A stretch of DNA of 64,000 nt from Symbiodinium sp. CCMP2592 (Eukaryota > Sar > Dinophyceae > Suessiales > Symbiodiniaceae): contig CAJNDT010005866.1 in the NCBI GenBank assembly GCA_905221615.1, positions 186,001-250,000 on the forward strand. The letters run 5' to 3'. Below are positions 1 to 64,000 of this stretch, one piece after another. Positions within the stretch are counted from its first letter, which is position 1. Each line of letters begins with the position of its first letter. The translations under genes and the position numbers were made by a program. Under the pieces are notes generated by a model that saw only the letters and a list, made by a program, of their open reading frames with translations, had not been told where the DNA came from and ran no database searches.

Positions 1-389
1 CAGCTAGTCCGGTTTTTCTGGAAAAGGCCTCTTCCCTGGACCTTAATTAAGCCCGGGTTCAGAAGAAAAGCCCTAAGCCCTATGTAAAGCTTGAACCCTA
101 CAACCTACAGTGGAAGCCAGAATGTTGGAATGCGGTTAATGGCCCGCGCCGGTAAATAGGCCCACATTCTAAGATTCGTTTTCGTGGCAAACATGTATCC
201 CGCGCCTTCGGAAGATTCTGAGCGGGTATACGGTTACATTCCAACTTTCATTTGAAAGGGCCATATCCTTTAGAGCCCACCGGCCCGAGACCAGCATTCC
301 CGCACCCAGTGTTTTTTTGCGCGTGTGGGGGGACCCGCACCCCCCCCACCAAGGTCGACGTGTAATTGGAACTGCGCAGTTTGTGCTTT

Positions 390-735
390 GAATCCCGTTG
401 AACCGACCATTCCTTTCACTGTTCTCCCCCCATTTTCGTGCTGTCGCTTGGCGCTCCAACTCCTGCAGTTTTTGCTATGCCGACCAATCCTTTCACATGT
501 TTTGCTGCTCTCTTTCATTTTCGTGCATTGACCCTTGCTTTCCTTTCTATTGAGCTCCAACTCTCCGGGCAGGTTTTGGTGTGCTTTCACAGGTTTTGCT
601 GCTCTCTTCATTTTCGTGCGTTTGCCTTCGCTTGTCTTTTTGATTGTGCAACTCATTTAAAGGTTGCTCAATTTTTTTTGTCGACCAGTCCTTCAAGCTC
701 CGTGAAGTTTTTGGTGTGCCGACCATTCTTCAAAG
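390..735. repeat. Imperfect pyrimidine-rich tandem repeat
   Basis: Roughly 100-bp units recur with the shared pieces TTTGCTGCTCTCTTCATTTT, GAGCTCCAACTC and GCCGACCA. No convincing coding frame is visible. The flanks 1-389 and 736-970 hold nothing else that I recognise apart from TTGGAAT-rich sequence near 745-860. Confidence 0.4.
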
Positions 736-974
736 CAAAGAGTGTTCTGACTCGGGAAGGGTTGGAATGCAAATTCCAAGTTCAATCTTGAACCTGAAGG
801 TTGGAATGGAAGCCAAGGTTGGGATTCATGAAGCTTGGAATTTTTGAAACTTGGAATGTGTCAAATCTTCCCCCTAACATGCAGGAAATTTGGGTTTGCA
901 TATTCCAAGATTTGGGCTTTCACCATAAACCGTGAAGCCTAAACCCTAGAGCTTAAACCGGTCAAGATCAAGAG

Positions 975-1022
975 GCCGGGGAGACTGACGCCCTGAGCTT
1001 CCTGCGGAAATGGCCTGCGAAG
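975..1022 (+). CDS. Candidate 48-nt internal exon, copy 1
   Basis: The segment is open for exactly 16 codons (AGETDALSFLRKWPAK), preceded by AG (973-974) and followed by a GC donor (AAG|GCTTGG). A paralogous exon at 16533-16580 has the same length, the same phase and the same border types, with 12 of 16 residues identical. Borders are inferred by eye, GC donors are known in dinoflagellate introns, and the protein is not recognised. Confidence 0.45.
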
Positions 1023-1421
1023 GCTTGGGTGTTTTGAAGTGCATGGGTCCTTGGTTTGAGAGGGTTTAGGTTTTACGGTTTAACCTGTCGGGCTTGGGCT
1101 TCTTTGCGGTTGCGGATTTTAGCGGTCTCGGGGGTTGAGATCCCACAGTACATGATTCAACACCCTTGCAAGGCGGCTTGATTACGAAGATCTACGAAGT
1201 GTTCCAATACTCCATGGGGCTTGTTATGCTATGCTCGAGGTAGGACTATTTAGGAGTCTTTAAGTATAGTGGGTTTGAAGAATCCCTCTAAGGGTGTCTA
1301 CACTAGTATGGTGGAATATACCCCCCCGAACACCCTGTTCTGACTCATACGGCCCCTACACTGCAACTCTTGAGGATGCCTCAGGTGACCTTTCCCCTTT
1401 AGCAATCGAAGCGCTGCACAG

Positions 1422-1459
1422 GTGGAGCTGCAGAAGGACAACGATTCCTGGAAGGCCAG
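1422..1459 (+). CDS. Candidate short exon, charged helix
   Basis: An acceptor (GCTGCACAG) and a GT donor (GGCCAG|GTTGTT) bracket codons reading VELQKDNDSWKA. The composition is like a coiled coil and unlike the surrounding T/G-rich intronic sequence. It is too short for homology by eye. Confidence 0.3.
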
Positions 1460-2026
1460 GTTGTTGGATTGTTTAGGGCTTCAGGGTTCTGGCGTTTATG
1501 GCCGGTTTAGGTTCTGAATTTAGTTATCCCAATAAAGCTCAAGGCTTTTGGATTTTGGAAATCTCGCCAAGAACTTTTCTGCCCTTCAAGGGGGCTTTTG
1601 CAGATAGAAACGAGGTTTTTTGCCGTTTGCAGATGAGTCTAAGGTTTCAAGGCTGGTTTGGTTATGCTTACCAGTCTTTCTTTGCATGCTTCTTGACAGG
1701 GGTAATCATGAAAGCTCTGCGGAAAAAGGTGTTCTGCTGTGAGGCATCATTGGGCGATGCATCCGATAAAGGCGGGTCGCCGATCGTAGCGACATGAATA
1801 ACGGTGGCCAACCCGTGCCCTCAACCCTAAACCCGAAGACTTTTGGAACCTAAGCCTGGCATATTGATCCCGGAGACCTACGGATCTTCGCCCGTTAGAA
1901 ACCCAAGCGTTGAACTTATGAGACATTGGTTTTAGCCTCTGAGGTCAACACAGGTTGTTGGCCCGTGGACGTTAGACCTTGCCTACATGCTAACTCCTAA
2001 AACCTCAACTCCCATCTTCCGTCCCT

Positions 2027-2127
2027 GAATGCCATCGCTGGTCCCCTTCGCCAGCTTGCGCTGCCGAAGAAGTTCGCAGTTCCCACCGCGGCGAAGTCGG
2101 TTGCTTTGGCCGCAGCCAAAGAGGGTT
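2027..2127 (+). CDS. Candidate exon, Ala/Lys-rich
   Basis: The frame starting with codons LNAIAGPLRQLALPKKF and continuing through an Ala-rich stretch is open, with GC-rich third positions, in contrast to the telomere-like sequence on both sides. Exact splice borders are unclear: a CGCCAG acceptor inside it would shorten the exon. Confidence 0.28.
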
Positions 2128-2344
2128 TAGGCTTTAGTTTCGGGGTTAGGTTTGGGGGTTCTGCGTTGCCAATCCCACTTGAACAACCTCCAGCGACCAG
2201 GGCCCAGGGCTTCCAGTCTGGTTGCAACAATAACCACCTTCATCACCTCTCCGGACCGAAACCTTAAACCAAGAAATAACAGAAGCCTTAAACTTAAAAA
2301 CCAAACCCTGAGAGTAAACAGTTTGCTGTGGTGCTTGGCCTCCA

Positions 2345-2640
2345 TTTTGGTAGCAGCAATGGTATGGTATACTATACTCCATGCTGTGTCTGCATATAAT
2401 ACTATATGTACTATAACACAGTATAGTTGGCATAATGTAGCACAGTATAGTATAGTGCCGTATGGTATGGTATAGTATAGTCTAGTATGGTATGGTATAG
2501 TCTAGTCTCGTCTAGTTTAGTATAGGATATTATTGATATTCTGATATACTAGAACATCATGCTGTATAACATAATACCGTATTGTATAATGGAACATAAC
2601 ATAATTTGCTATAGCAGACAATAGTAAACAGCCATATGAT
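2345..2640. repeat. Low-complexity TATAGTATGG region
   Basis: A/T-rich sequence made of shifted copies of GTATAGTATGGTATA-like words, ending in ACATAATA-rich sequence. No coding frame is credible. Confidence 0.6.
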
Positions 2641-3679
2641 TCAGGTCCAACTGTAATGTCTTTTTTGTTTCAGAGGTACCGATTTTTATTGTTTTTGTGT
2701 TTACTGTGAACCACATGACACAGGAATTCCCCCTTTTTCATCCCGAGATAGCTGTAGTCTGCAAGGTACCTCGCAGCCCCGTTCCAACAAGAGATTATCG
2801 GGCCTAGGACCTAGGAGACACTGGCCTCATCCAGTGTTTCCGAGTTTCGAGCTTCGGGGTTTTGGCTTAAGGTGAGGCCGGACGCTTCTTCGCAGTTGGG
2901 GTGAATTTGTCATGCATGGTGCTGCCATGTATCGCTCGCAGTTTTTTTGGGGTGGGCGGCTCTTGGCATAACTCGGGCTAGAAAGCGCACTTGTAGAAAG
3001 CTCAACAGTGCACCTTGGGCCTGCAAGCCGTTGCAGCCTTGGTAGCTTGCTTTTTTCGAATATGGAGCTCGGAGTATGCCGTAAGATTCCCACACCGTCC
3101 CTGTTCACATAAGCCGCAGTCTAATCTAAACCCTAAACCCTGAGCCTTAGACCCGAAACCCGAAACCCTAATCATCAAGGGTCCGATATGCAGCCTGGCT
3201 CCTAAAACAAGATCCCTGCCCTGCCAAGGCCCCAGCAGAGCCTCCGCCGAAGGCCGCATGATGTCTGTTTTTGGTTTAGGACTTGTTTGGGGGCATCTTA
3301 TACCAAAATCATTATAACCTGCCCCAAAACCTTATTCCAGGTGTTAAAGGCCTTAGAGAGTTTGGGGGCTTCGGGTTTAGGGTGCAAGGGTTTTGGGGGC
3401 TTTCGGTTGGGGGTGTCGGATTTGGGATTTTGCGGCTGTTTGGGTTCGATGATGCATTGGTGGTTTGCCAAGGTCCGTCTTGAGTGTTTCAGGTTTAAAG
3501 TCTACCTGCACAGGTCGGGGTTGATTTGATGATGGGCTTGAGGGTTGTTTGGATTGCGCGGCTCGAGGCTGCCTGCTGCCTTGCACTGGCAAGTGTGGGT
3601 TAACCGCTGCAGTAGCAAGTTCAAGCAGAGCGCAATTTCCGGGTCCGGGTTTGCCCATTGTGGTGTACAGTGGCTTGAG

Positions 3680-3894
3680 ATACCACAAAACTGCCGTACT
3701 TTCAAGAAGTTCACACTGTCTCCAACTATCCGAATTTCATCAGCAGTCCTGGCCAGGCCACCCCGGAGGTGCCTCCAAGCACCCCGCCCCCTGCGGCTGC
3801 CCCTGCGGCTGCCCCTCCGGCTGCTCCGCCGGCTGTTCCGCCGGCCCCAGTGCCGAAAAAGGGAGGCTCCAGAGCTGCACAGATTCAGTCTTGA
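3680..3894 (+). CDS. Candidate terminal exon, Pro/Ala-rich tail
   Basis: After the acceptor GCTTGAG the frame runs to a TGA at 3892-3894. It reads LPYFQEVHTVSNYPNFISS and then a Pro/Ala-rich run ending KKGGSRAAQIQS. Strong GC-rich codon bias in the second half supports translation. Two other frames are also partly open here, so the call is moderate. The protein is not recognised. Confidence 0.35.
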
Positions 3895-4421
3895 AGGTTC
3901 TCTTGAGCTTTGGGAGTTTAATGGGACTATGGTATTGGTATGATGCTTGGATTCGGAACTTGAGGTCTTTGGGGGAGGTTGTGTCTTTGTCAGCTCGAAT
4001 GGCCATGTTGTGTCGACAAGGTGCAGGTGATGTGCAGAGAGGTCTGAAACCCGTTTTGAGTTCAATGCATTCCTCCCCTGGCCCCCGGATGATTAGGCTT
4101 AGAGAGTTGTTTTCGTGCCGAAGTGTTTGGAGCTTGAAGTTTAGGCACTCGGGTTGTTCGGGGGCAGCCGACGGTGTCTGTGTAAAGAGTTTGTGGCTCC
4201 ATGTTTCTCCGGGACGTCGGAGCATCCGGCGTGTGGTGCGGGATGCGGGGCCTGGTGCAAAACAGGCATGCCTACGCCAACTCTTAAATCCCTGAATACT
4301 CAAGCCTGACTCCCAACCCGTAGCCGGACATGGATGGACTCGAGAGCCCCGATTTCAAGACCGTGAGCCTTGAAGAACCGCTGTATCCCGAAAACTCTCG
4401 GGCTCGTTCCGCTGAAGCCAG

Positions 4422-4490
4422 GACCTCCGTCGCGGCCACCGGCGAACATCGAAGACTTCCTGTGGAACATTGGCAGCAGAGTCAGACATG
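4422..4490 (+). CDS. Candidate exon
   Basis: The segment follows the acceptor GAAGCCAG and reads GPPSRPPANIEDFLWNIGS in the open frame. A GT donor is possible at 4491 (ACATG|GTCATC). It lies just upstream of a GA microsatellite. No family was recognised. Confidence 0.3.
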
Positions 4491-4538
4491 GTCATCAAGT
4501 CCTTCGGTCATCGCGAGTGCAGGGGGAGAGAAGAGAGC

Positions 4539-4540
<2 letters not shown>

Positions 4541-4572
<32 letters not shown>

Positions 4573-4619
4573 TTGGGTGGGCATGATGCCCGGGGGACTT
4601 GACCGTCCCTCATGCCCAG

Positions 4620-4656
<37 letters not shown>
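4541..4656. repeat. (GA)n microsatellites
   Basis: Two (GA)n tracts, near 4541-4570 and 4622-4656, are separated by unique sequence and followed by a short GCGAA repeat. Open frames here are repeat artefacts (poly Arg-Glu or Leu-Ser). Confidence 0.9.
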
Positions 4657-4657
<1 letters not shown>

Positions 4658-5860
4658 CAGAGTGAGCGAAGCGAAGCGAAGCGAAGTGAGGGTGAAGGTG
4701 AGCGTGAGGGTGAGGGTGAAAGTGTCAGTGAGAGTGAGCATGCGTGTACGTATGTATGTCTGTGGTCCGTATGTATGGCTGTATGCAAAGATGTACGGAT
4801 TTCTGGATGTATGGGTATCAGGATGTAGGGATGCATGGATGCAGGATGTATGGATGTGTATATACATATACATGTATGTGTGTGTGAGTGTTTGTGTCTA
4901 TGAGCGTCTGCAATGCAGCGCTCGCATCCGAAAGATGCGAACCAGCACGAGCAAAGCCGACGCTGCAAAACGCCCGGGTGTTGCATGCATATTGGCGTCT
5001 TTCCCTGCTGTGCTTCTCGCTGCAAGGGGTCGGGGAAAGAGCCTCAAAAGAGGGTGGGATGCTGCTCACAGCGCACAGGCTTGGGTGCCACGCACCTAGA
5101 CAATCAGCGTTTCCTGGCAGTAGGCTGCAAGAAGCATCCCTTCAAAGCTTTCGTTTCATGATGAGCCGAAACCCAACAAATCTGAGCTTGAGACTTTGAC
5201 CGCAGAGAGCCCTAAACCCTCTACGACGCAGCTTGAACGGATAGAAGTCGAAACTTGCACGGATAGAAGTTGAGACTTGTACGGCTTTTTTGTGTAGAGG
5301 TTCATGGTGCATGTTTTTTTGGGTTTTGGATTGAAGGCTTTGGGGTTTGTTGTCGCGAAACCGAAAGCCGTGAATCGTCGGTCGATTCCGAGGAACATGC
5401 ACAGCCTGCTCCATGCGACAGAAGGTCTTGGGCCCGGATCGGGTTTAGTGCTCAGTCAGGGCCACAGTTCGTCCGAGTAGATAGCTCGGAATCTGCTCCG
5501 TGCTCAACCCGAAGTAGATATCTGGGTTGGTAGATCCGTATTCCAAAGGCATCGTCTTGGTGACAGGGCAGGGGACTTGTGCTCCAAACTGCCCTCGATA
5601 GGCTCAGGCTCCAGACTTTGGATTTGAGCCGAATCCTTTCGCCGCCGAGCTCCAAACCCTGAACCTCATATTCTATGATGTAGGGGCCTCCATAATTAGA
5701 ACAGGGTTTTCGGGGTCCTTATTGTCGTTATGGTATACATAGTATATACCCCCAAACCCTGCTTAAGCCTCCTAAAGTACCGTCGTTACCCGAGGAACCC
5801 TTGGCTTTACACGCTGTAAGACACGGGGGCGCTAGAGCCCGAAGCCCGTATCTGCTCTAG

Positions 5861-5927
5861 GTCCGCTTGAGCTGGAGAAGTTGCGGGAGCAGTACCAGAA
5901 GCACTTTGGGCATAAGCTGCTCGACTG
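5861..5927 (+). CDS. Candidate coiled-coil exon
   Basis: The acceptor TCTGCTCTAG precedes and a GT donor (GACTG|GTGTCT) follows a 67-nt segment reading PLELEKLREQYQKHFGHKLL. The heptad-like Leu/charged pattern suggests a coiled coil. The surrounding sequence is telomere-like and non-coding. Confidence 0.4.
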
Positions 5928-6387
5928 GTGTCTCCGATGTGAAGCAGGATTTAGATTCGAGATTTTGCTGCGGTGATGAACCTGAAGGGTTGGTGCTACA
6001 CTGCTACAGATGTGGGGTGTTTTCCTAGCTGATACTGTTCTGTCCGTCTATCTGCGCTGTATGTGGCCTTTTCATGAGCCCGAACCTTGAGTTTCACAGA
6101 GACTTCCCGCTGCGGTCCGAACTCAACCGACCGACCCGAACGGTCCAATCAAAAGAGCTCGCGCCTTTTTCCCATCCGGCTCCAGAAACCCTGGTTTTCC
6201 TAGCTAAGTTGCTGAAGCTAGTCACTTGCGCTCCAGGTGCTCCTTTACAACCCGTCAGCCTTGAACCTATCCTGGTCTTTCCGTCGGGCCACCTACACCC
6301 AGAGGCCCCATAGTAGTTCCTTTTCGGGATTACCCTATAGGATTCTTATATATGAACCCCAAAAAGGAGCCACTTTGGGGCCTTGGG

Positions 6388-6541
6388 TAAACCCTAAACC
6401 CTAAACCCATAAACCCTAAACCCCTAAACCCCTAAACCCTAAACCCCTAAACCCTAAACCCCTAAACCCTAAACCCTAAACCCTAAACCCTAAACCCCTA
6501 AACCCTAAACCCCTAAACCCCTAAACCCCTAAACCCTAGAC
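6388..6541 (-). repeat. Interstitial telomeric array (CCCTAAA/CCCCTAAA)
   Basis: About 20 near-perfect copies of CCCTAAA mixed with CCCCTAAA. TTTAGGG is the telomere repeat of plants and dinoflagellates. Degenerate versions occur throughout 1-42 kb, so this is an internal array and not proof of a chromosome end. Confidence 0.9.
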
Positions 6542-7058
6542 CCAGGTGCAACGTTGAGCGGTTCCTCGTGATTGGCGAGGGGGGTATCGGTGCCACCCTC
6601 AAGAGGCCCTGGAGGGTAGAGGGTGGGGTCTCGGCTTCATTTTTTGGTACACATACGAAAGGGGGGTTAACAAGTAGAATAGGGTTTGGAGGTATATTAT
6701 ACCATAGTTGTAAAGAAGAGCTCCCCGAAGCCCAATTTTGTTCGTTAAGGCTCCCTCCCTTACATCAATCGGAGAATTGCATCCCAGCTCCCCGGTTGAG
6801 GAAGTCCGGGGACAGGATGAGCGCCGCACGCAGTATGCTCCTGCCAATTGGGGGTAGGGTTTAAGGTTGTCTTGAACTGCAAAGGACTTCAAGGGGAAGG
6901 TAAGCTGCCTTAGGCCAGAAATCCTTATCCCATCTTATTTAGCCCATACGCCGAGCGCAGCTTGTCGGGAGGGGCTGAGGCTTAGGGTTGAAGGGTTTTA
7001 GAATTTTGGGATTTGGAGCGCGGTAGCCAAGCCTAAGCCCGAACTCCTAAAGCCGCCA

Positions 7059-7144
7059 GCGACCGCGACCTGCGCAGGATTCCACACGTAGTCACCGTCT
7101 ACACCGAGTCGGGCACAAACTATATCAAGGCCACCATGGCTGCA
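7059..7144 (+). CDS. Candidate exon
   Basis: The open frame reads DRDLRRIPHVVTVYTESG and then TNYIKATMAA, bracketed by AG (GCCGCCAG) and a GC donor (GCTGCAG|GCCTGT). An alternative acceptor, CTGCGCAG, would start it at 7078. Codon use is GC-rich, unlike both flanks. A MITE-like hairpin begins 31 bp downstream. The product is unknown. Confidence 0.35.
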
Positions 7145-7174
7145 GGCCTGTGCATGCGACAAGAATGATTTTTG

Positions 7175-7274
7175 GGTGGTTGTGAGAATTATGGTCCCCT
7201 TTTTTAGAGCCCTAAATATTAGGTGCCATACTATATTAGGGACCCAGAAAGGGGCCATAATTTTGACAACCACC
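7175..7274. mobile_element. 100-bp MITE-like hairpin, copy 1
   Basis: Inverted arms of about 30 bp (GGTGGTTGTGAGAATTATGG ... CCATAATTTTGACAACCACC) flank an A/T-rich centre. A second copy at 16735-16834 has the same length but the opposite centre orientation. No transposase is encoded. It is probably a non-autonomous DNA element; the target duplication is not clear. Confidence 0.7.
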
Positions 7275-7545
7275 AATTTACGAGCAGAAAGCAGAGTCAA
7301 CGAAGTTTATGGTAGCAGTCGAAAGGTAATGCTGCCGTGCTCTAGACTCCAGACCTCGGACCCCAAATTCCCTTTTCCCAGTTGAGAACTGCTTTCAAAA
7401 AATCTCGCGCACGCTCGGAGTAGCAGTTGCAGCTCAACGAGCCTTCAAAGCGAGAAGTCTCTACAGTCCGCAAAAGGATGCACCCCACAGACCTTGCATT
7501 GGACACCGAACCCCGTCCGCTCAACCCCAAGCCGGAATGTTGCAG

Positions 7546-7589
7546 ATATCGACCAAGCGCAGCTCAAGGAGGAGGTGCGAGAGCAGTGG
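7546..7589 (+). CDS. Candidate short coiled-coil exon
   Basis: The acceptor GTTGCAG and a GT donor (CAGTGG|GTTTCA) bracket a frame reading IDQAQLKEEVREQW. A second charged open stretch lies just upstream at about 7424-7512. No family is assigned. Confidence 0.3.
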
Positions 7590-9070
7590 GTTTCAAGATT
7601 TTGGGCAGTCCGGCCTCAGAGTTTACAGTAAGCCAGCAAGAGTTGTAAGCTGGAAGAGCAGGTAAGGGTAGGTTGCTTGCGGGGCATAAGGACAACGAGT
7701 TCCCAACTTCATGGCAGTTGCGATCGTACGAAGACGCCCCCCCCCAACTCCAAAGCCCATGGAGCCTACCCCAAATGCCATACTCCAAAGCCCCTTCAAC
7801 CCTAAACCGATCAGCCATCCGGAAAGACGGATCGGAAACTTGCGCAGATAGGATGTGTGTTGCACTGGAAGCTCTCTTAAACTGATACTCCCGAAGAATC
7901 CAACTCGACATGCCAACTTCCCTAAGCCCTAAACCCTACACTCCAACATTGAAGATCTCGCGGGAGATGAGCCCAGCATCTTTGGCCTAAAGCCAAGACC
8001 CCAAACCCTCCTCATCATGCTCAGGACAAGCGGTACCGGCTTGAGATTCAATCAAGGAATGCAGCCAAGGCTCCAACGGCTCTGCTTTTGCAAATAACCT
8101 AGGTTTAGCCAAATGGGCGTGAGAGTTCTTCAAAGTAACGGTACCTTGTCGGGGGTATCATTACAGGAAGAGAAGGTTACCTGGGTGCCCTTAGTTTCTG
8201 AAATTTCCGGAGAATGCTCGGGAATTCAGGGCTTCTTGTTCCTGGTACTCGCTTAGATGCTTAACTGCACAAACTGGGACCGCTGTGAGAGCTTCTCCTT
8301 CCAGGGTTTTTTCGAGCCTGGGTTTAATAGAGGCATGAAGGCATGAAGGGTGAGCTCCCAGATTCGGGTCAGGTCCAGGACGCGAGATAGTTTCATCCAC
8401 GAGGCATCAGGTTGCCTGAATTCTTCCTGCTGCAAAGAGAAGCGACGGCAGTCCCTAATGAAGTCTGCAGCTCCTTCCCAATCCGACCAAGATATATGCC
8501 CGCGGGCGGTAGCAGATGTAAGTTATGGCGTGACACCATTGTAAGACCTCACCATGAGAGTGCATATTTTGGCACACCCAGACGTTGTAAACCCACTCAG
8601 TCTCAGTAGATCCTTTCTGTGTACTTCCAGGCTGCATCCGTGGGTACTTCGAAGGTCGGTCCCTCTGCTGGGGGCGGGGCGGATATCTGCGGGACTTCTT
8701 TTCAGTTAAGTGTGCGCACCCAGCTTTGCAATAGAAGGAGAAGCAACACAAGGGCATCAAGAATAAATCTCAAACAGCTACATCCTTTACTGCATGCTCC
8801 CAGTAATGTATAGTTCAGCACCATGCAAAGGCCCCTTGAAACACCTTATTCTGATCGAGCAGGCCAATTCCGAGGCATGCGAGATGCGGTATTCGAATAC
8901 GTCGGGTCTACTGTGGAAAGTACGTGCCTGGAAGCTTGCAAAGCTGCGAGGTTCAGCAAGTTGAATGCTCAGAGGCTCATCCCGTGGTGGAGGGAGCAAC
9001 TCCAAGCCCTAAAACCCACTATATCCTCAAGCCTAGAATCCTAGACCCCGAAACCCCCAACCGTAATCAG

Positions 9071-9130
9071 GCAGCGCCAGCAGCGAAAGCGCCAGCTGCG
9101 AGCGGCGAGGTCGGAGAGCCAGAGTCATGA
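9071..9130 (+). CDS. Candidate terminal exon, Ala-rich
   Basis: The acceptor CCGTAATCAG is followed by 19 codons and a TGA: AAPAAKAPAASGEVGEPES. Its composition resembles the Pro/Ala tail at 3680-3894 and the exons at 19640 and 21370. The product is unknown. Confidence 0.35.
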   Translation, partial: AAPAAKAPAASGEVGEPES

Positions 9131-9171
9131 TACCGACGAATGTAGGGGACTTAATAATTTCCAACACTCTC

Positions 9172-9345
9172 TTGGGGGTTCCTTATCATAACGATAGTAT
9201 GTTGGGGGGTTCCTTATCATAACGATAGTATGTTGGGGGGTTCCTTATTATAACTATAGTATGTTGGGGGTTCCTTATTATAACTCTAGTATAATATACC
9301 CCCAAAACCGTATTCTAATGACTAAGGCCCCCTACACTAGGTTGA
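9172..9345. repeat. Tandem copies of a hairpin element (TTGGGGGT...ACCCCCAA)
   Basis: About four 30-33-bp units, GGGGTTCCTTATCATAACGA followed by TAGTATGTTG, end in TATAATATACCCCCAAAAC. The outer TTGGGGGT and ACCCCCAA are complementary. Related copies occur near 1305, 5698, 11605, 13405 and 24825, usually followed by a CTATTCTAATTATCAAGGCC-like tail. Confidence 0.55.
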
Positions 9346-10239
9346 CCGGCATGTGCAACTCGGGAAATCTGTAATACAGGTGTCGGAACAATTCATACAA
9401 GTTGTCCCCTTCTTGACCCAAGAGAGTATTATGCAGTATCGCATAATGCACCGAAAAGCCTTTGTTCTAATCATTAAGACTCCTATGTTTCCCCAAAAGC
9501 TGAATGGCAGACCCTTGGATTGAGGAAACTCTCGACCTCAAGCCGTGAAAGCCTAAATCCTAAACCCTATCCCACAGCTTCGAGGGTCCGGTTTGCTTTC
9601 GGGCTACAGCTTCTCCTTTGTAAGCGTGAAGCCTTGATCCCTAAACCGTTCCCTCATGGACAGGAGGAGTTCAAGAAAAAGACACTTTAACCCAAAACCC
9701 AACAACCCAAAGAACCAAAGCACTAAATCCTTCTACTTAACATCTTAACATCCAGAGCCCTAAATCCTTCTACTTAACATCTTAACATCCCGTTCAAGAA
9801 ACTAAGGTGCTGCGAGCGTCTTTAGACTTGGTGACTGCACCTGACGCAGGGAAAGCGCGCTGCCGAGGGAGAAAACAGTGCCGAGAAGAAGCAGAGGCAC
9901 AGTGTTTAGGGTTAAGGGTGGAAAGGTGCGGGTTTGGGGTGACAACAAGTCAACAGGGGCTTCAAACTCATGAACGACACATTTCCGAGCATGATAGCTG
10001 CAACACTGGAAGGGAGATACAAAAACGTGTGCGACTACCTCTTTGTTGCATGCAGGGTTGATGTAGGCTTCCAGGTTCTTGCTGCACCCCGCCAAATCTT
10101 TGTCTTGTGGAGGTGCTCGCAACTTCAGTTTGAATCATCGGACCGTACCCTAAGCCACGCGACAGGACAGAGACGGATCCAGTCACGCTTGGGCGGATGC
10201 TGATTCAGGCCCCTGCATGCATCCATCCATGTATTCCTC

Positions 10240-10322
10240 CCACCCCCCCTCCCTCCCTCCCTCCCCCCCTCCCCCTCCCTCTCTCCCTCCCTCCCTCCCT
10301 CCCTCCCTCCCTCCCACCCCCC
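10240..10322. repeat. (CCCT)n pyrimidine tract
   Basis: Pure C/T tract of repeated CCCT/CCTC, followed to about 10660 by low-complexity ACATA/GTACAT sequence. There is no gene in 10200-11100. Confidence 0.85.
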
Positions 10323-11426
10323 CATCCGTACATATGCGCATACATACGTAGATACGTACATGCATGCACGCCGACATGCTAACTTGCGTACCTGTATGCA
10401 CATCTACATGTACGTTTGCACATACCCATGCATGCATACATATACATAGACATATACAGATCCATACAAACATGCACATATGCATAAAATATGAACATAC
10501 ATATAAACATACATATGATTACACATAGACATAAACATATACGTAAACATGTACATGTAAATGTGCATGCATATGTGCATGCCTACATACATGTATGTGT
10601 ATATGCAAACGAGGTGCCTGTGTCTTTGTCCATGTACATGCATATGTACATGTATACGGTTAAGGCTGTATTTACGTATATGAACTGGGGCACTGCAAGT
10701 GTCCTAGCTTTGTTGCATCATGCTCAGGTGGATCTTCTTCTATGGGCGATCCATATGATAATAAGGTAGTCACCGTTGTAGGCCTTGTCATGTTCTAGGC
10801 GTAGTGGCCTGTGCAACAGCATTTCTAATCACTCTGTCTCGTGGAGTATGTAGCTGAAATTACATAGCAGAGCATTGGAAGTCACAAACGTTAGAATCTT
10901 CACTCGTGTACTCGACATCGAAAAATATGCCCTTCATCACGCAAGGAAGCCCGGTAAGGATTAGGTTGCATTGGCTATTCGTACGTTAGGGTAAAGGTTC
11001 ATGGATTCCCTGGGCTCTGATCCCTGAACTGGCAACAAGGAACTCCAGCTGTCGACCCTAAGTTGGCACTCCTTGGTATGAATTCTACGCCTATGCTCTG
11101 AGTATCAGTTTCTTTCTCCCCTCATACTGTAGGGACCCTTAGGGGTAGGGGAAGAGGGGGTAGGGGGAATGGAAGTAGGGGGCCGCAATGCGCATCGCAG
11201 AGACTTCCCCCACTCCCCCTTACCTCTCTAAGGGTCCATGGCCCCCTGTCCGCGGGGCTTGAGGGCTTTATGTGCGTACCTGAACCTATAGTAAGGCTCC
11301 CGGTAAGCTTTAGGGCCCATGATTCAGGGTTCTGGGGTTTGCCAAGCACGTGTTCGTTTGGTCGTTTGCCAGCCCCTGCAGGGGCACCAGAACACCGCAG
11401 AGCCCCGAAGATCCCCAGCTCCCCAG

Positions 11427-11557
11427 CTCCGTCACAGTGAACACATCGCAGGGCGTGGTGCGGGTCTTGCAGAACCGCGTCAAGGCCAACAAGGGAGTGC
11501 CGGGCTCAACAGTTGCAGTCGCCTCGAAGACTTGGGACCAAAACGTCGACATTGTCG
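11427..11557 (+). CDS. Candidate 131-nt exon
   Basis: The segment lies between CCCCAG and a GT donor (TTGTCG|GTTCGA). The frame reads SVTVNTSQGVVRVLQNRVKA and continues through SKTWDQNVDIV without a stop. Codon use and amino-acid balance look like a real globular protein. The family was not identified. A hairpin repeat follows at 11605. Confidence 0.4.
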
Positions 11558-11604
11558 GTTCGACATTGGCACATATAGGGGCCGAAATAATTGCCAATGC
11601 CATT

Positions 11605-11677
11605 TTGGGGGCTCCTTTTTATAACTATACTATAATGGGCCCCATGACCCTATTCTAATTATGAAGGCCCCTGTATC
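11605..11677. repeat. Single copy of the TTGGGGG hairpin element with tail
   Basis: TTTTGGGGGCTCCTTTTTAT, AACTATACTATAATGGGCCC and then CCTATTCTAATTATGAAGGC match the element seen at 9172-9345. It ends about 95 bp upstream of the dehydrogenase start codon. Confidence 0.4.
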
Positions 11678-11772
11678 ACATACGAGCTCATGTTCGTTTG
11701 GCAGCCGGTGGCCCGAGACACAAGGGGCCTTCTCTTGGTGTTTGGCTTCCCTGACCCACGCCCGCTTGCGTG

Positions 11773-12825
11773 ATGACGACCCATCTGCGAGCTGTTGCAC
11801 ATCCATTCATCCAGGCAGCGCGCCGGATGAGCACAGGGGCAGCAGGCATGCCCATTCGTAAGGTCACCGTCGTCGGCGCTGGCACGCTTGGCTCACAGGT
11901 CGCTTTCCAGTCGGCCATCAGCGGCTTCGAAGTGGCTGTCCTGGACACTCAGGCCGAGAGCCTCACGCGCTGCCGAAGAGCGCATGAAGCTTTTGCCCAG
12001 CAGTACCTCGCACGCGAAGGTCCGAAGCAGGCTCGTGCCTGGCAGGGCCTGGCCAGCAGTTCCAGTGCAAAGGAGGTGGCCAAAGCGGCACTTGACCGGC
12101 TCGTGTACACCACCGATACGGCCGAGGCAATGGATGGAAGTGATTTGGTCAGTGAGAACGTGCCAGAGATCGTGGAAGTCAAAGCAGCCACGTACAAAGC
12201 GTTGTCTGCACACGCCTTGCCAGAGACAATCTTCACCAGCAATTCCAGCACTTTGCTGCCCAGCCAATTTGCGGAGTCAACCGGCAGGCCGGCGCGTTTC
12301 TGTGCACTGCACTTTGCCAACGGCATTTGGGATGCCAACATCGGTGAGGTCATGGGTCACCCAGGCACGGAGCCAGAGGTCTTCGAGCGAGTGGTGCAGT
12401 TTGCCAAGCAGATCGGCATGGTGCCCCTCCGCTGTCACAAGGAGCAGTCTGGTTATGTAATCAATACCTTGCTCGTGCCGTGGCTGAACGCTGCCCAGAC
12501 GCTGGTCACAAAGGGAGTCTGCGCAACGGAAGACGTAGACCGCGCCTGGGTGATCTGTTTCGGCATTGTCAATTCAGATAAGGGGCCCTTGGGCATCATG
12601 GACATGATTGGGCACGGAACGGCACACAACGTGTTGAAGTACTGGGGTGCGAACCTCCCCGATGCCCAGATGGCCGCCAATGCCGACTATATCAAGGAAG
12701 AATTACTGGACAAAGGCAAGCTGGGCTTGTGTGGTGGCGACCCAGACAAGGACAATGCCACCGGCTACTACACCTACCCGAACCCGGCTTGGAAGAACAG
12801 TGACTTCCTGAACTGCAAAGAGTGA
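11773..12825 (+). CDS. 3-hydroxyacyl-CoA dehydrogenase, bacterial type
   Basis: This 350-aa protein should catalyse NAD-dependent oxidation of L-3-hydroxyacyl-CoA to 3-ketoacyl-CoA (beta-oxidation or butanoate metabolism). The Rossmann motif GAGTLG lies at residues 35-40, with an acidic residue at D58 ending the second strand. The family's catalytic set is complete with near-standard spacing: S159, H180 in LHFAN, E192 in GEVMGHPGT and N231 in YVINTLLVPWLN. The C-terminal helical domain is full length. From memory, HFANGIW and MGHPGT resemble short-chain enzymes of Lactobacillales and relatives more than mammalian HADH. Residues 1-28 are Arg-rich without acidic residues, consistent with a mitochondrial presequence; M19 or M26 could be alternative starts. 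The gene has no intron and is GC-rich against repeat-rich, exon-poor flanks, so lateral origin is likely. A possible trans-splice acceptor (TTCGTTTGGCAG) lies about 70 bp upstream. Confidence 0.93.
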   Translation: MTTHLRAVAHPFIQAARRMSTGAAGMPIRKVTVVGAGTLGSQVAFQSAISGFEVAVLDTQAESLTRCRRAHEAFAQQYLAREGPKQARAWQGLASSSSAKEVAKAALDRLVYTTDTAEAMDGSDLVSENVPEIVEVKAATYKALSAHALPETIFTSNSSTLLPSQFAESTGRPARFCALHFANGIWDANIGEVMGHPGTEPEVFERVVQFAKQIGMVPLRCHKEQSGYVINTLLVPWLNAAQTLVTKGVCATEDVDRAWVICFGIVNSDKGPLGIMDMIGHGTAHNVLKYWGANLPDAQMAANADYIKEELLDKGKLGLCGGDPDKDNATGYYTYPNPAWKNSDFLNCKE

Positions 12826-13404
12826 GCATCTGAATGACTTTCTCATCTTATCTCTATCGTCGTTTTCAAGCATAGGTCTACAGGACAGCCTCTCGCGTTT
12901 CTAGATGGACTTTTGAATTGGGGTGGTTTGCAACAGCTGCGCCACCTGCACAGTGCATGTCCTCTACTTAGGAGGCACTTTGCACATATCCTGCGCCAGA
13001 CGTGGATGTTTCAATGCTAAAGGACTGCGAAGGTCGAGTCGGTGGGTTTCGGTCTACTCGTGCTGGGATCGGAACCCACGGCCCACACCCTAGAACTTTC
13101 CTGGAAAGCTTGTAGCCTAGTAGGCCCTTGCGCAAGGAAACGCGGAGGGTCCCTGCAGATACGTGGTTTGCCTTGCTCGGGGTATCTGGCTCAGGGTATG
13201 AGAAAAGCTCGAACTCCACACGTTCAGGCTGATCACCTCCCTCCTGATGCCCAAAATCGTAAGTATAGATCCTCGCAGAGCTTGGAGGGCTGGAGCTGGC
13301 ATGACAAACTTCCTAGCCTCTAGAGGGGTTGCGCACGTTTCTTCTAGAATCCAAGGGCCATACATCGCCGTGCGCCACAACTCCTAACATAGCTTAAATA
13401 GTAT

Positions 13405-13576
13405 CGTTCCTAGGGTTCCTCTTTATAGTTGTAGTAATAGTATAATATGCCCCAAGACCCTGTTCTAATTACTGAAGCCTCCATATTATAGTACCCTTAT
13501 AGATCCCTTATAGCAACCCCTGTAGCCCCCTTTAAACGAGCCCTCTTCTAATTATCAAGGCCCCTCTATTGCCCCG
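13405..13576. repeat. Hairpin-element copies with tails
   Basis: CCTAGGGTTCCTCTTTATAG, then TAGTATAATATGCCCCAAGA and CCCTGTTCTAATTACTGAAG, followed by a second tail copy CTTCTAATTATCAAGGCCCC. They belong to the same family as 9172-9345 and 24825-24892. Confidence 0.4.
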
Positions 13577-13684
13577 GTGCCTAAGGCTCTGCCGGTGAGC
13601 GACTTAGAGCGCGAGTTCGAGGTGCCGCGCCGGCCCTGACTGGGTTTCGGGTTTTGGGGCTTGTCGTTAAACCCAGGCCCCCAG

Positions 13685-13740
13685 GGTTTAGGGTTTAGGG
13701 TGTAGGGTATAGGGTTTAGGGTTTAGGGTTTAGGGTTTAA
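13685..13740 (+). repeat. TTTAGGG telomere-like array
   Basis: Seven or so copies of AGGGTTT, some degenerate (TGTAGGG, TATAGGG). More degenerate TTTAGGG sequence continues through 13900-14060. Confidence 0.7.
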
Positions 13741-13771
13741 GAAGAACCCTAAGCAAACCTAGTCTTTTCAG

Positions 13772-13807
13772 GACCTGTGGGAGATCATGTTGAGGCACCC
13801 TGAGAAA
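13772..13807 (+). CDS. Candidate 36-nt micro-exon
   Basis: A canonical acceptor (CTTTTCAG) and canonical donor (GTAAGG) bracket exactly 12 codons, DLWEIMLRHPEK, in phase 0-0. Both borders are textbook quality, which makes this one of the better micro-exon candidates. The function is unknown. Confidence 0.42.
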
Positions 13808-14635
13808 GTAAGGCTTGTCGGGTGCTGAGGTTGAGCTCAGAACTCAGGGTCTGGTCTCCCCCGGGAAAATGGAAGTCTTGTGATCGGAAGGGCTGGAGGG
13901 GTTTAATTATAGCGCTTGAGGGTTTAATGGCTTTAGGGTTTAGGGTCTTAAGTTGGGGTTTGTAGGGTTTAACGTTTAAGGGTTTGCGGGGTTGGGGTTT
14001 CGAGGGTCTTGGGGTTGAGGGTGTAAGGTCTTCTGGGTTTAGAATTGGTAGGTTTCACAGAAGGGGAGCTTAGAGGTTGTATAGGGCTTTCTACGGTTTA
14101 CAGCGTTTACAGGGCTTGTAGGGTTTCCAGTTCGCAGGGTTTCTTTCCAGGTCTTGCAAAATCCCAGGCGACCAAGGGGTGATGCGAGTACGAAGCTTCC
14201 ATCGTATGGTTCAAATCTCCAGCCGTATGTCAACATCATCTACGGGCTTGAACCAGGTCCGAACTGCAAAACCCTATAAATTTTTGTGGAGCGACAGGAA
14301 CCCAACAATCCCCACCTGTTGGAAGCTGTTTGGGGTTTTGGGGTTGGCCTTCAGGCTCATACCCAGAGAGGCACAGTCCCAGTGATTAGGGAACATAGCT
14401 TGCTTGAAGAATGGAAGAGTCAGTCAACCTTCTGGTTTAAGTAGGTTATACCCCTTACTGAAGGGCAAAGTAGGGTTTGGGATGTGCTGGAGCGGGATTC
14501 TGCATACGTCTTAGAGTGTCAGGGATCCAGGTACAGGCTTCAGCCGCTAAAAATCAAGACTTAGCCTAAAGTGCAGAAGTAGTTGGGGAGATCCCCAACT
14601 TTCTTCAGAGTCTGCTCAGAGATTCTTACCCGGTA

Positions 14636-14677
14636 GTCTTTCGCGAACCTGGTGTTGATGCTGAAGCCTGGAGCAAA
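14636..14677 (+). CDS. Candidate short exon
   Basis: AG (CCGGTAG) and a GC donor (AGCAAA|GCCCGA) flank a frame reading FREPGVDAEAWSK. Support is weaker than for the other candidates, since the frame also runs on to a stop at about 14697. Confidence 0.25.
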
Positions 14678-15082
14678 GCCCGACGTGCAGCACACTAGCC
14701 CGACACCCTCAGCAGGACAATACATGCCTTCAATTTTGTTGTTTGTTCTCCAGCCCGCAAGCCCTAGGAGCTGGCTGGCTAGTGTTTCAGACGGGCCTAA
14801 GATAGGATACCTAGACTAGAAGAACTCCATCGTAGGATCCTTATACATTTGCACCCCAAAATCAGAGGATCCTTCACGGGCCTCTACAGATGATAGGATT
14901 GACATCGTTAGGATCACGAAGGGAGGATCCCAAGTCCTAAACCTTAAGAGCTCTTTGTGGATCGGCCTTGGGCATCAGCTCCGACACCTCCTAGCCAGGG
15001 AATTCTAGACGCAGGACATGCAGAGGGAAAAGTGGTACAAACAACAAATAAAAAACCTAGGCCCTACTGGCAGCCCTACCCT

Positions 15083-15206
15083 CAACCGTAAACCTTAAAC
15101 CCTAAACCCTAAGCCTTACACCCTAAACCCGGAACCCTAAACCTTAAACCCTAAGCCTTAAACCCGAAACCCGGAACCCTAAACCTTAAACCCTAAACCC
15201 TAAGCT
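15083..15206 (-). repeat. Degenerate CCCTAAA array
   Basis: Repeated CCCTAAACC words with TTAAACC, TAAGCC and CGGAACC variants. Telomere-like and non-coding. Confidence 0.6.
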
Positions 15207-15229
15207 TTCAAGAGAAGCCCATGGATAGC

Positions 15230-15332
15230 TTAGAAGCTGCCCCCCACCCTGTAATAGTGGTATCATAGGAATTTTCATAGGGCCCTAATATAGTCCTTAT
15301 AGTCACTATTACAGGGTCGGGGCAGCTTCTAA
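15230..15332. mobile_element. 103-bp hairpin (MITE-like) element
   Basis: Inverted arms TTAGAAGCTGCCCC...ACCCTGTAATAGTG and CACTATTACAGGGT...GGGGCAGCTTCTAA bound an A/T-rich centre. Another copy of the right terminus (GGGGGCAGCTTCTAA) lies at about 15423-15437, suggesting a tandem or nested second element. There is no coding capacity. Confidence 0.6.
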
Positions 15333-15454
15333 CGTAAAGCGGTTTAGTGTTGCACTACCCATATAGTACCCTTATAGAAACCCCATAGAAGCCCTAGAGG
15401 ATCCCTATAAGGACACCTTATAGGGGGCAGCTTCTAAAGGATATCCTTCCAAAG

Positions 15455-15510
15455 CCTCCAGAGCGCTGGAGGAGCTCTGGGGAGTGCCCTTTAACTACAA
15501 AGAGGCCAGG
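15455..15510 (+). CDS. Candidate exon
   Basis: Following CCTTCCAAAG, the open frame reads ASRALEELWGVPFNYKEAR up to a GC donor (GCCAGG|GCTGAG). It begins about 18 bp after the hairpin terminus. Its amino-acid composition is that of an ordinary protein. The product is unknown. Confidence 0.4.
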
Positions 15511-15591
15511 GCTGAGTTTGGCAGCTTCGGATTTTACAGTTTTAGAGGTTCTAGGGTGTAGGGTTTGGGATTTTGCAGTTTTACTTGTTTC

Positions 15592-15637
15592 AGGGTTTTA
15601 GGGTTTTAGGGTTTTAGGGTTTAGGGTTTAGGGTATA
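15592..15637 (+). repeat. TTTAGGG/TTTTAGGG array
   Basis: Six telomere-like units in a T/G-rich stretch (15535-15800) that is otherwise non-coding. Confidence 0.6.
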
Positions 15638-16176
15638 GCTGCCTGAAGAGTTAGTTGCTTTGCATTGTCACTGTTCCAGTCCTCGATCTAGTTCCGGTAG
15701 AATATTTTCGGGTTTTGGGGGTTTGCCGCCTTGAGGGCTTTTGGGGTTTTTGGGCTCCAGGCTTCAGATGTTCAGGGCTTCAGGGACTGGGGTTTAAGGT
15801 TCGCGGCTCTTGGGGTTTTGGAGGGTTCTTTAAAGGATCCTTAAGGGGGGGTGGTTCAAGGGGGGAGGGTACTAGGGAGCTTTGGGGAACCTTAGGGAAG
15901 CTTAGGGAGTATTGGGGAATAATGGGGATTACTAGGTTACCTACCCCCCTTGGACCACCCCCCCTTAAGGACATCCTAAGTTCTGTAGAGCGCATAAAGA
16001 AGAAGCCGTTGGGGGTTTTCACGGGCGTTTTGAGGCGTCAGTAGCTGCAACAGACCTCACTCGTATCCCTGCTATGCACTTCCAGACCGTCCACACCTAG
16101 ATCCGGCTGAGGTCTCGGTGTAAAGGCGCCCTAAGGCTATCACAGAGAGACATCGTGCCGTCAGCGTCACCGTCCC

Positions 16177-16234
16177 CAGCCTCCTCCTCCCCCTCCTCCT
16201 CCTCCTCCTCCTCCTCCTCCTCCTCCTCCTCCTG
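16177..16234. repeat. (CCT)n microsatellite
   Basis: About 17 CCT/CTC units. Poly-Arg or poly-Leu frames across it are artefacts. Confidence 0.9.
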
Positions 16235-16532
16235 CCATCATCATAATCACTGCCATCATTAGCCAACACCTATACAACTTCTAAAGCCATCGCCGCCCCA
16301 GAAGAGGCCCCACATCGTCCCTCCCTCTCTATCTCTCGGGCGTCTTCATGCACAGATGGGCAAAGTAGGTCAGCATGTACACGCAGATATCGTCGCGTTG
16401 CAGAGCTGCCTGAAACCCTAGGCAATTTTTGACATGCAAAGCTGAAGCTTCAGCACACTGTACGGTTCAGGTGTCAAGGCTTTGGTCCTCGACGGTCACC
16501 CCGAAACCCTTACCCCGAAACCCGAAACACAG

Positions 16533-16580
16533 GCTGGCGAAGGTGAGGCAGTGAGCTTCCTCCGGAAGTGGAGCGCGAAG
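16533..16580 (+). CDS. Candidate 48-nt internal exon, copy 2
   Basis: The acceptor GAAACACAG and a GC donor (GCGAAG|GCGGGC) bracket 16 codons, AGEGEAVSFLRKWSAK, in phase 0-0. It is paralogous to the exon at 975-1022 (shared AGE, A, SFLRKW and AK). Conservation of the peptide while the flanks are unrelated argues that both are or were translated. Confidence 0.5.
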
Positions 16581-16734
16581 GCGGGCTCGCACCAAGCTTG
16601 TGGTTTTTGGACTTGGAGTTTATGGCTAGGAGCTGCCTTGCTTAGAAACACAGCCTCCGGGATGATCTTGCTGGTGTGGCTGCATGCAAGCTCGCGCGCA
16701 ACAGCATGGTAATCGGACTTTGATATTCCACAAA

Positions 16735-16834
16735 TGGGTGGTTGTCAAAATTATGGTCCCTTTTTGGGTCATTATAATACGGCACCTAATATTTAGGGTA
16801 CCCAAAAAGGGACCATAATTTTGACAACTATCCA
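16735..16834. mobile_element. 100-bp MITE-like hairpin, copy 2
   Basis: Arms of 35 bp are complementary with two mismatches: TGGGTGGTTGTCAAAATTAT...TTTGGGT and ACCCAAA...ATAATTTTGACAACTATCCA. The centre is the reverse complement of the centre of the 7175-7274 copy, so the two insertions are oppositely oriented. Confidence 0.75.
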
Positions 16835-16939
16835 AATGAAGCTGTTTGCGGCCTGGTGTCATTGAAATGCCGTCTCGGCCGATAAGGCCGCCAGAGGAAC
16901 ATGTGCCCAGAGCGAGGGCCGAAATGCAGAGGATGAAGC

Positions 16940-17107
16940 CTGTCACTGTTCAATCCATGGACTTTGGTGCTCAAGCTCTTGTGGAAAAGTTTCCCGATCA
17001 CACTCCGTCACGATCCTATCGCTGCCGTCGCCAGAGAAATGAAGAGCAAAGGGAGAAAGGTGGCAGGAGCTCTAGAGCTCGCCACTCGCACTGCCGATGA
17101 CTTCTAG
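16940..17107 (+). CDS. Candidate terminal exon
   Basis: A frame ending at TAG (17105-17107) reads FPITLRHDPIAAVAREMKSK, GRKVAGALELATRTADDF. A second frame (RPIRPPEEHVPRARAEMQR, VQSMDFGAQALVEKFPDH) is also open upstream, so a splice or frame change lies between them. The exact start is uncertain and the product is unknown. Confidence 0.3.
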   Translation: MSLFNPWTLVLKLLWKSFPITLRHDPIAAVAREMKSKGRKVAGALELATRTADDF

Positions 17108-17501
17108 CCCAGCAGTTGAAAACGCTCCACTACCCCGGAGTCCCTCCACCAAATCTTACCACGATCCACTCGAGCTACCTCCGCAGAATCTAGCTTGTAT
17201 GAGGCCGGAAAGCCCCAACCCCTGACGGGTTGATCCTTGGACTGTGCGGTTTTGGGCTTCGGGTCAGTTTTTCGGCAAGGTTCCATATCTTGAGGGAGAA
17301 ACGGTTGCAGGGCTTCTGGTTCTAGACTCGCGGTTTTGAGGCTCTCCTTAAACCCAACCTCGGACTGGCATCGCCACCAGGGTGTAGTGTCTCATCACAA
17401 ACACCCTATCCCAGAGTTTTCGCGGGCCAGTGTGCGCCCGTGCGCCTGTGTGCGCGTGCGCGTGCGTGTGCGTCATGTTCCAGCTCACCCTTCCGGAACA
17501 G

Positions 17502-17557
17502 TGGAACAGGTCGAGGTCTTCGGCGAGCCCGATGCGTGGATGGTGCTTGCGACTTGT
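17502..17557 (+). CDS. Candidate exon
   Basis: The acceptor CCGGAACAG and a GT donor (CTTGT|GTTAAG) bracket a frame reading EQVEVFGEPDAWMVLATC. It lies after a GCGTGC-rich stretch. No family was recognised. Confidence 0.3.
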
Positions 17558-17619
17558 GTTAAGGATTCATGGTTGAGAGTTTTGGGTAGCCTCTGACCGG
17601 ACGCTAGCAGGTTACGGAA

Positions 17620-19000
17620 CTGTCGATCGGAGCAAACTGTCCCGTGTGTCTTGTGCGTTTGGTAGTTGGTCAACGAGAATTGACCTTGAGTTGTTGGGTG
17701 TTTGACCGTGCTAGCGGGCAGTCGGGAAAGCTGTCCCGGGGGTTGCTTCCGTTTGGTATCTGTTCGACGAAAGCTGTGCTGGCATAGTTGCATGTTTGTG
17801 ATCGTTGTTGTGGTAGGTCGGAAAACTTCTGTTTGCTTTGGGGGCGGTTTTGGTCAAAGCCTGTCAAAGCAGACTAACAGATCCGGAATAGTTGTGAGCG
17901 TTATCGTGCCCCCAACGCGCTCCCAAACAAGGCCAAGAGGAACCCATCGGAAGTGTATGGATCCCATGTAAACGCTTGACTGAATGAGGGTCTTGTCTTC
18001 CTACGAATTCGTGGAACACCAGTTCTTGTGAGTGTATCTGCTGTGTTGTCATGGAAGACAGCGGTTCGCAGCCGTTTTCAGGGCCCACATTGTGCTTGGC
18101 AAGAGGAGCAGTACAGAGCTTAAACAATTATCAGCACTTGTTTGGAGCTCCTTATCAGTCCGTAAGATACCCCAAACCCTTATTCTAACTAGTAGTAGGG
18201 CTTGTACACAACACCACTCTCTTGGAAGCATTTGCTGCACCAGCGCCCTGAAGGTAACTTGATTGCTTGTCTCAACTCCATAGAACACCCGCCGAGTAGG
18301 CCTCGCGGAACTTGTGTATCACACGATATCAATTTCTCAACTCCCTCGTTCAATTGACCTCAATGCTCGCCCACATACCAGTCGTCCAAGTCCCATTCGG
18401 TCGACTTGAAGAGATCTGAATCCCGAAACCTCGAACCGACTCGAATCCCTACACTGAATGGATTTTTCGGAACCTTCTTCAATGCCGCCATGCCAGGTCC
18501 AACTAGCCAAGAGGGGGCCTACAGCAGCCAAGTCGGCCCGGAGCCAAGCATCTCTCTCTCGCTCCGGTTTTGGGCAAGAATCACTTCGGCGTACCATTTA
18601 GCAATCTGTTTCCATGATGGTTGTACTGAGCTACCGGGGCTGCAGTGAAGGATGTGGCCGTGAGCCCCAACAATAATTTGGCCGGGAGAAATAGCTCCAC
18701 TTTGCTTGCAGAGCCGCGAGTCTGCACAAATCGCGTAGTGGGCTTGTTTCTGCCGGCACAACTACGGACTCACTCCGCACATGCATGAATCACCTCAACA
18801 TAAAATCAACCGGTTCGCGAAATGCGGGGCTTGGACACAGGGGTGTCGTGCAACAGGATCCGAAAACCAAGCCCACATCCTAACCATTAGTTGAGGGCAG
18901 TGCGTATGGCTGCCTGTGTGCAACACACACGCAACATGCGTGATGAAAAGCCTCTACCAAGTGGGAGTGTGAGCAGTAACCCTTATGCGGAGAGTATTGT
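17620..19000. other. No gene seen
   Basis: I find no credible coding frame, RNA gene or long repeat here. One weak exon-like piece (GFFGTFFNAAMP near 18457-18494, followed by GTCCAAC) is noted without being called. Confidence 0.5.
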
Positions 19001-19004
19001 GTCG

Positions 19005-19345
19005 TCGCCAGCATCAGCATTACCACAACCATCATCACCACCACCATTATCACCACCGCCACCATCACCATCACCTTCACCATCACCATCGCCATCGCCG
19101 TCACCATCACCAGCAGCATCAGCATCACCAGCATCACCAGCTCCAGCCCCAGCCCCCCAGCATCGCCATCGCCATCGCCATCGCCATCGCCATCGCCATC
19201 CCCATCGCCATCGCCACCACCATCGCCACCACCACCACCGCCATCGCCATCACCACCATGGCAATCATAATCAGCATCCACACCATTATCCTCCTCATCA
19301 TCTCCACCACCATCGTCATCATCATCATCGTCGTCATCGCTTTCA
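19005..19345. repeat. (CAT)n/(CAC)n compound microsatellite
   Basis: A 340-bp array of CAT, CAC and CGC trinucleotides with CATCGC runs. All six frames are partly open, giving His, Pro/Ser or Ile-rich ORFs that I treat as artefacts. Confidence 0.9.
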
Positions 19346-19639
19346 TGATTATGACATTACGCACGCTCAGCTTCAGGTGAGGACTTTGTGTGGTCACGGA
19401 AGGAAATGTGCTTCTTTTGTCCGAGAGATTCCCTGGTCTATGAAGCTCCCATGCTCAGCCCCGGAGGTGAGCCAAGGAAGTAGGTTCTAGGGTCTAGGGC
19501 CGGTCCACAGCGTGTGGTTTCAGGTTTGCAACTTTACGTTCGAGGGGTTGGGGGGGTAGGGTTGGGGTAGAGGTCGACTAGTGGAACTGGTGGCTCATTT
19601 GGCGGTTGACTGCCTTTTCCGAATTTTCCCTTCTGCGAG

Positions 19640-19685
19640 GCTCCTGCGGAAGCACCCGCCAAGGCTGGTGAAGGAACGAAGGAAG
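19640..19685 (+). CDS. Candidate Ala/Pro/Lys-rich exon
   Basis: After TTCTGCGAG the frame reads APAEAPAKAGEGTKE up to a GT donor (GAAG|GTACTC). Composition matches the other Ala/Pro-rich candidates (9071, 21370). Confidence 0.27.
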
Positions 19686-20152
19686 GTACTCGTGTCCAAT
19701 GTAACAACAACCCATCACGTAATGTAATCTAAAGAATACTCATGGGGGCTGGAGTGAGTTGCAAGTGATGTGTAAGTAACTTAAGTACGACGAACCTGCC
19801 GAGTTGATTCGCGTTCTTTAGGAATCGTCTCAGCGTAGTAAAACATTCGAAAACTACTCCTAGAAGTTCAGAAATGCCTGTACGTCGCATATCAAGGGCC
19901 CGGGCAAATGAAGAAAGTGCTTAGATCAGGATAAGCCGTATCATAAAGAATCCTGATTATTTAGCGCTAGTTTGTCTAAGGTGTCCCATTCTATCCATTC
20001 GGGCTTCTACATCATTTAACTGCCGTCGGACTTGCATGCTGCACTCGTTCGACGCACCGTGCACGGAATGTGTGTTTTCTTCGGGCTAGGGCCTGGGTTT
20101 AGGCGGTTTAGGGCTTGTTGGCCATGCAGGCTCTTCTTCGTTGACCTGCCCA

Positions 20153-20190
20153 GGTGGTGGTGGTGGTGGTGGTGGTGGTGGTGGTGGTGG
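20153..20190. repeat. (GGT)n microsatellite
   Basis: Thirteen GGT units; poly-Trp, poly-Val and poly-His frames across it are artefacts. Confidence 0.9.
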
Positions 20191-20651
20191 ACTAGCAGCA
20201 ACGACAACAGCGCAACAGTAAATGTCGGAGCCATATCACATATGACCATCCATCCTGGAAAACAGAGCAGCTCAGCTCAAAGCATATCTGACAGAGTAGC
20301 AACAGCAGGCTGCACATGATCTTGAGCGTTTAGACACTGGTAATACAGTTTTGTTTGTGTTTTGTGCAGCATTGCAATTTGTGTTACGGGGCATCACATG
20401 TTTCAGCTAGCGGATCTTTAACTGTCGTGCGTTTTCGTGCATTTACGAGGATTCGGACTTGTCTTGGGGAGGGGGGGTGGGGTGGGGGGGGTTAATGACG
20501 TCTGTGCTGCGTGAGTGTGTGGGCCAAAGCCTCCTGTGCACAGTTGTGCAGCCGCCTCTCCGCAGTTTTGCTGGCTATATGGGAGTGAGTCAGCCGTGTC
20601 TCCGTGGTTGGCAGTGAGCCTTTCGGCTTTGCTGGTTCTCCGCCAGGGAAT

Positions 20652-20925
20652 CTCAGATGAATCTCTCAAATCTGACGAAGTTCATCCGATGCCTTTTCCT
20701 GCGATACACACATCTCACGAAGATGATCCGATGCAGCTTTCGCGACCAAAATTCACCAATCCTCCTCAATCAATACGACTTCCCAATGTTGTCATCCTGA
20801 TTCCAATCTATCCTATCTTCCACTCAGCTCAGATGAATCTCTCAAATCTGACGAAGTTCATCCGATGCGTTTTCCTGCGATACACACATCTCACGAAGAT
20901 GATCCGATGCAGCTTTCGCGAAGAT
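20652..20925. repeat. Direct duplication of a 97-bp segment
   Basis: The segment beginning CTCAGATGAATCTCTCAAAT occurs at about 20652-20749 and again at about 20827-20925, with one clear substitution (CCTTTT versus CGTTTT). Both ends diverge after CAGCTTTCGCGA. The spacer is unique. A frame reading SDESLKSDEVHPM spans copy 1 but is not convincing. Confidence 0.7.
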
Positions 20926-21369
20926 ATTCACAAATCCGAGGCAATTCCCAATGTTTTGATAATGCGACGAATATGTCTTTTTCATTGATCTCTCTTTGCT
21001 GCCACATCCGCGGTTGAAAAATTCATTGCTTACTCATCTTCGAAACAAACCACGTACAAGAAAAACACACAAACTTTGGGGTAAACGACAAAATCGCATT
21101 TTTGAGTGTTGACATCACGAAAACCTCGATTTGCGCGGTGTTTTCGTTCGGCCTTACAACCACGCGAAAAAAGACCCAGAATAATTAGTAAGACGCCGAA
21201 TCTCGCAAAGTGCCACACCTGCCACGGTTTCCACAAAACTAGCTCTGAAAACAGCATTTTTTAAGACCTCGTTTTCAGTCTTAAAATGCGCTCACACTGT
21301 GGCGAAACGCATATTTGCACAAAAAACGAGCGACGGATGCCGACACGTGCGGATGTTGAACCTTGTCAG

Positions 21370-21427
21370 GCTGCGCCACCCGAGGCGCCCGGCGCTGCGG
21401 CCGACGCAGCAGGCGATGGAATTCTTG
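21370..21427 (+). CDS. Candidate Ala-rich exon with canonical borders
   Basis: The acceptor CCTTGTCAG and donor GTAATG bracket a 58-nt segment reading AAPPEAPGAAADAAGDGIL. GC-rich codons contrast with the A/T-rich sequence upstream. Confidence 0.4.
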
Positions 21428-21534
21428 GTAATGGCCTTGCCTAGCTAAGCCGTAGCCATGGTCCGGGTATGTGTGCTGGCAACGCTGGTTGCCCGAAGTG
21501 CCACCGTGATTACCATTCATATCGGCGTCATGAT

Positions 21535-21662
21535 AATGGTCGTCGTCATATCGCCATCGTCATCGTCATCGTCGTCATCATCATCATCATCATCAGCGTC
21601 ATCATCATCGTCGTCATCATCATTATCGTCGTCGTGATCATCACCGCCATCACCACCATGAT
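21535..21662. repeat. (CAT/CGT)n microsatellite
   Basis: Trinucleotide array GTCATC/CATCATCGTC; open frames are Ile/Val or Asp-rich artefacts. Confidence 0.85.
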
Positions 21663-21928
21663 GTGTTGACATAGCGAGGCCAAGAACCAGAACTTCCATA
21701 TTCATCGCAAGCATAGCCGTGGCCACACCAACAAGGCCTACTAGCCGCAGTCGTGAATCTTCTTCACAAGAACTAGATCCCCCGCCCAAGTGCGGAGCAG
21801 GTGCTACCACCGCGTCCCCCCAGGCAGCCCGCGGGAGTTCGGATGCAGTACTTATGGCTGAGGTTTTGGATACTCACCTGGCGCGGGGTTTTACAGATTT
21901 TGTACAGGTGTATATGTATACATAACAT

Positions 21929-21977
21929 ATATATATATATATATATGCATACACACACACACACACACAAGTATTTT

Positions 21978-22012
<35 letters not shown>
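21929..22012. repeat. Compound (AT)n-(AC)n-(AG)n microsatellite
   Basis: (TA)11-like, (CA)10-like and (GA)15-like tracts follow in order, separated by a few bases. A weak exon-like stretch (IEHLLLRQLRDAGAG) lies downstream near 22065-22110. No other gene is seen to 23400. Confidence 0.9.
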
Positions 22013-22014
<2 letters not shown>

Positions 22015-23430
22015 CACAGTATACACCTAGAGATTCGGAGTGTTTTCGCACAGGAAGCCGGAACTCGATCGAACATCTCCTGCTTCGGCAACTTAGGGAT
22101 GCCGGAGCCGGAGCTTCGCCGACACCCTTTAAGCCCTGAGCTTTCTGTCCCAAAGCCTCGATCTTTCGTGAAGCCCTGCATCCTGAACCCTCCGCCTTCG
22201 AAAATCCAAATCCCCTCAGCCGGGAGCCTGCGCATTGATTTGCAGATGTCGCGCCTGAGCCATCCTAGAAAGAGCTCAGATAACGGGAATCATCATGTTC
22301 AGGTTTGAAGGGTTATGAGATTTCCGAGCGGTCCAGCTTCGAGATTGTCCGGGCATTCTGCATTCTCGTCGGTTTCAGAGCAGCGTTTGGGAGCTTTCGT
22401 AAGTTCTCTTGAGTACTTTTTGCAATATGGATCAACAAGTATTAATGTTCGCGCATGCCCGCAACGGTATGCATCCAAGGTTGCCAAAAGCGGAGGGTAG
22501 TTATCTAGACCACTGAGTCCATGTAACCCGGCAACACTGAAATCACTGCCTTTCCTGCACTCGTCCTGTCCGCGTCGTAGCACTTTTTCTGCTGATTCTG
22601 CGACCCAGAGCACCCCAAATAATCCGAAAGCCCTAGATTTCGCGCAGAGACGTTTAGGCCCTAACCTTCCCCACGACTCCTTGACTACTCAACTCGGGAT
22701 CCATGCTTCCAGGACGGGCAAGCAGCGGCGACGCCCAGGCGCCGCATCTTTTTAAGGGTTTGAGGTTTAGGGTTTAGGTCGGGACCTTCGTTTACAGGTT
22801 CATGCATAGCTGCGTGTTTCATAAAATCAGGGCTCTAATTCATGCCCTAGGATCGACACTATCAGGACCCCTCAATCAAGCAAGGTACCCCTGATCGTCT
22901 GAAGCTCTCAGTTGTCCTACAGAGATGCGGAAGACTAGAGCGAAAGCGAATCGCAGTGTCATAAATAATTCGATCCGGTGTCTACAGCTAGCTAGATATC
23001 TTTTGACCATGTTTCTGACATGGCCGAATTGCGCACAAAGACTTCATGCGGGTTAGGCTTCCGGGTTCTGAGGGGTCCGGTGTAGTGTTGACGGTTTGGG
23101 GTATGGGTCCGGGCACAGATCAGTTTCCACACTGGGAAACACTGCTGTTCTTCGGATGTCAAGAGGCCGGGAGGATCGGAAAGGAATCTCTGGATGAATC
23201 CTTCCTTGTTCCGATGTTTATGCACAGTATTTTGCAAGGAAATCGTATTGAATTATTAAGGCCCCTCCTATAACCGTCAGGGTGGCAAACGCAGCTGCAG
23301 CGGCTTCTGCCCGGCCCCTGTCACCTCCCAGAGGGCATATCGCATGTATCCGTCAGCCCCAGCTGATGCCAGGGTCGGAATATTAAAGCGCCTGAGACTC
23401 CCATTGTGTTTGTAGCATAGTATACCCACC

Positions 23431-23490
23431 AAACGTTAGTCTTATATCATTAAATCATTAACGTTAGTCTTATATCATTAAATCATTAAA
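23431..23490. repeat. Short tandem duplication
   Basis: ACGTTAGTCTTATATCATTA plus AATCATTA is present twice in tandem (period about 28 bp). Confidence 0.6.
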
Positions 23491-23637
23491 CTAGGACTAA
23501 TGGTAAACAATACTTTAATGGCAGTTACAAGTGCATTACTTTTCTTGGTGTTCTTCTTCTTTGTGTTCGTATGATTGGAATGGTTATCTTTGTTCAGATT
23601 GCTGTTGTTATTCGTTTTGTTAAGTCCCCTATATCAG

Positions 23638-23708
23638 CCCCTGCAAAGGCACATTACATGGTCAGAGCTTCCTGCGACACCGGTGATTTCGATCAGGCTT
23701 TTCGGAAG
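23638..23708 (+). CDS. Candidate exon
   Basis: AG (CTATATCAG) and a GT donor (CGGAAG|GTGCGG) flank a frame reading PAKAHYMVRASCDTGDFDQA, FRK. The frame stays open to 23755 if unspliced. Composition is protein-like; the family is unknown. Confidence 0.37.
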
Positions 23709-23921
23709 GTGCGGAAGTACCGCCACGCCTCCAGCAGACTGCCTTGTGACGCCTAGGTGAAGCCTAAAGATACGAATCCGATGAGAGAAGCTCCGAGCCC
23801 CTTTACAGCCCGGAAGCATGCAGCCCTAAGCTTTAGAAGCTTAAAGCCCACATCCACAAATCGAAGCAAACCTAAACCCTAAACCCCTTTTATCTGCAAC
23901 CCATCGGAACCTTAGTCTGAG

Positions 23922-23990
23922 GATCCTGTCCTCGCCCAGCGGTTGACGGACCTGGAGCAGAAGGCAGCGGAGATTTTCGGGGACTTCACT
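23922..23990 (+). CDS. Candidate 69-nt coiled-coil exon
   Basis: The acceptor TTAGTCTGAG and a GT donor (TTCACT|GTTGGG) bracket exactly 23 codons in phase 0-0, reading DPVLAQRLTDLEQKAAEIFG, DFT. The regular hydrophobic spacing suggests a helix. Confidence 0.45.
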
Positions 23991-24520
23991 GTTGGGGGGA
24001 ACCTAAGTTTCAGTTCTGTTGCTCAAGCGCCGGGCTGAGTGGCTAGGCTTGGGGTTTAGGGGGGGCCTTACAAGTAGGGTTCAGGTGGTTCAGGGTAGGA
24101 GTGAATTAGGTTATTGTTGTTTGGGACCTTTAGACACGCCGAACATGTAAACAGCTTCGCTTGCTAGCACTCTAGATTCCCAGAATCAGTCTCTGGCGCT
24201 GCTCAAAAACCCTAGACCCTCCGTGACTTTGCAGATGGCTTGTGCTTGCCACTCCATAATCTCGCCATCTTCCTGGAACCACTGGACACCGAGCCCTGCA
24301 AGACAGTTTCGCAGAAGAGATGGAAGCCGAAGCAATCAAGCTGGGGTTTCGCTAGGTTTCCGGTAGAATATGCAGAAAGCATACATGTCCTGTACACCCA
24401 AGTGGATATACCACGGTTTACTCAGACTCATTAGCAATGGTATCCCCGAGGTTCCATCACATGATACGTGTAGTGCAGCAAAACTGCGCGAACTGCCATG
24501 ATGCCAAACTCCTATCCCAG

Positions 24521-24605
24521 ACCATGGAGACCTCGTCTCAGGCGAATGGTGCTCTTGAAGTCATGAGATCACTGCTGAAGCAGCAGGAGGCCTGCAAAAG
24601 CGCAG
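24521..24605 (+). CDS. Candidate 85-nt helical exon
   Basis: AG (CTATCCCAG) and a GT donor (AGCGCAG|GTTTGC) flank a frame reading TMETSSQANGALEVMRSLLK, QQEACKSA. The frame is also open upstream (CANCHDAKLLSQ), so the exon may start earlier. Confidence 0.4.
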
Positions 24606-24824
24606 GTTTGCATATTCCTAAAGACCTAAAGCCCTCCACCAAAATTCGAAAAAAGCCCTAACAGTGGGTCCTGTCATTATCAGACAGGGGCTCGGTGGAC
24701 ATGTTTCAATAGAGTTATGCAAGTGCAGTCCCGTACATGCCGGATTTCGGAGACAGCTTATCCCGCAGAGACCGCGACAGTTTGACGCGGCAGTTGATAC
24801 GAATACGGGGGCCTAAATCATTAC

Positions 24825-24892
24825 CTATACTTTTTTTGGGTGTAATATAAATAGAAACCTTATTCTAATTATCAAGGCCCCTATTTAAGAGA
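24825..24892. repeat. Hairpin-element tail copy
   Basis: TTTTTTTGGGTGTAATATAA, then CCTTATTCTAATTATCAAGG CCCC, matching the tail seen at 11605 and 13405. The 5' half is degenerate. Confidence 0.35.
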
Positions 24893-25350
24893 TTTTCGAT
24901 CCGCCCTGTTGAGCACTTCTGAAGCTTCCACTGGACCTAGGCTTGAGGTTCCCGTTGCTGTGGGTCACTGGAAAGTTTCGCTCTTGAAAGGCAGGCACAC
25001 CAGGATCCTCCAACCTTAGTAGGATTAGGGTTCAGGTGTGGCTTCAGAGCTAAAGCCCTGGGCGTCTTGACCGACGATTTTGGGGAGTGGCGGCTGATTG
25101 GGCGATGTTGGCTCTCCCAAACCCCCTACAATTCACCGGAACCTAGAGCCTCAACCCTATAACTTCTCAGTGCTTACAACCCCTTCGCTCAACACTAGAC
25201 ACTGGACCTTTGCTGCTTTCAGTTCCGAGTTGGCGTGTCTTTGGGCATTCGGGTTGAGCGCACACTGCCTGCTCGGAAAATGGTGAAGCCCAAATCAATC
25301 GAAACCCGAACAGACGTTCGAGCATCCTGGTAAGCCCCAAGCCAAACCAG

Positions 25351-25438
25351 ACATCTGAACAAGACTTAAAGAGAGCTTCTTGGAATGACCTGAAACTGCC
25401 TGACGAGGCCTTGGTGGCTGAACTCCACAAGCTGAAGA
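25351..25438 (+). CDS. Candidate exon
   Basis: After GCCAAACCAG the frame reads TSEQDLKRASWNDLKLPDEA, LVAELHKLK. It ends either at a GC donor (GAAGA|GCTAAG) or, if terminal, at TAA 25441-25443. Strong protein-like composition. The product is unknown. Confidence 0.45.
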
Positions 25439-25520
25439 GCTAAGAGGTACACCTGGTGGGCGTACCGCGTGGAGTTTCAGGGTGAGGCTCTACCACAACC
25501 ACAACACAACCACCACAGCC

Positions 25521-25580
25521 AACATCATGCGCATCATCATCATCATCATCATCGTCATCGTCATCGTCATCGTCATCGCC
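25521..25580. repeat. (CAT/CGT)n microsatellite
   Basis: ATCATCATCATCATCGTCATCG-type array; poly-Ile/Val and poly-Asp frames are artefacts. Confidence 0.85.
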
Positions 25581-26764
25581 ACCAGCACCCTCATTAGCAT
25601 CATGATTTTGTTCTTCGTTGCCTTCTTCTTCGACTTCCCCTTTTATGGTCACCAGGGGTTTTCGTCCAAGTGTCTGTGAATCTGTGTGCTGGGAGGTATG
25701 TTGCCGACTGGCAAGACAACTTCAAGCCCGAACTCAGGCCAACGTGTAGTCAGAAATCACCGCGCAGCATTATAAGCCCCGAGCACCACGAACTCATCAA
25801 CACTGCAAGAAGCTGGTCATTTGCCACATCAGCCTGACAAAGAACTTTTGCACCAAGCGTCAGGCCCAGAGCCCCTGTTCTCCCCACGACAAATCAAACT
25901 GAGCCCTAATCCGACCTGGACCCTCCAGGTCCTAATTGTCTCATCACCGAGGCAAACTCAGCAGACCCCGGACCCCGAGATAGTCCCAGAAGCCGAGGCC
26001 ATACGAACCATGAAGAGCATGAGGAGGGTCCGTGAACAACCCCGCTTAACCTTCTCAAGGCCAAACGCTGCACTCCCAGAGCAACGCAGATGTGCCACCC
26101 GCACCAACTGAGAATAATTGCCGACACCCGGTGTTGTTGTTTGCTTGCTCGTTTTGATCAAGCTAGATTTTCAATGCTCTGTTATGTCCTCTCAGAAGTG
26201 TCTCCGCATCTAGTCTTGCTAGGACTGTCAGAACGCAGTTCGTCAGGCGTTCGTCGATGAGCCGCGTGGCCGCAGGGAAGACAATGGCCAAATGGCCCAG
26301 AGCACCCGCCTCCATCCGGGACCAAAGATGGCTGCCGAGATCTCTTACACCATGCGTGCCACCAAGTATAGCGTATGGTATAGAGTATAGTATAGTTATA
26401 AGATAATAATGTACCAATTACTGTAGTGGTAGTATTACGATAGTCATTTTATAGCTCAAAAATTAGAGGTTTCGAGTTTGGAGCCGGCATAAGCACAAAT
26501 AGAAGCGGATCCTGAAGTGCTCAAGCTACGAGCTTCTCTTGGGAGGCGCTAAGGGACGGCTTTCGTGATGGCTTCCTCCTGTGGCATTTTGTGAAGCTCA
26601 TACAGCGGCGCTTATAGTGTCGCTTCAGATGGATTGTTCGAGCCTCTTCGCCGGATTGAGGGTTCGCGGTTTGGGCTTCCATCTATGGCAAGGCCTTGAT
26701 CAGGCACCTACGTCAGGACCGCGATGGTGTGTTTTGAACAGGGATTCAATGTACCTACAGGTGC

Positions 26765-26950
26765 TCATGTGTGGTCCTTTAGTTGTCGCGATGATTTCGG
26801 ATTAGATGCATGAAGATTCCCTTCCGTGTTAGTCTTTCGTACTCTGCTGCCATCAGCATTCTTGGCGATAATCCCAGTGCCATCAATCTCCGCTTCCCAG
26901 TCTTCCCAGCGGATTTGGACACCACGACGACGTCCACGCTTCTTCCTCTT
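26765..26950 (-). CDS. Candidate minus-strand terminal exon
   Basis: The minus-strand frame opens right after an AG (CACTAG) and runs 61 codons to TGA. It begins KRKKRGRRRGVQIRWEDWEA and continues EIDGTGIIAKNADGSRVRK. The basic cluster followed by a W/E-rich segment looks like genuine protein. It is the only good minus-strand candidate outside the retrotransposon. The family was not recognised. Confidence 0.4.
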   Translation of the reverse strand, partial: KRKKRGRRRGVQIRWEDWEAEIDGTGIIAKNADGSRVRKTNTEGNLHASNPKSSRQLKDHT

Positions 26951-28336
26951 CTAGTGTTATGACTACTTTTTTGTTCCTTTGCTGCTGCTGGAACAACCGA
27001 TACCAAAGCCATGAACAGTACCATGGACTTGCAGTTTCTCAGGCTTCCCTCATTAAAACTGCTGTCATGGTGTTCGTACTTTCATCACCCTTCGCCGCTA
27101 TCTGCTACGAGTGAGCGTGGTCAGAATTTCCTGCGTTAGCAATGTTGCTCGTCTTGCAAAGCAAGAGCCCTAAACCCTGCAAACCCTGAAGCCTAACTTT
27201 GAAGCGCTCCTTGAGCCTTTCGGCTTCCACAGCAGGGTCCTCATGTCCTCCCCACCCAGAGCCTGGCAGGCCAAAAGCCCCTAATATGTGGTCTGAAGAC
27301 TTCGTAATCCTATCCCCGTACTGTCCCTTCGTAAATTATACCCCAGACCCTATTCCTCGCTGGGCACCAGTTTGAGAGACTAAGCGCTTAACTTTGATAC
27401 TGGCCCCTGTACGAATGAAAGGATATCGGTCAGTTTGCTGGTAAAGGGCCCCAAGAAGGAGATCAATGTTTGCCCTGGAGCATTTACTTAAACATAGCTC
27501 TTGAAGCATACTGGGGTTACGGGATCCTAAACTCAAGGTGCGAGTTTCCGAGGAGCTCCCCCCTTAGAACCCTCTGTCGAAACCACTCTCGCCTGCCTGA
27601 CCCAAGCCATGTCGAGCGCGTCGCTGCACCCGTCGGCGGCGCGAGGGCCCCAGAACTATCCTAAATCCTAAATCTAAATCAAGCGTCCCGTGTTTGTGGC
27701 CGCCCCCCCAACTCTATCGTGCGAGCTAGCGGCAGCTAGCGCCGACGGCCAGGAGTTCGCATTTCCACGATGGAGGGGTTGTGCATGGGTTCCGAGGTGT
27801 TCTGCGGTTCCCCGGTCTGAATGAACAACCTGCCTTGGGTTCTTGGCGGGGGCTTGCAATCGTGGATAGGGCCCTTCGAGCTTCGGAGCTTGGAGCCCGA
27901 AGCCATGGAAAACCAAACCCGATTCGGGAGGATTTTTCCTGGCAGTTTGTTTTAACCGGGGAAGGCGGGGCCCTGTTCCAGTGACACTCTATCGCCTAGC
28001 AAGCGCAGAGATGCAGTATAAGTGTAAGTAGGTATAAGTAGAAGTACAAGTATAAGTATGACTATAAGTATATAGTCTCATATCACAGTACGAACGCAGG
28101 TAGCAGACCCTAGAGTCTGCGTACATGAACCTTCTCACGCAAGCAGAGAGCAGCATGTGTGTTCCATCTTGCACTTCAGTAGCAATGTGCTTGGCTGAGC
28201 GCCTGGCGGTAGACGATCGTTCTGAGATGACTGCTGGTTGGGATCAGCTCAAGTCTAGGAACATGCCTGATTGCAGCACCTGAGTGTCCATCTCGATCGG
28301 GTCGCCATTGAATTTCTCTCATGTGTTCTCGCCAAG

Positions 28337-28484
28337 ATGGAAGGATTTCGAACTCCATGACCACAACGACCTGAGGTTCGCCGTTTCCCAACAGGATGCC
28401 ATGGCTTTCGGCAGTGAGGAGGCGACCATGGGCAGCTGGCGCAAGAGCGCCGCCTGGCTGCGTTTAGGCACTGAGGAGAGCTCT
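28337..28484 (+). CDS. Candidate exon
   Basis: The frame reads WKDFELHDHNDLRFAVSQQ and then DAMAFGSEEATMGSWRKSAA, WLRLGTEESS before a GT donor (GCTCT|GTGTCA). A strong acceptor (TTTCCCAACAG) at 28394 would give a shorter exon, 28395-28484, of exactly 30 codons. Codon bias is clear. The function is unknown. Confidence 0.47.
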
Positions 28485-28671
28485 GTGTCATTTTTTCGGA
28501 GGTGCGTTCCGACAGGAAGAGTAAGTCGAATTTTGGGGATATGCAGGAACATGAGAATGCACTATCATATTATTATAAGAAACAATGACCTACTCTGATA
28601 TACTATGATCCACCATGAGAATACACTATCATAATATACGGATAAACTCTGATCTACCATGAGTGTAAGCG

Positions 28672-29055
28672 ATATGGGAGTCTCCGAAAATTGGGGACCC
28701 TAACATAGTACCCTAAATAGTAGGACTAGTAGGATCCTTATTATATGGACCCCAAAACAAGGTACCTCCAATTTTTGGAAACTCTAGACTCTAGACTCTA
28801 AACCCTTATAGAGCCCTTCAAAGGAACCCTTGTAGTACCCTTCTAGAAACCTATTAAGGCCCAGGTAGTATTCATGAAGTGCTGGGAGCCTAATTTTCGG
28901 TTTCTCCCTAATATAGTACCCTAAATAGTAGGATCCTTACTATAAGGACCCCGAAACAAGGTACCCCTAACTTTCGGAAACTCTAAACCCTAAACCCTTA
29001 AAGGAACCCTTATAGATCCCTTAAAGGAACCCTTATAGATCCCTTAAAGGAACCC
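28672..29055. repeat. Left part of a hairpin repeat split by the retrotransposon
   Basis: It begins ATATGGGAGTCTCCGAAAAT. The matching inverted end (ATTTTCGGAAACTCCCATAT) is at 40154-40173, beyond the retrotransposon. Inside are tandem blocks with ACATAGTACCCTAAATAGTA and GGTACC...GGAAACTC. Joining left and right parts gives a repeat of about 430 bp. Confidence 0.5.
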
Positions 29056-29365
29056 TGAAGATTCTCTGGTTCATCATGAAGGTTCGGATTGTGCTGAGCG
29101 TCAGCGGCCATGCTAATCTTCTGCAGTATCGTTCCAGTCAAAGCAGAGAACGGGGTCGCAACACCATGGGCTTAGCGCCGAAGCTTTTTTCGCACAACAA
29201 CTCACATGTCAAGTGACTGTCCTCTGGACTAGTGCTTAAGCCTTCTAGATCTAGGCTTAAGAGAGACACGTTCATGCTGGCTTCTGCCGATCATGGCGGA
29301 GCTCAGCTCCGCCTTCGAGCCGTCAGGGCTCGCCGGAGAAGTGCTGGCCTGGGCGGGCTTCAACA
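29056..29365 (-). repeat. 3' LTR of the Copia element
   Basis: 310 bp, identical to 39812-40121 except for three substitutions (G/C, T/C, T/C), all in the part aligned around 29155-29190. Starts TGAAG and ends TTCAACA on the + strand. Confidence 0.95.
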
Positions 29366-29377
29366 CTCCTCCTCAGC
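29366..29377 (-). promoter_or_regulatory. Polypurine tract
   Basis: On the minus strand CTGAGGAGGAG lies directly before the 3' LTR, the position and composition expected for the plus-strand primer of an LTR retroelement. Confidence 0.55.
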
Positions 29378-29406
29378 TGCATCATCTCGTTTGAGATGGA
29401 AAGCTG

Positions 29407-30345
29407 CTACTCCCTTCCATCCCGCAAGGCCTGCAAACAGTAACGACAGATCATTCTGTCCTGGAGAGAAGTCGTATTCCGAAGGGCCTGGCAGGATCTG
29501 AAGAGATGAATAGCTCCCGGAGATCTACTTGAAGTCGTCATTGCGTGGAGCTCGCAGAGTTCACCGTAGGTGAGACCCCTATCAAAGTTCGTCTGGGTTG
29601 ATGCATCCTTCTTAGGCCTACCCGACTCTTCTAAACCACTATTCGGGAAGGAAGATCGAGTCTCGAGAGCCACAGAAGGGGGCAATGGTGGAGGATCCAC
29701 CGTAGAAAATCCATGAAATCCAAGAAGTCCATCAGGGTTGGTACTCGGGTTGGATACCGATGAAGATGGTGGTGGAGGGGGAGGTTGCGGCGAGAAATCC
29801 AGCGCCGGAACGTTGGACTGAGCCTCAACTTGCACTCGTAGGTAGGGAACACTCTGCTGTGGAGGCTGAGTTACATCGACTCCTGAAGTCCTTGTTGACC
29901 TCTGCCTCAAGCCTTCCCCTTGCAGTTCTCTCTCAATTGCCCTACGAATGCTTTCCTGCCGTCGCTCTCTACGAGACTGTTGCTCATCATCACCATCTCC
30001 ATCACTGGAAGTCACCATCCGTACCGCATGGTCATCACGACGCGGGCAACAAGATCTTAGGCAATATCTACCTGACTCCCACAAGAAAAGTATCGACATC
30101 ACCATCAATCCCACTAGAAGAGATAACTCTAACCCCAGCGGTTCGGACTCAGCGTCCTCGTCCTCTGACGCCTCGTTGAGGCTGGCTTGCAGCAGCAACA
30201 GGACTGCCATCAACCACAATCCTAGCCTATCCTGGCCTACGATCCCCCTAGATCCTACAACCCTAGAGGTATTAACCCCTGACCCTGTGCCAGCAGACTC
30301 CTGTACGACCTCAGCGGTCCGTAGAAGCGTATCAACCGCAGACAC
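29407..30345 (-). CDS. Retrotransposon tail ORF with two membrane segments
   Basis: 312 aa, in the same frame as the RNase H end but separated from it by a TAA (30379-30381) and about 33 nt. Near the N-terminus are two hydrophobic stretches (LGLWLMAVLLLLQA and LSLLVGLMVMSILFL) followed by CLRSCCPRRDD, then a Pro/Ser-rich middle. The C-terminus has a possible zinc site: CELHAM, GAIHLFRSC, ICRYCL. The position is that of an env-like or accessory ORF. No similarity to a known envelope protein is claimed; it could also be a read-through extension of Pol. Confidence 0.6.
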   Translation of the reverse strand: MSAVDTLLRTAEVVQESAGTGSGVNTSRVVGSRGIVGQDRLGLWLMAVLLLLQASLNEASEDEDAESEPLGLELSLLVGLMVMSILFLWESGRYCLRSCCPRRDDHAVRMVTSSDGDGDDEQQSRRERRQESIRRAIERELQGEGLRQRSTRTSGVDVTQPPQQSVPYLRVQVEAQSNVPALDFSPQPPPPPPSSSVSNPSTNPDGLLGFHGFSTVDPPPLPPSVALETRSSFPNSGLEESGRPKKDASTQTNFDRGLTYGELCELHAMTTSSRSPGAIHLFRSCQALRNTTSLQDRMICRYCLQALRDGRE

Positions 30346-30378
30346 CTGGGGCTTGCTCCTTAGGGTTTTAGGAGGGCC

Positions 30379-31295
30379 TTAACCAATAAGCTTACAGAGG
30401 TCATCTAACCGGGATTTGAGGAGGGCCTTTGTCAAACAGTCTCCGAGCTGGATGTCTCCAGGACAGTGGGAAATATCTATCTCACCCCTATCTATCATAT
30501 CCCGAATAAAGGCCGATCGTACCCTCAAGTGTCGGGTCCTCTGGCTCCCTTCTCCACCGGCTAAGGTCACAGCAGCCGTGTTGTCAATCATAAGGTGCTT
30601 AGCGCAAGGCATCTCCTCCAGCTCGCTTATCAAAGCATCCAAGGTCCAAAGACTGAGGCAACACAACCCCTTCGCATCCCGAGACAAGTTCCGATTCTGC
30701 TGTGCTTAACGTAACTATGCTCTGCCTATCTCTGCCTCTTTGACTTCCATACAACGCAGCACTCATCATACTGCAGTAGGATCCCACTGACAGAATGGCT
30801 TCCATGTGGTGCAAACGAGGCGTCCGTGTAGATACGCAATCCATCGGCCTTCCCAGGAATCAAGGTGAGTCTGTGAGACCTTGTATTGGCCAAAAACTCG
30901 AGAACCCTGGCTCCGATCTTCGACACTTGTCTCGGATACTTTGCAACCCAGCTAGCCATGAGCCCAACACAGAAAGCAATGTCAACTCTTGTCCTCTGTG
31001 CAATCCACAACAGTTCGCCGGTGATCCGTTGGGCTGCTCTCAGCTCAACCTCTGCAAAGTCCTCATCAGGAGGTACCTCGCGGATCCACTCCTTCGGGAG
31101 AGGAGCAGTTGGTCTTGAGTTCTCCTTTGCATCGTGGCTCCTCAAAAGCTCCGCTATGTATGACTCTTGGCCCAGACTATATCCAATCACTTGGTGGTCC
31201 TCATCAAGCTCTGCAAAGATATCCACTCCCAGAAAGCGCAAAGGATCCGTAGCTGTCGCCTCCTTTAATCCAGTGCATTTGCTGCAGCCACTCAA
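30379..31295 (-). pseudogene. Copia RNase H region, frame broken twice
   Basis: Three successive minus-strand frames carry one Copia RNase H domain: YTDASFAPHGSHSVSG near 30800, TLSTAESELV near 30700 and MIDNTAAV near 30590, the last frame ending KSRLDDLCKLIG before TAA. These hold the conserved Asp and Glu residues and the usual tail with DxLTK-like GDCLTKAL. Frame changes lie near 30720-30750 and 30640-30690. It degrades the RNA strand during reverse transcription when intact. Confidence 0.8.
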
Positions 31296-34194
31296 TGAAT
31301 GACTGCGCCACAGTTGGCTCTGTCAACAACAACATGTCATCAACGTAAACCAACAGGTGGCCTATGCATTGCCCTGGTTCATGTCTCATTCGCCACACGT
31401 TGCTCTCGGACGAAAGCTGCTCCAGAGTCACTTGTCCAAACTCTGTGCTCCATCTCGCCTTCGCCAGAAAACTATCTCGAAACAGAGACCACCAACGCGG
31501 ACTTTCTCTAAAGCCATAGAGAGCCTTGTCTATGATCCACACCTCGTCCTCTCTTGCCAGCTGCAGGTCAATCAAAAGGCGAGGAGGGCGCATCGCATAG
31601 CGTTTCGTGACTCCTTCCGGAATCGAAGCTAGGAGGAACGCTGATTTCACGTCAAGACCATAAGCTCGACGACCACGGCGGGCCGCGTGTACCAACAATG
31701 CTCTCAAGCTCTCTGCACCGGCTCCGCCGGCATAAAGTTGGGACTCAGCTGTAGTCTTCGCGTAATTTCCACATGACACAATTCTGAATTTCCTTTTAAA
31801 AGGCTCTCCTGGTTTCACCGTACAAACAGGTTTCCCAGGTATAACCTCGTAATTCGGATCTCTCAGAATCGCCCGAGCTTCGCCACCGTAAAACTTACGT
31901 ATCACGCTCAACTTCTCGAAGGTGTCAAGTTCGGCCTTGGCTGCCGGACGCCACTTTGCCAAATTCTGACGAACTTCGGTGGGCGACACGTTGTGTATCA
32001 CCTCCAACGGGCCTTGTAGGTTGGATAGCAAGTCTTCGATGTTTGGGGTGAATCCCCCTTCATCAACTCTCCTGACAGCGGCTGGCTCAGTTGTCCTTAC
32101 GCCTCTTGCGCTCAAACTGGCCAACGGGTTTGCAGTAGGAACCCCTATCGTGGGGACTAAACCCCTAGAGACACCAGGCGGTTGGTCATTGGGAGGAACT
32201 GCTATCGTTGGACCTAGACCTCTAAAGATGCCAGGCAGTGGGTCATCAGTAGGGACGGCTATTCTGGCGGTCACCTCGGGAACCGTGGATGACAACGAAG
32301 ACTGATCTTGTACCTCTGGGGACCATCCTAATCCAGGTGGGACTTGCAACGTGGCATCCTGTTCAACTGGACTGTGGTGCACGGTCATACATCTATAACT
32401 GTCAGACGACTGTGGTGAGGATGAATCCGTTGGGTCTGGACTAGTCTCCTCCGGAATACTAACATTGTTCACGCCTATATCGGGAAGCTGGGATCCTACA
32501 TGGGGCATCGAACTTCCTTGAGAGCTCGAGGTAGCTCCCGAACTCGGAACCCACTCTTCATCTCCCCACATCTCTTGCATGTACATCATATGCGTATAGG
32601 AGTAATCTCCTAAGGGTGGTCCTGCAGTCAAGGCACTTGAGGAAGCAGAGGTCTGCGGCTCCGCAGGCAGTTGTGGTGAGGACGAATCCGTAGGGTCTAC
32701 ACTATGGGTCTCCTCAGGAATGTCCCATTCCCTACGTGAGCCTCGCTCCTCCTGCGAATCAGTGGGCTTACGGAGTGCGTCGGGTTGCTTGATTCCAAGA
32801 CATGCCAGCGGGGGACCTGGGCACTTGACACCCAAGGTCCTGTTCTGGAAGATCCACGGAATCTGCCTATGAGTCTTGTCAAAGATACGTACCTCACCAG
32901 TAGTTAAGCTAGAGTTCTGAGGGTTATCAGGTCTCCTGGTACCCGGGGGGTGGATTCCTCCCATTATCCGACTGGCTAGCCACTCCGGAATCCCATGCTC
33001 AACCAAGTCCTCAACAAACAGGAATTGCAAATCATTCGGAACCTCAATCCCAAGGGCTCTTAGCTGCCGGAAAGCCTGATCAGCTCCTCGGGCCAACAGA
33101 TAATCCGACAGCTCCACCCCATCAAGGGAAGCATGGGGAACGTCCCCCGGGCTTGCGGCACTGAAATCCCATCCAATTAAGGTGGAGTTCATGTCTGGCT
33201 GCAGATCAACAGAAAGCGGTCCTTGCGTGGTAGGCGGCCAGGAGTCATCATCGCATTCTACTGGCTCTTCTCTCAACCTTGAGTCCTCAATCTGTTGTCG
33301 TAGCTCTTCAGAGTCGATGCTGGACTCAGAAGTGTCCTCAGAAGTAGAGGAAAGGGCCTGGATCCGATACTCAGGCTGATCACCGCACGCTGTGGGGAGC
33401 GGGAATTCATACGCCTCTAAGGATGTTAAACTATCCTCGCCTAGCGTGCTAGTTCCCAGTGGTGTGTATCCCACCAACAGCCAATTCTGGTGCATTCGGA
33501 CGGCATGGTGGAGACGGGGATTGAAGGAAACAGGGACCTCTGTGAGGGCGCGAGTCTCCTCGGGGCTCCACGTTGGATCAGGTGGTGTAACAACCTTGGA
33601 AGCTGAATTACCTTCCGACTCAACCCACAACTGAACTTCGCCGGGAACATGCATGGCATAGTTAAGTGATCCCCACTCGTTCCGCCAATCACGGCGCACA
33701 TCTACATTCCCAGCTCGCGTCAGCATCAGGGCTGACCAGGTAGGCTTCGCAGTATCCGTGGAGGCGCACACACGGGTAACCCGAGCCCTATTTAAGAATC
33801 TGGCGGTCCAAGGGTTCCTCTTAGTCAGGTTAGTGACTCCTCTCAAACCTCCATGACAGTAGGCCCCAAAGATATACTTACCCTGTACCATTCCCCTTCT
33901 ATCACCAGTGCTCTCCTCCTCCTGAGCTATGGCAGTCAACACCTTATGAATCCCCCTTAAGCTCAGGTCTTGGGAAACCAAGAGTTCACGCGCTACCTCC
34001 TCTGAAGTAGGTGAGTCTGAACACTCCACAAATCGGACCGAAGTCTTATCCCTTAGCCTTCTTAGCGGATTCCCTGACTCATCAACCAAACCATCCAGAG
34101 GCTCTCCTTCAGTCTCCTCCTGAAAGGTTGGTAACTGCAGATCGTCAACCTTGGTCGGGTCTACTACTTCAGACTTAAATCCCCTAGAGGCCAC
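31204..34194 (-). CDS. Copia reverse transcriptase polyprotein segment
   Basis: 996 aa. The C-terminal third is a complete Copia-type RT (RVT_2): AKWRPAAKAELDTFEKL, RKFRIVSCGNYAK, YGLDVKSAFLLA, ALYGFRESPRWW and the catalytic LLVYVDDMLL (YVDD at about 31335-31349). The N-terminal two thirds is a low-complexity linker rich in Pro, Ser and Thr, with repeated PSTDSSSPQ-like and TIAVP/TIGVPT units at about 32050-32700. It should copy element RNA into DNA in cytoplasmic particles. The next frame downstream holds RNase H, so a frameshift separates the two. The start is arbitrary, since this is an internal part of a polyprotein. Confidence 0.9.
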   Translation of the reverse strand: MASRGFKSEVVDPTKVDDLQLPTFQEETEGEPLDGLVDESGNPLRRLRDKTSVRFVECSDSPTSEEVARELLVSQDLSLRGIHKVLTAIAQEEESTGDRRGMVQGKYIFGAYCHGGLRGVTNLTKRNPWTARFLNRARVTRVCASTDTAKPTWSALMLTRAGNVDVRRDWRNEWGSLNYAMHVPGEVQLWVESEGNSASKVVTPPDPTWSPEETRALTEVPVSFNPRLHHAVRMHQNWLLVGYTPLGTSTLGEDSLTSLEAYEFPLPTACGDQPEYRIQALSSTSEDTSESSIDSEELRQQIEDSRLREEPVECDDDSWPPTTQGPLSVDLQPDMNSTLIGWDFSAASPGDVPHASLDGVELSDYLLARGADQAFRQLRALGIEVPNDLQFLFVEDLVEHGIPEWLASRIMGGIHPPGTRRPDNPQNSSLTTGEVRIFDKTHRQIPWIFQNRTLGVKCPGPPLACLGIKQPDALRKPTDSQEERGSRREWDIPEETHSVDPTDSSSPQLPAEPQTSASSSALTAGPPLGDYSYTHMMYMQEMWGDEEWVPSSGATSSSQGSSMPHVGSQLPDIGVNNVSIPEETSPDPTDSSSPQSSDSYRCMTVHHSPVEQDATLQVPPGLGWSPEVQDQSSLSSTVPEVTARIAVPTDDPLPGIFRGLGPTIAVPPNDQPPGVSRGLVPTIGVPTANPLASLSARGVRTTEPAAVRRVDEGGFTPNIEDLLSNLQGPLEVIHNVSPTEVRQNLAKWRPAAKAELDTFEKLSVIRKFYGGEARAILRDPNYEVIPGKPVCTVKPGEPFKRKFRIVSCGNYAKTTAESQLYAGGAGAESLRALLVHAARRGRRAYGLDVKSAFLLASIPEGVTKRYAMRPPRLLIDLQLAREDEVWIIDKALYGFRESPRWWSLFRDSFLAKARWSTEFGQVTLEQLSSESNVWRMRHEPGQCIGHLLVYVDDMLLLTEPTVAQSFIEWLQQMHWIKGGDSYGSFALSGSGYLCRA

Positions 34195-34437
34195 CAGACA
34201 TGTCCTTCGGGAATCGATCTGTGAGGGGCCGCATACCTAGCTTCAATCCATCGCTCCATCAGCTGCTTAGCACCGTCTGCTGGGCGCTTCACTCGATGCA
34301 AGACACGCTGGCCAAAGGCAGGGAGATCCGGTTCTCCTAAGATGGTTTGGTTGTGCTTGGCCACTGCCCATCGAGCCGCTAAGGGCCACCATCCTACTGC
34401 CAAGTCTGCACCGTTGAGCAGCGTGCGGATGCGAGAC

Positions 34438-34986
34438 TTAATCCACCCGACAGTTCGTGGGCAAAGAATGCTGGACCCTCACTCCGTGATTCGCTAGCCA
34501 CCGACTAAGAGAGGTTGACCCAAACTCAGTGCCAGGATCACGATGTATGCTACGCACTGGAAACCTTTGGTTTATTCCTAAGATCATCTGCTGAAGCGCT
34601 TCCGAAACTTCGGAACCTGTCTTAGTGCGTAACGGAATGAAGTACCGTAGGACGACCTGGTCGACCGGGTCGCTGAGTTCCTTGATCAAGCGCTTCAACT
34701 CCTCACTATCATCAGGCAGATCATCTGGAATCAAGATTGATCCCTCCGAAAGATCGGTCGCTAGAGCCTGGACTCCCACAGCTTCGCTCGACTGTAGTGG
34801 TGGCTGAACACCAGCATCAGGGCTTGGGCCAAAGAGCTCCCCTCCAGGGTCAGAGGGCTCGTACTCGGCCAGTTCATCTTGGACATTGGGTGCACTGCGA
34901 TGCCCATTCTCAAACAAGTCTCCTACACCATCCATCTTAGCAGGTGCTTGAACTAAAGATCTAGGCACTCTAAACGCACCAACCAA
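34438..34986 (-). pseudogene. Copia integrase core, partial frame
   Basis: The fragment contains the core pattern VLRYFIPLRTKTGSEV, then SIHRDPGTEFGSTSLSRWL and HGVRVQHSLPT. The Asp of HRDPGTEF and the following residues match the second catalytic Asp region of retroelement integrases. The zinc-binding N-terminal part lies in another frame upstream (GHLPYRRDCKQC near 35070), and a third frame continues at 34164-34403 (WIEARYAAPHRS). The integrase is therefore split over three frames. Confidence 0.75.
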
Positions 34987-35023
34987 TCCGTAACGCAGGA
35001 TCGACTTGCCCGTGATGCATCCC

Positions 35024-37564
35024 TCATCCCTTCCAACGTGGATGGCGGATTCGCCTGTGGAAAGAGCCTAACCCCGATCCCTCTATACATTGCTTACAAT
35101 CTCTTCTATAAGGGAGGTGCCCGTTGAGCAGATGTTGGCGCCACCTTTCGGCTTCGGCCTCAGAAATGCCCTTCCAATCTTTTTCGCGTCCGTAATTAAT
35201 GGAATTGCGCGCGCGAAAACTGGTTGTCGGGTTTTGCTTAGCGTCCGGTGCAGCACAGGCAGATTCAGCCTCAGCAACTCCTTGCACACACACTTCCTCA
35301 TCAGAAATGGCTCCTTCACTGCCCATATCTGAAAACCTATCAGCCTCAAACGCCCTGAGCAAAGCCTCTACCTTATCATCATCAGCGGTGTTCACCTCAT
35401 CAAGGCAAGCGGGCACATCTGAGTCACCGATTGTAGCCAGCGCCGAGTTCGGCGGCTCACTGTGGGCAGAGAAGGTCGACCCCTTCAAGTGGCATGTGAT
35501 TTCCTGATCGAGGGACTCACAGGATGGTCCTAGGTATTCACCGGAAAGAGCGCGAGCCATCACTGCACGGAGAGGGAGCGTCCACATCCTTCCCCCCGGG
35601 GGAGTGTCGGAGTTCCCACGAGGCTCCAGTTCACCCAAGTACTTCAGATCAAGGTTGGTAATCAAGGAGGTGGGCCGAAGGTAGTCATCTCCGAGGGCTC
35701 CCTGACTGAAACTCACAGTCTTAGTACCCGACCAAGCCTGAAACTCCGAACCTGCATCACCAAAGGTGGCCGGGTGCTCGGCAACGTAGACTATGCCCCT
35801 TTCTCGAGACACTGAGGCGAGGGACCATAACATCATACCTTGTGCCACAATCCTCTTTACCTCATCGCTACTCCCAGAAGGCGGGGAAGAGAGCACGGCA
35901 GCTATACGGCCCTGTGCCGCAGCCCATAACAGAACCTTCCATACCCCATTAGGCTTAGTAAGGTCCCATCCCTTGCCTCCTCCTTGGCGCAGGTCTACCC
36001 TCAGCATACACATACCCTTTTTATCAGCCCAGGCAGTTAAGGGATCATCGGACCGTGCAGGGCCACTACACAAGTGGACCACCCACTGCGTAGAGTCCAA
36101 CAAAGCCCTGCGGGCAGCTCGCCTTAGCGGAAGAAGTTTCATGAGAGCCTTATCTGATCCAGCCGTCCCAACTGGGAAATGCTCCGCCAGACCAATCCTC
36201 ACTTCCTCTGGAAGAGCAGCCAAGTAAGGCTGGGCGAGGAGAGCCCTCAGCCCCTCAACCCTTTCTCCGGTACTAGAGAATCGGCGCAGAGTCTCTGTAG
36301 GATCTAAGGGCCGCTCAACAGTATCAAGATGACACTCAAGATTCTGAACCCGTTGCTTAAACCGGTCTAGCCTTTGGTCTTCGAGTTCCGCGATGAGTCT
36401 CAAGGCTTGGGTCTCTTCCACATATGGGCACGTATTATCAGAAATCTTAGTTCTCAAGACTCCTAAAGGGGGATGGGTGACCCTCAACCCCTTTCTCCTC
36501 GACCAACTCACCTGGCATCCAAGCGTCTCTACCAATGCTCCCAATGGCAGGATTGTCTGGGAGGGCTTAAAGGTTGTAGGATCGGCGTTGGGTGGGACAA
36601 CCAATGTGCCGCCCTGCGTTCTCAGCCATTCCTGTTTCTCATCACCAGCAAGGGTTACTGGAACCCTCTCCAAGTCTCGCAACCGATCGTGGAAAGCGAT
36701 AACCGCATGTGTAGCCCCACTTTCCAATAAGGCCGTACCACTCCCCAAGCTGCGATCCCCTTCATCACAAACCTTTGCCCCAAAGATCTCAACCGCCCTT
36801 CTCAAGGAATCCAACTGAGCCCTCAAGGTAACTGCTGTCACACTGCTGGCCCTTTCACCTGCTAAGCTCTCCGAGCTCATAGAAGTTGCAATCACCTTGA
36901 TCTGCGGGTCCTGTGACATTGCTCTCAAGGTGTCCAGCTGGGCACTCAAGGATGCTAGGGTCACCGGAGTGCCTTGAACAGGCACTGAAGGAGCCGCCTT
37001 AGGCGGGTTGGCATTGGGCTGCGCAGGAATCGGCATTGAGGCAGTGGTATGCACTGTGTCAGGCGCGGGGCCTTGTGCAGGAGGCATGGCTTCTTGCAGG
37101 ATTCGCGCGGCATCTGCTAGGAGGCTTTTGATCTGTTGCTGGTTGTTAGCCGCAGACGATGGAGGCGGGGGAGGAGATGGAACTGCAGTGGATGGCCCCT
37201 TTGAATTGTTCGGTGCCTTACCTCCCTTCCCCTTTCCCTTACCGTCATCTGACTTGGCCCCAGCCTTGCAATCAGCAGCCTTGTGAGACTTAGCCCCACA
37301 AACCTTGCATCTAGATGCCTTCTCGGAAGCCGTAAACCCGTTCCAATCATGTTCATACGTACAGTCAGACCCTTTCTTACACCTGTTGTAGCCAACATAG
37401 AACGAGCATGGGGTCTTCTGTCCTCCCGTAGCGTCCTGAGAGCTAGACTTGGCAGTGCTCGGGGCCTTAGGTGGGCTCTTAGGTGGCTTCTTAGGGGGTG
37501 GTGGATTAGGGTTCGGTCCTTCTACCCCCTTTACCTTTGCGGGTGCCGGAGGCGGAGGGTCCAC
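35024..37564 (-). CDS. Copia Gag-Pol segment with CCCH and CCHC zinc motifs
   Basis: 846 aa. Near the N-terminus, after a Pro/Lys-rich stretch, is a CCCH finger (C-x8-C-x5-C-x3-H: CSFYVGYNRC, CTYEH) followed by a CCHC knuckle (CKVCGAKSHKAADC), expected to bind element RNA. The middle contains a candidate retropepsin region around ALLESGATHAVIAF (an SGAT-type variant of the usual D-S/T-G). The C-terminus begins the integrase zinc domain (H...H...CKQC). CCCH followed by CCHC is unusual for Copia nucleocapsids in plants. It follows the capsid frame at a GGGG run near 37570, where the frame shifts. Confidence 0.82.
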   Translation of the reverse strand: MDPPPPAPAKVKGVEGPNPNPPPPKKPPKSPPKAPSTAKSSSQDATGGQKTPCSFYVGYNRCKKGSDCTYEHDWNGFTASEKASRCKVCGAKSHKAADCKAGAKSDDGKGKGKGGKAPNNSKGPSTAVPSPPPPPSSAANNQQQIKSLLADAARILQEAMPPAQGPAPDTVHTTASMPIPAQPNANPPKAAPSVPVQGTPVTLASLSAQLDTLRAMSQDPQIKVIATSMSSESLAGERASSVTAVTLRAQLDSLRRAVEIFGAKVCDEGDRSLGSGTALLESGATHAVIAFHDRLRDLERVPVTLAGDEKQEWLRTQGGTLVVPPNADPTTFKPSQTILPLGALVETLGCQVSWSRRKGLRVTHPPLGVLRTKISDNTCPYVEETQALRLIAELEDQRLDRFKQRVQNLECHLDTVERPLDPTETLRRFSSTGERVEGLRALLAQPYLAALPEEVRIGLAEHFPVGTAGSDKALMKLLPLRRAARRALLDSTQWVVHLCSGPARSDDPLTAWADKKGMCMLRVDLRQGGGKGWDLTKPNGVWKVLLWAAAQGRIAAVLSSPPSGSSDEVKRIVAQGMMLWSLASVSRERGIVYVAEHPATFGDAGSEFQAWSGTKTVSFSQGALGDDYLRPTSLITNLDLKYLGELEPRGNSDTPPGGRMWTLPLRAVMARALSGEYLGPSCESLDQEITCHLKGSTFSAHSEPPNSALATIGDSDVPACLDEVNTADDDKVEALLRAFEADRFSDMGSEGAISDEEVCVQGVAEAESACAAPDAKQNPTTSFRARNSINYGREKDWKGISEAEAERWRQHLLNGHLPYRRDCKQCIEGSGLGSFHRRIRHPRWKG

Positions 37565-38052
37565 TTGTCCCCTATATTCTTATCTCCCCTATGAGCAATG
37601 GCCTCTAATTCCCCTAAAAGTTGCGCATGCAACTTTCGCACCTTCTCATTGTCAGGCGTAAGATCGATCTGAAGCTCAGCCCTGGCCAAATTCACTCGGA
37701 ACGCTACCTCCGGATTCTGCTGGAGCACTGCTCTAGAGATTCGGGTGAGTGCTCGTACTTGCAGGGAGCTGTCGGGCAAAGTCCCGCCGAGCTCTGACAT
37801 GCGGCTACACCACCGCTGCCAGCGGCGCAACCCGTCGATTGTGTCTTGGATTGTCACACCCGCTGCAGGTTCAGTGATATTTTTCAGTCCTAGTTCGCGC
37901 TCAGTGATGCTGCCCGGACCGTAAATTATGAATAAACGGCAAAGCAATGGCAGGAGCCCCGAAACCCTAGACGCACTCAGTTCGTCCTTGACTGCCTGAG
38001 GAGAGACCGCAATGATCATCGTTTCTCGATTCTCCGGGCGACCCTGGTCCAC
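37531..38052 (-). pseudogene. Gag capsid-like segment
   Basis: 173 aa of helical, Leu/Arg-rich protein (DTIDGLRRWQRWCSRM, ALTRISRAVLQQNPEVAF, LHAQLLGELEAIAH), the expected capsid position of a Copia Gag. It overlaps the next frame by about 34 nt and the previous fragment (38016-38273, EEAQEWYARYLKLDPLARL) by about 37 nt, so capsid is split over at least two frames by single-base shifts. Confidence 0.65.
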
Positions 38053-38278
38053 TTAGGTTGCAGGAGTTCTTCGGAAGGTGCAGGCTTAGCCGTAAGGCGG
38101 GCTAAAGGGTCCAACTTCAGATATCGGGCATACCACTCCTGAGCTTCCTCAACAGTCTTAGCCCACAAGGTTTCCGAGGTATCTGAAATATCAGCCAACG
38201 CCGGCTTCGAAGCATGCAACCAATCTGCGAAACTCAAGCAAGCTTCCGGACCGTGCGCCGGGAGTTCCGGCAAACTGA

Positions 38279-39700
38279 CTACTCCTGTGGCTTTATGATT
38301 TCGGGTTTCAGAGTATTCTTCGGGCTTGCCATCTCTTGTACTACACTTTGTAGCTGGGCCATACCACTAAGTACCACAGACATTGGATCTAAACCTGAAG
38401 CCCCAGGTCCTCCAGATGGAGGGGTCACCTCGGAACCTTGGTTAGGCCCCGCAGCGTCTGGCCCTTGCACAGTTGCATTCGGAGGTCCTGTTACGCGGGT
38501 CGGGTCTAGAGGGTATGCTACGTTAGGGTCATCAGGTGGTTCAGGGCTAATCGGCGGGCGAGGTTCCACAGGCAGGGGGTTCCTAGACTGTTGGGCACTA
38601 GCTTCCCCTAGATACTCAGCCCTAGGGCCGTCGCTCCGGTTCGGTCCAGGCGGGGTAGGGCCTAAACCGAAACTAGGGTAACCCAAGGTCGGGGACACTA
38701 GTACTGGAACCTGAGAAGGCCTGTCAGCTAGCTCCTGATTGAGGATCGCTCGGGGTGAGGGCGTAGGTGGATAGGCTGATGGAGGAGGAGGCAAAGGAGG
38801 TGGTGACGGTTGACGGCCTCGTTGCTCACCCAAGTCCAGGGGTCGCTCAGGCCTAGATTGACCCATCAAAGATCCCAATCCTCTCCCTAACCAGCTAAAA
38901 CTAGGAAATGCCATACTTCCCGCGGGTTGTTGCCTCGAAGGATGCATCGCCGATTGGGCTTCAAACTCGGCCCTCATCCTAAGGCTATGGTTTTCCATAG
39001 TCAGCGCCTCGACTTGGGCGCGCAACCTCCTACTTTCCTCATCCCTAACAGCCATCATCTCAGATAACTGACGTCTCACCTCTGCTTGAAGCTCACTAGA
39101 CGACGTCGAGGGTGGTCGAGGTCCTTCACGATCATGATAGAACTCCTGTCCCGGTCCTTCCGCTGAGAATCTCGCGCCAGCCCACTCAAGCGAAGTTGCA
39201 GGATAAAGCAGTGGTGCATTCTCCCGCATCTGTTGCATCCTCAGCAGAGTTGGCGCATCAAATACAGGCGCCGGAGGCACTGGATCCTGTGGTGGAGCAG
39301 GAGGAGTCCGCTCCGTTGAAGACCTCACCGAAGCATACTCCACGCTATCATAGTGTCCTGGGGTCCCAGGATTCGAACGTCCTGCGGTAGAGCGGGCCAC
39401 AAAGGTTTCCACCGCAGCAGGTAGGGTCTGCACTGCCCTCAACACTCCAGTCAATACCCCAGATTGAGGTTCAGCCTGAGACCCAGCTGCGGTTGTCATC
39501 TGTGGCTCTGCTCGAGCCGGTTGAAGGCCTTCCTCCAAGGAGGTCCGTCTCGCTGCAGAGGTGTAAGGCCCTGTTCTCTGAACATGCTCACCAGGATCTG
39601 AGGCTGGACGGCCAGAAGCCACTGCTTGACTCCCTTCCCGAGCGGCCGTAGAAGAATCGTAGGTCGCCAAAGCAGCCGGTCTAGCTGCACTGGTCACCAC
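38279..39700 (-). CDS. Gag N-terminal region
   Basis: 473 aa, rich in Pro, Ser and Ala, with one coiled-coil segment (LQAEVRRQLSEMMAVRDEES, RRLRAQVEALTMENHSLRM at about 38990-39100). It ends KPEIIKPQE before a stop; the protein is continued in another frame at 38273. A short further frame (39709-39897) lies between it and the 5' LTR and may hold the true Gag start. Assembly and RNA packaging are the expected roles. Confidence 0.6.
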   Translation of the reverse strand: MVTSAARPAALATYDSSTAAREGSQAVASGRPASDPGEHVQRTGPYTSAARRTSLEEGLQPARAEPQMTTAAGSQAEPQSGVLTGVLRAVQTLPAAVETFVARSTAGRSNPGTPGHYDSVEYASVRSSTERTPPAPPQDPVPPAPVFDAPTLLRMQQMRENAPLLYPATSLEWAGARFSAEGPGQEFYHDREGPRPPSTSSSELQAEVRRQLSEMMAVRDEESRRLRAQVEALTMENHSLRMRAEFEAQSAMHPSRQQPAGSMAFPSFSWLGRGLGSLMGQSRPERPLDLGEQRGRQPSPPPLPPPPSAYPPTPSPRAILNQELADRPSQVPVLVSPTLGYPSFGLGPTPPGPNRSDGPRAEYLGEASAQQSRNPLPVEPRPPISPEPPDDPNVAYPLDPTRVTGPPNATVQGPDAAGPNQGSEVTPPSGGPGASGLDPMSVVLSGMAQLQSVVQEMASPKNTLKPEIIKPQE

Positions 39701-39794
39701 TTCATCGTCTATGTCCTGGGACCCCTCAGGGGGTTCTGAATACCATTCATCACAGGTCTCTGACCCGCTTCCACTTGCTGCGCAGTGGTAGCCC

Positions 39795-39811
39795 TCGGGC
39801 TTCTCATAACC
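39795..39811 (-). promoter_or_regulatory. Candidate primer-binding site
   Basis: On the minus strand GGTTATGAGAAGCCCGA directly follows the 5' LTR end. It faintly resembles the TGGTATCAGAGC site (initiator tRNA-Met) of plant Copia elements, but the match is imperfect. Confidence 0.3.
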
Positions 39812-40121
39812 TGAAGATTCTCTGGTTCATCATGAAGGTTCGGATTGTGCTGAGCGTCAGCGGCCATGCTAATCTTCTGCAGTATCGTTCCAGTCAAAGC
39901 AGAGAACGGGCTCGCAACACCATGGGCTCAGCGCCGAAGCTCTTTTCGCACAACAACTCACATGTCAAGTGACTGTCCTCTGGACTAGTGCTTAAGCCTT
40001 CTAGATCTAGGCTTAAGAGAGACACGTTCATGCTGGCTTCTGCCGATCATGGCGGAGCTCAGCTCCGCCTTCGAGCCGTCAGGGCTCGCCGGAGAAGTGC
40101 TGGCCTGGGCGGGCTTCAACA
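39812..40121 (-). repeat. 5' LTR of the Copia element
   Basis: 310 bp; see the 3' LTR. The AACCC target duplicate follows at 40122-40126. It should hold the element promoter. A short ORF present in both LTRs is not considered a gene. Confidence 0.95.
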
Positions 40122-40180
40122 AACCCTTATAGATCCCTTTAAAGGTACCCCTAATTTTCGGAAACTCCCATATATGGCAG

Positions 40181-40235
40181 TAGCCGCCCCTTCGCTCCCG
40201 AAAAAGCCAAGGTGGCCGACCTCCAGGTCCTCTTC
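40181..40235 (+). CDS. Candidate exon
   Basis: After TATATGGCAG the frame reads SRPFAPEKAKVADLQVLFEE, with an alternative GT donor inside (CTCCAG|GTCCTC). It starts about 8 bp beyond the hairpin repeat that the retrotransposon split. The charged helix resembles the exons at 5861 and 23922. Confidence 0.35.
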
Positions 40236-40257
40236 GAGGAGAACTTAGGGGTACTTA

Positions 40258-40330
40258 GAAATAATTTGTAATTTTTGGTTATTATAATCCTTAAGAAACA
40301 GCAAAAATTAGAATTTTTGCTAGGGGTCTA
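40258..40330. repeat. Dispersed repeat, first of two copies
   Basis: TAATTTTTGGTTATTATAAT followed by C...TAAGAAACAGC and AAAAT...TTGC recurs at about 41338-41412 in the same orientation, with roughly 75-80 percent identity by eye. No coding frame. Confidence 0.5.
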
Positions 40331-40349
40331 ATGTCAGAATAGAGAAGGG

Positions 40350-40520
40350 CTTCGGGTTTGAGAGTTTGGGGGTTTAGGGATTGAGGGGTTTGAGAATTTG
40401 GGGCTTTGAGAATTTGAGAATTTGGGGGCTTAGGGGGTTTAGGGTTTAGGGGTTTAGGGGTTTAGGGGTTTAGGGTTTGGGGGTTTAGAGGGGCTTAGGG
40501 GTTTGGGGTTTAGGGCTTGA
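40350..40520 (+). repeat. Degenerate TTTAGGGG/TTTGGGG array
   Basis: Repeated GGGGTTTAGGG and GAGAATTTGGGG words; telomere-like and non-coding. Confidence 0.6.
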
Positions 40521-40686
40521 GTATTGGTGCGTTTCACGGAGGAGGTCCTCGAATTGGGATCTTAATCCTGAAACCTTAACCTCTACAGCTGTTTGCGTTG
40601 TTTGGCCTCTCGCCGGTGAGCTTAGACACCCCCCCCCCCCAGCCCACTCCAGTTTCGGTCTGGAGTTTCTGGGCTTACAAGGAACT

Positions 40687-40771
40687 CCAGAAAGTTGGAA
40701 TATGGTTTCATGGTAGGACACCCTATAATTTACCATAGAAGGGTTAGGACAATCATATTCCAACTTTCTGG
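40687..40771. mobile_element. 85-bp hairpin (MITE-like) element
   Basis: Perfect 18-bp inverted termini CCAGAAAGTTGGAATATG and CATATTCCAACTTTCTGG flank about 49 bp. TTGGAAT-rich relatives occur at 120-260 and 745-860. Confidence 0.6.
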
Positions 40772-41425
40772 CTTTTACCTTAGAGTCAGAGTGAATGTTC
40801 TTGAGTTTAGATTTTATCTGCTGCGGGTTTACGATGGTATTCAGGGTTTAGGTCCAGGGTTTAGGTATTCTAGGGTTCTCCTGTCAGCTACTTGTTTTCC
40901 AGTGAGTAGGTTAGAGCTCCCCTGGTAGGGTTGGTGGTTTGAGATCACTGCTGTGATGCTTCCGGGACTCTGTGGCATAAGCATTGCGAAATGCCGAGGA
41001 TCTCTCTACAGTATCCCTTTGATCCTGCAAGACTGTCGAGCATAGCCGAAGGGTGGAGCTTTCGGGACCCTTCTTTAGGGCTTAGGGTTTAGGAAATTTA
41101 ACCCATCAAGTTATCACGGCCTGCTCCGAGATGCTTTGCAATGGAAGGTGGCCCTCAGCTTCAAAACTACATGGAGCCAGTGCTTCACCTATGGTGATTG
41201 TCGTGTTGGTTTATGCGCCTTCATTCAGGCTTATATTGGCTGTTGCTAGATGAGGGACTGAGACATAGGCGCAAACAACATTTGACCCCAACCCAGCGTC
41301 CTGCCGTCGGAAAGTGAAGCTTCAGTTGCGCAGTCATTAATTTTTTGGTTATTATAATCTCTAAGAAACAGCTGAAAATATCATTGTTGCCCGGGTTCTA
41401 AGTTCAGTATAGTTTCGCATTGCAG

Positions 41426-41518
41426 GACAAATACCTCGAGGACGAAACCGGCACAGTCAGATCGCGGAACATGCCCGAGCCGATGCTCTCGAAGCGCGTC
41501 AGCTTTCAGATTGACTAA
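41426..41518 (+). CDS. Candidate terminal exon
   Basis: A strong acceptor (CGCATTGCAG) is followed by 30 codons and TAA: DKYLEDETGTVRSRNMPEPM, LSKRVSFQID. In-frame ending and GC-rich codons make this the best terminal-exon candidate of the left part. Which upstream exons it joins is unknown. Confidence 0.5.
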   Translation, partial: DKYLEDETGTVRSRNMPEPMLSKRVSFQID

Positions 41519-42839
41519 CCGCAACCCTAAACCCAATGCTAAAAGAGCTTAGGGAACCCTGATAGGGCTTTCGGAACCCCAAACCCTTTACCCTTGTAGA
41601 GTTCTTTTGGGACTTTTAAAGTGTAAAGGAACCCTTACCAGGAACCCTCACAAGTACTTTTCTCGAAAGGAACCCGATAGATCAAAGTCGTACACGCTCT
41701 TCTCAAGTCAAAACCAAGACCCTCAGCACCACGGCCCGGGATGACTTTGTGGTGTACAGTGTAGTGGTCTAAGGGCTTGGGCTGCGGGTTTCGGGTCCAG
41801 GAGTTTTGGGTTTAGTGTCCAAGTGTTTTGCGTGTTCGGTTTGGGGTTTTGGGTTTTAGGAAAGTTTCCCCTCCAGGGCCCTGCCTTCTCAATCCCGAGC
41901 CTACTGCCTTCGTTTTTGAGGCCTCGTCTCTGAGGGCCCCGATTCCCAAGCCCAGGACAGTGTCCTTTCACTTGCCGCCGCCCGATACCTTCGAAGGAGA
42001 CGAGGACGAGGAGGGTGGCTGCTGTAGAGGCCGATTTGGGACCTTTCGAGGAGCGCTGGGGCGAAGCGCCGGTTCTCTCTAATTGGGTTTCCGGTTAAAC
42101 TCTAAACCCTAAACCCCTTGGAGTTAAAGGTTCAGAAGCTTCCGGTTCGGGCTTTTTGCCTATTGCGCTTTGGGGCCTCGGCGAAGAAACGACCTGGTGT
42201 TTGGAGCCACAATGTGTCGAGGCCAAGCTGATGGCTTCCCTTAGTACTAGCACCGGCACCCGCCCGTTATATGAATTCTTGTTAGGTGAGGCGAGTTGCA
42301 GGTTCGGGGGCCCCTAAGGAGGTCTCTTAGGGAACGGCCAGCACATTTCATTCTGACCAGTGCTATCACTGAAACTTAAATGCTGCGCGATGCCATGCTG
42401 TGCTGTGCTCTGCTGACACTATGTTGTGCTGATCTGATCTGCTCTGGTATGTACGTGTGCATGCGTCGGTTTGTTTGTTTGTTTGTTTGAATTTGTGTGT
42501 TTATCTGTATATATTTGTATGTACGTATGTATGTATGAGTGGATGAAAATATGGGTGGATGATTAGACGGGTTCGCGTTTGTGCACGCATGTATGCATTC
42601 AGGGGCAGGTGACAAGTACATACCTGCATAACTGTATAACGCACAAAAGTAGATAAGCCCGTATGTCATACATGTAGCATGGGTATATCTATCTGTATAT
42701 ATATATGTATATATGTTGACTGAATCCAAGAGCTTGCCAAACAGGCATTGTGGAAACTGTACAATTGCCACCCCGGAAATTCAGATGTCAGATATTCCGA
42801 TAATCATTAAGAGCTATATAGTACAAACAAATCGAAAAC

Positions 42840-43290
42840 GTCAGAAATACAGAAATTCGAATTTCCGGAATTTCCGGCAAATCCTAAAATTCATGAAGTC
42901 CGAATTTCCGGAATTTCCGGAATTTCAGGAAAATCATGAAATTCATGAAAGCCGAATTTCCGGAATTTCCGGAAAATCATGAAATTCATGAAAGCCGATT
43001 TTCCGGAATTTCCGGAAAATCATGAAATTCATGAAAGCCGATTTTCCGGAATTTCCTGAAAATCATGAAATTCATGAAATCCGAATTTCCGGAATTTCCG
43101 GAAAATCATGAAATTCATGAAAGCCTATTTTCCGGAATTTCCGGAAAATCATGAAATTCATGAAATCAGAATTTCCGGAATTTCCGGAAAATTATGGAAT
43201 TCATGAAAGCCGATTTTCCGGAATTTCCGGAAAATCATGAAATTCATGGAATCAGAATTTCCGGAATTTCCGGCGAATCATGAGATTCAT
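42840..43290. repeat. 43-bp satellite with TTTCCGGAA core
   Basis: About ten units of period 43 bp (AATCATGAAATTCATGAAAG, CCGATTTTCCGGAATTTCCGG). Each unit holds palindromic TTCCGGAA words. It lies next to the point where the character of the window changes, and the same core recurs in a different satellite at 54.5 kb. Confidence 0.9.
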
Positions 43291-43581
43291 TTAATTAATT
43301 GATTAATATCAACAATACAATAATACAAATACACATTATATTTTAAATATATATAATTTCGAATATCGTCATTATCATGACTACTCTGTATATGACTGCT
43401 GGCACTGGATGTGAGTACAGGGTGGGCCGTGCTTCTGAAAAGGCGACAGCATGGCAGCATAGACTCATAGAAGTGACTCGCCGTTGTTTGTGATCCAAAA
43501 GGTGGCTCGAACAGGGGTTCGTTCTGAGCCATGCGCTTTCGCCCTTGCGACCTTTGAAACTTCGGCTGACAGCCAGAAGAC

Positions 43582-45576
43582 ATGTCGGATGAGGAGTTGG
43601 AGCAGCTCGATGCGCTGGTCAGGGAGGTTAGGAAGAGCACAGACACCCCAGCTCACCGAGGGCCGCTGTCGACCAAGTTTGCGAGACTAGCACGCAGTCT
43701 GAAGCTTTCCAAACAACACAAGCATCAGGTGGCTGTGAGAGTACGCAGCTTGATTGAGAGATACATGGGCGGCACGCCAAAACGTCAGAAGATGTCATCA
43801 ATCTTGATGAACGCAAGCGGCCAATCCAGAAGGGCAAAGGTAAGTACAAACAGTGGTTGCCCGCAGCTCTTCTCAGAGTTTGCTGGGGCGTGAGACCAGA
43901 GCGCAGACCCAGGAGGAAGCGCGTGCCAACCGCGAGGCTGCGCAAAAAGAGCAGTGTTTCGGCTGCCAGCCAGAAGCGAGCTCCTCCTGCTGTGGCGGTT
44001 GCTTCCCTTCGCGAGACAGCCCGGCAGAACCAGTCTAGCACAACACACGTGGCCCGGATCCGACATGCGATGTCAGAACTTTTCATGCGTGTTCAGGAGC
44101 AGGAACTCAACATGTTGCCGCGTGTTCAGGAGCAGTGGATAGAGATTGCATTTGACGAGACCCAGGAGCCAGTATCCATGCAGACAACTGCAGAAACGGC
44201 TCAAGTCATGGTGCTTCACATGAAGTTTTTTCGGCTGCCAGCCCGGGGCGCAAAACTTCACGTGTTCAGAGTGGTGTTGCCCACCGTGGTGCTGCCAGGC
44301 ACGACCACTGCCGACCTCCTCGGTGGCTTGTTGGCACGCGTCCCCGTAGCTTTGGAGCAGCTCAAAGCCGTCGCTGATAGAACCACCTTCTTGTTGAACA
44401 CTGACAGTTTCGGCAGCTGCCTAAAGTTGGTGAAGTGTTTGCAAACAAGTCATGCCTGCCTGAGCTGTCCGTGCCGTATGCACCAGTTGTGCTTGTCAAT
44501 GACGGCAAGCATTGCTCAATCCGGCTTGATGGCATCCTTGTTTTGCAGTGCGCTGCTGCTGCGGAGGTCACGCTTGCAGAAAACGCTCCGTGCCAGACTG
44601 AAGCGCTTGGTGTTTGAGAAACTCCGCATCGAGTACGAGCCGCCCAGCTCTTCGGCTGTCAGCCATGCCAGAGCAGTGTGGGACTTGATTTGGCCTTTGA
44701 TTCAAGCGCGGCACGACAAGGACAAGCGCGTCACCACTCCAAGAGCCCAGGCATGGCGCAGGCTGCGCAAAAACCTTTGTGGCCCCTTGGATGACACGAC
44801 CAGTGTGGTGCATTACTGTCCATACGGATGTCACCACTCCAGGGATGAGGCGGCTTCAGAGATCTTTGAGGACTTGTGCGTTGTCTTCCTGGACTCCCCG
44901 CCTGTGGTGCCGGCTCTGAACAAGTGGACAAAGCTCGCCCCGCCGGTGATGTGGTTTTCTTGCTTCCTGCAGGTTCATGGTTTGCTCGCCCAGTGCTTGC
45001 AGCCGATGATAGATGCAAATGCTGCAAACGTGTCGCTACCGGTGCTGTGTGGGGATGAGGAGATCGAGCAAGACACAGAGGAGCAAGGGTGCGGTTTCGG
45101 AAACTTCGAAAAGGAAGAGGCCGCAAGGTTTCGGAAGTTTGCTCGGTTCGCCACCTGCCCAGAAGTAGGGCCCAAACTGGCGGCGACGCTGCTCTCATTG
45201 CTCCCAGGTCTATCTATCATGGGAAAATTCTTCGACTCTGCGGAGGAGTGTGCTGACCCAAGCACAAGTCATGCAGCAACCACCCTGAGTTTCACTCAGG
45301 CTTCGCAGTCGCCTGCTGTCAGCACGATTGAAGTTTTGCTGTCTGCCTTGTCCTCTGAACAGAGCTCGCACTGGCTGTCACTGTGCCTTCCGGGTTCTGC
45401 AGGCTGGGATGCCAGAAGGTTCCAATGTGCAGCAACACCAGCATGGGTGCAGGTTGGCCAGTTGTACTCCAGGTTGGTGATGCCTTTCAGTGCATGGCCT
45501 TTCAAGGCAGGCCGCATGCTGGAGCCAGGCGTCTCCCGCCAAACGCAAGAGGCCTTGGCGAAGGAGTTGTTGCTTG
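43582..45576 (+). CDS. Gene A, exon 1: transposase-like protein (frameshifted)
   Basis: ATG at 43582 opens MSDEELEQLDALVREVRKS. The frame then changes near an AAAA run (about 43778-43782), after which SEDVINLDERKRPIQKGKGK and the long downstream frame continue; one extra A would restore continuity. In the 574-residue part counted from 43857, FDETQEPV (D100), LLNTDSFGSCLKL (D183) and CPCRMHQLCLSM (H209) are spaced like an RNase-H-fold DDE transposase with a hAT-type C/H motif; this is inference. VHYCPYGCHHSRDEAA follows. Four palindromic elements lie within or just before it. A GT donor at 45577 (CTTG|GTTGAT) joins exon 2 in phase. I cannot tell a pseudogene from an assembly error. Confidence 0.72.
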
Positions 45577-45782
45577 GTTGATATCAAACTAGAAATCAAA
45601 TCTTCAAGTCTTCAAGTCTTCAAGTATCAATGGTCAATGGGACCGGAATTCGGAATCAAAGCCCAGTAACTTTTGCTTTCGTAGTCTTGAGTCTTTAGTT
45701 TAAGTTTAAGTCTCTTTAGTCTTTAAGTCTTAAGTCTTTAGTCTTTAGTAATTCAGCTAGAACTGATGTCACAGAGTCACAG
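45577..45782 (+). other. Gene A intron
   Basis: 206 bp, GT...AG (GTCACAG), made largely of CAAGTCTT/AAGTCTTTAGT short repeats. Removing it joins the flanking frames in phase (split codon G|AT). Confidence 0.6.
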
Positions 45783-47731
45783 ATGTCCAAAGTCCAAGGT
45801 TGGGGTTGTGCGAGCACCGCGACCCGTACATTTCCTTCATGAAGCAAGGCTTGGAGGAGGTCGACGACGTGCTGTCCCCTGACAACTTACTGCGAATGAA
45901 GCACCTTCTGGAGGTTGCTCCTGTGACAAACATTGTGAGCGAAAAGTCATTCGCAGGTTCCCACACCCGCCGAATGGCGGATCACGGTCAAAGTCCGAAG
46001 TTGCCAACGCTGGCTGCGCAACATGTGTTGGCCCAGAGCAAAAGTATTTTGGACAGCGAGGTTTGTAGGCAGACTTCCGGCTGTCAGCCAGCAGTTTCGG
46101 CTGTCAGCCATGAAACGGCAGAAGCAGGGACCAAGACCAACAGCAACGGCTGGTCTGAGTTCCTGCGCGCCAACCATGCAACTGGTCAGAGCATGCGGTC
46201 GTTAGCCGACAAGTGGGGGGCGCTCAGCCGTGACGAGAAGGCTACGTTCACTGCTGCAGCCAAGACGCGGCGACCGCCAGCCTCACCGCAGCTGGCGCCG
46301 CCGCCACAGCTGGCGCCGCCAGCGCAGCAGGCGTTGCCCAGAAGACCTCCTGCTTCTACTAGTACTGCCTGGCCTCACTGTGGAGACGACTTCTACCCAT
46401 TGCGCCAAGAGGGCTTGGATGGCATGGCTGGAGCAGTCCGCTCCCTAGCTGCCAACTGGGTGCAGCGTGTAGGGGATGGCCCATGCAAGCCTGCCCAGGC
46501 AGTTGTTGAGGACTGCGGAGCTTGGTGTCGCGGCCAAGTTTGCTTCAAAAAGCTGAGTGACTCTCGCCAGCAGGCTTTGGAGTACATGCGTGTGAAGCTG
46601 AACCGATTCGCTGCCTTCTGCAAGGAGAAAGCACCTGTCTTCGACGACATGTGGCAGATCCTCCCGGTTTTGCATGTGAACGTGCGAAATCCGGCTGGCG
46701 CCGGCTCCAGTGCAGACCGACCCTGCGGTGTCACCTTGCTGCAGCTCTGCCCGCTGCACGACTCGCAAGTGTTCTGCTTGTCTGAGAAATCCGACATACC
46801 AGCTGTGGGCACTGTGCTGGAGTTTCAGCCCGACTTGTGCAACTTGCGAGGAGCAGTCGAGGTTATGCAATTCTGCGCATCATTGCAGCTGCAGCAGTCG
46901 ATGGACGGTTTTGCAGACTCTGTGCAATGTTTGCGCCTGCGCTGCGAGCACCAGGGTTTGACGACTTTGAGAGTCACCGCCATTGAGGACATGGCAGGCA
47001 TGGAAGCAGAAGCAGCACACAGAAGAAGACGCGACAAGGATGCCGCCAAAGTCGCAGCAGCTCTTTCGCGGCTGCATGATGCTGCGCTGCTGCAGCCGAA
47101 GCGCCGACGCATTACTTCCAAGCGAGCAGATACAACGCATCAACCAAAGCGGCACGTTATCCCTGCGCAATCTTCCGGCTGTCAGCCAGAGGCAGGGGCT
47201 AGCGAAGATGCTGAGCAACAACAAGAATTGTGTGAGTGGGATGAGGAACTAGATGCAAGCGCAGTGGCTGCAAATGGTGCGGATGCGTACGCGGCCCTGG
47301 AGCAAGAAATTTTGGAAGTGGGTGCGTCCGCCGAGGACTTAGTGGAGATGAGAGAAGCGTCAGCGGCAGATGGACGCGAGGCATTGCAAGAACGCGGGGA
47401 GAATGGGCCTGCTCAAGTCGGGCAGACGGTGCAACAAGCAGCGAGACTTGTGCGCATGGACCCTGCGACTGGTCGTGTTTTCCGCACCGACACTGAGCCC
47501 AACCAGTATATAGGAAGGATGACGCAGATCAAAGTCAACACACCGCAGGAGGCCTTTTCCGTTTACTGTTCGCTTCACGGCTGTCAGATCATGCGCGGCA
47601 TCCGCCGTTGCCCATCAACAGACGAACTCCTGCGATGGTTCGAAGAGGGCCTGCAGTTGCCCAAAGGCAAAGACGCTGCGGTGCAAAGAAAACACAAAAG
47701 TTCGTTCCCTGAAGCCGAGCCATCGGCGTGA
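45783..47731 (+). CDS. Gene A, exon 2: C-terminal part with HMG-box-like segment
   Basis: The frame runs from the acceptor to TGA 47729-47731. It starts VQSPRLGLCEHRDPYISFMK and continues DNLLRMKHLLEVAPVTN, SEKSFAGSHTRRM, similar in style to the C-terminal dimerisation region of hAT transposases. A segment NGWSEFLRANHATGQSMRSL, ADKWGALSRDEKATF (46147-46250) has the W/F/L-W/EK pattern of an HMG box. Then come a Pro/Ala/Gln-rich linker, a Cys-containing globular part, a basic patch (RRRRDKDAAK, KRRRITSKR) fit for nuclear import, and an acidic C-terminal region. Three palindromic elements are translated here (as SGCQP, SAVSH and SGCQPE). A DNA-binding role is likely; activity is unknown. Confidence 0.72.
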
Positions 47732-48747
47732 TGGGTTGGACACCGCTCCACGCAAGCTTCTTATTCGGCTGACAGCCAGACAGATGTTGATGCCAGCTCG
47801 TTGTTGTCTGAGTCTGAGTGTTTCATTCGGCTGCCAGCCAGTGCCAGCTCGTTCTGTTGTTTGACTGCTTCGGCTGCCAGCCAGTGTAATCGCAATGGGC
47901 AATGGGGTAAGAATCCCTTAAAGAGGGATTGCTTGTTTCACCTGCAACAAGAGAGTTGCCACAGAAGAGGAAACAGTGCCCTGCCAGCACAGTTGATTCA
48001 TGATTCATGGTTCATTTCATTTAATAATATCAATTGTCAATATCATTCGTATCATGAATCAAATCATATCAATCATATCATATCATATCATATCAATATC
48101 ATCATGAATCATATTAATATCATCATTTTAATCATTTTCATTCATTTATCATGATTCATTTCATATCATTGCAAATCATAAATCATATATCATATATCAT
48201 ATCATTTTGTGATTCATGATTCAGAGGTTCATAGATTCATAGATTCATAGACTATCTGTCTATCTCAGCTCATATGAATATGAATATGATTCAGATTCAC
48301 ATCATTTGTCATTGCTATAATCATTGTCGAATCCTATCTTGTCAAATCATTGTATCTCATGTCACATGTCATCTCATATCACTCATAGCTCGATTCATAT
48401 TCGACTCACATCAATCATTGTGAGTCGTTATCATTGGTCAGAGTCATGAGTGTCAGTCAGTATCAGTGTCAGTGTCAGGTGTAGTAGTACAGTATAGTAG
48501 ACTATAGACTATAGTCTAGTCAGTCTGTCTGTCTATAGTCTATAGTCAGTCTGGGTAGAGTCGAGGTCTGAGTCTCACAGCCTCATGCAGTATGCAGCAT
48601 GCAGCACTTGCTTTTTGTTCGTTGGGGGGGGGCAGGACGGTCGCAAGAAAGCCCACATGGCATGTCACGTTTGCGGTTTGGCTTTCAAGGCATGTGACAT
48701 GACATGTGGGGATGCTACTGCCGCACCAGAGGCTACAGGAGTACACC

Positions 48748-48781
48748 CACTGCTACTACTACTACTACTACTACTACTACA

Positions 48782-48814
<33 letters not shown>

Positions 48815-48990
48815 GCTACTGCTACTACTACGACTACGACTACTCCTACTCCTACTCCTACTGCTACTGCTACTGCTACTACTACTACTACTACGACTGC
48901 TACTGCTGCTGCTACTACTACTACTACCACTACTACACTACTACTCACGACTGCGACTCTACGACTACGACTCCTACTACAACTGCTAGG
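48748..48990. repeat. (CTA)n trinucleotide array
   Basis: About 240 bp of CTA with CTG, CGA and CTC variants. Poly-Leu, poly-Thr and poly-Tyr frames are artefacts. Confidence 0.92.
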
Positions 48991-49463
48991 ACGACGAGGG
49001 CCACGGTAGTCTGTAGGCGCCATAGTTTCCAGCCGCTTCGAGCTTCTTCGCCTTGGTGCCGCCACACCGCGCGCTTCGGCTGACAGCCAGTGGCTTGCTG
49101 AATCCGGCTGTCAGCCAGGCCTGCTTCGGGTTTCGGCTGTCAGCCAGCAATGCCGAAGCCTCCGCATCAGCCGCCGACCATTATCAACGTATCGGCCGGA
49201 AGGCTCAGCCGGGAACGATGTGGCGCCTTGACTGCAGCTAGCAGCTACCCCCCAAACCCTAGACCCCAAAACCCTAAACCCCGAAGCCCTGTTGCCCCTT
49301 GCCCAAAGCCTTTTGCCTGTAGCCTACAGCCTATAGCCTATAGCCTTACACCGAAGCTAAACCCTCAACAGCTTAAACTGTTTAAACCTAAGCCCTTAAG
49401 GTCCCGAGGGCTACTGCTACTGCTGAATGCTGCTACTTGCTGATGCCAACTGCTATGATTTTG

Positions 49464-49508
49464 CTACAACAACAACAACAACGACAACAACAACAACTAC
49501 GACTACTA

Positions 49509-49554
<46 letters not shown>

Positions 49555-49589
49555 AACTACTACTTCTTCTACTACTACTACTACTACTG

Positions 49590-49637
<48 letters not shown>

Positions 49638-49640
49638 GTA
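49464..49640. repeat. (ACA)n-(CTA)n trinucleotide array
   Basis: ACAACAACA then CTACTACTA up to the first codons of gene B. It may form the end of an intron. Confidence 0.92.
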
Positions 49641-49650
49641 CTACTACTGA

Positions 49651-51597
49651 GTGTCAGTGCCAACTGAGGTCATCCACTGCAACGCTGGATTCCACCGGTC
49701 ACCTTTGGTTGCCGCCATGGTCTTGGTTGAAACCGGCGGTTGCAGCGACTTGGATGACGCCATGAAACAAATAGCGGGCATGCGCAACATCTGGCACCTC
49801 TGGTCAAACCGCGATCTCCTAGGCGACGACAAGACTTTGGGAAAAGCTTGGTTGTGGGCCCAGAAGACGGTTAACCGGACTCCGGCTGCCAGCCAGCGAG
49901 GGGAGGCCAGAAGTTCGGCTGACAGCCAGAACGTGCGCGAGCCAAGCACAGGCAAAGGCAGCGCAGGCAAAGGCAAGGGCAAAGGTGACCAAGGCGGCAA
50001 AAGCCCGGCTTCGGCTGTCAGCCAGAGCAAGGGCAAAGGCAAAGGTGACCAAGGCGGCCAAAGCCAGACTTCGGCTGTCAGCCAGAACCAGGACGTTCCT
50101 GTCAAAAGGATGCCGACGGCCATGGCAGAGGCCGTGGAGCCAGAGCCGCGGTATCTCTTCGAGGTCACCAGCGGCACCTCGTGCTTGATCTGCGACGTAA
50201 CGTGTCCGTCGGACCTGCACCTGCAAGCGCACCTCATGACAGAGTGGCACATGAACAAGATTCGGGCGAAGCAGCGCGAGGTGCAGGCCCGCAAAGCGGC
50301 AGGTTCGGCTGTCAGCCAGGAAACCAAGCCGCCACAGCTGCCGCTTACCTCCAAGGCTCCTCCTGGTGAGCCTGAGCCCTCGGCCAAGACAGCGCAGCCG
50401 GCGCAGCCTTTGGCGGCACCTGAGCTGAAAGCACCTCCGAAGAAGCCAGAAGCCGTCAAAGAAGAAAACGAAGGAGTCCCCACCACTGCAAAGGCACCGC
50501 CACCTTGTGTTGCAGAAAGCAGCGCCCCAGCTGCAGCAGCGCCTCCTGCAGCACCGACTCCGGCTGTCAGCCAGGCCCCAGCAAGTGGTCCGCCTGCAGC
50601 ACCGACTCCGGCTGTCAGCCAGACCCCAACAAGTGGTCCACCTGCTCCTGCAGCACCGACTCCGGCTGTCAGCCAGGCAGAGACAAGAGAAGCACCAGAG
50701 GAAGCGCCAGCAGCGTCGAGCGCCACCGCAGTGCCTGCAGCGTCGAGCCAGGCAGCGCCGTCCCAGCCCACTCTGCCTCCGGCTGGCCGCCAGAACCCTC
50801 TCCCTCCTCGACCACCGCCACCGCGCCGCTCTTCGGCTGTCAGCCAGCAGGGCCAGCAGGGCCAGCAGGTCAAAAGAGAGGCGGACACTGCGCCCCAGCC
50901 TGAGGTAAGTCCGCGCATCGTGAAGGCGCGCTCGGACAGACAACGCCTTCTGGCAGAGCTGGCGCAGGTCGACGAGGTGCTGGGCGTGGACAGCTACTAC
51001 GCCCACCACGGGCTCCGCAACGGCGCCGACACCAACCAGGACGGCCACAACGTCCTTCACCTCTTGGCCGAGGACGTCCGCCTTGGTGAGGTCAGCGAGC
51101 TCTTGGCGCTGCGTGTGGCGCAGGAGGCACCGCTCAGTACTCTCAATGAGTACACCAGAGGGGGCCGCCCGGCCGGCGCGACAGCCCTGCACATGCTGGC
51201 TGGCGCAGGCCGCGACTCTGAGCGGTTGCGGTGCAGGTTGGCTTCCATTTTGATGGAACGCAACGCCAACCCGGAGGCTCGCGACGCTCGGGGGGCAACT
51301 GCCTTGCTGCGGGCTGCCGGCGTCGGCTCGGTGACCATGGTTCAGCGCCTCATAGAGGCTAGGGCAGATGTGCACTCTTGCCACGCCACTACCAGGCGTA
51401 ACGCCTTCGACGTTGGCAATGCCGAGATGCGCGAGTACCTGCGGCGTCAGCACAACCTCAGGGGCACAGGCGCGCAGGGGCCCTCCTCAAGAGCCATGTT
51501 CCCCGATCGCTCCCGCCAGACCAGAGACGAAAGGGGCGACACGCATGCGAGCCAGGCACGCAGGGATCGCGGTGAAAGGTACAGGCAGTGGCGCTGA
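49651..51597 (+). CDS. Gene B: phosphatase-signature, C2H2 and ankyrin chimera
   Basis: Up to 648 aa, beginning without an ATG just after a microsatellite; AG at 49667-49668 (CAACTGAG) is a likely acceptor, so upstream exons are missing. The first residues carry the Cys-phosphatase loop HCNAGFHRSP (HC-x5-R: C10, R16 counted from 49651), then helices typical of the C-terminal half of a dual-specificity phosphatase. Around residues 178-200 is a C2H2 finger (CLICDVTC...HLMTEWH) of the matrin/U1 type. A Pro/Ala/Gln linker follows. Residues about 450-600 form ankyrin repeats (DGHNVLHLLAED, GATALHMLAGAG, GATALLRAAGVG). At least nine palindromic elements are translated here, all in the same frame as SAVSQ, PAVSQ, SADSQ or PAASQ. 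Function is unclear; the combination is unusual. Confidence 0.75.
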   Translation: MSVPTEVIHCNAGFHRSPLVAAMVLVETGGCSDLDDAMKQIAGMRNIWHLWSNRDLLGDDKTLGKAWLWAQKTVNRTPAASQRGEARSSADSQNVREPSTGKGSAGKGKGKGDQGGKSPASAVSQSKGKGKGDQGGQSQTSAVSQNQDVPVKRMPTAMAEAVEPEPRYLFEVTSGTSCLICDVTCPSDLHLQAHLMTEWHMNKIRAKQREVQARKAAGSAVSQETKPPQLPLTSKAPPGEPEPSAKTAQPAQPLAAPELKAPPKKPEAVKEENEGVPTTAKAPPPCVAESSAPAAAAPPAAPTPAVSQAPASGPPAAPTPAVSQTPTSGPPAPAAPTPAVSQAETREAPEEAPAASSATAVPAASSQAAPSQPTLPPAGRQNPLPPRPPPPRRSSAVSQQGQQGQQVKREADTAPQPEVSPRIVKARSDRQRLLAELAQVDEVLGVDSYYAHHGLRNGADTNQDGHNVLHLLAEDVRLGEVSELLALRVAQEAPLSTLNEYTRGGRPAGATALHMLAGAGRDSERLRCRLASILMERNANPEARDARGATALLRAAGVGSVTMVQRLIEARADVHSCHATTRRNAFDVGNAEMREYLRRQHNLRGTGAQGPSSRAMFPDRSRQTRDERGDTHASQARRDRGERYRQWR

Positions 51598-52027
51598 GTT
51601 TCTGCTGTCAGCAAGGCCAGTGCTTCTGCTTTCGGCTGTCAGCCAGAAGTACCAAGTAGCAGCGGTGCCTTCGGCTGTCAGCCAGGCAAAAGCGTGCCAG
51701 CGTGCCTTCGGCTGTTAGCCAGGCCTCCTTCGGTCCTTCGGCTGTCAGCCAGGCCTCCAACCACGGTTGCCACGGCGGCCAGCAGCGCAGCTCGGCGGCT
51801 CCCTCACAACGTGCCTTCGGCTGTCAGCCAGGCCTCCACGCTGCCGGCGCGCGGCGCTTGACTCAAAGCCGAGTGCACGGGTGGCGCCAAAAAATTCCGT
51901 CGGTTTGGGCAGAGGGACTGGGGAAGGGCGGGAAGGGTAGGAGTCGTCTGAGTTGTCGGGTCACATGTCACATGTCACGACACTTCCACGTCTATGTGTC
52001 TATGTCAATGTCCCAAGTCACAATGTC

Positions 52028-52200
52028 TATGTCACATGTCTATAGTCTATAGTCTATAGTCTCTATAGTCTATAGTCTATAGTCTATAGTCCGTCTATAG
52101 TCTATAGTCTATAGTCTATAGTCTACAGTCTATAGTCTATAGTCTATAGTCTATAGTCTATGTCACTGTCTATAGTCTATAGTCTATGTCTATGTCTATG
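52028..52200. repeat. (GTCTATA)n array
   Basis: 7-bp repeat GTCTATA containing the palindromic word CTATAG. Relatives are at 48490-48545 and 53850-53975. Confidence 0.85.
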
Positions 52201-52396
52201 TCAATGTAACAATGTCTATGTCAAGTCATGTCTATGTCACTGTCTATGTCACTCTATGTAAGTCTATGATCCATGGTCCATGTATGTCTGTATGTCTGTA
52301 TGATGTATGTATGTCTGTCTAGTCTCTAGTCCCCTGTGCTTCCTCGACCATAGTTTTTGGCTTTTGGGGTGGTTGCGAACCACCTGGTTCCCAGAG

Positions 52397-52487
52397 ACTC
52401 CAATATCCCTTAAGGAGTATACTTTAAATTATAGTAGGATCCTTAATATGATTTAAGGAATATTCCCTAATTAAGGGATATTGGAGT
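52397..52487. mobile_element. 91-bp hairpin element
   Basis: Perfect 17-bp inverted ends ACTCCAATATCCCTTAA and TTAAGGGATATTGGAGT with an A/T-rich centre. The outer 19 bp (CCAGAGACTCCAATATCCC) recur inverted near 57311-57333. Confidence 0.6.
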
Positions 52488-52834
52488 ATCTGCCGCTTGC
52501 CCCTTTTGCGGAGAAAAAAGGGGGATACCAGATCCGTGCCAGTTTAGCAGTGCATGTGTGTTGATCACCAGTACTTCCCGACTCCATCGCCCCACTGCTT
52601 CCCGACTGCTACTTGCCACACCAACTGTAGCCCTCTATAGCCTGTAGACTGTAGACTGTAGACCTAGCCGCCTAGCCCGCCTAGCTTCTGCCGCAACGGT
52701 CGCGCTGCGCTGCTTCGTGCCTTCGGCTGACAGCCAGTGCAGCGTGCTGTGCGGTTTCGTGCCTTCGGCTGACAGCCAGTGGAGCAGCGGGTAGTTTGCT
52801 ACGTCCGGCTGTCAGCCAGGTTCGGCTGTCAGCC

Positions 52835-53326
52835 ATGAAAAGATTGGCTCCAGTGCAGCCAGAGACGTGGTCTCAGTTAAGGGAGGAGGAAATCGAGGAG
52901 CAAGAGAACCAGTTATTGGAAGCCCAGGCCCGATTGGGAGATTTGTTGGCCGAGCGGCGGCAAATGGCCGAGCGCATCCGATTGCTTGAGGCTGCGAACC
53001 GTGCCTTTATGGCGGCGATCACAGGGCTAACCCAAGACTTGCAGCATTTGGTGTCGGTTTTGGAACCGCAAGTTTCAGAATCCGCGGATGCAGCTGATGC
53101 AGCTGTGGTGCAATACGAGCTCAGCTGCGAATTGGACGATGTTTCGATGGCTCTAGCTGGTGCGCTGGATCGGCTGGCTACGGCAGCTGATGTCGCCGAA
53201 CGGCTGCGTGGTGAAAGCGAGGCAGAGACTCAAACGTTGGTGGTTGAGCAGGCAGGGCTGCGCGCACATGCAGTTCTTGACGAAAATCAAGATGCCCAGC
53301 CCTTCGTGATGGACTGGAGCCCATGA
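52835..53326 (+). CDS. Gene C: small coiled-coil protein
   Basis: 163 aa, single open frame, ATG at 52835 placed directly at the 3' edge of a palindromic element (GGCTGTCAGCCATG). Residues about 15-60 form a strong coiled coil (REEEIEEQENQLLEAQARLG, DLLAERRQMAERIRLLEA), and the rest is helical and Glu/Ala-rich (ALAGALDRLATAADVAERL). It ends DAQPFVMDWSP. There is no signal peptide or membrane segment. Codon use is GC-rich and consistent over the length. Family not recognised; a structural or adaptor role is only a guess. Confidence 0.6.
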   Translation: MKRLAPVQPETWSQLREEEIEEQENQLLEAQARLGDLLAERRQMAERIRLLEAANRAFMAAITGLTQDLQHLVSVLEPQVSESADAADAAVVQYELSCELDDVSMALAGALDRLATAADVAERLRGESEAETQTLVVEQAGLRAHAVLDENQDAQPFVMDWSP

Positions 53327-53849
53327 AGAAAGTTCTCTGCCAAAATCCGGCTGCCAGCCAGATCGGGTCGCAGTGAGCGGAGCCTTCCGGCTGGCAGGCA
53401 GATGCACGGCTGCTGGCGGCCTGCCTTCGAGAAACCGACTCCGTGCCAAACTCCGGATGCCAGCCAGATTGGTTGCGCGGCTGCTGGCGCCCAATTTTTT
53501 TAAAGTGCCCATAGCCCATAGTGCACTAAGTTGCACGGCGCACAGAGACTACGCTGAAGGCAGCAAAGTTCGAAGTCAACCGCAATGGTTTGCGTTTGTG
53601 TTGGTCGTGCAGAGGCAGTTGTGCATGTTGCGTGTTGTTAGCCTTTGGCTACAGGGGTGCAGGGAGTAGTCGCATGATGCAAGGCTAGCTTTTGGCAGCA
53701 TGAGAGTCGACAAACATTGCAGCACATGTGAACAGAGGAATGCAGCACATGTTTCAGCCGTTTTAAAGGGCAGCCTATACGGCTTTAAGCATGCATTTTT
53801 AAACCCAGCCAGAGCCCGCAGTTCACGCCCACGGATTTTTTCGGTAACA

Positions 53850-53975
53850 GTCTAGAGTCTAGACTATACTATACAGTACACTGTATGAAGGACTATAGAC
53901 TATAGTCTATATAAATATATAGTCTATAGTCTATAGTCTATAGTCTATAGTCTATAGTCTATAGTCTATAGTTAG
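53850..53975. repeat. GTCTATA / GACTATAGTC array
   Basis: ACTATAGACTATAGTCTATA then repeated TATAGTC; self-complementary over short stretches. The surrounding 53327-54540 holds no recognised gene; a palindromic core occurs at 53349. Confidence 0.8.
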
Positions 53976-54542
53976 TTAGTCGAGTCGACGATTAGCTTTT
54001 TAATTTTTGAATTATTGATAAATCAGCGAAATGAATTGTATGCTGCTGTATGCTGTATGCAGTGCCATCATATTGCATATTGCTGCATATTATTATTAAT
54101 TATTAATTACTATCTATCAAATAATTCAATACAAAGTATCACTGAATCACTTATAATTCTATACCAGGGAAGGGCTCACTCTTATTGAGTGTGCAGCTCG
54201 ATGTAGGATGATATGCAAGGATGTCAACTGTCAACGAGGTAGGGGCGGCTGGTTCATGGTTAGTGAGGCCACTACAACAGGCAGACGGCACCTTGAATTT
54301 GGAAAGAAATTTGTCCAAGTCCTCGTCACCGATGAGAGACTATCCTGGTGACACGCTGCAGCACTTTGCGCTGAGCTTTCTGTGACTTGGGACCGAGTGA
54401 GAAGGACTCACCCGCTGCAGGACGACGTGGGCGTTTTAAGTGCGTTGCAGTTTGTAGGTCGCTTGATTTCAACAATCCAAACCGAAACCTGCAACTAAGT
54501 TGAACCATGAATCCGAACTAGAATCAGAAATGACCTGAGCTA

Positions 54543-55390
54543 TTGTGTTTCGGAATTTCCGGAATTTCCGGAAAAATTGGGTGCGTAATTTCCGAATTTC
54601 CGGAATTTCCGGAGGAGCGTAAGTTACAGAGGGTTTCCGTTAGTTACAGTATGGTTTGCGTTAGTTATCAGCCTCGTAACTTTCATACGGCAGAAATTCC
54701 ATTAATTCAATAATTCATAATTTCCGGAATTTCAGGAATTCCAGAAATTCAATAAATCATAATTTCCGGAATTTCCGGAATTTCCGGAGGAGCGTAAGTT
54801 ACAGAGGGTTTCCGTTAGTTACAGTATGGTTTGCGTTAGTTATCAGCCTCGTAACTTTCATACGGCAGAAATTCCATTAATTCAATAATTCATAATTTCC
54901 GGAATTTCAGGAATTCCAGAAATTCAATAAATCATAATTTCCGGAATTTCCGGAATTTCCGGAGCGTAAGTTACAGAGGGTTTCCGTTAGTTACAGTATG
55001 GTTTGCGTTAGTTATCAGCCTCGTAACTTTCATACGGCAGAAATTCCATTAATTCAATAATTCATAATTTCCGGAATTTCAGGAATTCCAGAAATTCAAT
55101 AAAATATAATTTCCGGAATTTCCGGAGGAGCGTAAGTTACAGAGGGTTTCCGTTAGTTACAGTATGGTTTGCGTTAGTTATCAGCCTCGTAACTTTCATA
55201 CGGCAGAAATTCCATTAATTCAATAATTAATATTTTCCGGAATTTCCGGAGGAGCGTAAGTTACAGAGGGTTTCCGTTAGTTACAGTATGGTTTGCGTTA
55301 GTTATCCGCCTCGTAACTTTCATACGGCAGAAATTCCATTAATTCAATACTTAGCAATGAATTGAATTTCAGAAATTCCAGAAATTCAAA
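54543..55390. repeat. Satellite with 124-175-bp units and TTTCCGGAA core
   Basis: Five units marked by GGAGCGTAAGTTACAGAGGG at about 54614, 54789, 54961, 55127 and 55251 (spacings 175, 172, 166, 124). Each holds GTTAGTTACAGTATGGTTTG, CCTCGTAACTTTCATACGGC and runs of TTTCCGGAA. The shorter last unit lacks the second A/T block. Confidence 0.9.
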
Positions 55391-55547
55391 AATAAACAGG
55401 GGCATCTAGCGCGCTTGCCTCACCCCAAGCGGGCGTGGGCCATGGGCTCTAGGACAGTCTAGTGAGTCAGTCTAGTGACTAGTGTAACTGTGCATACCGT
55501 ACAGGCATACAGTAGCACTGGCAAGGAGCTGCGCGGGACTCAAAGCC

Positions 55548-55778
55548 ATGGCGCCGCGCAAGCGCCCGGCAGCTCTGCCGCGTCCAGTGGAAAAAAAGCC
55601 GCGCGGCAGCGGCATCGCCGAGTACTTCCGGTGCGACGACGTGCCAAGTTCGGCTGACAGCCAGATACCGACTGGCAGTTTTCCGGCTGCCAGCCACGAG
55701 CCTGCCAACACCGACGCCGAAGCCCCGCCTCCCAAGCGGCTTTGCGCAGGTGCTGGCATCAGCGAGGAGGTCTGCCAG
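55548..55778 (+). CDS. Gene D, exon 1: N-terminus of the methyltransferase-like protein
   Basis: ATG at 55548 opens 77 codons, ending at a GT donor (TGCCAG|GTAGGG). A basic segment (MAPRKRPAALPRPVEKKPRG) looks like a nuclear localisation signal, followed by SGIAEYFR, which loosely resembles a PCNA-interaction motif without its Gln. PPKRL lies near the end. The exon ends in phase 0, matching exon 2 at 57890. Two palindromic elements are translated as SSADSQ and PAASHE. Joining to exon 2 is inferred from phase, strand and adjacency. Confidence 0.55.
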
Positions 55779-57889
55779 GTAGGGTTTAGGAAGTTTACGG
55801 TTTATTGGCTTAGGGCTCGGGCTAGGTTTAGGGGCTTCGGGGGTTTAGGGTTTAGAGTCTGCCATATAGCCTGCAGCCCTCAAACCTTAAGTCCCTAGAC
55901 TATATAGACTAAAGCCTAAAGCCTAAAGCCCTAAAACCCTAAACCACGGCTCAAGATTGCTTGATCGCCAAAGTGCGGCGGCAACGGATTGTCACCGTAA
56001 GGACCGTAAGCAAAGTGTCCGGCTTCACTATGTACCGTGGTCGAGAGTCAAGTTATATAATGTGCCCCCTGGGAAGCCCCTGAGAGGCCCGGGGGGAAAT
56101 CTAGGGAATTTGTACTGAATTTGAGCCGAATTTGAACTGAATTTGAAGCGAATTTGAAGCGAATTTGAAGCGAATTTGAGCCAATTTGCATAGATTTTGA
56201 ACCCTAGGGGTCACACAGTTTTGTCCTACTGCCCTAGGGGGCAAAAAAAAATGGATATCGGCCTGCGGCAGGAACGGAATTCGTCTGAAGGCAAGAGGGT
56301 TGAAGACGAAGATTCATGTTTCAGTGTCAGGACTCTCAGGATTGCCAAAACTTACTTTGCGGCAGTAACGGAATTCGCCCGAAGGCAAAAGCATGGAGTT
56401 GAAGACTTGAAGATACATGATTCAGCGTCGCGAGTCTCAGGAATTTAGCCTGCGGCAGTAACGGAATTCGCCCGAAGGCAAACGCAGGGGTTGAAGACTT
56501 GAAGATACGTGCTTCAGCGTCGCGAGTCTCAGGATTGCTAAAATTTTAACTGCGGCAGCAACGGAATTCGCCCGAAGGCAAACGCAGAAGACTTGAAGAT
56601 ACATGATACATGGTTACATGATACATGATTCAGCGTCGCGAGTCTCAGGATTGCCAAATTTAGACTGCGGCAGCAACGGAATTCGCCCGAAGGCAACAGC
56701 AGGAGTTGAAGACTTGAAGATACATGATTCAGCTTCGCGAGTCTCAGGATTGCCCAAATTTAGACCGCGGCAGCAACGGAATTCGCCCGAAGGCAACAGC
56801 ACGGGTTGAAGACTTGAGGATACATGGCAGGCTGCGGATATTTTTTTTGCTCCGCAGCCGCCGGAGCACTGTCTTGAGTCTGATGTTCTTGCTTGCTGAT
56901 ACCAACGGTCCTTTGCGAATCGAACGGAGACCCTTCAAAAGGGCGGCTGTGCGCCGCGGCCCCTGCGTGGGCCGCCGCGCGAGCTTCACCAGGCGCTGCA
57001 GGATGCCCAGGGAGCGAACGCCGGCAGCCCGCAGCACGCAAGTGGCGCCCCGGGCATCACGCGCCTCTAGGTCGGTGCGGTGATCAGCCGGGACCGCAAG
57101 CGTTCGGAGTCTCGGCCCGCACCACACAACATGTGAAGGGCTGTTGCTCCAGCTGGCTTGTGGGCATGTGTGCGCCGCGGCCCCTGCGTGGGCCGCGCGA
57201 AGCTCCACCAGGTAAACTTCCTGGTTGCCGAAGGCACGGGTCACGTGGACGTCGGGGCGAACCTCCACCAAGCGCTGCAGGATGCCCAGCAGCACGAAAG
57301 TGGCGCCCTTAATGGGATATTGGAGTCTCTGGGTGGCTTGACTGTGACTCTGACTCTGACTCTGACTCTGACGTGACTGTGGTTTGATTTCGATTCTCTT
57401 TACTTTGTTGAGTACTGAACTGATTTCAGATTTCGTAGCTCTCGTCACGCTTGCCACGTCGAGTCGAGTCATGTCACACTCACAGAGTCACATGCATGCA
57501 TGCTGCGTGTCATCAGTCATCACAATCTGTCCGTGATGTCTTTGTCGTCGTCGCGTCACGTCATGCATGCGGTCATGCTGCGGCCTATGGCTAGTTGCGT
57601 GAGTCTTAAATTAAATTCAATTTCTCATGAAAATTTTAGTCTGAGTCTTAGTCTTAGTCTTAGTCTTAGTCTTAGTGTTTACAAAAATCGGCCAACGGTG
57701 CCGGCGTTATCCGCGGCGAAAAGAAAAAAGGGTTTCGGCGTTTTCGGGTTCGGTTTAGGCGGTTTAGGCAAGCAGCCCTACCTAAGCCGCGCAGCCTAAG
57801 TCTAAGTCTAAGTCTAAGTCGCAGTCTAAGTCTAAGTCTAAGTCTATCAGCCTGACAGTCTATTTATTTTAAATGACTCTGAATATCAG
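55779..57889 (+). other. Gene D intron (inferred)
   Basis: About 2.1 kb, GT...CAG (GAATATCAG). Contains telomere-like sequence at 55790-55940, a tandem repeat (56258-56842), a weakly repeated GC-rich block (56930-57310) with GCGCCGCGGCCCCTGCGTGG twice, and short TGACTC, AGTCTT and GTCTAA tandem repeats near the 3' end. Confidence 0.5.
56258..56842. repeat. Tandem repeat of about 100 bp, six units
   Basis: Units begin TGCGGCAGCAACGGAATTCG at about 56260, 56361, 56452, 56550, 56665 and 56765, and contain GTTGAAGACTTGAAGATACA and GCGTCGCGAGTCTCAGGATT. Unit 4 is longer through an ATACATG duplication. Confidence 0.88.
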
Positions 57890-60800
57890 GAGCCGGGATC
57901 GTCGGCTGTCAGCCAGGGTCCCACAGCGGCAGCGGATGAGGCTGCTAATGATGCCTACGATTCGTTCGATGACATGGTGCGAGACTCAGTGCAAGAAGCA
58001 CAGAACAGGCGCTGGATGGACAGCGGGTTCTTTCACTCGGAGGAAGAAGAGTTGTCGCCGTTGTCGCCGTCGTATGAGCATGAAGAGAAGTTGAGAGACT
58101 GCCAGCGCCAGCCGGCTGCCAGCCCGAAAACGTCAGGGCAGCACGAGCCAGAGGACAACGGCACGACCGCCGAGCAGCCGCAACCGCTGGAGTCACAAGT
58201 GGACGGGAGAGTGAACGCAGCAACAGAGCTGGAGTCAATGGCGGAGCCACTCAGGAAGGAGGAGCAGCCGGAGCACAATGACAGCCAGGCGGAGCCACTC
58301 AGGAAGGAGGAGCAGCCGGAGCACAATGACAGCCACAGCAATTTGCAGCAGCAGCCGGCTGTCAGCCCGACAACACCAAGGCAGCCGGAGGCCCAACTGG
58401 ACGGAACAAAGAAAACAGTAACAGAGCAGCCGCAGTTGGAGTCAGAGGTACAGCCAGTCAGGAGCCAGGCACGCGTGGTTTCGGACTACCTATCTGATGC
58501 CTACTGGAGTTCCCATTTGTCACCTATCAAACCCCGGCCAACTGACAATGATGGCAGGAGCCCTCCGCCAACCGTGGCCCCAACAGTGATCGTAGCGCAG
58601 CCGGAGCATAGCCATGGCTGCAGCAATCTGCAGCAGCAGCCGGCTGTCAGCCCGACAACACCAGCGCAGTACCAACAAGAGGACAACAGCACGACCAGCG
58701 AGCTGCAGCAGCAACAGCAGCAAGCTGTACAAGTTCCTGTACAAGCGCAGGTAGTAAAAGAAAGCAAGGAGCAAGAACAGCGGCCACCGGAGCCGCAGCC
58801 CCAGTCAGAGCCAGGGTTACTGGGAAAGGAGGAAACAAAGACCAAGCAGTCGGAAGCCAGCAGTCTGCAGCAGCAGCCGGCTGTCAGCCCGACAACACCG
58901 GGGCAGTGCGAGCAAGAGGAGTGCAGACAGCAGCAACCGCCGGAGTCACAACTTGACGTAACCTTAGACGAAGCTGCAGGCAAAGAGCAACCTCCGCAGC
59001 CGCAAACAGAGCTTCAGTCAGAGCTGTTCAGCAAACAGGAGGAAAGAAGGCAGCACGAACAAGCGCCAGAGAAGGAAGGCAACAAAAGCACAACAGCCAC
59101 CACCGCCGCAGTGCTTTCCGCTGACAGCGAGCAACCCACGGAGCCTTTAGTACTGGGGAAGGAGGAAACAAAGCAGTTGGAAGCCAGCAATGACTCCAGT
59201 CTGCAGCAGCAGCCGGCTGTCAGCCCGACAACACCGCGGCAGTGCGAGCAGGAGGAGAACACTGCAACAGTACACGAAGACTCAGGCAAAGAGCAAAACC
59301 GCCAACCGCAAGCGCCAGAGTTGGAAAGCAGCAAAAACACAACAGCCAACGGTGCCGCAGAGTCTTCGGCTGCCAGCCAGAAGCCTGCGGAGCCTTTGCT
59401 CACACCAGACTCGCTCGCTTTGGTTCAGAAGGTGCAAGCGAACAGGGACCAGCAGTCCGACGAGTCCTTCGAAGCACTTCTGCAGGCTTGCAAGCAGCAC
59501 GAACTGTTTGCTGCCTTCGAGGCAGACTTCCTCGAACACTGGGATTCAGATGAGCCATGGATCTTTCAAGAGTCGGAAGATCTTGAATTGTTTTTCGATT
59601 TCGTGCAAAGGAAGGCGAACTTAGACTTGCACCGTTTCGCCCGGGAAGCTTCGGACTCAGAGAGCTCGCAAGAGGACGTGTCCAAGACTAAGACTCAGAC
59701 TCCGGCTGACAGCCAAGACAGAGCGCCCGCTGCTGACACTGCCACCCAGGCTGATTGTTTTCCAAAATCTTTCGGCTGGCAGCCACAGGACAGCGACAGC
59801 GACAGCGACAGTGTGTCGGGAATGCTGGAAATGGTAGCCCGAGCCAAAGACAATGACGGGCATGAGTCTGAGCCACGTAATCAAGCAGCAAAGGATCTTG
59901 GACCAGAGCGGCTGGTCCTTCAAGAGCCGGCGTTGTTTGCGCAAACCGAAGTGTGGAAGTTTTTGCAGCTTGCTTGGGGCAAATTGTCCCAGCAGCAGCG
60001 ACAAGACTGCCTGCTCAATCTGACCAAACACACCCACTTCCGTGGCGAGGCAGGTGACACCTGGCGGCCAAGCGGGCCTTCCATCGGGACGATGTGCTCT
60101 GGCAGTGGAATGGCAGAACTTGTGCACAGAGTTTTGACCGAGGCGTTGCAGACAAGAGAAGTGCTTGTGCACAGTTGCGAAAAAGAAAAGTACAAGAAAG
60201 GCCACCTGCTGCAGTACGTCGCTCCGATCATGGAGCAAGGCAACCCGGATCCGGCTGTCAGCCAGAGGCACGGTTGCGTTTTCACAGAGTTTGCCTCTTT
60301 GGCAGGAACGTCAGCTTACTGCGATCGCCACCAACGCACATGCCGCATCCAGCCATCGCCGCTGCTTGTTGTTGTTGGATACTCTTGCAAGCAACTTAGC
60401 AAAATGAACAACGCCAGCAACGTCGGAGTGTTGAGATCGCAGACAGGCTCCAGTGGGGAAACATGCTTCGCACTCATGAAGTATTTGCGGCAGCACCGGC
60501 CCGTTGCTGCGCTGCTTGAAAATGTGGAGGAGATGTCCAGAGAAAGCCAGGAGTCAGACAACGTTGCTTTCTTTTTGGAGCAGCTGGAGGCTTTGGAGTA
60601 CAGTTTGGCCACAAAGCTTCTCGAAGCGTCGCACTTTGGGTTGCCGCAGGCTCGCAAACGTGCCTGGCAGGTTCTCCTGAACAGGTCCGTGTTTGACTGC
60701 TCTACGGAAACCCTTGACTCCATCGCACAGGCGATCCTGAACACTGCTTCGTCTCTCGGCTGTCAGCCACGTCCGGCAGTGGATTTCCTGCTTCCTGATA

Positions 60801-61456
60801 ACGATCGCTACGTAGAGGAGGTGCTGGCGAAAAAAAAGCAGGCAGCCCGTGACAGCTCTGGCGAACTGGAGGCTTGGCGGCAGAGGCATCGCGATTTCTT
60901 TGCGACCAAGAACATCGCTTGGACAGAAATTAAGCTGCCTGAGGTTGTGCAGAGCAGTCCCTGGGCCTGCCTACTCACAGAACGGGAAAAGGAGGTTCTG
61001 GCCTACAGTTTGATGAAGCACTTTGCAGACGTCAAGGCCTCTGGGACGCCTTCCGCTGACAGCGAGGGCCGCCAGTTTGTTGCAGTAGACCTTTCGCAGA
61101 GGCTTGACCGAGCCCGAGTCACCAGTTCCCCCGACTTGTTTTTCACGATGCTGCCAACCCAGAAAATCTGGGTTTTGGCACGCAGCAAAGAGGGCCTGGT
61201 GCTTCACAACCGACTTCTGACGGGCAAGGAATCCTTGAGGTTGCAAGGATTTCCAGAAGTCTCGGAGCTGCAGGTGACTGACCACCAGCAGCAAGACCTT
61301 GGTGGCAACGCCTTCGCCAGCACAATTTTGATGGCATTGCTTCTGTCGCTATATTCCCACCTTCCGCAATACATGTGGACCGACAAAGAGCAAGAAGAAA
61401 CGGCTGCAGCTGATGATGTGGAGCGGTTGCTGTGTGATATAGACGACCTGGACTAG
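57890..61456 (+). CDS. Gene D, exon 2: DNA (cytosine-5) methyltransferase-like protein
   Basis: With exon 1 the protein is about 1265 aa. The frame is open from the acceptor (57889) to TAG 61454-61456; ATG 57974 is an alternative start. The first 550 residues are Gln/Glu/Pro-rich, with four copies of LQQQPAVSPTTP. The C-terminal domain shows C5-methyltransferase motifs in order: I, GTMCSGSG (60086-60109); IV, GYSCKQLS (about 60377-60400), where Ser replaces the usual Pro before the catalytic Cys; VI, LLENVEE (about 60512-60532); VIII, LPQARKRAW (60641-60667); and X, GGNAFAS (61301-61321). The region between VIII and X is the expected target-recognition domain. It should act on nuclear DNA, but activity is untested. 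Palindromic elements are translated throughout, including inside the catalytic domain (60253, 60758). The protein ends acidic (DDVERLLCDIDDLD). Confidence 0.88.
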   Translation, partial: EPGSSAVSQGPTAAADEAANDAYDSFDDMVRDSVQEAQNRRWMDSGFFHSEEEELSPLSPSYEHEEKLRDCQRQPAASPKTSGQHEPEDNGTTAEQPQPLESQVDGRVNAATELESMAEPLRKEEQPEHNDSQAEPLRKEEQPEHNDSHSNLQQQPAVSPTTPRQPEAQLDGTKKTVTEQPQLESEVQPVRSQARVVSDYLSDAYWSSHLSPIKPRPTDNDGRSPPPTVAPTVIVAQPEHSHGCSNLQQQPAVSPTTPAQYQQEDNSTTSELQQQQQQAVQVPVQAQVVKESKEQEQRPPEPQPQSEPGLLGKEETKTKQSEASSLQQQPAVSPTTPGQCEQEECRQQQPPESQLDVTLDEAAGKEQPPQPQTELQSELFSKQEERRQHEQAPEKEGNKSTTATTAAVLSADSEQPTEPLVLGKEETKQLEASNDSSLQQQPAVSPTTPRQCEQEENTATVHEDSGKEQNRQPQAPELESSKNTTANGAAESSAASQKPAEPLLTPDSLALVQKVQANRDQQSDESFEALLQACKQHELFAAFEADFLEHWDSDEPWIFQESEDLELFFDFVQRKANLDLHRFAREASDSESSQEDVSKTKTQTPADSQDRAPAADTATQADCFPKSFGWQPQDSDSDSDSVSGMLEMVARAKDNDGHESEPRNQAAKDLGPERLVLQEPALFAQTEVWKFLQLAWGKLSQQQRQDCLLNLTKHTHFRGEAGDTWRPSGPSIGTMCSGSGMAELVHRVLTEALQTREVLVHSCEKEKYKKGHLLQYVAPIMEQGNPDPAVSQRHGCVFTEFASLAGTSAYCDRHQRTCRIQPSPLLVVVGYSCKQLSKMNNASNVGVLRSQTGSSGETCFALMKYLRQHRPVAALLENVEEMSRESQESDNVAFFLEQLEALEYSLATKLLEASHFGLPQARKRAWQVLLNRSVFDCSTETLDSIAQAILNTASSLGCQPRPAVDFLLPDNDRYVEEVLAKKKQAARDSSGELEAWRQRHRDFFATKNIAWTEIKLPEVVQSSPWACLLTEREKEVLAYSLMKHFADVKASGTPSADSEGRQFVAVDLSQRLDRARVTSSPDLFFTMLPTQKIWVLARSKEGLVLHNRLLTGKESLRLQGFPEVSELQVTDHQQQDLGGNAFASTILMALLLSLYSHLPQYMWTDKEQEETAAADDVERLLCDIDDLD

Positions 61457-62159
61457 TTCTAGCGCCTCCTGGCAGCAAAGGGCCGCGTGTACGGCTGACA
61501 GCCAGTTGGACAGCAGGGCGCACTCCCGTGGCGCGGCGGTGGCATAGCTGCCCCCACTGCCTTGGCTGTGAAGCTGTGAACTCGCCCTGTTTGAGTTTTT
61601 GGACGTTTGAAGGCCTGTAGGGCCGAACCACGAGCACCACGTCTTTACACAGCTGAGTGCGAAAACCGGTGAGTGGGTGACGGTGCGTGCTTTGATTGAG
61701 CAAGTGAGCAGCTTGACAGGCCGGCTGTGGTACAGTGTTCCGACGTCACGTTCAGTTATGTTATGTTCAGTTCTGTCATTCTGTCTTCATGCTTGGGAAC
61801 TCCGTGTGACATGTGACATGTGGATGCTTCCATGGGCTCAAGTCAAAGTGGCCCCAAGTTGAACTATCTATCAGTCTATCAGTAGTGAAGTCAAGTCAGT
61901 CAAGTCTTAGGAGTCTGACAGACGTCTACAGTCCTCTGGAGAGAGCCTGAAACGCAGTAGGTGGTAAGACTAGACGAGAGTTGCCTGGCCCTGGTGAGCA
62001 AGTGCGGACGGGGGCCGCTGCGCTGAAGTTGGCTGCGTTGTTGTTGTTGTTGTTGTTGTTGTGCTCGGCTGCCAGCCTGTTTTGTGCTCGGCTTTCAGCC
62101 TGTTGGGCACTCGGCTGTCACCTTGTTGTGTGCTCGCCTGTCTCTCTCGGCTGTCAGCC
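61457..62159. other. Spacer between genes D and E
   Basis: One palindromic core at 61493, short TGACATG/CTATCAGT repeats, a (TTG)n tract at 62037-62061 and a ladder of decayed palindromic elements at 62062-62159. No gene is seen. Confidence 0.6.
62062..62159 (+). repeat. Ladder of intact and decayed palindromic elements before gene E
   Basis: Successive units at about 20-25-bp steps: CTCGGCTGCCAGCCTG, CTCGGCTTTCAGCCTG, CTCGGCTGTCACCTTG, CTCGCCTGTC and CTCGGCTGTCAGCC, the last running into the ATG. The left flank is CTC instead of TTC. Confidence 0.75.
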
Positions 62160-63395
62160 ATGGACGAGGACTTGAAATCCGTCGCCGGCCGCTCAGAACG
62201 CTCAGAGGGGGCAAACACTGCTTCGACAGCTCTGTGTCAAAACTCCGCCGCCGGGACGGTGGTAGACGGACAAGTCTTCTTGAAGGTGCGCAGCTGCATC
62301 GCTTGCGGTCGCAAGAACTGCGACCTAAACGAAATCAGGGCAGGCTTGTTGTCGAAAAGCCGCTTCACAGTGTGGCATAGAGGCACCCCAGAGGATCCTC
62401 AGTCCAAGCACGACAGGGTTTGCCAGCTCACGTACCAGCACGGCGCCTTCGGAGACGAATCCATCGAAGAGTTTGTCAACAATCGGATGAAAAGAGATCC
62501 GCAGCTGCAGGCCGAGTTCATAGCAGCTCGAGGTGCCATGCTGGAGCTGCTCAACGAAGGCAAAGCGCGGTTCAGGGGCAAGACAATGGACTCCGCCAAG
62601 CAGCGCCTGGAGCTTGCCAGAAAGAAGTCTGTGGAGGAGTTCAAGGAGGCTTCGACTGAGGTGGTGACGGGCTACGTGTGCTGGGACCGGGCGCTCTTCG
62701 AGAAGGAGCACCCAGGCCTCATAGAAAAGAAGGGTTTGAAGGTGGCGAAAAAGGTCATAGACGGAAAGAAACGGGAGGTCGTGATGATCAGGAAAAACCG
62801 CGAGGGCATCTGGGACGTGAACGTCACCGAGAAGACAGGTGTTCGACAAATGGAAGAAATCGACAACGGCGAGCACGAGATCCATGAGGGTCAGCACAGC
62901 TTGAAGTTTTCCTCCTCAAAGAAGCGCCTGCACAACGCACTTGCCGAGAAAGCGAACGAGTCAAGCGTGCTTGCGGCTGACAGCCAGGAAGACCTGAAGG
63001 ACAAAGCGCTGCCGAGGCTGGCTGAGTCTTCGGACGAGGACGGCGACTACGGGGTGAGGAGCACTTTGCTGGACGAGGGCGATAGTCCGCCAAGGAAAAC
63101 CCAGCGGCCGAATCCAAGCAGCGGCAGTGGTGCCAACTTGCCTGCGCCCAAAAACAAAGCCAGAGGCGGACAGCAAGCGCAGAATCCGATTCCTGCTGGC
63201 AGCAAGTTTCCCGATTCTGCTGTCAGCAAGCATCTGTCAAGTGAGAGGCGGGAGTCTCGAGAGCAACCTCCAGGACCTACAGACAACAAAGCGGACACAG
63301 CCGGCCGAGGCCGGCCGAACAAGTTTAACAACAAGACGCCGGTGGAAGTCCTGGAGTCCAGCGGCCTGGTGGAGGTGAAGACTTGCCGGCAGAGC
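62160..63395 (+). CDS. Gene E, exon 1: Lys/Glu-rich protein with Cys cluster
   Basis: ATG at 62160 lies directly at the edge of a palindromic element (CAGCCATGG). Near residues 44-54 is a Cys cluster, CIACGRKNC, followed by HDRVCQLTYQHG, which could form a zinc site. A long charged helical region follows (SAKQRLELARKKSVEEFKEA) and then TGYVCWDRALFEKEHPGL. The C-terminal third is disordered, Lys/Ser/Pro-rich and possibly nuclear. The last codons before a GT donor (GAGC|GTGCAA) are inferred: downstream sequence is (GTCTCAGTCC)-like and looks intronic, so the frame that continues to 63512 is probably not translated. One palindromic element is translated as AADSQE. The family was not recognised. 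Confidence 0.7.
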
Positions 63396-63599
63396 GTGCA
63401 ACTTGCCAGCAACAATTTTTTCTGCTCAGAGTCTTGGAGTCTCAGTCCCAGTCCGAGTCCTACTTGTATCTGTAGTCTGCAGTCCGTGGTCCGTATATAT
63501 TATATAATATAATTTACATAGAGTCGAGTCATACAGAGTCATCATACAGTCATACAGTCATGCGTTGAGTCATACAGTTATCTTGGGGCATCATCCAAG

Positions 63600-63966
63600 G
63601 GTGGACTTCTTGTCGAGAGACATCTTGAACAAGCTTTGCACAGATGTTGAAACAACGGAAGTTTACAAGAAGACGATGGCCGAGTTCTCAGGGAAGACTA
63701 GCGAGTACCAGAGGAAGGCCACCGCGCTGGAAGCCAAAGTGAAAAAATGGCAAAACCGGCCATCTGAAACTGATGAGCTGGCAGGAAGGCAGAAGGAGCT
63801 TGCGAGCATGCTTCACGCAGCGGCAACAGTGTTTCAGCTGTCAGCTAAGAGATCGCCCAACACAGACAAGATGGAGCAGATCCTGACAACTTTGAGACAT
63901 GAGGGCTTGGAGGCAGGACTTAAGATTCGCGAAGTTTTTGAGTTTTGTGTATGTTTACCAGTATAG
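63600..63966 (+). CDS. Gene E, exon 2 (partial gene)
   Basis: After the acceptor ATCATCCAAG the frame reads VDFLSRDILNKLCTDVETTE, VYKKTMAEFSGKTSEYQRKA and an amphipathic Lys/Glu-rich helix, to a stop at about 63964-63966. A GT donor inside the last codons (GCGAA|GTTTTTG) would continue the gene beyond the window. The assignment to gene E rests on strand and adjacency. Confidence 0.5.
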
Positions 63967-64000
63967 GCTGGCGGCTGGCTGATAATCCATAGTCCATAGT

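Follow-up and report, generated by a model that had tools for sequence, protein, structure and literature searches.

Directional predicted hairpins repeated along the genes of a large DNA transposon in Symbiodinium, a possible RNA recognition signal

The transposon and its predicted genes

The window analysed here, a stretch of 64,000 nucleotides from Symbiodinium sp. CCMP2592, carries part of a DNA transposon of 24,491 bp (C5004:228716-253206), delimited by aligned copies and, at its ends, by pattern. It occupies positions 42716..64000 (+ strand; copy alignment, end pattern and 8-bp target duplications) and ends 3,206 bp beyond the window. The left terminal inverted repeat, TTGACTGAATCCAAGAGCTTGC, lies at 42716..42737 (+) and the right end, past the window, reads TTGTGTGAATCCAAGAGCTTGC inwards; the inverted terminal repeats have the form TTGACTG.../TTGTGTG... 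with AATCCAAGAGCTTGC at the two ends. The 8-bp target duplication TATATATG (42708..42715), in TA-rich surroundings, is repeated after the right end, and an array of TTTCCGGAATTTCCGG-type repeats at 42841..43290 is found again near the right end at 66,660-67,139 (extended coordinates). Genome-wide, 27 such transposon ends were found and none with a control pattern. Of 10 copies with two ends, 8 are flanked by a perfect 8-bp target duplication, which in three cases lies in TA-rich sequence; the duplication is imperfect in C1491 (6 of 8 positions) and C280 (4 of 8). This count omits C1221, because both of its ends face in one direction. A target duplication of 8 bp is typical of hAT elements, and the element shares this length with the hAT superfamily; searches with gene 1, with its relatives P0001-P0003 and with the other frames covered turned up no hAT Pfam family, neither transposase nor dimerisation domain. 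Nor was a reverse transcriptase family found in the searched element frames (for the last exon of gene 6, in NCBIfam and PHROGs), or a capsid-like family among their matches. A reverse transcriptase at 31,207-34,236 lies outside the element.

The gene models, UTRs and intron are inferred from open frames, and all genes lie on the + strand. Gene 1 (A; 43582..45581) encodes a candidate transposase with conserved acidic and CxxH-like signatures (DETQEP, NTDS, CPCRMHQLC and HYCPYGCH; 6 sequences compared); its frame is broken near 43,765 in the window copy and open over 670 aa in eight other full copies. The frame has no Pfam match, and neither have the relatives P0001 and P0002 up to E 5; the relative P0003 gave just two chance-level DUF matches. 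A comparison of gene 1 with PDB sequences gave no match, and its structure model (pLDDT 37) was unusable. Gene 2 (B; 45767..47731), whose start position is unsure, encodes a conserved protein with a 69% identical relative, P0006. Gene 3 (C; 49150..51597) shows weak matches to a phosphatase-like fragment, a C2H2 finger of the zf-met/JAZ type (zf-met, E 0.007) and ankyrin repeats, and has no homologues at E 0.001. Gene 4 (D; 52835..53326) is a short frame. Gene 5 (E; 55548..61456) encodes a C5 cytosine DNA methyltransferase (PF00145, 2.7e-18; TIGR00675, 4.2e-20, under its curated cut-off) in two predicted exons, 55,548-55,782 and about 57,870-61,456. The first part of gene 6 (F) covers 62160..64000, and the gene runs on to 66,119 (extended coordinates).

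A directional motif apparently tied to the transposon

Along the predicted genes a short motif with the consensus YYC-GGCT-GNC-AGCC-AG is repeated (43561..62987, +; pattern count). The initial annotation had reported about 48 exact cores in 19.4 kb and none in the first 43.5 kb; in the 64-kb window we counted 48 exact copies of GGCTGNCAGCC at 43,564-62,985 and zero before 43,564. It had described the motif as a 16-bp palindrome, which holds for the 11-bp core alone; YYC and AG on its two sides lack this symmetry and have a single direction. Exact TTCGGCTGNCAGCCAG occurs 20 times on the + strand of the window and never on the - strand; with up to two mismatches the figures are 51 and 0. The element is longer than the interval first given for the motif, 43564..62984: it spans from 42,716 to 3.2 kb past the window, where 8 more sites lie. 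The whole element carries 63 hairpin sites, every one of them sense (63 sense against 0 antisense when anchored by the C before the core). Gene direction is not separable here from element direction because all element genes run the same way. The 63 sites stand in 53 different flank contexts, in agreement with the earlier view that the surroundings are unrelated and more than tandem duplication is involved. Many copies lie in low-complexity stretches and adjoin each other. No Rfam family matched the window at the gathering threshold.

In the genome (1.098 Gb), TTCGGCTGNCAGCCAG occurs 290 times against 0 for the reversed-pattern control. Among 100 listed places of these 290, distributed over 8 contigs, 99 are on 7 contigs that also bear ends of the 24,491-bp transposon, and the remaining one (C1524) is about 200 bp from a contig end. 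Two copies, C104 and C1221, are rearranged, with 2 of 15 exact 16-mers reversed in each. Close copies have diverged too little to reveal purifying selection: in C857 we found 2 changes at 308 motif positions against 12 substitutions at 995 flank positions. The signal seems to go with transposons and not with the genome at large, because 99 of the 100 listed places share contigs with transposon ends and because a paralogous family carries the motif. Of the proposal of a genome-wide recognition signal, the recognition part holds up better; the genome-wide part finds no support in the 100 listed places or in the stretches empty of the motif. For the alternative proposal of a tiny dispersed element, no empty site speaks in its favour. 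Derivation of all copies from a few duplications does not account for the sites inside the element, with their 53 contexts for 63 sites, but between loci transposon copies carry much of the count.

The methyltransferase of gene 5 suggests a further reading, which we hold to be very improbable, namely that the motif serves this enzyme as a site of recognition or protection. Known methylase sites are short and strand-symmetric. Here the motif flanks are directional, the outer pair is free provided that it pairs, and the sites are tied to genes. The precedent would be HIP1 of cyanobacteria, a highly iterated short palindrome linked to orphan methyltransferases (PMC4390886). The present motif is likewise a dense short palindrome; unlike HIP1, which is genome-wide and strand-symmetric, it is directional, has 0 cores in the window left of the element and is transposon-tied in 99 of 100 listed places.

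Covariation of the outer pair

The more relaxed pattern NGCTGNCAGCN occurs 64 times in the element, with the outer pairs G-C (55), T-A (4), C-G (3), A-T (1) and G-A (1). The one mismatched site, G-A, is at the same time without a C in front of its core; in the 63 sites that have this C the outermost pair is Watson-Crick in every case and all four combinations are seen (exact P ~4e-12 for complementarity, provided the sites are independent). Complementarity thus extends to 8 of the 9 pairs other than G-C, and these 8 compensated sites stand in 8 different flank contexts. According to the outer-pair pattern count they include, on the + strand, TGCTGTCAGCA with a T-A pair at 45314..45324, again at 51603..51613 (6 nt past the gene 3 stop) and at 63218..63228; CGCTGACAGCG with a C-G pair at 59119..59129 and again at 61054..61064; TGCTGGCAGCA at 63194..63204; and AGCTGTCAGCT with an A-T pair at 63836..63846.

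This covariation points to a hairpin X-GCU-GNC-AGC-X', as a fold predicted from DNA. The test covers one pair alone, the inner part being fixed by the search pattern. Further out, a C faces a G across a bulged A; this pair hardly varies and shows no covariation. A stem of 4 bp with a triloop has no more than moderate stability, and single sites folded no better than shuffles (7 folds, including one of a constructed test sequence, gave z from +0.3 to -1.2). A longer stem, pairing TTC with GAA across the bulged A, was suggested by some folds; we dropped it, those pairs being without covariation.

Placement of the hairpins relative to genes

Predicted coding sequence contains 39 of the 63 sites, in all three frames (31/4/4), gene 3 having the most of any gene (17 of 63); the other 24 are at most 222 nt from a predicted start or stop. 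Unlike the earlier statement of copies in exons, introns and spacers, none of the 63 mapped sites falls within gene 5's predicted intron of 2,087 bp (55783..57869, +) or the long spacers. Introner-like elements were dropped as an explanation, since the copies occupy predicted coding sequence and gene borders and leave the predicted intron free. A relic of the dinoflagellate spliced leader, which we take to be unlike the motif, was dropped as well.

Six of eight predicted starts (genes 1, 3, 4 and 6 of the window, and the two genes of the sister family described below) have a hairpin ending 0-10 nt upstream of the ATG. In the window these hairpins, all on the + strand, lie at 43564..43574 (ending 7 nt before the gene 1 start codon), 49135..49145 (4 nt before that of gene 3), 52824..52834 (adjoining that of gene 4, 0 nt) and 62149..62159 (adjoining that of gene 6, 0 nt). 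The predicted start of gene 5 has no hairpin directly before its ATG, and gene 2 is without a sure start. Downstream of the stop, a hairpin begins after 6-37 nt in 5 of the 6 window genes.

The coding copies could in principle reflect protein selection on a repeated SAVSQ-type peptide, as 31 of the 39 would be translated as A-[VADG]-S. We find this scarcely credible: the other 8 coding copies are in the other two frames, 24 copies outside predicted coding sequence have identical nucleotides, and 31 of the element's 44 A[VADG]S tripeptides are spelled GCT GNC AGC, where codon use would predict about 3%. The non-coding copies largely refute the peptide, and the shared spelling argues for a constraint at the nucleotide level.

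Such a constraint might also act on double-stranded DNA, if the motif were a directional site bound by an element protein that controls elongation or chromatin along the element. The single direction along the whole element, the density near gene starts and ends, and a near-palindromic core that fits a dimer would all suit this reading, and mycobacteriophage stoperators, numerous short asymmetric sites over one mobile genome whose type of repressor binds many of them, offer a parallel (PMC9283540). The likeness lies in many short asymmetric sites throughout one mobile element. Half-sites read separately, however, need no matching outer base, yet 8 of the 9 non-G-C pairs are complementary; moreover, unlike in stoperators, which are DNA sites, the outer pair covaries (63 of 63 complementary) and the sites fall in predicted exons and gene edges, with none in the 2.1-kb predicted intron or the long spacers. 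We regard the DNA site as rather unlikely.

Related transposon families

A sister family, whose A, B and C proteins are 51, 40 and 38% identical to those of the window element, carries 27 copies of GGCTGNCAGCC in gene direction; a C precedes every one of the 27 cores, and AG follows 24 of them. Their positions are mostly different: only 4 of 16 compared coding hairpins of the window coincide. In its two genes a hairpin ends 8 and 10 nt upstream of the ATG. The outer pair is G-C in all 27 sites, which adds no covariation, and one mismatched near-match (A-A) lacks the C before the core. The motif is present in this sister-family stretch, in which tblastx found no match to gene 5; its contig ends early. 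A gap of three residues in the sister family coincides exactly with the hairpin at 43,961.

This gap would fit an origin of the copies as a functionless selfish or mutational by-product, by very short palindromic insertion or repeated template-switch copying within the element. Template switching at palindromes would by itself yield complementary arms, and copies often lie side by side in low-complexity stretches. Alone, such a process would not explain the single direction or the avoidance of intron and spacers, and it sits poorly with 53 contexts for 63 sites and with a core kept across a divergence that leaves proteins 38-51% identical; we judge it quite unlikely.

A more distant family has a different directional and covarying hairpin, GGCY-UNN-RGCC-nGGUU, with 19 GGCYNNNRGCC in 10 kb against 0.5 expected and a directional flank nGGTT. 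Its fourth pair is complementary in 20 of 23 cases; for the window's first 42 kb the figure is 3 of 21. In two other related families the samples gave no clear excess (C205, 10 kb: 0 GGCTGNCAGCC and 2 GGCYNNNRGCC against 0.35 expected) or no motif (C813, 5 kb).

A possible RNA recognition signal

We lean slightly towards the reading that the motif is a transposon-wide RNA recognition hairpin, present on all element mRNAs and read by one RNA-binding protein, probably at the post-transcriptional level. The hairpin YC-X-GCU-GNC-AGC-X'-AG, found at 63 places in and beside the predicted genes and always on the sense strand, would be active in RNA and not in DNA, and would be bound by a protein, perhaps one encoded by gene 3, with its zinc finger, or by gene 2, with an action after transcription. 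The most likely output would be control of translation or mRNA handling, because hairpins stand 0-10 nt before the ATG (6 of 8) and 6-37 nt after the stop (5 of 6); it might take the form of a shared on/off operator or of a self tag gathering the element's mRNAs.

More tentatively, as a possibility about which we are doubtful, transposon families of this genome may tag their own mRNAs with a family-specific hairpin barcode over every gene, read by an element-encoded protein, as a self/non-self labelling. The barcode would be GGCUGNCAGCC, common to two sister families, and GGCY-UNN-RGCC-nGGUU in the third, and could be likened to packaging signals, though in a DNA transposon. Should the hairpins indeed act in RNA, this would be a DNA transposon of a eukaryote whose messages have all acquired a recurring tag of RNA identity; to our knowledge such a tag is otherwise known from RNA viruses alone. 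Dinoflagellates are thought to regulate their genes mostly post-transcriptionally, and the reading, if true, would open a way to learn how the many genes of a giant transposon are coordinated in such organisms. It would also offer a natural source of hairpin-protein pairs with different specificities, because a related family appears to have a different hairpin.

Comparison with known systems

Packaging signals of MS2, STNV and parechovirus are dispersed stem-loops with a common motif and one reader protein (PMC6281560, PMC4751978, PMC5431903, PMC3593212). The present element would resemble those single-stranded RNA viruses in its many short motif-sharing stem-loops, here predicted from DNA sequence, and differs in being a DNA transposon with no capsid-like match in the searched frames and a very uniform motif. 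A viral origin was considered and set aside: 71 IMG/VR stretches match the 16-mer pattern once each, which we read as chance without a computed expectation, and no relatives of gene 1 were found in IMG/VR.

Among mobile elements of Symbiodinium, SymbioLINE-Dnmt and SymbioDIRS-Dnmt3 are retrotransposons bearing a DNMT, for which the accessible part of the source mentions no dispersed hairpin (PMC5890265). The element shares with them a C5 methyltransferase on a mobile element in a dinoflagellate; unlike them, it is bounded by inverted ends and target duplications of 8 bp, and its searched frames gave no match to a reverse transcriptase. In build it is comparable to the giant eukaryotic DNA transposons, which a review describes as exceeding 20 kb, with inverted ends, target duplications and extra genes (PMC6431247). 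All these features are found here, several genes standing beside the candidate transposase, but this last, unlike in giant DNA transposons, fits no Pfam family. We know of no giant transposon with internal sense-strand hairpins. A limited search of open papers, by titles and the starts of abstracts, found no paper on hairpins of this kind in a DNA transposon. The core string itself occurs in 5 papers that, judged by their titles, concern human disease.

The motif lies within a DNA transposon

The initial annotation had counted about 48 copies of the 11-bp core GGCTGNCAGCC in about 20 kb and none earlier, and this count was reproduced, with 48 exact copies at 43,564-62,985 and 0 before. The 16-mer, which is the core plus its flanks, occurs 20 times exactly in the window, all on the + strand and 0 on the - strand; at up to 2 mismatches the numbers are 51 and 0, respectively. 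Across the full assembly (1.098 Gb, 5,383 contigs) it occurs 290 times, 100 of these with their places listed, versus 0 for the reversed control.

The motif-bearing element is a transposon. Other contigs carry copies that share its spacing, and these copies have exact termini, TTGACTGAATCCAAGAGCTTGC at the left end and, in inverted orientation, TTGTGTGAATCCAAGAGCTTGC at the right; 27 such ends exist across the genome versus 0 for the control. The window copy is 24,491 bp long, starting at 42,716 and ending 3,206 bp past the window. Target duplications of 8 bp are perfect in 8 of 10 two-ended copies, a count that leaves out the copy on contig C1221, whose two ends point the same way. These duplications are GGTAGGGG, CCTTAAAC, GTCATAGC, GTTTTGGG, GGTATGAG and three more in TA-rich sequence, including TATATATG of the window copy. 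The two flanks match at 6 of 8 positions in C1491 and at 4 of 8 in C280; as C280:500703-525466 is without a target duplication and one of its flanks is common to C2291, this copy appears to have arisen by recombination between two insertions.

Shorter forms, of 13.8-14.4 kb by end-to-end distance, are present on C857, C1101, C1491, C3335 and C5205. Those of C857 and C1491, both aligned end to end, have their large gaps at 43,898-49,984 and 59,057-64,376 and are without most of genes 1 and 2 and parts of genes 5 and 6. C104:252001-282000 and C1221 are rearranged or nested copies, in which a right end is fused to an internal site equivalent to window position 52,222 and a short piece of gene 3 is inverted. 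A TTTCCGGAATTTCCGG-rich array at 42841-43290, of a type present near both element ends, recurs internally at 54540-55390 as a ~165-175 bp tandem array.

Conserved signatures alone make gene 1 a candidate transposase; in the window (43582-43768) its frame is broken near 43,765, and it is open over 670 codons in eight other full copies. Gene 5 encodes a C5 cytosine methyltransferase; its predicted first exon (55548-55782) opens with MAPRKRP...GSGIAEYF, a start that may resemble a PCNA-interacting box.

A predicted directional hairpin with a covarying outer pair

The element carries 64 sense-strand copies of NGCTGNCAGCN, the hairpin site with its outer pair free; the inner GCT-GNC-AGC was set by the search. 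The outer pairs comprise 55 G-C, 4 T-A, 3 C-G, 1 A-T and 1 G-A. A C precedes the outer base in 63 of the 64, the sole exception being the G-A site, and thus the outer pair is complementary in 63 of 63 C-preceded sites (P = 4e-12, assuming independent outer bases). The 8 compensated sites all stand in different flank contexts, the 63 sites in 53. On the 3' side the core is followed by A in 55 of 61 flank-distinct rows and then by G in 51 of 61, and among the element's perfect 4-bp stems with a GNC loop only the NGCT type carries TTC and AG flanks. Neither the window element nor C280 has an antisense C-anchored copy; C857 and C1491 have one apiece, at a sense site whose A after the core has changed to G, so that the site can be read both ways.

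The constant apex, the free but paired stem base and the directional flanks give the motif the look of a protein-bound RNA hairpin. That it is instead a DNA site appears unlikely, and a mutational by-product slightly less likely again; both would be consistent with element genes that all point one way, with just one base pair being free to covary and with single-site folds that are not unusually stable.

Placement relative to predicted genes

Gene models are open frames whose starts and stops are predictions, and mRNA blocks were outlined with the motifs in view; a P value for containment of every site in these blocks is therefore circular and was set aside, a problem that does not affect codon distances or the empty intron. 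The 39 sites in coding sequence are split 31/4/4 over the three frames, the remaining 24 lie no more than 222 nt from a predicted start or stop, and the predicted 2,087-bp intron of gene 5 has 0 hairpins. A hairpin ends 7, 4, 0 and 0 nt upstream of the predicted ATG of genes 1, 3, 4 and 6; none is close before the predicted start of gene 5, and for gene 2 the start itself is uncertain. Downstream of the stop a hairpin begins within 6-37 nt in genes 2 to 6, and no such hairpin follows gene 1. The spelling GCT GNC AGC is used by 31 of 44 A[VADG]S coding tripeptides versus ~3% expected, which argues that the nucleotides are what is maintained. Since copies lie at predicted start codons, translation control by the hairpins is plausible.

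Predicted hairpins in related families

Among the 72 of 181 candidate gene 1 relatives that were scored, 9 are full copies at 99-100% identity, the window's own included, and C4778 and C3201 carry a paralogue pair at 51%; other matches are short-form remnants, and more distant ones stand at 23-31%. The C4778 sample (14.9 kb, up to the contig end) encodes genes A and B, the equivalents of 1 and 2, fused in one 1,307-codon frame (2855-6775 of the stretch L116), followed by gene C; identity to the window proteins is 51% for A, 40% for B and 38% for C. It holds 27 GGCTGNCAGCC in gene direction, with C before the core in 27 of 27, AG after it in 24 of 27, loop N as T19 C7 A1 and all 27 outer pairs G-C; one extra near-match has an A-A mismatch and is without the C. 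Hairpins lie 8 and 10 nt upstream of the ATG in its two genes, and clusters lie both upstream and downstream of gene C. Position is shared with C4778 in 4 of the 16 window coding hairpins compared. When gene 1 was aligned with five relatives, RL[PS]A at 44,233 was kept in 6 of 6 rows, which may reflect protein constraint.

In the C2138 family, which has a 951-codon frame and matches part of gene 1 at 28% identity, no GGCTGNCAGCC occurs in 10 kb. GGCY-NNN-RGCC occurs there 19 times versus 0.5 expected under a first-order model, and 0 times versus 2.3 expected in the first 42 kb of the window. The fourth pair of GGC-N5-GCC is complementary in 20 of 23 (permutation 0 of 200,000), versus 3 of 21 in the window's first 42 kb. 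T is the first loop base in 18 of the 20 hairpins, and the 3' flank leans to nGGTT (11, 15, 16 and 14 of 20), in gene direction. Positions 199-8981 of L118 (C2138:5001-15000) display a distinct hairpin motif, GGCY-UNN-RGCC-nGGUU, which is dispersed, covarying and directional, in a family distantly related to gene 1. Genome-wide there are 41 exact matches to GGCCTTTGGCCNGGTT versus 1 for the control, 29 of the 41 on the 13 contigs listed for this family. In 10 kb of the C205 family there are 0 GGCTGNCAGCC and 2 GGCYNNNRGCC versus 0.35 expected, and in 5 kb of the C813 family none. C4778 has 12 GGCC-N3-GGCC, mostly within TTAGGCC or CTAGGCC repeats, so that this count alone is not evidence.

Function and comparison with known systems

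The covarying pair, the uniform orientation, the link to genes and the survival of the motif across deep divergence, its positions turning over, favour a dispersed hairpin that works in RNA. By binding a protein, the hairpins would provide a shared tag across the element's mRNAs, a role that we hold to be slightly on the probable side. Gene 3 weakly matches zf-met (E 0.007) and zf-C2H2_jaz, a double-stranded-RNA-binding family (E 0.34); given the zinc-finger matches and its having the most hairpins (17 of 63), its product is a candidate hairpin reader, no more. In its way of working the motif would most resemble the packaging signals that RNA viruses carry dispersed along their genomes; the hairpins are not classed with these, since the element frames searched gave no capsid-like family and no particle is known for the element.

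The motif is not a HIP1-like palindrome, and it falls outside the stoperator as we would word that definition. Membership of the DNMT retrotransposons of Symbiodinium (PMC5890265) was rejected because the element frames searched contain no reverse transcriptase.

Other frames in the window

Outside the element, a Copia-type retrotransposon frame lies at 31204-34236 on the - strand (RVT_2, E 9.5e-11), another long frame (35,024-37,579) has no Pfam match, and an uninterrupted 3-hydroxyacyl-CoA dehydrogenase frame of 356 residues lies at 11755-12825 on the + strand.
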